Shown: one piece after another, positions 1-64,000 of the stretch
How positions within the stretch are numbered: the first letter of the stretch is position 1
Layout: each line of letters starts with the position of its first letter
NCBI RefSeq assembly: GCF_036417845.1
Contig: NC_089991.1
Location: 13,547,001-13,611,000 of the forward strand
Origin: Apteryx mantelli
Taxonomy: Eukaryota; Chordata; Aves; Apterygiformes; Apterygidae
Length of the DNA stretch: 64,000 bases
Reading direction: 5' to 3'
The notes under the pieces: generated by a model
Database searches by the model: none
Seen by the model: the letters and a program-made list of their open reading frames with translations, nothing else
Told to the model about the DNA's origin: nothing
Program-made: the position numbers and the translations under genes

Positions 1-149
1 ATGAGAAGTTTCCCATCAGCTTCACGTCGCGCACCAGCACTAAAGCTCGCTCCTTTGCAGCTTGAACAACTCTCCCCTTCATGTCTTCTCCTTTCACACC
101 TGGGCCTCTGCCCCCACCCTGGTGTTCACCGGGAGGTGAGAAAGCAGGC

Positions 150-1120
150 CGGACCCGGGAGCCACGCCAGGAGGCTGCGTCCTCGCCGGCCCCCTCGCGC
201 CCCAAAAGCCACCTCCGCGGAGACGCGCGGGGCTGCTTTGAGCGCGCCACAGCTAGTGCTGCTGCGGCCGCTTCCAGTGAGAACGGGTCCCGCTTTCCCA
301 GCCCGGCTTTGGAGAGCGAGGGATAGCTACGGGACCTCGCAGTAATTAGGACGTGAACTCCTAGACTAATTATCCACCTCAAAGTCTTTCTTCGCGAAGC
401 GGCCTGACCGCCGGGACGCGCCCCGCGCCCTCGCGGTGCGGCCGCAAGCCGAGGCGGAGCGACCGAGGGCCATCGCCGCGGCCCAGAGCTGCGGGAACCT
501 GCTGCCGAGGTGCCGTGCGCCTGGGCCGCCGGCCCCGCGGCGACCTTGCAGCCAGCTGCGGGCCGAACGCCGCGGGCTGCCCGCGGCAGCCAGGAAGAAC
601 AACACCGCGGGCCTCGGCCGCAGGCGCAGGCCTCGCCGCCCGCGCCCTCCCCGGCGGAAGGGCAGCGCCGCGCCGCGAGGGGCGAGGCGGGGCGGCCCGG
701 CCCGTGCCCGGCCCCCGCCCGGCAGCGCGGGGAGGCGGGCGGAGGCGAGGCGAGGCGCGGGGCCGGGCCGGGTCGGATAGGGTCGGCGCTGCCGAGCCGC
801 CGGGAGTCGCGCCGAGGCCACGCCGCCCCGGCCTCGCCCGCCCAGGGTCTGCCCGGAGCCGCCGGCGGCCCCGCGGTGAGTGGGGCGCCTCAGCGGGGGC
901 GGGGGGCCGCGAGGGGCGCCGGGGGCCGCGGGGTGCTGCGGCGGGCATGGCGCCGGCGGCGCCAACAGGTTGTCAGTGCCCGCTCCTGGCGCCGCCGGCG
1001 AGGGGGTGAGCTGTCTGCGTGGCGGCGGGAGGGCAGCGCTGAGCGAGGGGGCGCAGAGCGCTAACAGGAAGAGAAGAGGAGAGCCGCGGGGCCGGCGGGG
1101 AGAGCGCTCCCGTCTGGGAA
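150..1120 (+). promoter_or_regulatory. SLC26A2: CpG island, likely SLC26A2 promoter
   Basis: The stretch is extremely rich in G+C and in CpG dinucleotides compared with the AT-rich DNA that follows from about 1150. It contains GC-box-like motifs, for example GGGGCGG at 689-695. It sits about 6 kb upstream of the first coding exon of SLC26A2 on the same strand, which fits a housekeeping-type promoter feeding a noncoding first exon, as in mammalian SLC26A2. No TATA box is evident. Long open frames on both strands here are a by-product of the base composition, which is poor in stop codons. Assignment to SLC26A2 rests on position and orientation; a divergent gene leaving leftward cannot be excluded. 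Confidence 0.75.
770..875 (+). other. SLC26A2: Candidate noncoding exon 1 of SLC26A2
   Basis: Within the CpG island a good splice donor, GCG followed by GTGAGT, lies at 875/876. A transcript starting in the island and using this donor would join to the acceptor at 6849-6850, 12 nt before the SLC26A2 start codon. The intron would be about 5.98 kb. The 5' boundary is a guess because no transcription start can be read directly from the sequence. Human SLC26A2 also has a noncoding first exon, which supports the model. Confidence 0.45.
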
Positions 1121-4100
1121 GCGAGGCAGGAGTATCCGTGAGACGCTGAGGCTGTTCCTTCTAAAGAAAGTCCTGTTAAAAACTGAGAGGATGGAGCCGG
1201 GCTTTATGGAAAAGCGGCGCTGTAATTTCCCTTTCGTCACCCTGGGAGCTTGAAGGTTTGCTGGCTTCCAAAACGATACGCGTGTTCTCGGCAAAAATCT
1301 GTGGGCACAGGGATATAAAAAATATGTGGATTATTGTTTGTTCTGTGTTCTTCTTGCAGGTTTTCAGTTAAAAAAAAAAAAGTCAGTCAGTTCTCCCTTA
1401 TGCTGTGTAAACACTAGGTGTCCGCGTGAGGCTTTCCATTCAGTCTGGTGAGCTGCTTGCACAAGGCTCCGCTGTGCCCGTGCAACCCACCGCAGCTGCT
1501 TTCCTGCTCCGGCTGTTGGGTTGCAGCAGCCATCAGAGAATCAGCTTAGCGCGAGTTGGCATTAACTGCCCAGGAATTTCCTTGGGGGCAGCGCTTCCCC
1601 TGCAAGTCCTCGGTGCAAAAACTGGTCATGAAGGGAGCTCTTCACTTCTGCTGCTCGTGGTCAGCGCGGAAAGGGGATCCTCGTGCAGAAATGAATTGCT
1701 GAAAATACTCTTTAGCAAACTCGCTGTAACAGATTTGGCTTGGATGAAAGCTGCTAGAGTGGGAGACTGCGGTCCGTTATCCTCGAAACATCCACTCCGC
1801 ACAGGGCAGGGCAGCTCATTCTTTGTGCCGCTGCTTTCTCAGAGATGAGCTGACTTTCCTAGAAGACTTGGTTATTGACTGGAACTGCTGACTTCCACGA
1901 GAACTTCCATAAAAGAGGGCTGCGCCAGGGTCAGGGCTGTGTAAGACAAACAGGAGGTATCTCTGCTCCTCAGAAGAACTAACATTTGAAGTAGGAAGAG
2001 ATCTAACACTATATGCAAGCAGGGATTTATTATTTGTCTTTAAGTACTGAGTGGCAGTGCAGGTTTTTTCTGCATGAGTTAATGTTTGATGATTATTGTG
2101 CAGATAGTAAGGTATCTCAGTTGTCCAGTGTATTCCCTTAATGTGGTATTTAGCATATGTCTTTTTATGGTTCTCAGTAAGATTTCAGTAGAATTGTTCA
2201 TATGATTTTAAGTCTCTTGTTGAAATCTGTGCTTATAATTTGAATATTTTGTTGCAGAATATTAAGGATTTTATAAAAAATCTGAATTTTATTCCCAGGT
2301 ATATACAATGCTATTCAAGTGGCTATCTCAGTGTTATCATGGCGATATTGAATTTCCTTGTTGCTCCACAGCGATTAATAGATTATTTGGTAAAGGGTAG
2401 GGCTTTTGTCTGAAAAGAACAAGTGCAAAGATTTAGTTATCAAAACGTTGTGCTATTCTTTCCTTTTTTCCATTCTTGTTTTTGTTTTGTTTTTAAGTGC
2501 TCATGACCTAAGTTTAAGCTTGCAATATGGCATTTCATCACTTGAGTGAGCCTCACAGTCCATTGTTCCCTTACTGTCAAGGTGACTGTGTTCTGGGACA
2601 GATGAATAGAAATCCCAGCCAGCGAGAGCCTGTGCTGCAGTTAGTGTTTCCAAAAAGGCAGGCGTTAGGCAGATTCTGGTTAACCTCTAACAAGTAACCA
2701 GGTCAGCAAGAGGCCCGGATGGGATCCAGAAATATTCTGTAAAAGTCCACAGGTCTCAAGAATGCAGTATTTCCCCATATCTGATTTTATAGCAGTTGCT
2801 TGATAAACCTTACAGGGAGATATTGGAGATTTCTTCAGTTCTGTGGTTTATTTTTTTTCTTTGTGTCATATATAAAGTTTCTGTGGCAGTCAGACGCTTC
2901 CTGAAGATCTTACTCAGGCCAAAAGAAACTGGTAAAGTGAATTCTAGGTATACAGATTAGTTGTATGAAAATAGCAGCTTTCAAAACAAATAAACGCAGG
3001 AGGTTCTTTTCCAAAATTAAATATGCTGGGATAAATATCCGTCAGTATACTGAACCAAAGGCTTTTGTTTTTTTTTCTTTTTTAAGAACAAAATTCAGTT
3101 TCACTCAGCAAGCTTTGGCTGAATGATTACAAAAATAATACATAGCAACACTTTCAGGCAGAAAATGGTAAAATGGGTTTTGAAAATTATGTCATTTCTT
3201 AGTGTCCTTACATTGTGAGAGGCAGTGACTGTGTGATGAAAGGCCCTTTTCACACCACATAGAGAAGGCTGTTTTGCAGGTGAACACAAAGATCCAGTAT
3301 ATGTCCACAATTTACTAGTCAAAAGATTTTCAGTTAGAACATTTTTCTGCTGTCTAGACACAACCAAAAAACCCAGGTGTCACCTAGTATGCAGACATTT
3401 TATGACACTGCACAGAACTGAACTGAACTGTCTGGGTTTTATGTTTGAGTTTCCTGAGAGATTACAAATAACTCTCAGGTTTCAGCGAGCTGTCTAGAAC
3501 TCATGGATGAGGAAGAGAGGAATCAGAAGAATTTTCATTACTAGAATCTCAGAAAATGAACTCATGTAAGTAACTTGCTACACATAAGAAGTAGTCTGGA
3601 GGTGTTATTTTTCCTCCAGCATTTACAGTATTGATTTGATGAGCTTTGGATGAAGAGATTCTTGATTTGCAACTGTGTGCTTGTAAAATGAATAAAACTA
3701 AGCAAATATAAATACAAAATGTGCATATGCTGTATACGGTAGACACGTGCTCTCATATGCCATATGCACTTTATCCTCACTGGGTATTATTTGCGTTTTA
3801 GGTATGCTCTATAAAAATCTCCAAGTGGGACTTTGCAATATCATAAGGGTGGGTGATATCAGTTGTCTGCAATATAGGGACAGGTGTTGGGAGTTTTGCA
3901 TTCTCCTCTAACCTTGATCCTTGTGTTCTCTTGGGTAAGTAACTTCTTGCTGTGTACATTTCCTCATTGTAAGGTAAAGATCATATTTCTTCACAGAGCT
4001 ATTCTGAGTCCATAATTATTCTAAAACACATAAAAGATACCAGATTGGAAGGCATTAGCCAAGGAAAGTGTCTCATTATAAGGTGTATATATAGGTAGGT

Positions 4101-6850
4101 GATATAGCTTCCTGCCCATGCAAAATTACTTTAAGATAGAAGCTTGGAATAATTCAGGACTCAGGTAAACAACACTGAAGCTTTCTTCTCTTTCATTCTG
4201 TTGTACTAGGTGATTGACTTGTATAAATAAGAGCAAATAAGGATACAAATAAAACCGTTTAAAAATTTACCCCTAAAAATGTAAATGAATTACAGTTCTG
4301 GGTAGATCCAGAACTCATGGTTCCCTGAATTATAAGGGCCAACACCGAAAAGAGGACATAGGCACCAGAAATACCGGGCAGTATGGATCTAGTTTCCCCC
4401 AGCACGTAACAGAGCATGGGTTACATAGGCCATGCTAACGGGAAGGCTGTACCGACCTGAGCTTGGGCAGCAAATCTATCCCTGCTGGTGCTGTGGTGTT
4501 ATCTACAATTTTGTGCTAGAGTGGTCTCTGTTTAAAACACCAGTCCCTTTCAGTAGCAGTCCAGTGGCAGAGCTAGTAAGGAGTGAGCTGGACTCAGTTA
4601 TTTGAAAGGATATAGGAGCTTACCCACCAGAAAAAGACTTGCTGTCTCTGGGTTTGCAGTGAATGAAAACACCTTTTTGGAGACCCAGAGTGGAGCAGGA
4701 GCTAAGATAAGAACGCCTGCCTGTAGTATTTCTGTTGACTATCTATACGCATACATACTGTGTGTTGACTGTAGATAGCCCTCTGCAAGCTGTAGCTTAG
4801 TAGCACAGTACTGGGAATGCAGGCCCCAAATAAGTGTACTTGACTCACTGAGCATCCAGCACCTCATGTTCCTACTTCCTTTGATGGATCCAGCCCTTAC
4901 AGAACAGCAAGAAGAAATGGTTGACTGATCCACTTCAATACAATTGTCAAGTCCAACAGGCTTTTGTTGCAATCAAACAGGTACCTCAGGCTTGAACTCC
5001 TGGCAAACTGTGGCAGTGATTGCAAAACAGAGGCTCTAAAGAGAAGTGTGCTACAGTGCAAGGTGGAAGAATTGCACTAGTAAGGTTATATTGCTTTCTA
5101 ATTGGAAGGATATTGTAGAAATATCCTAAATATTTTTATCTGGAAAGAGAAGCCAGTCTAAACATGAAATATTGCAGCCTCTTCTGTTCTCATGTGGGTT
5201 CGTCTGATACGTTTAGTATCATATGTTTAGACTGTTTTAAGACAGTAGCTTCTTTGGTAGTGTTTTCATTCTGTCTTCAAGAACTGAAGGCAGTTCATCT
5301 CTCAGTCTGAACTAAAAGGCTGTTAGAGACATGACTGTCTGTAAACCATTGTATAAGGCTGGTGCACTGCACTTTGGCCACCTCTGTATGACCGTGTTCA
5401 AACCTAGAAGGGAGGAATAGAAATTACACACTGGTCAACTGGTGCAAGGTCTAACAGAAGTCATTTCCCCTCTGCTTAACTCTGCAGACCAGTGTCTTGC
5501 AGTGGATTGTAGGAGGAACAGTTAATATAAGCAACACTCTTAATCTCATTTTTTTCACTTCTGCCCTCACATATTTTTCAGAATTTTTCAGAGATTCATA
5601 CTGAAGTAATAGTAGCAGTGAATGTTCTATAGCTGCTTGTGAAATGTTAAGTGAACAAACTTTGAGAGGGAGTCTTTAGTGGCATTCTCGGCATGGCTAG
5701 CTCAAATACAGATTTGGCAATTAATTCAGTAGTAGACATTGAGTAGAATATTAATTTGGTTGATGTTTGCACTGCACCAGAGAGAAGGTGTAATTACTAG
5801 ATAAATGCTGTGTTGCTGTTAGTGCTCAATGGATGCAAAGGCAATGTTCAAAAGAAAAGCCTAGGACTTAGGCTCTTTGGAGTTTGACTGCTATCTCTGA
5901 TGTTGACTCCACTGCAAATGCCTTTCTAACTGAATTTTAACATCTTTAACATACTACTATTAATAGGTATTATGTCTGAAAGGGAATTTTTTGGAATATC
6001 CTGGATGTTTTCTGGAAACTGAAAGTGCTGTATGAATGCTCCCAATTGCTGTTGATATCTTCAGGTCTCATTAGGGCTTGTCTCATCAAGCCTTTGCTCT
6101 TTCACATTCAGGGAATATATTCCTATTATTAAATGTGCTTTGATAGAATCACTTTGTTTTCCTGCATGTAGACAGCCTATACTAGAGCACATGTTCTGGC
6201 AGAAATGTGCTGCTTACCTTACATAATCCCCATTAATGTGCCTTCCACTTGTTTGTATTTTTTAGTCTGGACATTATTTACTTGAAATTTGGCTTCTAAA
6301 AAGTACAAAGAGTGTTCCTGCATCATATCGTTGGTAGAAATAGAGCCTTTGTGTAAAGATTGCAGCTTCTTAGGTAACAAAGAAATTTTTACAGTATTTG
6401 GCAGGTATAACCACCGCATTTGAAAGAATATATAAATAAGAGTTAGACCAAGCTGTAGTTAATTTTCAGCAACTGAAGTTACTGTTGGACTACAATAAAC
6501 CCTGTGCCTATTTTTGTATGGTAGAACAGACTACAAATAGTCAGTGATTTTATCAAGGAAGGCTGTCTCAGAGACATTGCTCTTATGTTCTTTCCCATTT
6601 CACTGCATTACCAGCAGCAGTTTTATTCTGGACCGTATGAGCTCCCCTGTCCTAGGGCAGGTGATTTCTTGCTTAACTGGGTTGTAATGGGGAGGCTCTT
6701 TCCAAGTTTGCCTGGAAGTTGCTTTCTCTGTGCTTATATAACTCTTTTAGCCCTTACTTTTCATAAATACTGAATTTAATCCATTAAAAAAGTCTGAAAT
6801 AGCACATTCATTTATGATTTAGTGAAAATGTTCCTTCTTTGTTTTGTAAG
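876..6850 (+). other. SLC26A2: Presumed SLC26A2 intron 1
   Basis: This is AT-rich DNA with only short, unconvincing open frames, bounded by a good donor (GTGAGT at 876) and a good acceptor (pyrimidine-rich tract ending in TAG at 6848-6850). It holds a MIR-like SINE relic near 3.9-4.06 kb and short A or T runs at about 1371-1381 and 3067-3085. I see no coding exon in it. Confidence 0.5.
3905..4055 (+). repeat. MIR-like SINE relic
   Basis: The order of words matches the core and 3' part of the MIR/CORE-SINE consensus: a CTTGGGTAAGTAACTT block, then TTTCCTCATTGTAAGGTAAAGAT, then a TTCACAGAGCTATTCTGAG block and a trailing A-rich part. The copy is heavily diverged, consistent with an ancient insertion. 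It was identified by eye from the family's word order, without an alignment. Confidence 0.5.
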
Positions 6851-6862
6851 GGAGTTTTCAAC

Positions 6863-7504
6863 ATGGCAGCAGTGGTAGAACTCAACAACATCCATTCAGT
6901 GTCTGAAATGTCAGAAGAAGATGATGCTAAACACGGTTTTCATCACAGAATGTTCTTGGAACCTCAGGAGAAGAAGAGGAACATGAAGGCTCTGGTGGTT
7001 AAGCAAGCAAAGGAAACTTGCAGCTGCACTCCAGCCAAAGTTAAAGACTGTGTTTTCAGTCTCCTTCCTGTCTTGCAGTGGCTTCCCAAGTACAAACTGA
7101 GAGAGTATCTACTGGGAGACATAATGTCTGGTCTGATTGTGGGGGTCTTGCTAGTCCCACAGTCAATTGCCTATTCTCTCCTGGCTGGACAGGAGCCTAT
7201 TTATGGCCTTTATACGGCCTTTTTTGCAAGCATTATTTATTTCATATTTGGAACCTCCCGCCACATCTCAGTTGGCATCTTTGGTGTGCTTTGTCTAATG
7301 GTGGGACAAGTGGTGGACCGTGAGGTACAGAGAGCTGGCTATGACTTAGAGCCAGCTGCTCTTGGTGTCCATGCAGATACAGTAACATACGTAAACACTA
7401 CCATTTCTCCTGTGAATCAGACATCACGTCAGCCATTCTGTGATAAAAGCTGCTATTCAATTACCGTGGGAGCCACCATGACCTTCATAGCTGGAGTTTA
7501 TCAG
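6863..7504 (+). CDS. SLC26A2: SLC26A2 sulfate transporter, coding exon 1 (residues 1-214)
   Basis: This exon encodes the N-terminal part of SLC26A2, an electroneutral sulfate/oxalate/chloride exchanger of the plasma membrane that supplies sulfate for proteoglycan sulfation, notably in cartilage. The chosen start is the ATG at 6863, 12 nt after a strong acceptor (TTTTGTAAG, exon from 6851); the in-frame codons upstream lie in the acceptor itself. Visible features are an acidic cytoplasmic N-terminus (1-60), a conserved PVLQWLPKY block (69-77), TM1 with [12 protein letters not shown] (98-109), the [13 protein letters not shown] segment (111-123), and the near-invariant [15 protein letters not shown] (130-144). 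Two N-glycosylation sequons, N178 and N185, lie in the extracellular loop between TM3 and TM4. The exon ends in codon Q214, phase 0, at donor GTAAGA (7505). The match to human SLC26A2 is close over the whole exon. Confidence 0.97.
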
Positions 7505-9867
7505 GTAAGAGGAGGTGGGCAAACAGGCATTCTGTGGAAATAGTTTTGATTCTTCTTCAGATGATTGTCCATATGAACAGTCTGCTGGGGTTGCACATGT
7601 CCTTAATCTGCATCCCAGGGGAATGGGCACATGGAGGACAGTAGGACTCCAGTTACTTTGGTGTAAGAAACTCCTCTTTCTCCTCTCCTTATAAGGTCTT
7701 AGTCATAACTATTTACTCAAACCTGCAGAACATGCACACAGGAGGGTGGTGCAGCTTTTAATAGCATTCTGTGCTTGTTATTCTGTTACGGACCATAAGG
7801 ACCATTATGGAGCATTGCCAGACAACACTTGCTGCTCCCATAATACATCTTCCTAAGTCTGTCCCAAAACTTTTTCTTTATTAGTCCTTTATATAAGGAC
7901 TGAATTAGATTGGGGCAAAATGTGGTGTGTCAGCTTTCAGTTCCTGACTTTGGTGATCTGGCTTTTTTTTTATCAAAAAATAATCTGAACTGTAATATTA
8001 CCTCCAGTTTCCTTTTATTTGGCGTTCTTACACTGTACTTGTAAAGCTTGGCTGTTTGCCCACTCAAAGCCAGAACAAAACCATTGTTTGAAAAGGATAC
8101 TATTGAGATAATAAAATACATTTGAAATAAAACTGTTCATTATTACCATATTGAATATATTATTAAATAATATTTTACCACTCCTCTGTTTACTTCCCGG
8201 AACTCACTGCTTATTTGCTGAAATTAAAGTAGGCATCTATGTTTTTAGAGTGTCATGCATTAACCAGGAGGGATTTAATTTTAACAGTACAGCAGGGCTG
8301 TGATATTTCAGTTCAGGAGTTCACGTTCATTCGTTTCTACAGTGACATCCATAGTGATATCTATTCAGATTGTAGAGGAGAGGAAAAGGAAACATATCTG
8401 TGATACTCTAAAACATTGTTTTTAGACACAACCTAGGACTTTGTCTTGTACTGCAAGTTTGTGTTGAGTAATTTCAGTTATATTCTGGAACTCCTGACCT
8501 AGAATGGAGGTTGTGTTTCATCACTGTAGGATGTACAGAGTTTTGGAGTTGTGAATTGCATTTAATATTCTTTACAAGTACAATTAAGTTTTTTAAATGA
8601 AGAAGTCAGATTACTTCATCTTCAGTCACTCTGAATGTGATGCATAGACTTGCTGTCTTTCTGACTGCCAACCAATAGATCTTCATGCACTCACAGTTTT
8701 TTTTAATTGGAAATCCCAACCAAAATCACATTCACTCTGTATCAGAATCTTTACAGTCAAATAGTAAAAACAAGCTTCCTCACCCCGGTTGCCTGTACCC
8801 TAACTAGGTTGTTAATGTTGTTTTACAGCCAAGAAAAATTTAACTGAGTTGTCAGGGCTGTGTGGGAGCCTTTTTTAGGATGTAGAGCTGAGCCTCTGTC
8901 TAGTTAGTCCAGGCCCTAAACTTGCCTTCTCTTCAGCAGTGTTTTGCAAGTTCTTAGGAAGTTTCCAACAATGAGTCTAACCTTTTTTTTTATTATTTTG
9001 CCTTAACTACCTAATGGGATATATCAAAGTGATGCTAATTAAAATTTAATAACTGTAAGTTTTGGTCTGAAGTCTTCAGATGACAGTGTAGACAGCCCAG
9101 CTGGCCAGCTCAGGGAATTAAAGAGTTTTTAGCATATTCCGTCATAAGGCAGCGCGTGTTCCATTTAGTGTGAAGGTTGTTGGGGAGGAAGGGACATTTA
9201 CCAGGTATGAAAAGGCATCTGTAGGGTAGGTATCCATAAAGCCAGTCATTCCCTTGGAACAGCATCAAAGATTTGTCTATTCAAAATAATAAAAATTAAT
9301 GGCAAGGCACTTTAAAAATTTGTATCTATTTATAAAATAATCTACATCACAAGAATTTGTAGCACATATACTTTCTGAATCAGATAAACCAAGCTTTATG
9401 CAGTGCAAATGGAAACTATTGTGAGCTTTATTTTATTGCAGGCTGTGAGCTCGAATGCAAGACAGACAAAAGCCTAGGTTCTGGATCCCTGCAAAGTTCA
9501 TGGAGATTGTAACAACTGGAGAGAGAAATGGCAAAACTAACCAACATTTCAAAGCTTTTTTCCTTGGATTTCTTTTTTGTCAGTTAAGGGAACTAGAAGC
9601 TATTATTTACAGTTGAACCAGTGAGCAAACTATAAACGTTAGTTCAGAGTGTGAAGACCTAAAAAAGCTTGCTCTGTATTAGAAATGCATTTAAGTCTGA
9701 TGCACCAGCAGCAGCTGAAAGCTGGAGCTTTTCAGTGCTCAGACCACTCCTTGTCCTCCAAAGCCATATACGGTGGGTTTTTTTATCCCACCTCCATCAG
9801 AGCCTCACAATGATGACATCTGTAAGATTTGTATCGTAATCCATTGTGTGTGGTTGATTCCTTTCAG
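7505..9867 (+). other. SLC26A2: SLC26A2 intron 2
   Basis: This 2.36-kb phase-0 intron runs between donor GTAAGA and an acceptor of the form GATTCCTTTCAG. The same intron position, just after the VYQ motif at the start of the next membrane segment, is found in mammalian SLC26A2 and in the second SLC26 gene of this window. The DNA is AT-rich and I see no exon or recognisable repeat inside. Confidence 0.93.
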
Positions 9868-11373
9868 GTGGCCATGGGTTTCTTTCAAGTGGGCTTTGTC
9901 TCAGTGTACCTCTCTGATTCATTGCTCAGCGGATTTGTCACAGGTGCCTCCTTTACCATCCTAACCTCACAAGCCAAGTATCTCCTGGGCCTAGACATTC
10001 CACGGAGCAGTGGCATCGGCTCCCTTGTAACCACATGGATAAACATCTTCAGAAACATACATAAGACCAACATTTGCGATCTCATCACCAGCTTCTTATG
10101 CCTTCTTGTTCTCATCCCAACCAAAGAGCTTAATGAACACTTTAAATCAAGGCTCAAGGCTCCAATACCAGTTGAATTAGTTGTGATTGTGGTAGCTACT
10201 TTGGCGTCTCACTTTGGGAAGCTAAGAGAGAATTACGGCTCAAGTGTTGCTGGACACATCCCAACAGGGTTTCTCCCTCCTCGCCCTCCAGACTGGAACC
10301 TGATTCCTACTGTGGCTTTGGATGCTCTCCCCATAGCTATTATTGGCTTTGCCATCACTGTCTCCCTCTCAGAGATGTTTGCCAAGAAGCACGGTTACAC
10401 TGTGAAGGCCAATCAAGAGATGTATGCCATTGGCTTCTGCAACATAATTCCCTCTTTCTTCCATTGCTTTACAACAAGTGCAGCTCTTGCCAAGACTCTT
10501 GTCAAAGAGTCCACAGGTTGTAGGACACAGATATCTGGCATGATGACTGCTTTGGTCATCCTATTAGTCCTTCTTGTGTTTGCACCTTTATTTTATTCCC
10601 TTCAGAAATGTGTCCTTGCTGTCATAACCATTGTAAACCTCAGAGGAGCCCTGCGGAAGTTCAAGGACCTGCCCAAAATGTGGCATTTGAGCAAAGTGGA
10701 CACAGTGATCTGGCTAGTTACTATGGCATCCTCAGCACTCATCAGTACTGAAATTGGTCTTTTGGTTGGTGTTTGCTTCTCTATGCTCTGTGTCATTTTT
10801 CGAACTCAGAGACCAGAGGCACCGCTGCTTGGCTGGGTGGCAGAGTCTGAAACATATGAGTCCCTGTCTGCTTACAAGAACTTGCAAACCAAGCCAGGCA
10901 TCATGGTGTTCCGTTTTGAAGCGCCCCTCTACTACATCAACAAAGAATGCTTTAAATCCACCCTGTACAAGCAAACTGGAGTTAACCCAGTCTGGGTGAA
11001 GGCAGCAAAGAAAAAGGCAGCAAAAAGAATGCTTAGAGAGAAAGAGGTGGATTCTGGTGGCAAACCCACCAGCATCTCGGTGGAACTTGTCTCTGAACCC
11101 CTGGGGTTTCACACAATAGTGATTGACTGTTGTGCAATACAGTTCCTGGACACGGCAGGAATACGTACCCTCAAAGAGGTCTGCAAGGATTACAGAGAGA
11201 TAGATGTCCAGGTGCTCCTGGCCCAGTGCAACCCTTCTGTGAGGAGTTCCCTGATCCGGGGAGAATTCTTTAAAGAGGGGGAGGACCACCTTCTCTTCCA
11301 CAGTGTGCACCAGGCTGTGGACTTTGCATTGGGTGCACAGGAGCACAGCAGGAGCTGTGCTTCTAAAAACTAG
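9868..11373 (+). CDS. SLC26A2: SLC26A2 sulfate transporter, coding exon 2 (residues 215-715, stop)
   Basis: This exon encodes the remaining transmembrane segments and the cytoplasmic STAS domain. It opens with [17 protein letters not shown], followed by [23 protein letters not shown], the conserved IPTGFLPP and [18 protein letters not shown] blocks, and the TM10 region [14 protein letters not shown], in which A422 and K423 occupy the anion-site position next to the conserved cationic residue. The STAS domain covers roughly residues 540-700: it begins near [15 protein letters not shown], has a lysine-rich variable loop, and contains the HTIVIDC strand and the DTAG motif at 642-645. The full product is 715 aa, against 739 aa in human; most of the difference is in the N-terminal tail. 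The frame is intact, so the gene appears functional. Likely glycosylated, and expressed from the CpG promoter upstream. Confidence 0.97.
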
Positions 11374-12526
11374 TTGTGGGATGGCAGCAATCATGAATGG
11401 GTCCCCCCGCACAATGGGTGTGGGTTGATATGTTTGTATATGCATTATATACGCACTCAGACAGATAAAAAGAGGCAGGGTTGTTGTTAATGCATTGGTT
11501 ACTACTAGTGTGTTCTGCTGCTTTAATTTGCCTGCCTGGTGATTCAATAGGTGGTACTAAATGAAGGCAATTCTTAACTTGATCATGGCCTATCTGTGAA
11601 CTTAAGAGTTTACATATATATGTTCATCTCATTTCTCTTCTCTCTTGAACTTTCTGTGTCCCAGCTGCCCTCTGAGTTTAGATCATCAGCACTGAGGTCT
11701 TTATCACAACCCTGTCTTTCTGCAAGGAACTCGATTTTGAAGCTGTCTATCCTTCCTGGCTAATTGAATAATATGTGGCAGTTCATTTCTTGTCCCTAGT
11801 TCTGGTGATATGCTTCCACGTGATCACACCCTCATATTGTCTAAGGAATGACTGACAGGGACTGTATGCTCTGGAGTGATTAGTTAGTGATTTTATAGCC
11901 TCCCTGATTTTGGAACAGATCAATAAAATCTAAAAATGGAGCAACAAGTGTTAAAATAGCTTATAACCACCTATCACCTCTAGATACTTTGTCATTGTCT
12001 TCTGACAGTATAATGCAGCTAGATCCATGGAGGCATAGTTATTTGATTTCTACACGGGTCTTTACATGCCAGGAAAGTTTGCCTCTTTAGCTTGAATTCC
12101 TTTGGATAATCTGGACTGATTTTTATTCAGAGGTGATTTAGAAGTCTGATTCATGGTTAATCATTTGTTTTCCTAATATTTAGGATCTCTTTTTGAATTG
12201 CGGATGGTAGATAAGGAAAATCTCTAATTCATGAGTTTCAGCACAAGACAGCCCCTTGCAGCCAGTTTTATATGCCAGGTAGACAGAAGCATAGGCACCG
12301 AAATGAAAAAGGCTTAATAGACTATCCAGCCTCTCTCTAAATTTGTCAGTGTCACACAGATTTCATGTGCTGTTGAATACAAATGTCATTGAACATAGAG
12401 CCTTTGCACATGCCTAGTCATGATCTTTATGTAATGGGGATGGACAGGCCAAGAAATACAGGCATTAGAAAGAGAGACAGAAAATTCTTCAGCTGAAAGT
12501 TATTTCACCATATTAGTGTAAATAAA
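11374..12526 (+). other. SLC26A2: SLC26A2 3' UTR (extent uncertain)
   Basis: AT-rich noncoding sequence follows the stop codon. Canonical AATAAA signals occur at 11922-11927 and 12521-12526. Mammalian SLC26A2 mRNAs have long 3' UTRs, so the transcript may extend further than the first signal. Confidence 0.55.
11922..11927 (+). terminator. SLC26A2: Candidate poly(A) signal of SLC26A2
   Basis: This is a canonical AATAAA hexamer about 550 nt after the stop codon. No strong downstream GT-rich element is obvious. A second AATAAA lies at 12521-12526, so alternative polyadenylation is possible. Confidence 0.45.
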
Positions 12527-12529
12527 AAT

Positions 12530-15500
12530 TTCTACCTTGTTTTTAAAATTATCCAGAATAATGAAGAATGCCTGTTTTTCATGCAAAAGTACAAGCACTG
12601 ATTAGGAAAAAGTTCTCTTTTCTAAAACCAATAACACACAATTATGAAGGCAGAATTGAAGGGTTAACATTTTTACTAAATGCTAGCTATACGTAGCCCA
12701 TAGTATGTACTTGGAAGATGATGGTTCTCCCAGAGAAATTTACAGTCTGACTTGCCAATTCTTCACGGCTTTTAAAAGGGAAAAGGCATGGTACACAGAC
12801 AATATTGTTATCCTTAATAGCTCAAAAATCTTCATTCAGGCATCAGAAAGTCATAAAATGGAATATGAATCATGAAACATTTTCTAAATAGAAGTATATT
12901 TTGAGAGGGGTTTTTTTTTGAGCTAGGTCTAGTAGTTTTTCCCTACTTTCTGTGAAAGCTGAAATGGTCAAGCATGATTTCACTTTAGGAGTTAGAATCT
13001 CAAGAGGAACAATAGATAGCAGAAAGATGAATCCCAGGACTTGGCAATCCTTATATGTTAGCTTGAAATTACTACATTTTCTAGGGCATAATAGAAGCAA
13101 ATAGAAGAAATACTGGGGGCAGGGAGGGTGGCTATAGCAAATGCTAAGAAGATAACCGAGACTTCCTGGATTACATGAATTATGTTGTAGTTTTGCAAGA
13201 GGAAATGACAGATCTCCAAATATCAGAGAAAAGTGAAGCTTCCACGGTATTCAGAAACCTAAATGTTTCTCTTTCTCAGCCTGAAGGCATGTTTGCACAA
13301 GGAAATGAATCCAGAATAGCCACTGCTGATTTTTTTTCCTTTCTGCAGTAACTTCCTGTGCCAACTTTTTTATTCTGTGCTAATGCAGTTTGACTAATTG
13401 TAGTTACTGGTTTAGTATTACTGAAGTGGATTAACCTAAGCCCTATAAAAGCAGTTAATGTGTTTGAGAATACCTGCATAGGGAGTGAATGCAGACTAGA
13501 TATTAGGTTTTAAGTCCTCACCCAATTTGTTTTGTGTTCAATTCCCATTCAGAGCCCCTGGGCCAATGTCAAGAGAGAGCAGCCATACCCTTGGCAGCAT
13601 GTACAGCCAGGTTCCTGCTTCAGGAAAGCTTGTGGCTGCCTGGTCACCAATGGCCTGCTGGTGGCGGCAGGGGAGAAAGGCAGACACCTACACATGTGAA
13701 TTCAGCGGCAGGCAGTGCCAAGGCCTGGGGGAATCACTTTTCAGCATGGTTTGCTCACAGTACCAAAAGGCATCACTAGAATTTAAATTTTAACAAAAAC
13801 TTGAACATTATTTTAAACAGTAATTTTAACAGTAATATTTTTCAAGAGAGCAGAGTAGTGTGAGAAGCAGTGCCCTCCTCTGAAAGTCCTGCTGGAAAAT
13901 TAAATAAAACAGACAATAAGCAGTGTGCTTTGTTACTGTACATGTTCCTGTCAAATGGCAGCTACTCATTTTCACCCCCTTTCCAGATGTTTTCAGCCCC
14001 TCAGTCACAGCTCAGTCATGGAGAGCTGAAAGGGAGTGAAAAGAGTGAGTAGCAGATCTGGTGGACCAGGAGACTTCCTCTTAGGAAGATCAGCTGGGGT
14101 GGATAGAAATAAAGTACCATTGCTTGGGGTGATTCTTTCCACTTTACACTCAAAACTTTTCTCTTCCAGGACTCTTTCCACATTGCACAGTTGGAGATTT
14201 TTTGCCCTGTGAGCTTGTGAAGCCAAATTCTAACTGAGAAAGTGGAAACAGTAATTATTTTTCAAACGTCCTTTTTTCAAATTCAAGGTATGAAGGTAGG
14301 ATTAACAATGTTACTTCCAAGAGGTACAGGCTTTCCACAGCCAGCAGGATGCTTGCTTGTAGCTCTTGGGTATTTGCATAAAAGCACTATAAAACAGTCA
14401 TGAATTGGATATCAAAGAATTAATTTAGAATACAATTAAAAAGATACGTAGTATTGATTTGTTTAGCTAGAGTACATTTTATTTGGCCACTGTGCTGTTT
14501 GCACAGTTGTTAATGGCAATTTATCCTCTGAATTCCATTTCAAACAAAACACAAAAAAGCCAGATTAAAATGCAACAGCAAAAGCAGCCAGCCAACCAAA
14601 AGACCAACTTTTTGTGTTTATATTTAATATAATGTCCAGAGGTCATAGCTTATGCTCTGTATTAATGCACACAGCCCCGGTTAGAAGGGAGCAGAAATAA
14701 ATACCAGTTGCTGGAGCATTCAGTAGAATAGTCCTTTGGCATTAATTAAAGATTAGAGCTTATCATGATTGGAATCTCTTAAAACAGTGGTTTTCAGCCT
14801 TCTTCCTTATACGCCATGTACTAATTTTTTATCAGAGGCATGAATCTAAGCAAATTTAAGCCTACTGGCTACACTTTTTTGAATATGTTTTATGGACCCT
14901 TTAGAAGTGATTCAGCTTCACATTTAGGAATCAGGGACCACATATTGACAATTGTTGCCCTAAAGAATTTGTTTTGTAAAGGAATTTTAGATTTTTTTTA
15001 TTTTTTTTTTGCTGATGTATGATGTATGCAGCAGGTATACGTGTCCAATTGTGCCCTTGTGATGTGCCTGTTTCTGTCCTGGAAAGAACTTTTCTGCCTT
15101 GAACACTCTTAAATAACTAGCAGCACTCAAGTACCAGATTTCAAAAGGGGAAGTCTGCCATACCTCCTGTCTTCTAGCCTACCACAAAGCTTAATTTGTG
15201 ATCTATAGGCAGATGAAACCCCCACGATCATTTTTGTAAGCATATGGGAGTATTCATCTGTCAAAAACAGTGACATTAATCCCAAATGCAACCTTCAGAA
15301 CTCCAGACCAGAGTCGCAGATTTTATAAACTAGCTGAACTCCATTGACTCTGTTCCCAAGTGTCCTAATCCAGCAATTATCAGTCTAAATGAGGAATTAA
15401 AAGATCATTAGCACATTCATTAATGATAACAACACAACATTATGGAAATTAATACTCACAGTCTCAGCTATACTCTTGCCAAATGTCAGTCACTCTTTTT

Positions 15501-18500
15501 ACGTTTATTGCTGCTATAAATAGTAGTTTCAATTGCTCCTAATGTGGCAATTGCATTAATAAATGATTCATTTGTGTGAATGTTTTCATACTGAAACAAT
15601 TTTCAGTCCACTTCATAAAACAGGGAAATGTACTGCAGTGATGTATATCATACTTATTTTGGGGTTTATAATGACATCATAAACCTTAGTTTTCTGCAAT
15701 TTAGTGATCCTGATTTCCTTGTAAATCATTGCAGCTCCATTTATTATTCTCTAATACACTGCAAGATGCATGTCTTCACCCACTTTGACACTTGCTTCTG
15801 TGTTTTGCTATGAATGACATTGCATATGATTGACTGTAAATAGAAGAATCATTGCCTTTGTATGTATTGCTATTACCTGTGACCTGCTACTCAGTTTTGA
15901 TGCCAAATCTTTTGATAAGGCTAAAGCTTCTCAACAAAGAATGTAAAACCAAACCAACCCCGCTCTGGGTTCTGAGGTTGGGAGAAGGGGACTTCTGGGC
16001 AGCCGGCAGGGGAGTACCGCTGTGTATATCCCCTTCCGTGAGAGGGCATGCCCTGGAGCCTAAGCAAAGTATGCGAAGGGCAAAGTATGCAAGAGTTTGT
16101 GTAGATGGACGAGTAATAGTGCCTTCCAGGAAAAATAAGGTAATATAGAGATGTCTTTGTTACGAAGATACTATGTATACACAGCTCTGTGCCTTTTTCC
16201 ATAATGAGTGTAATAGTAACATGGGGACCTAGTTCCTGTTCAGTGCTGCTGTATGAGTCAGTGTTCCATGCTATGTATAGAAGGGATTTCTGTTTTCATG
16301 CTTATTTATTTTTGTCTAATTTAATTTAATTCTGCACTTGGCTCTCCCATTCTGGATGGCTGAGCTTCCATTACTTCTGCACTCATTCCCCATCTGGCTA
16401 CAGCAATGAACAGAAAGCTTCTGTCTCTCTCAAGAAAGTAACCAGCAAGTCCTGCACCTCTACTAGCTTCTGCTGGCTTCTGCTAAAGGACACTGAAATC
16501 CATTGCTGATGGGTCTGAAGTGCAGAGCCAAGATAGTGCAGGCAGGAGAGCATTCTGGCCGCGGCACTGGGGTTTAAGTCAGTTGATACCCACAGCCTCC
16601 CACAGTGTCGTGCTGAGATCAGCTGTGAACTCGTGTCTGTGTTGGATCCTTGATCTCCATTGCAGTGCAGGCTTCCATGGTGTGGTTCAGGCTTTCCATG
16701 GCCAAACCTTAATTGAGAAAACCAGCAATATTGCATGTCTCCTTGGGTCCAGTTCCTCAGCTCTTTCACCTAAGGGCAGTGTGAACTGCCTGTTCGCCAC
16801 CACACTTAGCCCTGTGCCGTGGGCACCAGTGCTGTTGGTGCTAAGAGTTTTTAAGTAGGTTGGAACCGAGTCACCCATGCATTTCCAGTGTGATCCTCAT
16901 TTCAGAAACAGTGCAGAAACACCCAGGCTGGCCTTGCACTGAGCCACACAGGTGCAGAGCTCGCCTGGACTCTGCACTGGGACTCAACTCCTCTGTGCTC
17001 TCACTTCAGCCTGGAGGCATGGCTGGCCAGTAGGAAAGCACTGGTCTAGAAGATCATAGAAACTGGAGCAAGAAGAAATCCTAGTAGCTGAGGGTGAAAC
17101 TATTTAGGCAAATAGTTTGTTTCAGGGTATTTTCATCTGTTTTTTTTTTTTTTTCCTCACACACGCTCTTTGCAAAAATGATTTAATGACTGAGGTGATC
17201 TAAATTTTTATTTTAATTTTTTTACTAACATAATTATGCTAATGAAGCTGTGATGCAGATAGCAGCCGTCTACTGCTAATGCAATATAAGGTGCTTTATA
17301 ACTGTATAGCTTATTTTGCTTTGCTGAATCTCAATCTAGGATACCATTATAAGATTTTTATATTGATATAACTGTCCACACTAGAAGGGTTTTGCACTTT
17401 TACTATGCTGGCATAGTTAAAAGGGGCAATGCCTTTAGTGCAGACAAGGCACTGTGCCTTTGCACTGTGAATAAACTTGTTAAGTCACAAGAATTACTTG
17501 CACTTGGTTATCTAGTTTGGAAGCCTTTGTATGATCAGCTGCTTATGTGAAAAACTGCCTGATCTTTTCTATTCTAATCAAATTCCACCTGAAGTGGAAC
17601 TAATTTTTAAGTCTTTCTTTATTTTTTAAGATCATTACAATGCTAGAACTGAGGCCTCTGGTTAGGTAATATGGCAGATATTTAAAAAATATATATATTT
17701 AGTACATGGTATAATTAGTGCCTTTCTGTTTTATTTCCTACAGATGATATAAACTAAGGTGTGTTGCTATTTCTCTAATACACAAATATGCAAACTATTA
17801 CAGTATTTGATGGTGAGTCAAATCTCTATTGAGTAAATTTACTGCCAAAAGTATTTGAACTCCTGATCTATCCAGCTCTGCAAGCACTTAATTCTTAGCT
17901 GGGTTCCAAAATCATCTCAGGAGTCCACAGGAAGATAGGAGGATAAACATTTCACTGGACTTGTGTCCAAGTTTTTAATGTTTAATCTTTGACTTTAGAA
18001 AGAAAATTTTAATGTGTATCTGAAATGCAGCTGAAACATGATTAAACAGAGGTAAAGCTTCACTTTGGGAAAGCTTGATTTTCACTTAAAACTTCACATG
18101 GGAAGCACCTGATTTGAGTTCATCAGCCTCTTGAGTCACTCACCATCTTCTCTGGTATCTTGGTATGTTCTGGGGTATGATTGTTGAACTATTTTAAATT
18201 CAGAATAATTAGGGGATACTATTTGTGACATATTATTTTGCAGAATAAATAAAAAGGCAAATTTTGCCTAGAGTAGGCTTTTCAAGCTTGGAAAATCAGT
18301 CTGAGCAAATAGAACCTCAGAGGTGGAATAGATCACATTGGTAGGCTGACCGAACACATTTGCAAAGCAGTTTATTTGAATGAAGTTTGGAAATCTTGTA
18401 TAGTATATTCCAAAGATCACCTTGTTTTCTTACCATGATTATCTGTGAAGTACAAATGTTGTAGCAAATCCAATGAGGTGTAATATTTCCCACAAGTCAA

Positions 18501-19777
18501 TGGAGGAATTCAGAGTGTTGGGGAAGCCATTTCACTCTGTGGTTTCTCTCCATGCCGCAACTGTATTTGTTAACACAGACTTTGCCTTGTGCGGAGAATG
18601 AGAAAAGCTGCGTTGCTCAACCATCAGCTCTTCACCGAGTGCTGCGTGAACTGACCAAAAGTTTCTGATGTGAGAGTTGTATTTTGTCAGTCTTCTCGTT
18701 ATATCCTACCATCAAAACATAATTATGGGGTATATTCTCTGCATATTGTCACCTTGCCTTTACAGCATCTCCATGTGTTAAATCTCTACCAATTGTTGTT
18801 TTTAAATGCTAATGTGCCTTATTGTCATTGTAGAAGATTTGTTAGCACAAGAATTTTCTAACAAATGTGATAAAATCTTTGTGATTTCTTTTGCCACCAT
18901 TAAAGAATGATATTTCTGTTTTTTTTCTGGTTTTGGACATAAACTCGAGACCTTAGAAGATACTGCAGGTGTGCAAATTAAAAAACAACAACAACAAAAA
19001 AAACCCACTCATATTTGAACAGTAAATCCCTAGTCCCTGGGTTTTTTTGTTTTGTTTTGTTTTTTTGACAGCTGCACTCTGTTTTCCTAAGGTAGTACAT
19101 AATGTTCTCCTGCACTGTATTTGAAACACACACAGGCACATATAGGAATTTCCTGCAAACATGAAACAGGACACTGACTGGCTAATGGTACATGAACAGC
19201 GGCAGGCTTTCTTCTGTTTCTGACTTTTGTGCTGCCTGCAACTAGGCTACAGTTTGTCTCATGAAAAAAGGTAGCCAGTAATAAGACGTGGTAACAATGC
19301 CCAGAGGGCAGCACACTCCTCTGGGCCCGGTTCACATTCCCGAGATGCAAGCCATGACCAGGTGGTATCATGTTGCCTGCACTTTCAAATATGTGTGCAC
19401 ACAGCACATGGTATTACGTATTCAGCCTTACAGAATTGCTGCAATGTATTTCAGTGTTATTTCCGTTTTGCAGATATGGAAATTGAGACATAGCAGGTTA
19501 AATGACTTGATCAGGTCTTGATCAGCAAGAGTCAGAGCAAAAAATAGACCAGCTCTCGGTGCAGGTCTGGGCACTTACTGTAAGCGTTATGAATGCTTAC
19601 AGGCCCTTGGGCTACACAAAAGATTTTCTTGATCCAGCATGACTCAGCTTTTAACTGAAGATGCCTTTTACTTTAGGAGACCTCATAGCACACTCTATAA
19701 TTCCTGTGTTGGTGCCAAAAGAGTGACAGGAGCATTCAATTACAGATGATGCCAGTAGGAGCTTTCTGCTCTCATGA
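12530..19777. other. Intergenic DNA between SLC26A2 and the CR1 element
   Basis: About 7 kb of AT-rich DNA with only short frames that do not resemble known proteins. It contains T-runs (for example 17140-17154), an ATTA-rich stretch at about 15395-15580 that could be a conserved noncoding element, A/C-rich and T/G-rich simple sequence at about 18979-19005 and 19040-19070, and a MIR-like relic at 19451-19565. I see no exon. Confidence 0.6.
19451..19565 (-). repeat. MIR-like SINE relic, reverse orientation
   Basis: Read on this strand, the sequence follows the reverse complement of the MIR consensus: TTTTGCAGATATGGAAATTG, then AGACATAGCAGGTTAAATGACTTG, then a block resembling the CAGCAAGAGTCAGAGC part and a trailing CCAGCTCT. 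The order and spacing of these words are characteristic. It lies about 0.2 kb upstream of the CR1 insertion. Confidence 0.6.
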
Positions 19778-19783
19778 GGACTG

Positions 19784-21973
19784 GTGGAAGATGTGAAGGT
19801 TGGGGGCTGCCTTGGCTGCAGTGACCATGAGATGGTGGAGTTCAGGATCCTGCAAGGAGGCAGCAGGGCACCAAGTAGGATCGCAACCCTGGACTTCAGG
19901 AGAGCAAACTTTGGCCTCTTCAGGGACCTACTTGGAGGAATCCCATGGGTGAGGGCCCTGGAAGGAAGGAGTGTTCAAGAGAGTTGGTTAATATTCAAAC
20001 ATCACTTCCTCCAGGCTCAAGAGCGGTGCATCCCTATGAGTAGGAAGTCAAGCAAAGGAGGTAGGAGACCTGCATGGATGAGCAAGGAGCTCCTGGCAAA
20101 ACTCAACCAGAAGAAGGAAGTATACAGAAAGTGGAAAGGGAGACAGGCCACTTGGGAGGAATATAGGAATGTTGTCAGAGTATGCAGGGATGCGACGAGG
20201 AAGGCTAAGGCCCGTTTGGAATTAAATCTGGCTAGAGATGTCAAGGACAACAAGAAGGGCTTCTTCAAATACATCAGCAGCAAGAGGAAGACTAGGGAAA
20301 ATGCGGGCCCTTTGCTGAATGGAGTGGGTGCCCTGGTGACGAAGGATGCAGAGAAGGCAGAGTTACTGAATGCCTTCTTTGCTTCAGTCTTTACTGGTCA
20401 GGCCAGCCCTCAGGAACCCCAGACCCTGGAGGCAAGAGAGAAAGTCTGGAGAGAGGAAGACTTTCCCTTGGTGGAGGAGGAGTGGGTTAGAGATCATTTA
20501 AGCAAACTTGACACCCACAAATCCATGGGCCCTGATGGGATGCACCCACGAGTGCTGAGGGAGCTGGCGGATGTTATTGCTAAGCCACTCTCCATCATCT
20601 TTGAAAGGTCATGGAGAACAGGAGAGGTGCCCGAGGACTGGAAGAAAGCCAATGTCACCCCAGTCTTCAAAAAGGGCAAGAAGGAGGACCCAGGGAACTA
20701 CAGGCCAGTCAGCCTCACCTCCATCCCTGGAAAGGTGATGGAGCAGCTCATCCTGGAAGCCATCTCCACGCATGTGGAGGAAAAGAAGGTGATCAGGAGT
20801 AGTCAGCATGGCTTCACCAAGGGGAAATCATGCCTAACCAATCTGATAGCCTTCTATGATGGAATGACTGGCTGGGTAGATGAGGGGAGAGCAGCGGATG
20901 TTGTCTACCTAGACTTCAGCAAGGCTTTTGACACTGTCTCCCATAGCATCCTCATAGACAAGCTCAGGAAGTGTGGGTTAGATGAGTGGACAGTGAGGTG
21001 GATTGAGACCTGGCTGAATGGCAGAGCTCAGAGAGTTGTGATCAGTGGCACAGAGTCTAGTTGGAGGCCTGTAGCTAGCGGTGTCCCCCAGGGGTCAGTA
21101 CTGGGTCCAGTCTTGTTCAACTTCTTCATCAATGACCTGGATGAAGGCACAGAGTGCACCCTCAGCAAGTTTGCTGATGATACGAAACTGGGAGGAGTGG
21201 CCGATACGCCAGAGGGCTGTGCTGCCATTCAAAGAGACTTGGACAGGCTGGAGAGGTGGGCAGAGAGGAACCTCATGAAATTCAACAAAGGGAAGTGCAG
21301 GGTCCTGCACCTGGGGAGGAATAACCCCAGTCACCAGTACAGGCTGGGGGTTGACCTGCTGGAAAGCAGCTCTGCTGAGAAGGACCTGGGAGTGCTGGTG
21401 GACACCAAGTTAAGTATGAGGCAGCAATGTGCCCTTGTGGCCAAGAAGGCCAATGGTATCCTGGGCTGCATCAGAAAGAGTGTTGCCAGCAGGTCGAGGG
21501 AAGTGATTCTCCCCCTCTACTCAGCCCTGGTGAGGCCACATCTGGAGTACTGCGTCCAGTTCTGGGCTCCCCAGTACAAGAGGGATGTGGCACTACTGGA
21601 GCAAGTCCAGCGAAGGGCCACAAAGATGATTAGGGGACTGGAGCATCTCTCTTATGAGGAAAGGCTGAGAGAGCTTGGCCTGTTTAGCTTGGAGAAGAGA
21701 AGGCTGAGAGGAGATCTTATCAATGTGTACAAGTATCTGAAGGGAGGGTGTCGAGAGGATGGGACCAGACTCTTTTCAGTGGTGCCGAGCGACAGGACGC
21801 GAGGCAATGGGCACAAACTGAAACACAGACAGTTCCATCTTAACATGAGGAAAAACTTTTTCACTGTGAGGGTGACAGAGCACTGGAACAGGTTGCCCCG
21901 AGAGGTGGTGGAGTCTCCTTCTCTGGAGATATTCAAAAGCCGCCTGGATGCAATCCTGTGCAATGTGCTCTAG
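19784..21973 (+). pseudogene. CR1 ORF2 remnant: endonuclease C-terminus plus reverse transcriptase
   Basis: A 729-codon frame without stop or frameshift encodes the end of the AP-like endonuclease (SDHEMVEF motif near residue 13), a linker with the conserved [12 protein letters not shown] block (about residues 92-103), and a non-LTR reverse transcriptase. RT hallmarks are [52 protein letters not shown] and the catalytic FADD at residues 463-466 (21170-21181). The C-terminal region ends a few residues before the 3' UTR, as in other CR1 elements. The frame opens without an ATG, so it is a truncated remnant, not an expressed gene. The lack of disabling mutations over 2.2 kb points to a relatively young insertion. 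Confidence 0.93.
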
Positions 21974-22038
21974 GTGACCCTGCTTGAGCAGGGGGGTTGG
22001 ACTAGATGATCTCCAGAGGTCCCTTCCAACCTCAGTGA

Positions 22039-22062
22039 TTCTGTGATTCTGTGATTCTGTGA
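22039..22062 (+). repeat. CR1 terminal octamer repeat (ATTCTGTG)3
   Basis: About three tandem copies of ATTCTGTG end the CR1 element. CR1 LINEs use such short direct repeats at the 3' end, where other LINEs have a poly(A) tail. They are part of the signal recognised by the element's reverse transcriptase. Confidence 0.9.
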
Positions 22063-25000
22063 AAAGCCCAGGACAGCCATTACCTTTAGCAGAGTAACTC
22101 TGATTCCCACTAATACGGAGCTGAGATAATGGGGTTTCAATCAGTAGCACCCTTCATTGGTGCCACTGAAGACCCTGCCTTATCTGCAGGCAGCTGTAAT
22201 TCTCTCCGTACACATTCCTGTGCGAGGTCAGGCGTGCCTGCCCAGTCCCGTGTGGGAGCCTGGCTGGTGGAGGCTGCTTGGGAAAGGGTGTACCAGCAGT
22301 AAGGGGAGGGGGCCTGCTCCTTACAAACCTCCTGGTAAGCAGCAGGCTGAAAACTTCCTGAACACTCAGGCAAATGGCTTCAGCTTTTACGCGCATTTCA
22401 TGAAGCTGCCTAATCCCTTTTCTCAAAGCCTTGGATTCCCACACATCCTGTGACAGCAGGTTCCACAGAATTTGTATAGTGTGGGAAAGTTTTTTATTTT
22501 GTTTAAAACTTAATAGCAGATACAATCTTGCCATAGGGCAGGTAGTTGGAGAAGTGCCACTGTTCCTGTTTCTCTCCTTGGCTTCTTTACCTATCTGCTG
22601 GAGCATTTTTCTTTCTTGTGACACTGAGCTGTGACCTCTCTGGGGTCCCTCTCCACCGTATGTGCTCTTCTGTCTTGGTGTGCAATTAGCTAGAGTTGAA
22701 TGGCTGAACTATCTCTGTTTCTCAGCCAGCTTGGGAGCCAGCCAGAGACCTCTGCCCGACTCCATGGCTTCTGTGACACTGCAGCAACAGGCTGTGATGG
22801 GGAGAAAGCTGTGTTAACTGCAAATAGGGTGACCCTATCAGCCAGCCAACAATTACAGGGGGAAGTGGCATCCGGTCAGCATGGCCTCAGTACCATGGAG
22901 GGCTCAGACGTAATGCAAACAAGTCAAGCCTGAAATGATGCAAAACAGCCTGGGCTGAATGCCAATCAGTATAAAACACAAACATGTCTCCCCATTTTTA
23001 TTTCATTGTAATTCATCTGGAATCAATTTAATCCATTTTCAGAGCCATTATAGAATTTTAAATTGTTAGCCTAATAATTTGGAAAAGGGTCATGAGCACT
23101 GAACATTTGTCATGTGGGAAAAAACATGAAAACAACAACAATTCCCCACAAAAGTTAGCAAGGAATCATTTTCACTCTCCGTATATAAACAGGAAATGCT
23201 CCCCAAATCCTCAGGCTGATGTACTTTGAAGTGCTCTCTTCTTCCATCTTCTAAGAGTGGGCACCAGTGTTGAGGCTGGTAGCAGGGCATTTAGAGGGTG
23301 GACCCCCAATGGCGAGTCCTCAATAGCTGAAAGGTTGGTGTGGCATGTTCGACCTCTGCAGCCACTGCACATCTGTTTAGATCTACTATTCCTATGCTGA
23401 TTCTTTCCAAGAACACATATTCCATCATACATCTTTGAAAGTACACTAAAAAAACATTCCCCATACATCTGTCTTCATGGCCCATTGTTGGGAGTGAGCA
23501 GTACTTTGAATAGATGCTCTTTAGGGTTATTTATTTGTAGGTTTTGTTGGTTCTTCCCAACCTTTAAAGTATAGTGATTGCACTGACGTACAGTCAAAGG
23601 GAGAGTGATGATTTTGGCCTTGCAATGTTAATGTCCAAAGAGGATTTATCTTTGCCTTTCATTCTCTGCTGTGACACCCTGCGCATTATCATGAACTGCC
23701 CTACAAAATAACAGGAGGCTGGAAAAGCTGTTTTGTTATCTGGGATGATCTAATGTAGGACTTTCAGGTTCTCTGGTGTTCTCTTGTAAAAACCTAGGAG
23801 AGGCTCTGTCCAGCTCTTTTGTCCTCAGGCATTTTTCTGCATTTTACCATATCTCAGCAGTGGGAACAACTCTGGGATTGTCTTCTTTTCTTTGTTTTTC
23901 TCTTTAAAAAGTGACGTTTTGCAGATGTCTATGTCTTGGCAGCTCTTTTCAAGTGGAACTGAATGAGCAGCCATCCAAAATGACAGTCTGAAATCCAAGA
24001 GCCTCAGATCTGAAGAGAAGGAAAAGCAGCTCTCATAGATATCTGGCACCATTACCTGGCCTTCTTGCCATTTTTTTTAAAAGAGATGGCATGCGATCTA
24101 AGTAACTGTGAAGTAGCAGGTACAGCCATGTACTAAGGCAGGCTGGTCCATATATGGAGCCAAGACATGCAGGATGTGACTTGAAAGACTTCAAGGAGCC
24201 AAATAGTCATAAGTGTATTCGCAAGCCTTAAATCAAACAAAAACTCCTTGTGCAGCGCAGTTAGTCCTGTTCCAAAGAAAATTACTATATTTACTAAGAT
24301 GCCAGCTAGTCCCGTTAAATACAAGCTATTCATTGACACAGCAGTACAGAAGCAAACTCTTTATGTTTATCCATTGCAACAGGCCTGGGTAGGCAAGGCC
24401 AAAAACAAACGTGGACCCAGACAATTTAATCATAACTTTTTCTACTGTAGGATAGGATACCATGTCACCAGCTCACTGTAAGAATGAAATAGTCTTCTAC
24501 TACATTTTCATTGTGCCTAGAACTTGGGTTTTCATGCTCTATTTCTAGCTGGTTGCAGTGGCTGTTGCATAGATTGATGTTACATTGCTCACATACCAGT
24601 TTGGGGGTTTTATGCTTTCTGCTTGTCTTAAAAACAGAGGGATGTCCTGTCTACACTTTCATTGTTCAAGTTAATGCTCACCATCTGTCCAACCCAGCCT
24701 TTCCTAGGGTGGAGTTAAACAGTTAAGTGAGTTTATGATGGCAATAAAGACCAACCTTAAAAGATGCTTTTGAAAACAAACGTTTAATTTTACTAGTTTA
24801 ACTACAGTGACCTTGTGTTTGGAAGGCATTGCACTCTTAGCCAGCTCAAGGTCACATGAAATTCTGTACTGGATTGCTTTTTTAAGCTTGTCTGTTGTAC
24901 ATTTTCTAGAGCAAATGTAAAATGTTTTTAGCTTCTACCCTTCTTGCCTCACCTCATACAAGGGAAGTGATTTCAGAGATGTACACAGTATTCAGTGCAA

Positions 25001-26291
25001 GGAAGTACATTCTTACATCCTTGCTGTCAGGATGGAGAATATAAAATGACCTCTCCTCAGTGCCCACTGGCTAAATTTCCACAGAAAAGAAGACTAAGCA
25101 AAAGTTGCTCTAGAATGAAGGCCCTCAATTTCAAGGAGTTCAGCGTTGAGAACCTGACACAGCGAAACCAGCTGGAACAAAGAGCTCAAGGACTTAATTG
25201 CAGGGAAAGTTCGGAAAGTTGTCACGTTTTAAAGTTGAGGATACAGAAATAACTGGGAATTTGCTCCCAAGAAAGGGAAAAAGATCATGTAGTGAAGGCT
25301 TCAGGCTTAGTTAGAAGGATAGTCACAAAAAAGAATGACAGAGGAAACAAAAAGACTACAAGCAATGGAAAGAAGAACTGATCAGCAAAGAAAACTATGC
25401 CTGTGAGAGGTGAGAGGTGAAATGAAGACTTACCCAGCTATGTCAAGTGGTAGAGGAAATCATATCAAACAAAAAAGTTCCACTACATAAATGAAGATGG
25501 AATTTGGAAGGAAAAGAACCACCATATAGTGAAAGCAGAATAGAAATTGAAGGTAGTCTAGATACTGCCTCAAATGAAAAGAGTACTAAGTCCCATTTTC
25601 ATGGTGGATAGTAAGGCTAACCACACTGGATGACAAAATTGGAGATACAGAACTGGAAATGACCACTTCCTAAATAAGATCAAAAAATCAAAGAATAGAT
25701 TGTGCTCGGATATGTTTCATCCCAGAAAACAAACAAAAGACCAGCCTCGCTTAACCACCAGTTATTCAATGACTGAATTTCAAGGAGAAGGAATCATAGA
25801 GAAAGTGGAAGTTTGGTTCACTTACTAAGAAAGAAGATGGAAAAGGAGAATTAGCAAGTAGAGACAACATCAGACAGGTCAAGATACTCAATGAGCTATG
25901 ACTAGGAAGGAGTATAAAGCATATGAAAAGGTCATCTTTTAAGGATACCAGGAATAAAAAGGCTAAGGAAAGATCTAGTCTATTAACGACAAAAGGAAGT
26001 AGGGAAAGGGGAGCTATCAACAGACAAACCTGAAAAGATATGAACTGTAGAGAAATGGCAGAGAAAAAGAGTCTAGTATAAATAGATAAATACATTGAGC
26101 AGCTGTCTCCCCTACAACATGTTCTCATTTTTTCCTGTTGCCAGAGAGCACTGATGTTTCTCATTCATTTACTTCTAATTACTGAGATGTTCTTCCACTG
26201 ATGAGATAAATGTAATTCAAGAGGCAGATCTTCCCCTCCTCTTTTCTCAGGATGTCTCCCCAGCATCTAAATCAAAGACTTGTGAAAATGG

Positions 26292-26330
26292 CATCTCTCC
26301 TTACCCCACATCATCTCTCCTTACCCCACG
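26292..26330 (+). repeat. 20-bp tandem duplication
   Basis: The unit CATCTCTCCTTACCCCACAT is followed directly by a second copy differing only in its last two bases. It is a simple local duplication with no evident function. Confidence 0.85.
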
Positions 26331-26364
26331 GGCTCTAAGTCCCCTCCCCAAGCCCAGAACAAAG

Positions 26365-26445
26365 TCAGTGACAGAAGCAGAAGTAGGAACCGAACTGCCT
26401 GACTGCCAGGCTTTGTCCTGCTCCACCAGACAGCAGCACATCCTG
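26365..26445 (-). repeat. Possible MIR/tRNA-SINE head fragment
   Basis: The stretch GTGACAGAAGCAGAAGTAGG, then AACCGAACTGCCTGACTGCC, then CCACCAGACAGCAGCAC resembles the reverse complement of the tRNA-derived head of MIR-type SINEs, including a B-box-like GGAACCGAACT. It is short and diverged, so the call is tentative. Confidence 0.35.
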
Positions 26446-27401
26446 CCAAAATATTACAGACTCAGTGGATGGGAAAGAAACGATGGAGAATGAGATGAGA
26501 CTGTGCTGAGAGGTCTAATGTAGGTAGTTGTCAAGGAGCACAAGAGAAGAACAGTTATTACTAGTATTTGAGGCTATTGTTTCATGGTGATGAGACATTA
26601 TCTCTTTCTCTGGCCACTAGTGCTATTGCTCACGTTTACTTATAAAAAAAATAAAAGCCTCCACTTTACTGAACTGTGCTTACTTCTGCAAAGCAAAATC
26701 CCCTTTTACTTGTGCTATGGTCTCTATAAGACACAAGTAAAATGTGGATTGTGCAGATCTCACACACATCAAGTTCTCTCTATCACTAGCTAGAAATAAC
26801 CCATGTCATCACAACTTTGCTTTCAGTGGAAAAGTCCTTGTACAAAGCCCTTCTGAAGCAAGACATTGTTGACTCTGTGTAAATGTGTGAATGCTGTCTG
26901 GCATAACAGAGGTGGAACCACTCAGAGAGTGGTCTGGGACACAACTACGCCTTCATGTCTCTGTGCAGCTATGCTGTATGTAGCAAAGTACATAGGTTGG
27001 ACAGTGCGGTGGTGCCTGGTAGGAACTCACTGATAGAAAAGCTATCAGGAAACAAAAGTACTTTTGGAACAATTCAGACAAAATCTTGTCCAGAATAGAT
27101 CAAAAGCTGTGAGGGGAAAAGTGCAGTAGGGCTTAGCCGAGGGAACTCAGTTCATGGAGGAGCGGAGGAGCGATGCAATAGCACATGCAGGAAGATTTCT
27201 GTGCATTGTTCTCCTTGTTTAGCAAACACATCTCCAGATACCAGCAATACTGTTATCTGACAGGAGTGCTTATCTAAACTCCTTCAGTCATTCTTAATGG
27301 GCAGAACAAGTTTTCATCAAAAATATTCTCTCACAATGATGTTTGTTTTCAAAATACAGCCCTGTTTGGCTGTTTGCACTGTCTCCATCAGCTGGAGCTA
27401 G

Positions 27402-27536
27402 ATAAAAGGGCCAATTGTTTGGCTGGATAATTCAGTTCTCTTCGGAGAGAAGCAACATATGATCCAGAAGGAAGGCAAAGGAAACAGGTTTGCAATTGTT
27501 TAGCTCATGCTTTCTCTTCTCAATGTATGTTGTGAG
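27402..27536 (+). promoter_or_regulatory. Candidate TATA promoter and first exon of the SLC26 paralog
   Basis: A TATA-like box, GATAAAAGGG (27401-27410), is followed 31 bp later by an initiator-like TTCAGTT with its A at 27434. A good splice donor, GAG followed by GTGAGG, lies at 27536/27537. This gives a hypothetical 103-nt noncoding exon, 1.7 kb upstream of the acceptor at 29229-29230 that precedes the start codon. The gene has no CpG island of its own, so a TATA-type promoter is plausible. Each element is short and could occur by chance. Confidence 0.3.
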
Positions 27537-29243
27537 GTGAGGAGACAGGTTAGTCAGCAGATGAGAAGCTCCAAATAGTTTCTGGGGGGCCCAAAGAAGG
27601 CACACAGTGTATCCCCCTCTGCTCCATGCAGTCAGAGGTAAGAGCTCTGGGTCAGGACCAGTAATGTGAAATGAGGTTGTAGGGTAGGGGAAGGGGATTT
27701 TTCATCATCCTGGTTCCATTTCCAATCTGCAGCCAGGCTAGGTCTTCATTCAGGAGTCACTGAATGCTTCTGTTTGTATATTGTTTGGTTTTGACAGAAA
27801 GTTATGTTTTGTTGCAAAAGTATATACGTTATTTAATCAGATCAAAAAAATAGCATGCATTCATTCTACAAATACCAGCCCTGTGATGGGCCTGTTTGAA
27901 GCAAGCCAGCAATGTAATTCTCTTTTTCTTGTCTCATCCATGCTTTACAAGGAGGGTGGCTTTCCTGATAATTTTCCAGGAGCCAGAGACATCAAATCAC
28001 AGTTGGTAACTGTGGGGGATTGTTTTCAGCCTCAGTCGTTTAGGGCATCTTCAGAATGGGATGGTCTTTAAGAAAGCATGGAAATAGGATTTGGTGAGCT
28101 TTCTAAGGAATCTCCCAAGGTCAGAGTTCAGCAACATGATTTTATGTTAAGTGAATGATTTTGATCATTTCTAGTCAATAAGACAGAGTCATTGAAAGGG
28201 CAGTTGGTTACCTGGCAGCACTCAGAAAATACTTAGTTTTCTTGAAATTGTTCCTAGACTGCTATCATTTCACTAGTATGTCACGATTCATAGCATTGCC
28301 ATACACTCCGCATTTCTGTCCTTGTCACAAAAATTCGTTGTTCAATCAGGATAGTTCAGTCCTGTAAAAAAACTAGTAGTTACAGCACAAATAATTAATA
28401 CCACAAAGATGCCAACATCATGAAAATCATTTGTCAAAACTAATGTTAAGAAGTGATACCAGCAGAATCCAGTTCTGATTTACTGGTGATTTGCCAACAT
28501 AGAGACACACGGTATAGAACAGTGTGGAAACAGGAATTCCCTGATTCTGGAGGAAAAATCTGTGATTTCAGAATTAATTTGGTTTTGAAACAAAACAAAA
28601 AACATCTTGAATTTCCCTGTTTAATTTAATGATGGGGTGAAAAAAACAGAAGAAGGGAAACGCTGGCTCAGTTGAAAGACTTTCTTTAGCGCCTGCTGTT
28701 TTTAATATATAACATATTTCAAAAATTTAAAGGAAAAATGAATTTGCAAATAGCCTCCCTTACCCATGCATTACATTCCTAGAACACCACATGGAATATG
28801 TCATCATTTTCAAAATAGCTCTTGCCTAAGTGGAAGTGTCATCAAGACATGCAGGGTTTCTCAAGAAGTTTTAGTTTCAGTGAAGTCGTATCTGGTAGGG
28901 TAGGGATCTCAGAAGATTCTGCTGTCCTGTTTCAAATCAAGAGCTGTGTCTGTAAGGGGCACGGTATTGTCTGTAGTTCTGTCCCTAATGTGGGCATCTA
29001 TGGCAGCATGAATGCAATATAAACCACAGTCATTCAGGGCTGTGGCTAATCAGGTCCATAACTGATAACAAACAAATCAACTGGCATGACAGGAAGGTTT
29101 GATTTGTCTGAAGCTATTTGCCTTCATCTATTTATCCATGCAATCTACATGAGCCCTGGAGCTAAGCAAAGCACATTATGTACATGAATGCAATACTTCA
29201 TGGGCATGCCTGCTCTCCTGTCTTACTTAGATCTCCTGGTGCA

Positions 29244-29861
29244 ATGGAGGACACGTCAAGTCAGAAGTCAGGACGGAGCAAAGACATACGGAGCTCCCTC
29301 ACGCCAGAAGAGTCTCCTGTCCATTTTATACACATCAGGTTGGAGGAATATGAGCCTGTGAACCTCAGCACCCAGGATCTCATCCTAAAGAAAGCCAGAG
29401 AGGTCTGCCAATGCAATCATCAAACTATCATCACCTTCTTCTGTCACCTGTTCCCAGTGTTGGACTGGCTTCCCCGTTACAATGTCAAGACACAGTTGCT
29501 TGGGGATGTCATATCTGGGCTGTTGGTGGGGATAGTTGCCATTCCTCAGTCCATCTCATATTCCCTATTAGCGAACCAGGATCCCATCTATGGAATCTAC
29601 ACCAACTTCTTCTGCAATATCATCTACTTTGCTATGGCCACTTCGCGCCATAACTTCGTTGGCTCCTTTGGTGTCCTGTGCCTGATGATTGGGCAGTCTG
29701 TGAATCGGCACCTTCAGCTAGCAGGGTACAGTGACGACAATGCTGGCTCATCACCGATGGGGAATTCCACCTCCTCCGCTAATGGGACAGGTGCCTGTGA
29801 CAGGAGTTGCTATGCCATCACTGTGGCCCTTTCCTTAAGCTTTCTGGTTGGTCTTTACCAG
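29244..29861 (+). CDS. SLC26 sulfate transporter paralog, coding exon 1 (residues 1-206)
   Basis: This exon encodes the N-terminal part of a second SLC26-family anion transporter, a tandem neighbour of SLC26A2. The start is the ATG at 29244, 13 nt after an acceptor (CCTGTCTTACTTAG, exon from 29231); this layout mirrors SLC26A2 exactly. Visible features are a hydrophilic N-tail (1-60), the PVLDWLPRYN block (71-80), TM1 with IPQSISYSLLAN (100-111), the DPIYGIYTNFFCN segment (113-125), and ATSRHNFVGSFGVLC (132-146). The last replaces the near-invariant family form GTSRHISVG. Sequons N174 and N180 sit in the same extracellular loop as in SLC26A2. The exon ends phase 0 after VGLYQ at donor GTACAA (29862). 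Likely a plasma-membrane sulfate or related anion exchanger. The best family match is the SLC26A1/A2 clade, not the mammalian SLC26A2 ortholog. Confidence 0.93.
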
Positions 29862-30651
29862 GTACAAATGTTCACTATTGTGCTGTTTCCTCTCTGTTCT
29901 TTCTTTGTCTCAGTTCAGACTTGAGTCACAACAAACCTTGGCTGAAATGACTAGACCTGACACTCTTGAACTGTAGTGATTTAGAAAACCCCAAACACAC
30001 CTGACTTTGGGGTTGTGCTTTCCCCAGATGATAGGCCAGATCCTTAGATGTGTCTGAAACACGCTTAGGATCAGACTTGGCAAGGGAGGGAAGGGAACTG
30101 TGAACTACCTTCCCACCATCCCAGTCCTGGACCTGGGCTGATTCCTGGTGTAGTTTAGGGCTGCCCTCCAGTTCGAGCAAGTCCTCTAAGGACTATGCCC
30201 TCATCAGGGACCCCTCTAAAGGCCATTCTCCCTGGAAATGTCTCCACTGCCTAAGCCTAGCTGTTAGTAGGCAACTTCAGCCCCTTTCACTGGGACAACA
30301 AAAATTCACTGCATCACACTGTTTTTGCCACTAAGTGATACTCATAAGCTGCTTTGATTTAGCTACCCTTGGACTCTTAGTGTTAACTGCAGCCTTGTTT
30401 CTTTTAAGGAGACAGCGACAGGGACCTTGAAGTCTTCTTTGTATGGCATTTCTAGACACAGACAAGTCTAGGTCTCTTTAGTTTTCCATACCCCAAACTA
30501 ACTACTTAAGATAAAGTCCTCTGTCTTGCACTGAATGCTCAGCAGACAGAGTAGCCAGATATGCTAAAGTGGAAGCAACTGACATAAATTGCTGGTCACC
30601 TCTTCCAGCCCTTCTCATGGATGTTAAAGGTATGACTGGCTTTCTTTTCAG
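29862..30651 (+). other. Intron of the SLC26 paralog
   Basis: This 790-bp phase-0 intron has donor GTACAA, weaker than that of SLC26A2, and acceptor TTTCTTTTCAG. Its position corresponds to the intron of SLC26A2, which supports descent of the two genes from a common two-coding-exon ancestor. No repeat or exon is seen within it. Confidence 0.92.
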
Positions 30652-32247
30652 ATCCTGCTGGGGGTTTTACAGCTGGGCTTTGTGTCTGTCTACCTGTCAG
30701 AACCTCTCCTCAGCGGCTTTGTGACTGGCTCCAGCCTCACCATTATCACCTCCCAGATGAAGTATCTCCTGGGAGTGAAAATCCCTCGTCATGAAGGGGT
30801 GGGGTCCTTCATCTTGACGTGGGTTGACCTTTTCAGATACATCCAGAACACCAACATCTGTGACCTGGTGACCAGTCTGGTTGCTTTGGCCATCATTGTG
30901 CCTGTCAAAGAGATCAATGATCGGTATAAAGACAAGATGAAGGCCCCATTCCCCATAGAGCTGCTGGTGGTCATTGTAGCTACAGTACTATCGTACTACT
31001 TCAACTTTGAAGAGCGATACAAGTCTGCTGTTTGTGGGGACATCCCCACTGGCTTCAGGAAACCCACCCTACCAGATACAAAACTCTTTTCCAGCCTAGC
31101 AGTTGATGCTCTGCCCATTGCTATTATTGGCTTTGCCATGACTGTCTCCCTGGCAGAAATCTTTGGCAAAAAGCATGGCTACGCTGTTCGTGCCAATCAA
31201 GAGATGGTCGCCATTGGCATGTGCAACTTGATCCCTTCTTTCTTCTACTGCTTTGCCAGCTCCGCAGCCCTGACCAAGACTCTGCTGAAGGAATCCACGG
31301 GGACCCAGACGCAGGTCTCTGGCCTGGTCACCTCCTTGGTGCTGCTGCTAGTGCTGCTGTGGATTGCTCCACTCTTTTACTCGCTGCAAACATCCATCCT
31401 GGGGGTAGTCACCATTGTCAACTTGCGGGGTGGCCTGAGGAAGTTCTGCGACACCCCCCGAATGTGGCAACTCAGCAAGGTGGACACAGTGGTGTGGTGG
31501 ATGACCATGCTGGCCTCCACACTGATCACCACAGAGATTGGGCTCCTTGTGGGTGTCTGCTTTGCTCTGCTCTGCATCATCTTCCGCACGCAGAGACCCA
31601 GGGCCGCGCTCCTGGGCAAGGTCAGCAACTCGGAAATCTATGAGGATCAATCCACTTACAAGCAGCTCAGCAGTATTGCCAACATCAAGATCTTCCGCTT
31701 TGAGTCATCTCTTTACTATGCCAACAAGGACTATTTCAAGACTATTCTCTATCAGAAAACTGGAGTAAACCCTACTCTGCTGGCTGCTAAGCATCGAAAG
31801 GTGGAAGCCCAGGCAAATGCAGACACAGGCAAGAGCAAGAGCTTTTTCTGCACCAGATCTGACTGTCTGAAACCTGCCAAGAAAAAGGCTGAGAAATCTC
31901 CAGCAGATGTCTGTCCTCCTTCCGTAGATATGCACACCTTAATCATTGACTGTGGGGCTATGCAGTTCATAGATACAGCGGGTTTCTCTGTGCTAAAGGA
32001 GATGCATCATGACTACAAGGATATTGGTGTCCAGGTACTCTTGGCCAACTGCAACCCTTCCATCCGCCACCTGCTCCAGGAGGGAGGTTGGGCTGGCAAG
32101 ACAGACTGTGGCAGCCAGTTGGCTTTCCACAGTGTCCATGATGCAGTGAAGTTTGCTGAAAGGTGGTATCATGTGCAGCAGGAGAGCAAGGAGAAAAAGG
32201 ATGCTCTCCTGGACCCTGAAGACCTGAACTTCCAGGCATCTTTGTAG
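30652..32247 (+). CDS. SLC26 sulfate transporter paralog, coding exon 2 (residues 207-737, stop)
   Basis: This exon encodes the remaining membrane segments and the STAS domain. It opens with [17 protein letters not shown], then [63 protein letters not shown] and the TM10 region SAALTKTLLKESTG, with T414-K415 where SLC26A2 has Ala-Lys. The STAS domain includes FRFESSLYYANKDYF, a lysine-rich insertion somewhat longer than in SLC26A2, HTLIIDC and DTAG at 647-650. Features shared with SLC26A1 (IPRH.G, DRY, YANKD) mix with features of SLC26A2 (KESTG, GVNP). The complete protein is 737 aa, normal for the clade, with an intact frame. In birds such a gene is probably annotated as sulfate transporter-like. 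Its ligand cannot be decided from sequence. Confidence 0.94.
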   Translation: MLLGVLQLGFVSVYLSEPLLSGFVTGSSLTIITSQMKYLLGVKIPRHEGVGSFILTWVDLFRYIQNTNICDLVTSLVALAIIVPVKEINDRYKDKMKAPFPIELLVVIVATVLSYYFNFEERYKSAVCGDIPTGFRKPTLPDTKLFSSLAVDALPIAIIGFAMTVSLAEIFGKKHGYAVRANQEMVAIGMCNLIPSFFYCFASSAALTKTLLKESTGTQTQVSGLVTSLVLLLVLLWIAPLFYSLQTSILGVVTIVNLRGGLRKFCDTPRMWQLSKVDTVVWWMTMLASTLITTEIGLLVGVCFALLCIIFRTQRPRAALLGKVSNSEIYEDQSTYKQLSSIANIKIFRFESSLYYANKDYFKTILYQKTGVNPTLLAAKHRKVEAQANADTGKSKSFFCTRSDCLKPAKKKAEKSPADVCPPSVDMHTLIIDCGAMQFIDTAGFSVLKEMHHDYKDIGVQVLLANCNPSIRHLLQEGGWAGKTDCGSQLAFHSVHDAVKFAERWYHVQQESKEKKDALLDPEDLNFQASL

Positions 32248-32590
32248 ACCCATGTGTGAAGAATGGTTTCTCTTGGCGATGGGTTTGGTATGTACTTCAG
32301 AGCAGTTTTAGGACGTTCGGAGCATTCAAAAAAGACTTCAATGAACTGCTAGAAGCAGGCACCGGGTAAAAAGTCTGGGGAAGGTGTGGACTTCAGAAGA
32401 GATTACCAACAGGTAAATAATCTGAGAGGCATTTCAAGGTCATGCAGATAAAAAGCCTAGATGGCTTTTAACCCTTCTCCTGCAGAGGCTGACTGGCATA
32501 AATGTGCTAGTTAAGGCTGGTCATTCCTTGCTGGAGAGCCCCAAAGTGAAAAATTGGAAGTATGGAGAAGAAGGAATAAAAATGCTCTGC
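32248..32590 (+). other. 3' UTR of the SLC26 paralog
   Basis: Noncoding sequence follows the stop codon at 32245-32247, with an AATAAA signal at 32575-32580. I see nothing else in it. Confidence 0.5.
32575..32580 (+). terminator. Candidate poly(A) signal of the SLC26 paralog
   Basis: This is the first canonical AATAAA after the stop codon, about 330 nt downstream, giving a compact 3' UTR. Confidence 0.5.
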
Positions 32591-33708
32591 GTATCTCAGG
32601 ATGGAAGAAATTTGCTAGGTACCAGAAGAGCCATGGCATGGTTTTCTGCACTGGGGTTGTACAATCATCGTCTGATTGTCCCATGGTGAAGTTTGAGAGA
32701 GGAAATATGGCCCTTTGAAACAACCCTAAGCAAGCAAGCAGTGTGCTGGGCATGAGAGAGGGTTACAGGAATGGGGATGAGAGAATGCCAGAACATAACA
32801 GCTGTGTCAGACTGCTGGTCTCAGCACAGATGGATGCTTCTGAGCCGGAAGGACTTCTGCCTCTCCTGGTCTGGCCTTGAAAATTGCCTCCAAAGGGGCA
32901 TCCCCAGTCCCACCTGGCAGTGAGTGCGGGCTGCACGGCCCTGCTCTAGAACTTGAGTTCACCATTCATAGCCATGGTGCGAGCTGTGCCATCCCCATCC
33001 TCTGAGCCGCAAGGTCTGCTCCACTTCAGCACTGCAGCACGATTCCTGCCGCTGGCTGACAAAGCAGTGGGACAACCCTGGTGCAGGCTGCGGCTGGGGG
33101 GCACAGGGAGTCTAAGCTGAGCCCATCCTTCGGAGCGAGCCCACCTGTTGCTGCAGTACGAGCCTGTGCTGAGGGCAGCTGTGCGAGGCTGGAGCCCAGG
33201 GTGCCTGTCTCTGGGGCTGGCCGTGGGCGCTAGCTCGTATAACAAGGGAACAGTGGTACTTCTCCCTAATGCACCAGCCCTCTCAGGGGCAGGTTAGCTC
33301 GGAGCTGCATCTGTGAGGGATCTGCCCTCTCCCTGGGAACCTCTGGCTGCTGTCGGAGGCAGGCTTCCTTCACACCAGTCTCGTGTGCCTACTTCCCAAA
33401 GAAGGATTTTTGGAAAGGGCTAGGACAGCAAGAGAGATTGGGCAGCGACATGGGACTCTAGGCTTTCACGAGGAACTTTTATACAAAATGCCTCCCTCCA
33501 GTGCTTCTCATCCCCCCCCTCCCTTGTGTATCATCTCTTTTAAAATGAAATACCATAAACCTGCCATCATTTTCTGCTGCCCTGCCTGGTGTTTGCTTCT
33601 CTGGTCTTGCACGAACACTTTTCTCCTGTGGTCACTGGGGGGCACGAGTGAGCTGTGCTGCAGAGCCTGGAGACAGCACTTCCCTCTCCTTCTTCTCTGC
33701 CCCATCCT

Positions 33709-33770
33709 TGTCCCTGTCCCTGTCCCTGTGCCCTGTCCCTGTGCTCTGTGCTCTGTGCCTTGTCCCTGTT
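33709..33770 (+). repeat. Minisatellite of TGTCCC / TGTGCTC units
   Basis: A run of TGTCCC hexamers grades into variants such as TGTGCCC, TGTGCTC and TGTGCCTTGTCCC. It is a pyrimidine-rich simple repeat, probably length-variable between individuals. Confidence 0.85.
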
Positions 33771-34327
33771 ATGTGGAGTTTCCTTCTAGGTGCTCAAACA
33801 GGTGATAATCCTAGTGTCAATGTACTGCCCAAACCAGAAGAATTAGGGAAAGAGTGGGAGTAGGAAACCCCTTTCCTGCTCCAGTCTCTTGGAAATTGCA
33901 TTGCGGAGAAATGTGTGTCCCAAAGCGGCTCTGGGTCCCAAGGCTGCAAGGCCACTAACCTGCCTCCTGAGAAGTGCGGCAACAGAGTGATTATGGTTTG
34001 AGCTTGCTCGAACTGCGGGGAGAAGGAGGCCAGTCTGGTGGGTGAGGCAGGAGACCTTCCCTTGGCAACGCTCAGGTCTGGGCTTACCCTGTCCCATGGC
34101 TGGCCTGTTGGGCCAGCGGGCAGGATCCCTGCCTCAGCTGTGCAGCACAGGGCACCAGGCTTGTTTTTAAAAACCACATGCTCACTTCTTCACTTGCCCT
34201 TGTGCATTCCTCATTTGCCACCTTTATTTTGGGCTGACCTCTCCCACACATCCATTCTGGAGTCAGGGTGGGGAACAGATCACATCTCCCAAACACCCTA
34301 CAAAAGCAACAGCAAAGCACTTTCCTT

Positions 34328-34354
34328 AAAAAAAAAAAAAAAAAAAAAAAAAAA
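34328..34354 (+). repeat. Pure A27 homopolymer
   Basis: Twenty-seven uninterrupted A residues follow CACTTTCCTT. No recognisable retrosequence precedes it and no matching flanking duplication is obvious. It may be a slippage product, the tail of an unrecognised retrocopy, or an assembly-sensitive tract. Confidence 0.9.
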
Positions 34355-37300
34355 GCAATTTCAGAAAACTGCCCTGAGTTTGTTCAGCTGATAGCTGTTG
34401 TGCAGACTGTTTGTGTGGCTCAGGACAGTCTGCTTCAGAGGAAGAGAAATGCTTTTCCCTGGTGGTATTCACAGGCAGGGATTTGCATGACTTTTGGGAG
34501 TGAAATTACAGATTCTCTCTAAAGAAAATGTATCTGAGATCACCTGCTGCTTTTCATAAATTGTAGATCAAGAGTACTCATGCTGTAGCTAGCAATGGCC
34601 ACAGTTTTCCCATTGTTTGGCATAAGCTGTACTACCTTCCAAATACACAGCCCTTCCAGATCATGACTATGGTCAGAGACACAGTGCTGCAAGTGAGAGC
34701 CTCGCTTAACTCAGCCAGGAGCGAGATATGGGGATGAGCTCAGGGATGTTGTCCCTGGGATGCAGCAGCCCTGCTGTCAGGGAGGGCTGGAGAATGGCCA
34801 CACTTCTTGCCATCCTGGTGATGGAAAGCAGGAGCACCATGCCCACAGTGCAGCACATGAAGTACTGCTAGGAGAGCACTGCAGGAGAAAGCAGCAGTGC
34901 AGAACAGGACAGGGGACATTTTCTTTTCTGCTCAGCCTGGACAAGCAGTGTCCTACTTGATCTGCTTCTGCGTCCCCACGGGAGAGACATTGCTCTGTAC
35001 TACGAGGCTCTGCAGGATTGCCAAGTACCAAAATAACTTTTCTTTAGTGAACTCCATCTGAAAAAATACCTTATATTTTGCATATTCAATATGTGACTAT
35101 TCCCCTCACCTCATCTAAGAAATGGGGCACCAAAGATGTCCAGCTGAAGGGAACTCTAGTTTTGGAAGCCCAGTAGGAGGAGATTGTTGTACATAAAGTG
35201 TATGGAAAAGGAAACCTGTTGTTTCTGCTCTGAAAAGTTTCTTGCTGTGGTCATAAGCTCCTTTAAATGGATTAAAGGCTGTAGTATGCCCAGCTGCTTG
35301 CAGGTCCTCAGAGTTAGGTGGTAAGTGTCAGTATGAAAGTAAATGGACTGAAGAGGCCAGTACCAGTCTGGCAGTGCTGAGCGGGCAAGCGTGGCCTGGG
35401 CATGGGCACAAGGTGGGAGCTCTCGGAGCTGCAGCCCCTCTTTCCGAGGCTGGTCCTCCGAGGCTGCAGGAGCATGAGGCAACCCTGCAGGAAGGTTGCA
35501 TCAGCAACTCTTCTGAGCAGAAGAGAATCAGCAAGTCCTTGTTACCTGTGAGGATCATGAACCTTGTCTTCCCTTTGGAATAGCATTGGCATCATTTCCT
35601 CACAAGATCATTTATGGGGAAAATTATATTGTTTTAGTTAGACTTTAAATACATTTATGATGCCAACAGGGTCACAGAGCCACAGCAGGAGATAAAAACA
35701 GTGCTGATAATTCATAGGCACAGCCGGGCGCGAGATAGCACAGATGAGATTACTGTCAGAGCAGGGGTTCCCACAGCCATTCATAGTGGGAAACAGTTGT
35801 TTATTTAAGCAGTTCCTGCTCAGAGTCCAGGAGAGCTGTGAAAATGCCAAACAGGCACATGGCAGGTTTTATGGGACACCTTCGCTCTGAAGGGAGAACT
35901 GCAGGTGTGGGGCGACAGGGGGCTGGGAGCAGGAACTTGGTGAGACCTGAAGCGAATGACCCACAGAAGCTGGTGTTCATGCAGGTTGTCCATAGACTTG
36001 AGTCTGTGTTTTCCTGAGAACAGCCCTGCCATTAGTCCCCCAATTCCCACAGCCCCACAGATGTGACAAGGACTGTGATTTCCTCACAGGACTAGTTTCT
36101 CTTTGTTCACAGCAGTTCTGGCAACAAGGGCTGGGCAAAGGGGAAAGGGAGCATGGACCTGCCCACCTCTCTCACACTGATCACTTCATGATAAAGGCAC
36201 AAAAGCAAGTGAAGGGCTAGGAGGGCTTGTGTTGCTAACACAATGATTTGTTATTTCAATATCATGGGCACAGGCTCCACCTACCCCCATCTATCTACCA
36301 TTAGCTGAGTAATTTCCTGCTGGCCTTGTGGCAGATGCGAGTCCGCAGAATTAACTCATCTGAGGAATTAATGAAGCATCCACTCAGCAAAGCTGCAGGA
36401 CCAGTGTCGTACAGAAGCGGAGGGGCTGATCCTGAAGGTCCCTTATGACTTTACCACCTCAGGCTCTGCACTGGCCAGTGAAATTGCAAAGCCAGTGGGG
36501 CTGGATGGTCCCTGTGCATACCGGGAGGATGGAGGGCTTGAGATAGAGATGATGGACAGCCTTGCCATGGCTGGTCAGGACAAGGTGTCTTTAACAAGAG
36601 AAACCAGTACCTCTCTGAACAAACAGGAGGTTCATTATGGAAGATGATGACCACGCTGAACTTACAGTGACATGTAGAAGGACTAGATAGCTCGGGATTG
36701 TTCTGCACTTTCGGATCTATTAAGAAAAATTGCCTTACCAGTCACCCAGAAAAAGAGCAAATAGGCCTTGCTTGTGCTGGGCGGATTCCTTTGGTCAGAC
36801 TGGCTTCCCCCAGGAGGGACGCTGCCCTCCCCGATAGCCGCAGGAGCCCCTGAGCCTTTCTAACCATGAAGCCGGTTGCCCTGGTGTCACAGCAGTAGCA
36901 CGTTCCCAGTGAGCTGTTGTGGTCACTGTCAGAGCAGGGTCAGCTCCAGGGCTCGAGGTGACCGTCCCCTCCTTTGGAGACCGATGGATTTCCCCATGGA
37001 GAAACACAACTGTGTGTAAGGGCTGAGTGACAGCCTACTACCCTCTCTTCTCCAGTTCGAGAGCATCTGGGATTTCTCCGACAATTCTTGCACAGGCTGG
37101 TTTCCCAAACCTCCCAGCCCATCAGCTCTAGCATCATTTTCCAGCTATGTTGCATGTAAGTCAAACATCCTGGTGACCTGTCCACAGCACGGACATACTC
37201 TGTTCCCGATGATCTCCAGGATGTATATTTAAGGTGGCTCTAGGATATTTGTCATTTTGATATCAGATCCTGTGAAAAGGCCCTGGGTTGTAAATGACAC

Positions 37301-40168
37301 AGAGGAGAGACTGGGAAGAAGGACAAATAACACAGTCCAAAGTTGGCTTACAATCAGTTTCTCAGGAAATCAGGTTGGCCTCACCTCCTGCACCTCCTGG
37401 CAGAGGCAGATATGTGTGTGAAGGTACCATCCCATTCCTGGTGAAGAAAAACCCTAGAGGAGGGCACAGGGCACTCCTCTGTCCCCTGCACCTGGCCTGC
37501 AATGGTCCCAGCCCCTGCAGGTGCCCAAGGGCCTCTTTCACTGCTTGCTCTGGCAAAGCTGCCAGGCAAAAGGCTGTGGCTGAAGGAAATGTTCATGGAG
37601 AACCGTCTCTACAGCTTTCTTGGAGGATGTGCATTTTGGCAATATCTCAGTCATGGGGGTATGTAGCACTGTCTCTATCATCAAGCACTGGATTGCTCAG
37701 CTTACACCTTAGAAAACCCATGTGGGTGTGTTAGCCACGGGCAATCAGTAGCCTGTGCAGAAGTGCACAAAGAACTGGGCCCTGCAACTGCTCTGACACT
37801 CACCAGCCAAACCAGGATCTCTTGTTGTCCACCTCAGAGAGGGAGCCACCCCATTTCCCTCCCAGCAGGACCCTGTCACTGCGTCCCTGTTGCCAGACAA
37901 ACAGGACTTGAGAGGATCTCATGTGCTTTTCTCTAAAGCTTTACTAGGGAATACAAAAAATGCCATGCAGATTAAAGAAAATGTTATCCTTCCTGGTCAG
38001 CAGCTCACCTGTTTGTTCACCTTCTCTCTCTCTCTCCCCTGCCTTGCTCTGTATCTATAACTATTCCAGGAGCGTGACAAATAGAGGATTACTGTTAAGG
38101 CTTCATCAACTGCAGTTGGAGCTGACTGTGCAACTGTTAGTTATGCCTCAGCAACAGCTGGACAGGTTTAAATCCTTTTGGTGCTTTAAAATGCTCCCTC
38201 TGAGGAAGTTTAAGGAGTAGAGGTTGTCATGGCTGATGGGTGTTTGCCTCACCTGCTAGAAAGCATACAAGAAACTGGTTGCTGTTCCTCCGCTCCCACT
38301 ACCCGTTCCTGATAACACGCACTGTTTATATAATGGCAAGAGGTTGCAGATCTGTAACTGCAATAAAGCATTTAGCATGTTGCCAGCACTTGCCTAGAGC
38401 TTACCTCATGTAAGCTCTCCCTAGCAGATGAAACTCAGTAGAAAAGAGAAAGCAGCAAGCTGTAGGTGGTGGCATCAGATTTCCTGAAGGATGGTTAGGG
38501 CCAGCATTAATGCCTCACTGGAGGCTGCCCAGTGAAGAAGGAATCACTGCGCAGTGGTTTGGGAGTAGCACAGTCCAGCGGCAGGTGGGAAGCTACAGAA
38601 GTGTGTTCAGCGGGACCAGGGACTTTCCTGGGCCCCCTTCTCTCCTGAATGCCTGAGGAGCTTCCCAGGCTGAGTTGGGTGTGTTCATGCCTTCACCTCA
38701 GAGCTTGCTGCTCTGATTTGTCCTGTGGTTTTACTATGCCATACTTCTACTTGTGTTTCTAAGAAAAAAGTCTCTTCTCTGACACATTCATGTCAGCTTC
38801 TGAATTCTTCCACTCAGTGAGTGGGGTGAGTGCACCACTCAGTTTAAATCCTGTTCTAAGATGTTCACAGTCATGGAATAGTCACATCAGAAACCCTTCT
38901 GAATCCACTGGATAAAAATCCCTTCCTTTTTCTACCATTCACCTCTACCCCCAAATATTAAGTGATGCTGTGTGTATGAGTAAATCCTGGTCTCCCAAGT
39001 TTCAGTAGAAGATCTATTCTTTGAAAATTTTCTTCCAATTAGGACAAGAATACATCTCCAAATCACTGCATTGGCAGTGGAGTGGAAATGTCTGGGGAAC
39101 TCTTGGCTCCACTGAACAAACCAGATAGTTTTGCAAGTGAAGTTGTTGGTAATATTTCCAGATTTTCAAACAGAAGCTCAATGGCTAGGAACAACAAGGG
39201 AAAGGGACACACATCAGCTTTGGAGCATTTTACTTCAATGGGAAGGTGGTTGATTTGTTCTTTCCACAGTGTATCTGAGAGTGATGTGCTTTTGAAAACA
39301 GGTCTTTCTGTTCTTTTTAATGATATGGCTGAGCATCCTCTCCATAATCAAGCCATCTAGCACCCCTGGAAACTCTGGAGAAGCAGGAGTGACAGCTGTC
39401 TATCAAGCAGCCACCAAGCTCTCAGCAGTTCTGTTCTCTCCTGCTATGCCGGTGGAATACGTTTACATTAGCGGCATGAGCAGCACATCTCATCTCAGGA
39501 GCACCTTGAGCAATAAGGGCAGTTGCAAGCGTGATTAACATTAATGTCTCAAGAAGCAGAGCAGCGGGAAAGGGAGAGCAGTGCTCCCGTGCGTCTGTTA
39601 GGGGAGCAGGTGCTGGCAGGAGGTTCCCGCTTCCCTTGTCCTGGCAGTATCAGTCTGGGCAGCTGCACTGAGGCGGGTGCTGGAGACTGTGACGACACCC
39701 AGGGCACAGCCACCTCATCCACTTTTAGACACGTGACAGAGATTCCTGCTCTCTTCTCAAAGCCCTCTGTCAAGGGACATGAAAAAGTAGTTCAGAGACC
39801 TTTGAGGGAATAGAAGAGGTCCAGGGGGACAGGTCTCATCTAGGCATCACCAGCGGGTATGAAGAGAATAAATGGTGCAGACATTCACCACACTGTGCTA
39901 CAGGATCTGTGCACACAGGCTGGGCCCAGCTCCCGCTGCAGCACAGACTAGTGGCCTATGTGAAAGATGCTGACACGCGGATATGAAGAAAGAGCCATAT
40001 GGAAGAAATGACTTTTACAGGTCTGTGACAGCAGATCAGCTGCAAAGGAATGATGAATTTATCTCATGTAAGAAGGGCTTTTTCACATAAGAATCTCTTG
40101 GCCTTGATTGAATTTCTCCCCAGGCCCTGCAGAGTCAGTCAGTGTCACAGCAGCTCTTTGCCATGAAG

Positions 40169-40214
40169 CAAAGGAAGGAAATGCTTGGACACAAAGGAAG
40201 GAAATGCTTGGACA
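40169..40214 (+). repeat. Exact 23-bp tandem duplication
   Basis: The 23-bp unit beginning CAAAGGAAGGAAATGCTTGG occurs twice in a row without a mismatch (40169-40191 and 40192-40214). Perfect identity suggests a recent local duplication or replication slippage. Confidence 0.9.
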
Positions 40215-43104
40215 GATGGGGAGTTACCAGGAGTCAAGGGGGCCCTGTGGCCCTCCCTGCTCACTCTGAATGGTGCCTGGCATGGGTAAGTCCCATGGGA
40301 CTGTAAGGACTGCACCCCACCCTGCACTTGGGCACTTTTAGAAGTTTAGCCTTTAACTAGCCACTGGTAGTCTCACAAGCACGATTTTATGCAGGCATAA
40401 AAACAACTTCTGCGTTATACACACCATGCTAGATGCTTTCCTGAGCACTCAACAACCATTTTCCTGGACAAATTAGCAGCTGACGCACATAGATAATTGG
40501 AACTGCAAACTGGAAGAAGGCCACTTTGGAATCCTAGACATGGGCAAAATTCATCTCACCTCGCTTAGGCTATGCAAGCCTAAGTGAGAATGCCAGGAAC
40601 CCTCAGCACCAATGAAGACAAACAACAGGAGCTTCATCCTGCCCCAGACGGGTGCCAAAAGCAGAGAGGGATGCTGGACATGCCCTTGGGGATCCCAGCT
40701 GACTGCAGACCTCAGGCCAAGCTGCCTTATAATTAGGGAGAGGGAATCCTTATACATTGAACCCTGCATCCCTGAAACGGGAGGCTGTGCTATCGCCCCA
40801 CCACCTGGCTTGTTTATGGTTATCACAGTGCTCCACAGTCACATCCTAGTTCCCATAGTAACTACTGCCACTTCAGAGGGGAAGGAGCTGTCAGCTATTG
40901 GGGAGGGAAGAAAAAGGAGTCAGGACAAAAATGAAATGAAGCTATGTAACTTTTAAGAGCAAAAATACTCAAGGCAAAATTCTTGCAGTGTCAAGGATAT
41001 TCACAAGCAGTGAGTAGCTGCCAGCTGCTGTGATCTCCCACAAAACAGTGGCGGAGTGAAGTCAGCCTGCTGATTTGGGAATCTTTCTGCAGTTCGCATT
41101 TTGCTATTGAACTAGCTCTGCTCTTTGCTTCTCTTTCATCCTTGCCTGGAGATGAATTGGACAGAGTCAATTTGCTCCACTTTGTGGCTGATCATTTTCT
41201 TCTTTTTAATCAGAGAGTCCACCAGAGAGGGAAAACTGATCAAAGCATCTCCCTTTTAGCCACCACTGTAAGGCCCCATGCTCCCCAGTGAAGGCTCTTT
41301 AGTGACAAATAATGCTGCCCTCTGCCATTGCCCAGGAAATGAAAATTCGCACCACTCACTTGGTGATGGTCCCTTCTATTTATAAGTTAGAGCTCTGCTT
41401 CTTGACATGCCATTAGTCACATTAGAGGTTCACATCTTGCTACTGCTTAAGAGACCTCACGGGGGAAGAAAAATCTGTAGTTCTTCCTCCCCCATGCTGG
41501 ACTTGATAAGTATCTTGGTTTGGTAGCAAACATATCCTGCAGCCTAGGTCAGACAAGGGAGGCACGCAGCGATAGTCTGCTGAGACCTGCTTTCCACCAG
41601 CCATGGGCCAGCATGGCATAGCAGACAGCTTCAGGGCAGCTTTTCGGAGGCCAAGGCGCGCCCCTGCTGCAGTGCTCTGGGTCTGAAGCCTGTGCCTGGG
41701 CAGAGGCTACGCCTCCCACAAGAGGTCTTCCGGGAAGTGCTACCAAATGCGACGTGTCCAAGCTGCCTCTGGGAGTGCCTTACCCTGGCTCGAAGGGTCA
41801 AACACTGCCTTTTCCTCCAGGATTGCTTAGTTAAGAGGAAAACAGTCTTGCTAGCTTATGGTGTGGGGCCGTCATGACAGCCACAGGCCAGTTCTCAGTT
41901 AGATAGTGGTGTGTTAGGGGAAGATGAGGGGAAGAGCAACCAACTGAGAAAAGCTCTCAGTGTGACAAGAGGCTAGGAAAATAACAGTCATGGAGAATTA
42001 AGGACCAACAGAGGTCTGGTTAGTGTAGCACCGACAAAGCAGTTCATGGGTGGGGGGGAAGGCAAATACCCAAGAGCCAGCAAGCCTGAAGGATCCCAGG
42101 TATTAGCTAATGAACTGACTCAACTTCTAATTTGAACAGTCAGGAAGAACCAGAGAAGCCTCTGCCAGAGGGACTGAGACAAAGCAAAGAGGAGACAGGA
42201 TGCAGGAGAGGGTAGGAGAAGGCTGGGCACCTGTGCAGTGCAGTGCCACGAAAGGGAAGGCTGTAAATACAGCTCGGCACCGGGAGCGCTGTGCTCTGCG
42301 CTGCCTCCCTGGCAGCTGCCATCTGGCTAGCTAATTAGTGCATGTTATAATGTCCTTTGAGAGTTTGAAGTGCTTAACTGTAATAACAATAACACCAACA
42401 GTAATAGGCAAGATTAAATATAATTAAGAAAGCAAACTGTACATGAGATTGGATGCACAATTGCATGGATAATCCAGGGGACTCCCCCAGTTTCCTTCCT
42501 TAGGGACAAAGCCAACACTACAAGGCGACGGTCATGGTACACCTGAGCAGGACAGAGGTTTGGAGAGATTTTAGAAGCTCCACCAAACCATGTCTCTCAG
42601 ATGTATTACCGTCCTCTCCTCCTTTGCGTACTGTTTGGCCCAAGAGCACCTCAATTTCAATGAGGAGACAATGGAAAAGAGTTGATGACCAGACTCCTGA
42701 CTGTGGGGATCCTCTTACCAGAGCTGGGGAAGCTAGCGAGCACTTTGGTGCCTGGAGGCTATGTTCGCAATGAGAGTGGCAATCAAAGGGTGACTGTCTG
42801 CTGTTGTCCAGGCAGGGGGGTGGCAGATGTGCCCTTTCAGTGTGCAGGCTGGCACAAAACAGGAGAGATTGGGAGAGGTGACCGGTGGCTCAAATAACTT
42901 GCAGCTGCCATAAAATCAAGCTCTGGAGGCAAATGAAATTCCACAGGGGGCTTAAGGAACAGATAGTGTTGTGAACGCAGCTGACTCATGGGGTTTCTGA
43001 ATATGTTTATCTAGTGAGAATGCAGGTCTCAAAAACTTCTAAGGCAAGCTCTTTTCCTTAGTGCTGTTATCACTGAAAAATGGGAAGAAAATAATTTGAT
43101 TTTC

Positions 43105-43260
43105 AGGCCAGAACAGATCACTGTGGTCCTCTAGTCTGACCTCCTGCCTGATGCAGGTCATAGGATCCTCCTGAGTGACAGCTTCAGAGCCACAGCTCTG
43201 ATGTCAACCAATCTGTCATCAAGGAAAACCTCAGAGATTCTTGGCCTCTAGCAAAGTAAA
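43105..43260 (+). repeat. Ancient CR1-type LINE 3' end fragment
   Basis: The block GCCAGAACAGATCACTGTGG, then TCCTCTAGTCTGACCTCCTG, then CCTGATGCAGGTCATAGGAT matches the conserved 3' region of old CR1 families widespread in turtles, crocodilians and birds (usual form: gccagaagggacca..tgatcatctagtctgacctcctg). It is diverged and has no terminal octamers, so it is far older than the copy at 19.8-22.1 kb. Confidence 0.7.
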
Positions 43261-43864
43261 AAAAGGTTCAAAGCAGGCCAGGGAAAATGGTCAAAGGATG
43301 AAGAGGCAGAGAGGAAGACTGAGATGAGCTTCATTTGCTCAGTCTAAAATAATCTGAGACTTAGAGGAGGTGAACTTAGAGGATGAACTTTAAGCTGGAC
43401 TCTGGTTCCAGCACACTGTTAACTTGCCTGGCTTTGGCACCACAACAACACCCTGCAGTTCTGTCAAGCCTTACAATTTTGAGGCTCTTTGGTGGTTGTC
43501 TGAACAGCCCAGCTCCCTGCAGTCATGAGAGTCCATGAAGATATCTGTTGCATCTTTAAAAAAAAGTATATAGCCCTCATAGTCATGGAGGAAAGCACAG
43601 AAAAGGTTATCCCTAGAGGTTGCAGAAAGAAAACTCTAACAACAAGAAAATCTTTCTTTTTCTTTCTTTCCTTCTTTGTTGGTTTAGAAGTGTGTTCCAG
43701 CAGGTACGATTGTGGTTTCTTTAGTAGGTATGGACAAGATGAAATGCAGTGTAAAATACATGCCAGGCCAGACAGCAGCTGAAATTCACAAAGCAAATAG
43801 TAGATAATAGATGTTAAGGCTCAGTAAAGTAAAGGAAAAATAACAGTAGTGAATATTGAAATCT

Positions 43865-43894
43865 CAAAGATGTTCTCATTTCAAAACATCTTTG
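43865..43894. repeat. Perfect 10-bp inverted repeat
   Basis: CAAAGATGTT at 43865-43874 is matched by its reverse complement AACATCTTTG at 43885-43894, with a 10-nt spacer. It could form a small stem-loop, or be chance. Confidence 0.7.
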
Positions 43895-44259
43895 CAATGG
43901 AATCTGTTCATCAATTTTCTCTGTTACATTAATTTTTTTTTAAAAAAGAACTTTTAATTGAACTTGTGAAATTCCAGCACATGCTGGCCCTCTGTTCCAG
44001 GTCAATATTTACTCTAAATGCATTAGTTGCCAGTGCCTAGTGTCCCCTGTCACCGAGACAAGGCAGCCGAGGAAATTCATCTGGGGAGAGCGAGTGGGTG
44101 AGGAGCGTGGGTGGTGCGAGGGAGGGGTCAGAAGGACAGAGGGTGCCTTGCTGCTTTATTGTATGCTGTCGGGAAGCTGTGGGGCACAAAAGAAAGTTTA
44201 TTGTGGCTGTTTATGTCTGGAGAGCATTTCCTTATTTTGAGAGGAGGTGGTAGAGGAGC

Positions 44260-45130
44260 TAAGTAAATATTGTCCCACAAGACTTGCTTTCCAAACTCTG
44301 ATGACGACGACTTCCTGGTTTGGATTTTGTGATTTTCTGGCACCACGCTTTTCTCAAAAGGCTTTTTTGGAGCGAGTGAGAGACCCAAAGCCTTCGCTGC
44401 GTCTGGAGGCGCTCCGGACAAGCCGTGCAAGCCCGCACAGCGCCTGAGCTTTGCTTCTGCCTGCTGCCGTGCTCACTGGTGTCACCCACCGGGGAGACCA
44501 AGGAGCGCATCCCCAGTCCTTCCCTCCTCACTGGCTTCTGCGGCAAAAATCATCCCGGGGGAATGGATCAGCGGAAACCCCCCTCTGGGTCTGCCCGTGG
44601 GATGGGTGCACGGGCGGGCGCCGGGCAGTGCCCCTCGGAGTGCAGCCCATCCCATGGGGCCACTAGCCACTGGATGGCATCCTTGTTTCATGCTGATGCG
44701 AGCTGCCACGTCTGCCCTAGGCTTGCCTTGAAGCTGCTGCAGGAGGTTGGACAGACGTTTTGAGGAGAATTTATATATTTTTTAGACATGACACAAGGGT
44801 GGTCATGAACTGAAAGAAGCACAGTGCTGGGAGGATCTGCCATCGCGGTGCCCGGGGAAGAGCCTGGCCTGCCAGGAGGCTGGACCTGGGGACCCGAGCC
44901 TCCAGGTGTGCCGCCCCTTTCTCATCAAAGGTATAAAATGAGAGCATTGCACCGGTGGGATCCTGCTGCGAAAGCACCCGGGTCATTCCTCCCAGCACCT
45001 CTCACCCCTTCGCAGCGGGGAAGAGGCAGCTCAGCCGGCACGGCGGCAGGGTCCCGCCGGCGGCATGGGCCCTGCACAGCAAATGCCGCAGGCGATGCCA
45101 AGCAGGTAACATCTGCCGGAAGAGACTTCC
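44260..45130. promoter_or_regulatory. Orphan CpG-enriched patch with TATA box and possible first exon
   Basis: CpG and G+C density rise clearly above the flanks, less than in the two main islands. Inside, a good TATA box, TATAAAA (44932-44938), is followed by CpG-rich sequence, an ATG in good context (GGCATGG, ATG at 45065) and a splice donor, CAG followed by GTAAC, at 45105/45106. This could be a promoter and first exon of an unannotated plus-strand transcript. I recognise no protein: the short frame from that ATG before the donor is proline- and glutamine-rich. It may equally be an enhancer or a decayed CpG island. Confidence 0.35.
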
Positions 45131-45657
45131 CGCTCTCGGTGCATTATAAGGAATGGTGGCATGCAGCTCACGCCTCCATGTGTGGATTGGGAGGAATGAA
45201 TATATGAAAAGGAAATATTCGGCTGGAGGGCTTGATGCTTTCCCTGCTGTGTGAGTGCCTAAGAGCGCCTCCCTGGAGTGTGTGGGCAGCTCTGTTAGTA
45301 ACGCTGCTTTTTGACTAGCTGCATAAGCAGCTCTCTCGCTCAGATGAAGACATACACCTGTTCATGGGCTCTTAAGAGCTGTCAAGATCTCTGTATCTAG
45401 TGCAAGCACTCCTGAAGGAAATAGAAACATTAATAGATATTAAAGCACTAGCTTCAGGAGAAGCCCTTGGGAGTGAGCATGTGTTTATATGAATAGGGAA
45501 AGACTGTTCACTGTGTCTTTCAGTACCAGCAGCAGAGAGCACCAAATGAAACAGGCATGTGGAATGCACCAAACAAGCCAAAGGGTTCTTCACATGAGGG
45601 GTAATTAATGTAGGAGCCCCCCAGTGTAGGATGCAGTGGATGACAGAAGTGTGTTCA

Positions 45658-45684
45658 TAATTTCTCCAGCAACTGGAGAAATTA
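45658..45684. repeat. Perfect 12-bp inverted repeat with 3-nt loop
   Basis: TAATTTCTCCAG and its exact reverse complement CTGGAGAAATTA flank the trinucleotide CAA. GTAATTAATG and GAATAATTAAC lie just outside, adding homeodomain-like TAATTA cores on both sides. The symmetry may be a paired transcription-factor site or a hairpin. Confidence 0.9.
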
Positions 45685-46789
45685 ATAGGGGAATAATTAA
45701 CAGACACAACAGTGTCCTCCCTGGCTGAGGGATTTCATTATCCGCACGCCACCGGAGGACAGGAGAGCGTCCTGGGGAAGCAATGCTACTTGCCTGACCT
45801 GCCTGCCCAGCTGCTCTTGTCTTAAACTCTTCTGTACGTATCCACGGGTAGCCACTGTAGGAGATCAGGTACATGGTACAGGATGGACCGCTTTTATGTC
45901 CCAAGAGATAAAAAATTGGGCCATATACTGCTGGGATGCTTTAGGTTGCTGTGGTTGGACTGTGAGCAGTAATTTTTTTCTTTTTTTGTTTTTTTTGTTC
46001 CCTTAGAAAACTATCTGCATGCAAATAACTCAGTCTGTGTGGCCTCCAAGAAGCAGCACAACAGTTCCTGGTGATAAAACTTGTGACTTCTCTCACCTAG
46101 CACTTTCTCCTCTGTGCCCTGTGTCCAGCCTGGACTACTGTGCCTGTAACTTAGTTTAGAGTTTCTGCTGTGCTGGGGAAGCTGCACAATGAACGTCTCT
46201 TCAAAATCGTGTGAATGTTGCAGCATATTTAACCAAAAACAACATGCAAATTGCAGAAAGGAGAAGTGAAAATGGCACAGTAATGACTGAATATTAAATG
46301 TGGTACAGCAGGTAGGTTAAATTTATGGTGGGGAAATTACAGTATTTGTTTCTTGGAAGTGAAAATATTTAATTGTCTTCTGCATTTATTACACAGACCT
46401 GCAAATCCCAGCCATTACTTTCAGTCCTAACAAAACTGGCAGGACTAGCCATGTGCCTGTCTTGTCAGACCCCAGCAAAAAAAATGGGTACCACACCTCT
46501 GAGATGGACAGCTTTAGTTTAACTTTTATTGCGCTGACCTGCTGCAAATCACTGAGCGTAATCCTGGAAACGTAAAAATAATCACCACAACGCTTGCAAA
46601 AACCCTTCTTAGAGCTGCCAGCCATCACAACTGCTGTGGCACAGGACACTGGTCCTGGGCTCAAGCACTTACTGCACTTGGGTGAACATTTGCTGTAACT
46701 GTGCGCTAATCTAAAAATGCAATTGCCAGGAAGAGTTTACAAATCACCTGTGGGCTTCAGTCTGTTTTTCTGTCTTTGAGCAGCTCTGC

Positions 46790-46838
46790 TTTCTTTCTTT
46801 CTCTCTCTCTCTCTCTCTCTTTTTTCTTTTTTTTTTTT
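46790..46838 (+). repeat. Pyrimidine microsatellite (TTTC)n(CT)n(T)n
   Basis: Three TTTC-like units lead into about ten CT dinucleotides and then a T-rich run. It is ordinary simple-sequence DNA, likely polymorphic. Confidence 0.9.
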
Positions 46839-49800
46839 AAGATTGCTGCTGGATAATTACCAACGAGAAATAATGCAGCTTTACTAAGCAGGTAAAGGAT
46901 TTAGGAAATGGGTCTTCCATTTCCAAGAGGAGCCTCAGTTTTCATTCCTGGGGAGGAGAGGACACCCCTGAGCAATCCTGGGCTGTTGGTTCCCCCTCTC
47001 CTCTGAGGCAAACCTCCCACTTGCTAAATTACCATGACTCCAGTTGGCTCCTCTGTGTCGACCTGACCTGACCTGGCTGCATTTCTAAGACTGTGCAGCC
47101 TGAAGTCTGTCTGTGTGACGCCCCTGGACACACTGCTTTCCCTGCTGAGGTGACTCCAGCAACCCTGCAGAAGCCCTGTGGGAAAAGCCACCAGCAGCCT
47201 AAGGCTTCCAGCACCGACCAGAAAGTGAAGATTCCCCGAAGGTCAAAGAATGGGAAGGAAAAAGTTGCTATCCTGGTTTATTTTGGTTTGTGTTTTAATA
47301 GTAGGGCTGCTAACAAATGGAATTGCCTAACTGCTGCCATGGAAACAGCAGTGTTTGGTCCCTAGCACAGTTTACAGTCATCTGCAACAGATTAATTGCT
47401 AGCCTGTTTGAGTAAAATAACCCAGGGCAGTGGAAAAAGACCCACAGAAAAATAGTTCAAAATGTTAGCAGGCCTTTGGATGGTGTGCTGCACACTTACT
47501 GCTGGCCAAGTGGGGAGTAACGGGGAAACACTACAGAACACATCCATCACATTGAATAATGTGACATACAGATACATGCAAACAGTATCCATAACATCCC
47601 ATCTAAATAAGACATACGGTGCAAAACTCATGCAAATGAAGCTGGCTCAAATGAGTGTTTGATTCCCAGTGGCTGCAGCACTTTGCATTCAATGATCATG
47701 GACATTCACTCTGGTGGGTTTTCAGTTTCTGCGAATACCAGGAGCTACAGGCAAGCAGAGATCTTTGTGCACAAAGAAAAGCATTTGCTAATTGTAATTT
47801 ACTGTTTGCCACTGGTTAGTCATCGTTCTACTGTCTAAAAAGTATCAGTCATCCAGCCAGGGCAGAGACTCAATACTTTGTGGCCTAGCTGACCAGGTGG
47901 GCTACAAAAGGCAATAGTGTGTGAGCACCTTGCAGACTGCTGCTCCCGTAAAGCTGAATTTAGAGTGTTTCAAGAGTGGGAAATGGAGCAATGCAGAACC
48001 TTCTGCATACGAATAGTCTGACTGAACACACCAGGCTTTCAAAGCTCTTAACATGAAGCACATGCAGAAGCACCTTAAGGACCAGACATGAGGCAGTATT
48101 TACCGAAACAGATGGGGACCAACCCTTGGCTTCACCAACCTGTGGGCTGGGCATGGAATTTGTGAAAAGCAAGTTCTGTTCCCACTCAGTTGACCTACAT
48201 GAAAAAGAGACAAATGCATGTGAGAAATTGCGGGGAATAACCTGATTCACTCTAATCTCCTTGCTGCTCAGGCAGTACTAGTAAACATGTGATTGCTCTG
48301 CTGAAGTATAACCTTGCTCACCGACTTAAATGCGCTGGGACACAGTACGATGTTATGTGAGCGTTGCTGAGATTTCACATAGCTGCCACATGGAAAGCCA
48401 CTGGGGAGTCCTGCCAGAGGAAGGTGTCCTTCTCCCTCTAGGCAAAGGTGAGGGTGCGACTTGTCAGCCGCTGATGCAAGGCCAGCCCTGATCTCCACCC
48501 TTTGGAGGTCCTTCAGTAACCAGCTCCAGAAAGATGTGGATTTCTATATCCTTGCTATCTCTCTTGAAGGCCAGGGAAGGGCTACTATCCCAGTTTAACA
48601 AGAAAGAACAAAGAGACTAAACACTGACTTTTTGAAAAGATATTTGGATGTCTCATTCCCACTATTTTAATTTAAAAAGCAACCTACGTGGCTTGCCTAG
48701 ATTACAGAAGATGTCTATAACATGGCAGAGAACTGTCCCTTGGCTATCCCCATGGGTGGGCCCACCTCTCCTCTCTGCCTTGCAAAAGGGTTGCTGGAAC
48801 ATCAGAAGGGAAATTCCTAGCTTTCCAAGGAATGACAGGACACAGAAAAGCTCTGGTCATCAACAGAGCTTTCCTGAAACATCTTGCTCCTCTTGTTCTG
48901 AGCTTTGGGCTAGAAAACACTGGCTAATCTTAAACTGCGATGAAATCTGGTTGTAATACACAAAGCAGAAGAAGAAGATGAGACCAGAAGTCAGGAGGTG
49001 GGAGCAAAGGCAGGAGGTAGATATCTTTTGGAGGACTAGAAAAAGGAGAGAAAGGACAGCAGCTTGCTTTTGACTTTGTTCTGAAACTGCTGGGTGTCTT
49101 CGCACCCCTTGCTGTAGGCACCGGAGTTCGGGTGGGCTGGGAATCCATGGGGAGAGGAAGGTCCTTGACGGGCTGGTTCAGAGCCAACGGCCAGTGCGGG
49201 TGCTTGCAGACCACCTGGCTATTGCTTTCGCCGAGGCAGGCTTTGGCTGCAGTGCATGGCACCGAGAGGCTGACAGGGCAGCGCTGACTGTGCGTGGAGG
49301 TCTGCGCTCCTCCGTCGTGGAGGGACGTGCAGGTCAGTCTAGCAGGACTTGGGGCAGTGCAGAGGGCAGCGTAGAAACACAGACTGTTTGCCTGAAAAGC
49401 CCATGGAGGAGTTAATTTCTCCTTGCTGACAGAAACAAGAGCTCAAATAGCCTCCTAACTTAATTTAGAGGCCTAACATGAATAGTATGCATATCCTCTC
49501 TACTCTCCACTTAATTGAAGAGCAGTCCCCATAGCAAGGTTCCTGTATCCATATTTAGGCACTAAGTAAATGACTATGTTTTTCAGATCATCGAGCACCT
49601 GCACCTCTAGATGAATTTGATATGCCTTGCTGAAGGAAAATTAAGTGACTCATTTAAAAGCTTGAATAACTTAGAGGTGGTGTTGCACACCCAGCTTTGA
49701 CAGCTTGGGCCTCAAAGGTCCCATCAGCTCTTACAGCTCCTATTTGAATTTGTGCTCATTTGTACCTGCACGTGCATTTAAACACCACACAGCCAAGCTT

Positions 49801-52800
49801 GCACACCCGTGGTCCTTCCACTCCTCTTTCCCAGCAGCAAGTGCAGAAGGCTCGCAGGGCCCTGCCGGACATGGCTGGTGTTCATTCATGAGAACTGCCT
49901 ACTGAAACCCCGTCACTTCTGCTGTCCCCCTGTTTGGTGCTTGCTTTCCTCCGATATCTCCGTCACTGCACCTTACATGTGTGAACATTCAGGGGGAGAG
50001 ATTTTGAAGCTTCTAGGCTCAAAGGCCAGATGAAAAGACATTTGCTTTCTGAGAGAATCCACAGTGGGACCCTGACTGTAAACGTTGCATTCATCTGAGC
50101 AAAGAGGAGAAAAATTACTTGGCTTTAATTTACTTCATCTCCAAAAATATTTAATAAAAGAGGCAGAATAAATGAAGGGGGGCTTGTGGGCATCCTGAGA
50201 GCAGAAAGAGAGGTAAAATTAATCATATCAATAATCCATGATGAATGATTCACTCAGCTCTTTTATTCACAGTTGCATATAGTTATCCTTATTCACTGAG
50301 AGATGCAACGCTCATGGAAATATATACAGACTCATATGCATGTAAATTATGAAGCCCAGAGCAGGCTCCTACGCAGCCAGGGTTACAGCTCCAGTACAGT
50401 TCTTGTATTATACACGGTCGTACGGACATGGCTCCTTCTCTCCTGAGCATTTGCCACTAAGGAGCCTCAGGGCTATTAGGAATTTCATGAAGTTTCTAAA
50501 ACAGATGCACGCTACGGCTTGGCTTCTTGTTGCTTGCATTTTCATGGCAAGCTCGTTGATGCTGCTTTAGCTGGTAGGAGTAAGGGAGGAGGTCTGTGTA
50601 GCCCACCCTTGTGGTAGTCACAGAGGGGGGACTTATAGGAAGGGCTAAAGAGAGTCTCCTCTCTGTTAGCACTGCCTGATACCTGTGTCCAAAGCGCTCC
50701 GTGACGTGGGATGGGAGGAGGTTGTGCTGTGCACAGCAGCCCTTGTCCCCTCTTCTCAGTTGCATGCAGTTTGGCCCTCCACACTGAGTCTTCTCTCTTT
50801 TGCCAGTTTTAAACCAGAATCACTTCTCTGGCTTCAGCTGTGTGGTCCCAGCCTCCTGACAGCAGCATCCAGTGCCTTCTGCAATGGGAGGAGACAAACA
50901 TCCCACAAGGTTGTGAGACCAGGAAGCTGGCTCCCTTCAACCTCAGAGGGGAAGGCAGGAAGCTAGCTATATTTCTGCCTTCCCAGACAGGTCTCTTTCT
51001 TCCAAAACTTCTCTGTGGGAGAAATGAGCCAAACCATACTGTAAATTTTTCATTAGAAATAGAATAGTTAAAAGAAAATGGTGAAAGCTACTATCACCCT
51101 TCTGTGGCCTGAGGAGAGAGAATTGAGACAGCTCAGTACTCTGAAACCCTCTCCCAGGAGGAGCCAGAGGAAATGCCGAGGGATGCCAAGGAGCAGAGGG
51201 CACAAACCCTCTTCTCTTGTGCGCTGCAGGAGGTGCGAGGAACTCTTTCCCCATGGCTCACAGCTCTGGCTTGGGGAGCACCGTGACACAGCCCTACCAT
51301 TAACTGTGGTCCCATCTGTGGCATCTTGTTCTTTCAACAGCTCCGACATCTTCAACTGAAAGGAACTGGATGTGCACATTTGAGAGGAAAACCCAGAATG
51401 GACACAGAGTCAGAACTCTCCTGAAATGGTGGCCGACCACCTCCTTGCAAACATGCTGCCAACAATGTGACAGCAACGCCAGCCTGTGAGGACGAACCTG
51501 CGGGGACAGAGCTTTCCTGGAAGCAGGAGAAGGAGGCAACCAAAGAGGACTGCAGCCCCGCCATAGGTCCTGCCTGGTACCTTCACTAGTGGTCCAACAA
51601 CAGCACGGGCATTTGTCCAGTTGAAGGTACCCATGTTTGCTCAGGCTGAGGATGTTTTATTATCAGCTATCATTTTGCTCTCTCTCATTCTTAAATTTCT
51701 GATGGATTGTTTAGTAGTTTCCAGTTCATAGATTGCAAATGGGGAATTTGTCTCAAAAAAAAAATTGTTTACCATAAAAAAGAAAGACAAAACTATCCCC
51801 TGATATCAGACTTACTTAATATTCCATCTCTCCTGACTGGAAATGGAAAAGAGGTAGTTGATCTTACATACCTCTGGCCATTTATAAGTTGGGGTTGTGT
51901 AGTTAGTGGAGAGAGAGGTTTTTTCCAAAGCACAGCTCAATCCATCCATCTTAGAGGGGATGTCCCACTCTCTGGAGAGCCCCCTTTCCCCAGTGAACAA
52001 CACAGGCCGCCTACCTGGTCCTACACCAGCTCTGCCACCAACTCTCTAGCTAATGCTGACATGGTTGCCCCTTGATTTGGTTTCTTCATTGGTCCTGAGA
52101 TAATAAATACTTTAAACAATCACTGTGAGAGTACATTTTAATGTTTGTAAAATAATTTTGAGACTCTCAGATGAAGCCTTAAGAAGCAAAGTCTGTACTA
52201 TGAATAGTCATTGTTACACAGTTAAAAATGAATGCAAATGTTCTCCTTTAAAGCTAAAAGTCACACCTGCCTTAAATTGGATTTTAGATTTGTATTTCTA
52301 TGTAGTGTTATAAATAAAGTATGATGAATAAATCACCTCAGCAAGATGTTCTCCTCCTGGCAAAAGTAGGATTAGCACGATGAAGAACAGAAAGGTAACT
52401 AGGCATTCTCCTAACCTACAACAAAGCAATTAACACATGCATACCCACACAGGTACAAAGCCCAAACACACACCAGGTAAGCACACACCACATATGGGAT
52501 AGCTGGTCTGAAGTAAACAGAGCAAAAAGCCACTGCACTGAACTGAACTCCACAAGAAAAAGTAACACTGCAGTTGTAAACGAAATAAGTGTGACTCCTT
52601 TAAAGCATCATTTAAATAGCAGGAATATATCTGAATCTATTCTAAAGCAAACAGATGAGAGCACTATAGCAGACCTAGAAGTGATACTGGAAATGGGAGA
52701 GTTACTGAGAACATTCAGAGTCTTTTGTCCACCACAAAGATTATATTCAGACAAGGAAGTTGACCTGTCAAGTGGAGAGTTGCTCTTTCCATAGACACTT

Positions 52801-55800
52801 GATCAGTCTGATGAACCCATTAGACCATGGGGTCCATTGAAACTGCTGCAACTCAATGACCCAAGAAGATTGCTCTTGTGTTTCTGGTTGCATTCAGCTA
52901 CCAAGCCAACACCAACCTTCTTTTGTATTGCAAACTATGTCTATATGAACAGCTGAACTGATTCTCAGGTCCTAAAACATCGTGGTATCCAGCTGTAAAG
53001 GTTTTCAGCTTGCTTAAAATCTAAGATCAGCACTTGAAATTCAGGTGCTGGAAATGTTGGCCTAGAACTTGCAGTGGGGCTCTTGACATTCTTCCTTGGC
53101 TCATGAGGACATAAGAAGAGCAGGGGCTCTTTGTTCATGTGAAAGTCATCTGCTCTGCTGCTTCCTTTCCCTAGAGCAGAGCCATAACCCCTCTAATGCT
53201 AGGGAGAGATGATGTGGGAGCTGACATTACCAGGGTAGGGAGGCTAGTCCAGATGAGGTCTTCTCCTGGATGAGGTCAAGCCATGGGAAGCAGAGAAGGA
53301 TGGGATGAAGGCTTTAACTTGTCTTCAGTGCTGGACCAGGGCTTATGGAAGAAATATTTGCAAACTCTAATTCACTATCAATAGGTAGTGGAGTTTACAT
53401 ATGGTTGATACAATAAAAAACATGTTTTTCCAGCCCCAGAGCCTGGACCCTGTCAGTCTGCTTTTCTCAGATAGTACATCAAAGTGCTTTGCAAATAGCA
53501 TGATTTCATACCAAGTGAATCCATTTTCTGCAGTGATGCCACAAGCTCTGTTTTTTTTCTGAACTCCTGCTGTTCTAAGACACTTCCTATAAGTCTGATA
53601 TCTTCCACTTTTAAAAGGCCATTGGAAAATCTGGTCAGCATCCTACTGTGGAGTCATAAGGGGAAAGAGAGGTTGACTGCTAACACCAGGATGTTGCTTG
53701 CTATCCAGAAAAGTTTAAATCATGATTAGTTGGTAATCTGGATGCATATTCTGGTCTTTGACCCCAAGTCAGGTTAGGTGTTAGAGTATGATCACTTATA
53801 AGGCCCATCTGTTTATAAATCACTAGGATAATCTGTCCCAGGATGTGACGTTCTTCTTTTTGATCACTTCAGTTTTGAACCACTTCCCTTCTTATTTCAG
53901 GCTCAGCACTTCAGAAGTCCAGGAAATGATGTAGCATTCAGAAAGCTCCCTGAACTAAATAATGGGTCATGTAAAGAAAGGAGGTGGTGACAACAGTGAG
54001 GGAGAATTCCAGTTTAGGAAGAGATGGTCCCATATCAGCTAATAAATCAGAGGTAGACAAATTTTCCTTGCGGTTCACCTCCTCACAATAGCCTCCCTCT
54101 TGGAATACACCAGGATCCAAACCACCAAGAAGTCAGAGGTGTTCAACTTCCAGATCTGGACTTTCCAGCTTAGGACTGGATGCTGGTAGATGTAGTAGCC
54201 CAGGGACAGTGCTTACTTCAGAGGTAACCTCCAAGTGAGAGAGCAGGGAAACTCACATTTAAATTGGAATAAAAAGAAGGAAAAAGTTCTTCCTTAGCAG
54301 AGTAGGAGAACTACCTGATCTATGCAGGTGTAAGCCTAAGAAATGTAATTTATTCAGGCTTTCTTTTTAATAAAATCCATCCCACACAACTGCGCAGAGG
54401 AGACCGTGCTGTGTTCAAATGGACCATGCCGTGCACTCCAAAGAGTGTCTCAGGCAAGTTGGTTTTATCTCCCTCTGTCTGTCTTATATCAGTGCCTGAA
54501 ACCGCAGACAGTAATCTAAAGCAGCTACAGAGTTACTACTGCAGGAGCAAAGACAGCGAATTCCACTGCATAGTGACTGTGATTCAGTCCTGATGAATCA
54601 CTCAGACTTTTTTTTTTTCAACTAGATCCTCAGCTTCATTATTGTTACAGAAGGAAAAAAGGAGGAAGAAAAAAAAGTAAAAAGCCATTGCTTTCTCTCC
54701 CTCTATAATCCTTTCCAATTTTTCATTTTAAAAATTTAATTAAATCTTTGTAGGCATCCCATTCAGGCTGAACAAACATCTTGATAATTCTGGAGAGGAT
54801 CTGCATTAAAAGGAGGTGTGATATAATATGACCAAAGTGATGATAGCACTAGGGTGCAGCCCAACCTGTTCTTGGGGTTCAGAAATATGCAGTGATAAAA
54901 GGGTCTTGCATTCTGCCTCCTTCATATACCCAAATCCATTCCCCACTCATGGTTTGCACCCAGTAAAGCAAAGAGAGTGCCAGGATCCTAAGACCAGTGA
55001 TGAAGAGGAGCAGTTGCATGCAACTTCCCTCTGCTTAGGGACCATTTGAATACAGGTATCTTTACTCAAGGGGATCAGTCATGTTCAAGTCTCTGTGAAT
55101 GACCAGTCATGACACCCTTAGGTCACCAAGAAAGATCCACCCTTCCCATTCTGCAGACAGTAAACACTGCTGCCTTAGGTAATCTGGTTTTGCCTGGACG
55201 GAGAGGTGGCTCTGCATATAGCCAACACTCGTTGTGCAGAATATTACTCTCCTCCAAATATGGGCAATACAGGCACACCAAAGGGTTATAAGGTAAGGAA
55301 CTGGATAACAGAGACAGAACAACTAGGACTCACAGCTCGTGTGATGGAGGGGTGCAGCCTGGGGTCACCTGTTAAACAGAGGAGCTGCCCTTGTACCGCA
55401 GCAGAACATAAACAAACTGCTGCGGGGACAATGCAGGCCATGACTGATTCCGACCACTATGCCTGGGGAGATTGCGCCCTAAAGTACCAAGTAGCAAGAG
55501 CTGACCCTCTCACTGCAAGCTCTTTACTTCTGATGTTCAGCTCTCCAAAGTGCATTTCTCTAAAACTGCTGCAGAGACGGTAATGGTTGGTCAGGAGCCT
55601 TGGGGGAGTTTGCTGCAGTGCCACCAGAAACAGTTCAGTTCTCTTTTCCATCACTCCCTACCTTGGTGGATGTGCGTGAACAGCTTTATTCCTGCTCCAT
55701 GGTGCTGCCTATCTTTGATCCAGAAAAGCATTTAAACGCCTGCTAAGCATGCACATAAACCCATCTGACTTCAGTTTGCCTGGTCACGTGCAGACTGAAG

Positions 55801-57513
55801 TGGGTAGTTAGCTTAGGGCCCCACGCTCTGATGTTTTCCCTTTTATTCTATCAGGCTTATTCTTATTCTTATTATGCTGCTGTTTGAGATCCTAACTCAG
55901 AACAACTATGAAGGCAAGTGAGCGGCTGCTCTGAGGATTAAGATTTTGTCAGGAAGAGCTACAACTGTTTGTTCCCATTAACAGAGATCTAGCCAAATAA
56001 ATATTGATTTAGCATTAAAGTCTGAGGCTCTAATAATGAGTGGTCCAGAAAGCTCATGCTACTGCTATGGGGAAGAGAATGGAGGCAAAACAAATTTGTT
56101 TCCTGAATGCTTTAACTTTCATTTCAAAATGACCCTTCTCAGACCTATCCAGACCAACCTGATTCAGTTTGTCCTTGGTGGTGCAAAACTGAGAGAATCC
56201 AAACTATGATAAGATGTTTCTTCACGGATTTAATCCCAGTTTTACTTTTCTTAATGTTATTCTCAATTTGTCTTGCAGTTACTATAGTGATGAACAAATG
56301 CATGTGACAAACAAGATGCCTGGCATCTTTGTAAGGCATATTTTCATGCAATGGTCTTGTCAGAACTGAAAATACCGCCAAATTTTCAGAGAAGGCAGTT
56401 GAAAGATCTTTGCCAAAAAAACCCAGATCTTTTAAATGTGTCCTATTACAGACAAGTTGATAATAAACTGAGTTTAATATCCATTCGATTTTTGAAACCT
56501 TATATATCTTTTCAACCAGCAGGATCTATTGGGTTCCTCATGCACTTAAACACCTTCAGAGAGATCCTTTTTCCAGGTGGAAGCACCTAAATCAAGATTA
56601 AACTACATGAAATGGATAGCTACAAATCAAATGACTTTCCTGAACTTGCATGTACAGCTCTGGAACATCCTGTCCCAGGGTAGCTCTCCTGGTGGCATCC
56701 AGCAGGGTGACCCACAAGGCCCAGGAGGTGCTATGTGAGTGCAGCAGCCTGCCTGAACTGATGCCGTGAATCTCACTCAACAGATCCAGTCTCTTGGAGC
56801 CAGATCTGCTGACATTTGCGGCCAAAACCAGTAGCATCAGGCTGGAAAGGCCAAGTCAAAGGGCTGCCCCAGGGGGTGGATCACTTTTTGTGAATTATTC
56901 ATATCATCAGCGGCTGTTGTATATGTTTCTTAGGGTGCAGTATGGAGCCCATATAGTTATGGAGAGGGAACTGAGGACCTCCAGTCTCACACAGACCCAG
57001 AGGTACTTCCTGGTGATGGCAGGAATCCAGCTAGACCCTGGAGCTGAGCACTGGCAGCTGGAAAAATCTCTCTGCATTTTCAGAAGAAGGTCTTGTCAGA
57101 AATTGTCCCTGTAGCTATCAATACGAGCCTCAGGGCAAGATGTTTACAGGCATTTTTCAAAGAAGAAACTGCACAAAAGCACTGTTGCTTGAAACCATTT
57201 TTAAAAACACAAAATTCAGATCCAGATGTGGAAGACAAGCATAACTGAAGATGGAGCTGCTCAGATTCTGCTTTTATGCTCAGTCCATTATTGCAGTAGG
57301 CATTTTAAAAATTCAGATGATGAGTTGGATGCTGGTTTCCACCTCTGCCAAGACCAAAGTTTGCATGGGTCACAGGGCCAGATTTTCAGCTGCCAAAGCG
57401 CTAATAATGTCAAAGGAGCAGGGCTGACACTGCAAGTGGAAAACGTGCTCCCAGCATTTCACTGGGCTCCGTTTCACTCATCCTATTTTCTTGCACAAAC
57501 AAATCATTGAAAG

Positions 57514-57529
57514 CGGCTTTTAAAAGCCG
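57514..57529. promoter_or_regulatory. 16-bp perfect palindrome with TTTTAAAA core
   Basis: CGGCTTTTAAAAGCCG is self-complementary over all 16 bases and stands at the upstream edge of the second CpG island. Its TTTTAAAA centre resembles a degenerate TATA element, so it may be a core-promoter or dimeric factor site. Confidence 0.4.
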
Positions 57530-57899
57530 GGAGAGAGAAGCATCTGAAAATCTGTGCAGAGATCGAGGGAGATTAGCCCTACCCAAAGCGTTCAGAAAAA
57601 AAGTTGGAGGACATTTGGCGGGAGAGCAGTCCCGGAGGCGTCGGAAGGAGAGCAGCGGGCTTGTGTGCGCCGTGGGGGACAGAGGCGACCCCCGCCGGGC
57701 AGGGCAGCTCGGGCGCGCAGCGGCCGCACTCGGGAGCGACGGGCCCGAACTTTTTGCGCGGGGCCGGGGAGCCGGGCCGGGGCCGGGGCCGGGGCCGCGC
57801 CTCCCCCGCGGGGGCAGCGGCCCCCAGCCGGGGCGCGGGGGCGCGGGGCGGGCTGGCCGCGCGGGGCGGGGCGGCGGCGGGCGGTCCCTGCGGCGGCGG

Positions 57900-58169
57900 C
57901 CGCGGCCGCGGAGCGGCCCCAGCCGGGGAGCCCGCCCCGCGCTGCCGCCGCGCGCCTCGCAGGCAGCGCTGCAGCCCGCGGGCGCCGGCGGAGAGCGCCG
58001 CTCCCCCGCGCCGCTCCGCGCCCTTCCGCGCCGCACGGAGCCCGGCCCGGGCGGCCCCTCGCCGCGCCGCCGCTCGCCACGCGGCTCTGCCCCGCCGCCG
58101 CCGGGATGAGGATGCGCGCCTAGGGAGCCGCGCCATGCGCCGCCGGCGCGGGGCTCTCGCACGGCCATG
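57900..58169 (+). other. Candidate first exon of an unidentified plus-strand gene
   Basis: A good donor (GTAAGG at 58170) directly follows an ATG in ideal initiation context (GCCATGG, ATG at 58167-58169). The exon would therefore be almost entirely 5' UTR, with the start codon as its last three bases, unless an upstream ATG is used. Upstream ATGs at 58106, 58112 and 58135 occur; the frame from 58106 (shared by 58112) stops within a few codons, while that from 58135 reaches the donor open. The 5' end is unknown. The rest of the gene must lie beyond the visible sequence or in exons I could not recognise. Confidence 0.4.
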
Positions 58170-58179
58170 GTAAGGCAGC

Positions 58180-58215
58180 GGGGCCGTCGGGGCCGTCGGG
58201 GCCGTCGGGGCCGTC
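58180..58215 (+). repeat. Four copies of GGGGCCGTC
   Basis: A perfect 9-bp tandem repeat lies just 10 bp after the candidate donor, in the presumed start of the first intron. A 10-bp repeat, CCGTCCCGTG, follows at 58301-58329 in nearly three copies. GC-rich repeats like these are often unstable and hard to assemble. Confidence 0.9.
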
Positions 58216-58300
58216 GGGCCGCGGCCGGGAGGCGGGGGGAGCCGCGGGTGGCGGCGGCAGGCGGAGCGCCCCGCACCCCGCGCCCCGCAGGCGGCCGGCG

Positions 58301-58329
58301 CCGTCCCGTGCCGTCCCGTGCCGTCCCGT
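58301..58329 (+). repeat. CCGTCCCGTG tandem repeat
   Basis: Two perfect and one partial copy of a 10-bp GC-rich unit lie within the second CpG island, close to the 9-bp repeat at 58180. No function is evident. Confidence 0.9.
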
Positions 58330-58530
58330 CCGCGGGCGGGGAGGGCTGCGCGCGAGCGGCGGGCTCGTGGGCGGCGGAGCGCAGCGCAGCGCGGCGCGGC
58401 GCGGGGCGGCCCCGGGACCCCGCCGCAGCCGCGGCCCCTCCGCCGCGCGGGGCGCCGCGCCGGTCACGCCGCGGAGGTGCTCGGGGGCGTCCCGCCGAGC
58501 TTCCCGACCGCGGGTCGTGGGTGCTGCGCG

Positions 58531-61500
58531 GCGAACACCAAGGAAGAGCCGATCTCACTAGGCTTGGCTTTGATTTGCATATTATCAATATTACTTATTT
58601 TATTCGCGAGGTTTTTTTTTTTTAGAACGGCACCTGTGAAAATGCACGTGCCTAATTTGGTTGTGAATGGTTGTCGTTGTAATTGTGCGTCCAGATGGAG
58701 AGAAACGTAGCTGTGCATTTGTATGTGGAATTAATGGGCTTCTATAAGTGCCTGGAGCTTTGGCACAGAGCCCTGCAGATTTGGGCTGCTGCTTGTGTGG
58801 AGGTAGCTGGGGAGGGACGATCTGATGTATGTGTAACGGTGCAGAGAGCTAGCTAGGGAGTAGAGGGGATATCTCCTTATTCATCCATAGGTTTTGTATT
58901 GGCATTTGTTACCAAAGTGTGTGCCTGCTAGCTTCGATGCCACTGAGTCTGTTCAACTCATGACATTTTGCAAACTGCTGAACTGTCAGGAGTTATCCAT
59001 AGGAAGGTGAAAAACACTATGCTGGCTGGGACAGAATAGGCGTCTGGTGCCACTGGGAAAGTTTACCGGCAGAGAGGCTTGTCAGGCTTTGCAGGAATAG
59101 GAAACTTTGCTTAAGTGAAGGTGCAGGAGGAAGGTGTTTTCCAGGAATGGAGCTATGGGAACTCAGACAAATTTGTGCTCTGACAGTCATGTCCCAGCAT
59201 CTGTGGTGCAGAGCTCTCCCTGTCACATCTGAGCTATCCACGCTCTCTATCTGTACCAAGCTTGTGTCATTCAGGCTAAGCATTTCATCGTTGCTGAACA
59301 CTGACCTTGCCTGCACTTACTCCAAAGCTGAGGAAAGTTAGCGGGAGTTTTTCTATTCATTTCTAAAGGCTTTGATTCAGGTACTGGGAGAGGAGCCAGT
59401 TTGCGGATCTGACACCAGGAGGGAGGGAACTGTGTGTGTGAGTGAAACACTAGTGTCATTTCCTTGAACCCCCAAGGCATCTTTCCTGCTCCAAAACAAA
59501 CTTCCCCCATGGAAGCTTCATAGAAGGCTGAATAATTAAAATATTAGGCAGCTGCAAGTTTCTGCTGCTTCAGGGCAGCTAGGAGGAGATAGGTCCTGGT
59601 TTATCAGCTTTAAGCCCCCAGATAGCAGTGGCAATTGGCCTGGGCAGTGCATTGAAGTATGTGATGTCATCAGGACTTAATTTCTCTTTAAAATAAAATG
59701 CTTTTCATTTAATGGGAATATCGTCTTGTGTTTCTTGAAGGAGAATGATTTTCTCTACCCTGTGTTATAGCAGTTGACTATTTTTGCTTGGGATAGCATA
59801 TGCAGGATAGAGCTTTTAGGAGGTTATTAGACTTCATCATTGTATTGGAGAATGGTGAATAGCCAGGTCCGAGGGTCAGTCTCCAGGGGAGGTATCTCCA
59901 GATTTTGTAGGGAGCTGCGCCGTACCGCTCGTGCGGAAGACATGGGGCGCAGCAGCCTGCGGCAAGGCTGCAGCCCCAGGGTGCTGACCCCTGCCCACAG
60001 CAGTGAGGGGTGCCCTGAAGCGTCCCCACCAGGAGGGGGAACTCCTGCTATGTGCAAGGAGCAGCACCAGCCTTCCTCTCCTCTGAAAAGATCTTCTCTG
60101 TTGCCTTTCTCTGCTCCCAGTCTGCGTTCAGCACTGTCAATACTGCCCACTAATTCTGTTGAAAAACAAACGTATGAGTGAACCTGTGTGTTTACTTAAA
60201 TAATAAGTATTTACACACTAAGGTATGTTTATCTTATTTCCTTAAACAGTCCCCTATGGGGATAGACATAAATAGTTTAATTTCCCCAGGACTTTGTAAA
60301 CACTGATTTAAAAGTAACAAGAGCAGTGTACTGACTGCGCTTGTTCACTCATTAAAGCCCTCTAGGAAGTCTCCAAATTGTACATGCAGCTCATCTCCGC
60401 CAACTGTGTTCCTGCGAGTGCCATCACTGTTTCTCCACCACCTCCTCCTCTCCTGTGTTCTGCAGCCACCTGTCACGCCTCGAATATTCCACGTTTGCTC
60501 CCCTCTTCCAAGTAGACCCTATCTCCAGGAAATCAGAGAGACAGGACAAAGAGCAAGGTACTCCCCCCGGGAAGGGTGACTGCCAGCATGGGTGGAAGTC
60601 CTTTGGGGCAGGAGCAGTCTGTTCAGACCTGTTACAAGGGCTTGTCAAGTGAATTCAACAAGCGACGCATTTGCAGTTGGCAGGGAGGTATGAGTTGAGG
60701 CGGGACAGAGGACTGTAGGCAGGGTGCGGTGAGAGGGATGCCAAAGAAGGGCAGATGGGAATTCCCCTCCTCTCGTTTGAGAAGACAACGCAGCACTCTC
60801 ACGTTTTCCACACTCCTCCAGTCCTGACCTGAGCCTGGTCTGGAGGCAGCTTGAGGCGGTGCTGGGGGTGGCAGAGAGGACAAGTGGGGTTTTCTGGCTT
60901 GTGGTCTTGTGGTGCACGGGAGGTGGAAGGAGGCCAGGAGGCTCGTGGTGAGGATGGAGGTGTCCTCTGGCAGGGACTGACTGCAGTTCCTCCAGTCTCC
61001 TTCATTGCAGAAGCAGCAAGTGAAGGGTGTGGAGTGTATACCAACGAGGTGTGAGGAGGCAACATATTGCCTTGCACATCAAACTGTCATGCTACACAAT
61101 ATGGAAATCTTTGTTGTGGGTTTGTGTTTGAAACCAAAGCTCTCATTAGCTTCTCATTTAGAAACCTGGTTGATTGCTCTCGTAAATGGAGTTTTTCACT
61201 CTGAACACTGACTGTGAGGATGCTGAGGAGCAAGGACACCCTTTCTGCTTGCCCTGCACTGACACTCTAAATTTTAGCCCAAGTGAGGTCACCTGGTGGT
61301 GGCAACTTCTACCTTCAGGCAACTGTCTTGTAGCTTGTGGCCGACACTTGCCCTCAGCTGTCTTGTTGTCTGATTCCTCCTCTCTGGTGATGTAGGAAAA
61401 AAAACAAACATGTGGCATCATATCTCACCAGGTATGAGTTACTTCTGGAGTTGGAAAGCAGGGCAGTTCCCTTAGGTGTCCAGAGAACTGAACACTGGCC

Positions 61501-64000
61501 TATTTTCTGCTACTGCCTCTTGTACATGTGTAGGAATAAAACCATAGGAAGGGTAAAATCCACATTTAGTTTAGGGCCAGTTGCAGCTCTGAGGTTGCTG
61601 AGATGTGGGCTTACGTGACTGATGGTATTTACATAGACAGGCTGCATTTAGTTGTGAAGAACCTCTTTGTGGTGCAGTTTATGGCAGGGGAAGTACTTCC
61701 TGGCCTTCACATTTAATCTGCTTGCACTTCTGTTTCCTGGTGGTCCTTCTTCTCTCTGGTGCATTCTGTTGTGGTGCTGCCTTTTTTCTGAAAAAGCTGG
61801 TGGTTCTCCTCATGGTCTAACTTTTATCTCAGTGCAGAGGGCAGATTACTTCCCACAGGAGCCTTAATGTGTGGGGCAGGAGATGGGAAAGGGATGAGCC
61901 ATATGCTTATTGCACAGCTAACATGAAACTGAAACCAGTATTTTCAAAGCGCCTGACTTTAATTTGGTCATATGTGTAATGCCATTAGACTTATTGTTAT
62001 TAGAACAAATAATCTAATTTAGGCCCCTCCTCAACCCCAATGAATTCGAGTGGCTGCAGACACATGGGTTGCAGTGAGAGAGACAGGCAGCAATGCACAG
62101 CAGAAAGCAAATTAATCTGTAAGAAGACAAATTGAACTTTGACAATTTTATTTGATTAGGGGAACAATTAGAGAAAATAGCAGGAGGTGCACTCACCCAA
62201 TGGCTCACATGCGAATGGAGATGGGTGGTAGAGTGGCAGCTGCTCTCCAGGGGCACAAGTCACCCTGAGCACGGGGCAACATGATACCGGGGTGCAGCTA
62301 CAGCCCACTGGAGACCTATTTTAAGGCAAGGGTGGGAGGATAATAGTGAAAAGCTGGCTGCTGGCCTTCTGTGCTGGGGTTGTTGGGGTGTTTTTTCCTG
62401 CAACCTGATGCAGACAGGAGTGTTTGTTTATTCACAGATCATCTGGGTTTTACAAAGCCATGACTTGGTTTTGTTCGCTGCAACAGGGGTTGGACCCAGA
62501 CCTATTGCACAAAGTCAGTCAGGGAGTGCTTTTTCTTCTGGGTTCTCCCCTCTCCTTCCTGAAATCCCTGGCTCTATTTCACAGCGCCGAGGCAGGGGTT
62601 CTGCGCCCTGCCTTCTGTTTAGCACATCTACACCTACTCCACCATACTCGCATCTCCTCCGTCTGGCCTAATCTGCAAAGGTACTCAAACACCCACAGCA
62701 TTGTTAAAAGTCAATGTGCTCTGCGTAGGCTCAACACCTCTGAAAATCAGGCCTGCACTGTCCCACTCACACATGCATCCTCATTGCCGTCTGCATCCCC
62801 CACGCTCCCTCTGCCTCCCTCCCTGATTTGGTGCCTGTCTTTCGATCTTTGGCTGGGCAAGAGTCATGTTCAGCCAAACATGGCAAAGTTGAAGTCACGG
62901 CCAGTGACTACTGTTCAGCATTTGTGCTGTAACAGCACAGCTTACAGCAGCAAGCACCAGAGCTGTTGTCTGCTACGGCAAAGCTGCAGGATAAGGAATC
63001 CATCCATGCTTAGAGTAAGCAAAGCAAAGGGACTGTCGGGGTGATGAAGGGGCATTTGCTCATTCCATCTGCTCAAGCTTGGTTTGCTCAGAATCACATT
63101 GCTGTGAGGCTCATTATTTTACTTTTTTTCCCCTTTCAGTTTGAGATGGCAAAGACAAGTTCTGCCCTTATTATAGTTCCCATGGAGACAGGTTTGATGC
63201 TGTGCATTAAAGGGGGGTGAGGCAGGCACAGTCAGCTCTTCGTCTGGGCCAGCAGTTCCTGCTGGTTCCTTTGCACGGCATCTCTCCCAGTGGGAACTTC
63301 AGCAGCTTGCTTCTCAGCTGACTGGGCTCTTAGAGGGGCAAAGCATGGGGGCTTTGCTGGGTTTAATCAAAAGGCAGTATCCCCGTTCTGTTCATCCAGG
63401 TGTTCGAGGAACATTCCCAACTCTCCAAGCTGCCCCTCACCTTTGGAGCTAAGTTAAAACAAATCAGAAGCACTCAAGAGACAGGGATGTGAAGATTTCT
63501 GAGCTCTGCTCATTGTTCCAGTACTGTCCTCCAGTGCTGCCCTGGTCTGCTCTCTTGCACCCTAAGACCCATTTTTTCCAGCTACATCAAGGATGCGGAA
63601 GGTGCCTCCCTTCCTCAGGAAGGAGAGGATTAGAGCTGCTTTCCTCGCAAAGGTCGCAGAGGGCTTGTGGAGGCTGTGCTCATCATTAGTCTTGGTAATG
63701 TGCTGGTTCATGTGATGTGGAGCAGGCCCTGTCCTGTGCAGCCACCCCATGGCAACACGCCAGGTTTGTCTGGGAGAACGGTCAGATCTCTTTGCACTTC
63801 ACATCCAGATGTGACTGAGGCCCAGCAACCTTGTGAGGTTCTTTGTCTTCAGAAGGAGGAAAATCAATCAAACAAACAAACAAACCATGTCCTCCTCTCT
63901 TATTCTGTGAATGTGAGGCCGCACGGGCATAGCAGAAGTGCTGACTCTCCTGTCGCCCTGGGGACATCTGTGCTGCAGCTACTCCTGCCTGGAGATTTCC
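58531..64000 (+). other. Presumed first intron of the unidentified gene
   Basis: Non-island DNA with no recognisable coding exon. The longest frame (62424-63044, 206 codons) has low-information composition and no suitable splice borders or domain, so I do not call it. An (AAAC)n run occurs at about 63868-63886. If the gene starts at the CpG island, its first intron is longer than 5.8 kb. Confidence 0.35.

Follow-up and report, generated by a model that had tools for sequence, protein, structure and literature searches.

The locus analysed here is, with high confidence, the avian tandem pair of SLC26A2 and SLC26A12, in which the intact SLC26A12 gene is a paralog, of ancient origin, of both SLC26A2 and SLC26A1 and, judged by homology, encodes an anion exchanger whose role would overlap that of SLC26A2. 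The window, by which we mean the whole stretch of 64,000 nucleotides that was analysed, covers C14:13547001-13611000, and the profile search covered the 1.5-Gb assembly with its 408 contigs. Both genes in the window are intact, lie on the + strand and have two coding exons, and they encode proteins of 715 aa (SLC26A2, gene 1) and 737 aa (SLC26A12, gene 2). The features are the following:

1..1250, no strand assigned: CpG island by the tile criterion, putative SLC26A2 promoter and untranslated first exon region
6863..7504, + strand: SLC26A2 coding exon 1, 214 codons, ending in ..GVYQ
7505..9867, + strand: SLC26A2 intron, GT-AG, phase 0, 2363 nt, after ..YQ
9868..11373, + strand: SLC26A2 coding exon 2 with stop, remainder of the transport domain and the STAS domain
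29244..29861, + strand: SLC26A12 coding exon 1, 206 codons, ending in ..GLYQ
29862..30651, + strand: SLC26A12 intron, GT-AG, phase 0, 790 nt, after ..YQ
30652..32247, + strand: SLC26A12 coding exon 2 with stop, remainder of the transport domain and the STAS domain

An earlier note on this DNA had described two complete SLC26 genes on the same strand about 18 kb apart, and this was confirmed, with 17,870 nt between the stop codon of SLC26A2 and the ATG of SLC26A12. The exon anatomy it gave, a coding exon ending in ..YQ, a phase-0 intron at the equivalent residue and one long last exon, was also found, and the acceptors it placed 12–13 nt before the ATG can be read by eye as candidates, 12 nt upstream in SLC26A2 and 13 nt in SLC26A12. 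Each protein carries the Sulfate_transp domain (E = 2.4e-132 in SLC26A2, 3.3e-117 in SLC26A12) and the STAS domain (1.8e-19 and 5.6e-17) above the curated Pfam cut-offs, which places both in the SLC26 / SulP family. A tblastn search of the window with both proteins, at E up to 10, gave no third SLC26 copy, the best match outside the exons having E = 0.89. The Sulfate_transp search of the whole genome gave at least 31 matches (at least 51 candidates scored), and among the matches listed the four exons of the pair occur once each, with neither gene seen in a further copy.

Gene 2 is almost certainly SLC26A12, a gene that is already described and named. In the available text of Nagashima et al. 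2024 (PMC11145369), slc26a12 forms a tandem with slc26a2, on whose downstream side it lies; coelacanth, amphibians, reptiles and most of the birds examined have the gene, mammals, lungfish, ray-finned fishes and cartilaginous fishes lack it, and in owls, penguins, egrets, ducks and most of the turtles examined it has been lost or is a pseudogene. That a duplicate is missing from mammals, as the earlier note had it, is thus borne out by this survey as far as its text is available. The part of Torii et al. 2025 at hand (PMC12357937) gives two coding exons, with an intron place common to slc26a1, slc26a2 and slc26a12. Gene 2 is the downstream neighbour of SLC26A2 on the same strand, it has two coding exons with the intron, in the alignment, where SLC26A2 and the SLC26A1 of the same genome have theirs, and it is distinct from both of these. 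Gene content, order and orientation in the window equal those published, the two coding exons and an identity of about 50% to SLC26A2, lower to SLC26A1, likewise correspond, and compared by the published description in the text available no difference from slc26a12 was found (PMC11145369, PMC12357937). We infer the orthology from position, structure and identity pattern; among the 24 PDB sequences listed as matches there was no entry named SLC26A12. The locus extends the published SLC26A2-SLC26A12 pattern by one genome, and it gives an intact instance of a transporter gene that is absent from mammals and has been lost separately in several bird and turtle lineages.

The earlier note had further held that the second gene is a non-orthologous paralog and not SLC26A1. 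That gene 2 would instead be an SLC26A1 relocated to the SLC26A2 locus could be argued from its place in the A1/A2 subfamily and from the common intron place, but contig C44 of the same genome carries a further intact member of this subfamily with two exons (C44:11456284-11459813; L009:4285-7814), near an exon of the PDE6 family. Its exons, C44:11456284-11456928 and C44:11458290-11459813, encode 722 aa if the start codon is assumed, and the phase-0 intron follows ..YQ at the same place as in the window pair. The top of the listed Sulfate_transp matches consists of three genes, each of two exons with the second one long: the two in the window and this one. The PDE6-family exon lies about 80 kb from it and matches the alpha subunit in PDB at 69.3 bits and the beta subunit at 67.7, so PDE6A and PDE6B are not told apart by the exon alone. 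The gene is taken as the SLC26A1 locus because PDE6A is reported missing in birds and non-avian reptiles (PMC4906994) and slc26a1 is published as adjoining pde6b (PMC11145369), in the text available of each. SLC26A12 is 53.4% identical to SLC26A2 (372/696, both from the window) and 47.9% to the SLC26A1 of this genome (337/704), and SLC26A2 and SLC26A1 are, at 56.3% (387/687), closer to each other than either is to SLC26A12. A further neighbour of SLC26A1 is presumably IDUA. With a separate, intact SLC26A1 on C44 of the same assembly, gene 2 is not SLC26A1 in a new place; such a translocation was rejected, and we regard it as extremely improbable. The claim of a non-orthologous paralog stands.

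The rank order of these three identities is the same as the published one, 49–52% for A12-A2, 45–47% for A12-A1 and 52–54% for A2-A1 in the available text of PMC11145369. We built a tree (LG+G4) from six sequences, SLC26A2 and SLC26A12 of the window, SLC26A1 of the same genome, the SLC26A2 chain 7xlm and the prestins 7lgu and 7v73, the last three taken from the 24 PDB sequences listed. We take 7xlm and 7lgu to be human proteins. In IQ-TREE the window SLC26A2 and the 7xlm chain pair at 99.9/100, against SLC26A1, SLC26A12 and prestin, and SLC26A12 falls outside this pair and apart from SLC26A1. Gene 1 is thereby SLC26A2, as the earlier note had proposed; it is identical to 7xlm at 498 of 669 positions (74.4%), and its match to this chain scores 1126.9 bits, that of gene 2 797. 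SLC26A12 and SLC26A1 form separate long branches, 0.52 and 0.48, and the position of SLC26A12 nearest to the prestin root has support of only 61.2/68 in IQ-TREE and 0.844 in FastTree.

The position of SLC26A12 outside the pair of SLC26A2 sequences speaks against a copy confined to sauropsids, and the duplication of SLC26A2 and SLC26A12 appears, on the tree and with 7xlm taken as human, to be older than the split of birds and mammals. The available text of the naming paper does not fix when the duplication took place (PMC11145369). The earlier note had left the choice between an ancient duplicate and a sauropsid gain; the former is upheld by the tree and by the published occurrence in coelacanth and amphibians (PMC11145369, in the text available), and the latter is not. 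The genes are adjacent, on the same strand and of equal exon structure, as would be expected if SLC26A2 had been duplicated in tandem recently or only in sauropsids, or if the assembly were at fault. The window SLC26A2 is, however, 74.4% identical to the 7xlm chain as against 53.4% to its own neighbour, and the SLC26A12 branch is about as long as that of SLC26A1, which makes fast evolution alone an unlikely cause. Both recent duplication and misassembly were rejected on the 99.9/100 pairing and the published occurrence, and we consider them highly improbable.

The two genes differ from each other by 0.378, 0.256 and 0.625 per site at the three codon positions, with an NG86 dN of 0.425 and a dS of 2.68, which is saturated. 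The codon differences together with dN and dS fit a long history of purifying selection on the pair. As to the promoters, CpG islands were called from 500-base tiles with GC of at least 0.55 and a CpG observed/expected ratio of at least 0.6, and by this criterion there are only two in the window, at 1-1250 and 57501-58750, with none between SLC26A2 and SLC26A12. SLC26A2 probably starts in the island at 1-1250. Because no island lies between the two genes, the SLC26A12 promoter is probably non-CpG and tissue-restricted, which would be in line with the frog RT-PCR, where slc26a12 was detected in larval gill, skin and fin (PMC11145369, in the text available). The same lack of an island, and the repeated loss in birds and turtles published in the available text of that paper, could also point to gene 2 being a pseudogene. 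This is quite improbable and was rejected, since the reading frame is open through both exons up to the stop, the intron has canonical splice sites and the two Pfam domains score far over the cut-off.

The available text of PMC11059360 lists which SLC26A2 residues surround chloride and sulfate, and from this list 12 pocket positions were mapped: 125, 129, 164–167, 439–442, 490 and 491. The SLC26A2 of the window is identical to the 7xlm chain at all 12. SLC26A12 is identical at 10, the changes being I164S and A441T, both of which add a hydroxyl; it retains Q125, Y129, K442 and N490, where Gln125 is the partner of Lys442. The SLC26A1 of this genome, which shares subfamily, intron place and phase with SLC26A12, keeps 9 of the 12 and differs from 7xlm by G166S, V167L and N490S, that is at positions other than those changed in SLC26A12. 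The prestin chains (7lgu, 7v73) have Arg at 442, Phe at 129 and Ser at 441. Over the aligned part SLC26A12 is 53.8% identical to 7xlm (359/667), and it has the Sulfate_transp and STAS domains in common with the SLC26A2 structures (7xlm, 8tnw; PMC11059360, in the text available). The comparison thus yields two concrete positions, 164 and 441.

It was also observed that the sulfate-site text of PMC11059360, in the part available, lists a Q225 from TM1. The contiguous row of the 7xlm chain agrees with this paper at 125, 439 and 490. Position 225 of the row is Val, where the three proteins from this genome have M, L and L, and ..YQ has its Gln at 233, so Q225 is probably a misprint for Q125, and position 225 was set aside. 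For the same reason the idea of an intron at a sulfate-contact residue was dropped.

The naming paper leaves the function of slc26a12 to future work in the text available (PMC11145369). From its sequence the most likely function of SLC26A12 is sulfate/anion exchange overlapping that of SLC26A2, which is described in the available part of PMC11059360 as an electroneutral exchanger with an elevator motion. The protein would sit in the membrane as an anion exchanger, with an SLC26 transport domain and, on the cytosolic side, a STAS domain; going by homology, it would be of the elevator type and move sulfate, probably also chloride, OH- or oxalate, via the pocket between TM3 and TM10, in a role that overlaps SLC26A2. 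The retention of the pocket residues supports such an elevator-type sulfate exchange. We infer the substrate, the dimer form, the tissue role and any redundancy.

Two of the 12 pocket positions differ, however, so SLC26A12 may have a substrate other than sulfate, and the added hydroxyls would leave room for altered selectivity. It is conceivable, though unlikely, that SLC26A12 carries mainly another anion, such as chloride, bicarbonate, iodide or oxalate, as the changes I164S and A441T bring one hydroxyl residue to the TM3 end of the pocket and one to its TM10 end, and both prestins carry Ser at 441; but SLC26A12 keeps K442, Q125, Y129 and N490, whereas in the prestins 442 is Arg and 129 is Phe. 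A doubtful possibility, which we put forward tentatively, is that the anion site of SLC26A12 has been re-tuned, combining a Lys of the SLC26A2 type with added hydroxyls at the TM3 and TM10 ends, and that the protein has a transport job of its own under a tissue-restricted promoter. If this is true, the losses that recur among birds and turtles would follow a physiological change rather than redundancy alone.

Frames 42–52 kb upstream of the window are PPARGC1B-like, with an RRM domain present and an N-terminal motif that we take to be that of PPARGC1B. In human, PPARGC1B and PDE6A presumably lie upstream of SLC26A2. A search of C14:13477001-13661000, run without a positive control and with frames of at least 25 aa taken from a 20-kb part of the PDE6 region on C44 as queries, turned up no PDE6 exon, and none of the 52 matches listed in the whole-genome PDE search is on C14. 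Both negatives fit the published loss of PDE6A (PMC4906994, in the text available). A TRIM-type gene with RING, B-box and TRIM coiled-coil domains is seen about 12–16 kb upstream of the window, on the + strand (C14:13530805-13535325; L022:3805-4665, 7900-8325); we know of no TRIM-type gene upstream of SLC26A2 in human. The flank frames considered were those with a GC below 0.68; of the 45 listed, 10 were searched in Pfam and 4 of these had a match over the cut-off; one flank frame searched against PDB gave no match.

Frames in both window and flank were ranked with assumed amino-acid frequencies. Ten window frames, nine of them from the 46 ranked non-SLC26 frames, were searched in Pfam, and no neighbour gene could be named within the window, because they gave only a LINE reverse transcriptase above the cut-off (two others were below it, E = 0.22 and 0.16). 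The island at 57501-58750 is strong and probably the promoter of the next gene, whose exons were not named by Pfam on the window frames. No Rfam families at gathering scores and no tRNA genes by tRNA scan were found in the window. Between SLC26A2 and SLC26A12, at 19778-21973 on the + strand, there is an open frame of 731 aa with an RVT_1 match (E = 5.7e-34), probably a LINE with a well-preserved frame and presumably of the CR1 type. A 90-aa frame at 36375-36644 (+) has a fairly high codon score without a Pfam or PDB match, and a perfect tandem repeat of two copies of 23 bases is located at 40169-40214.
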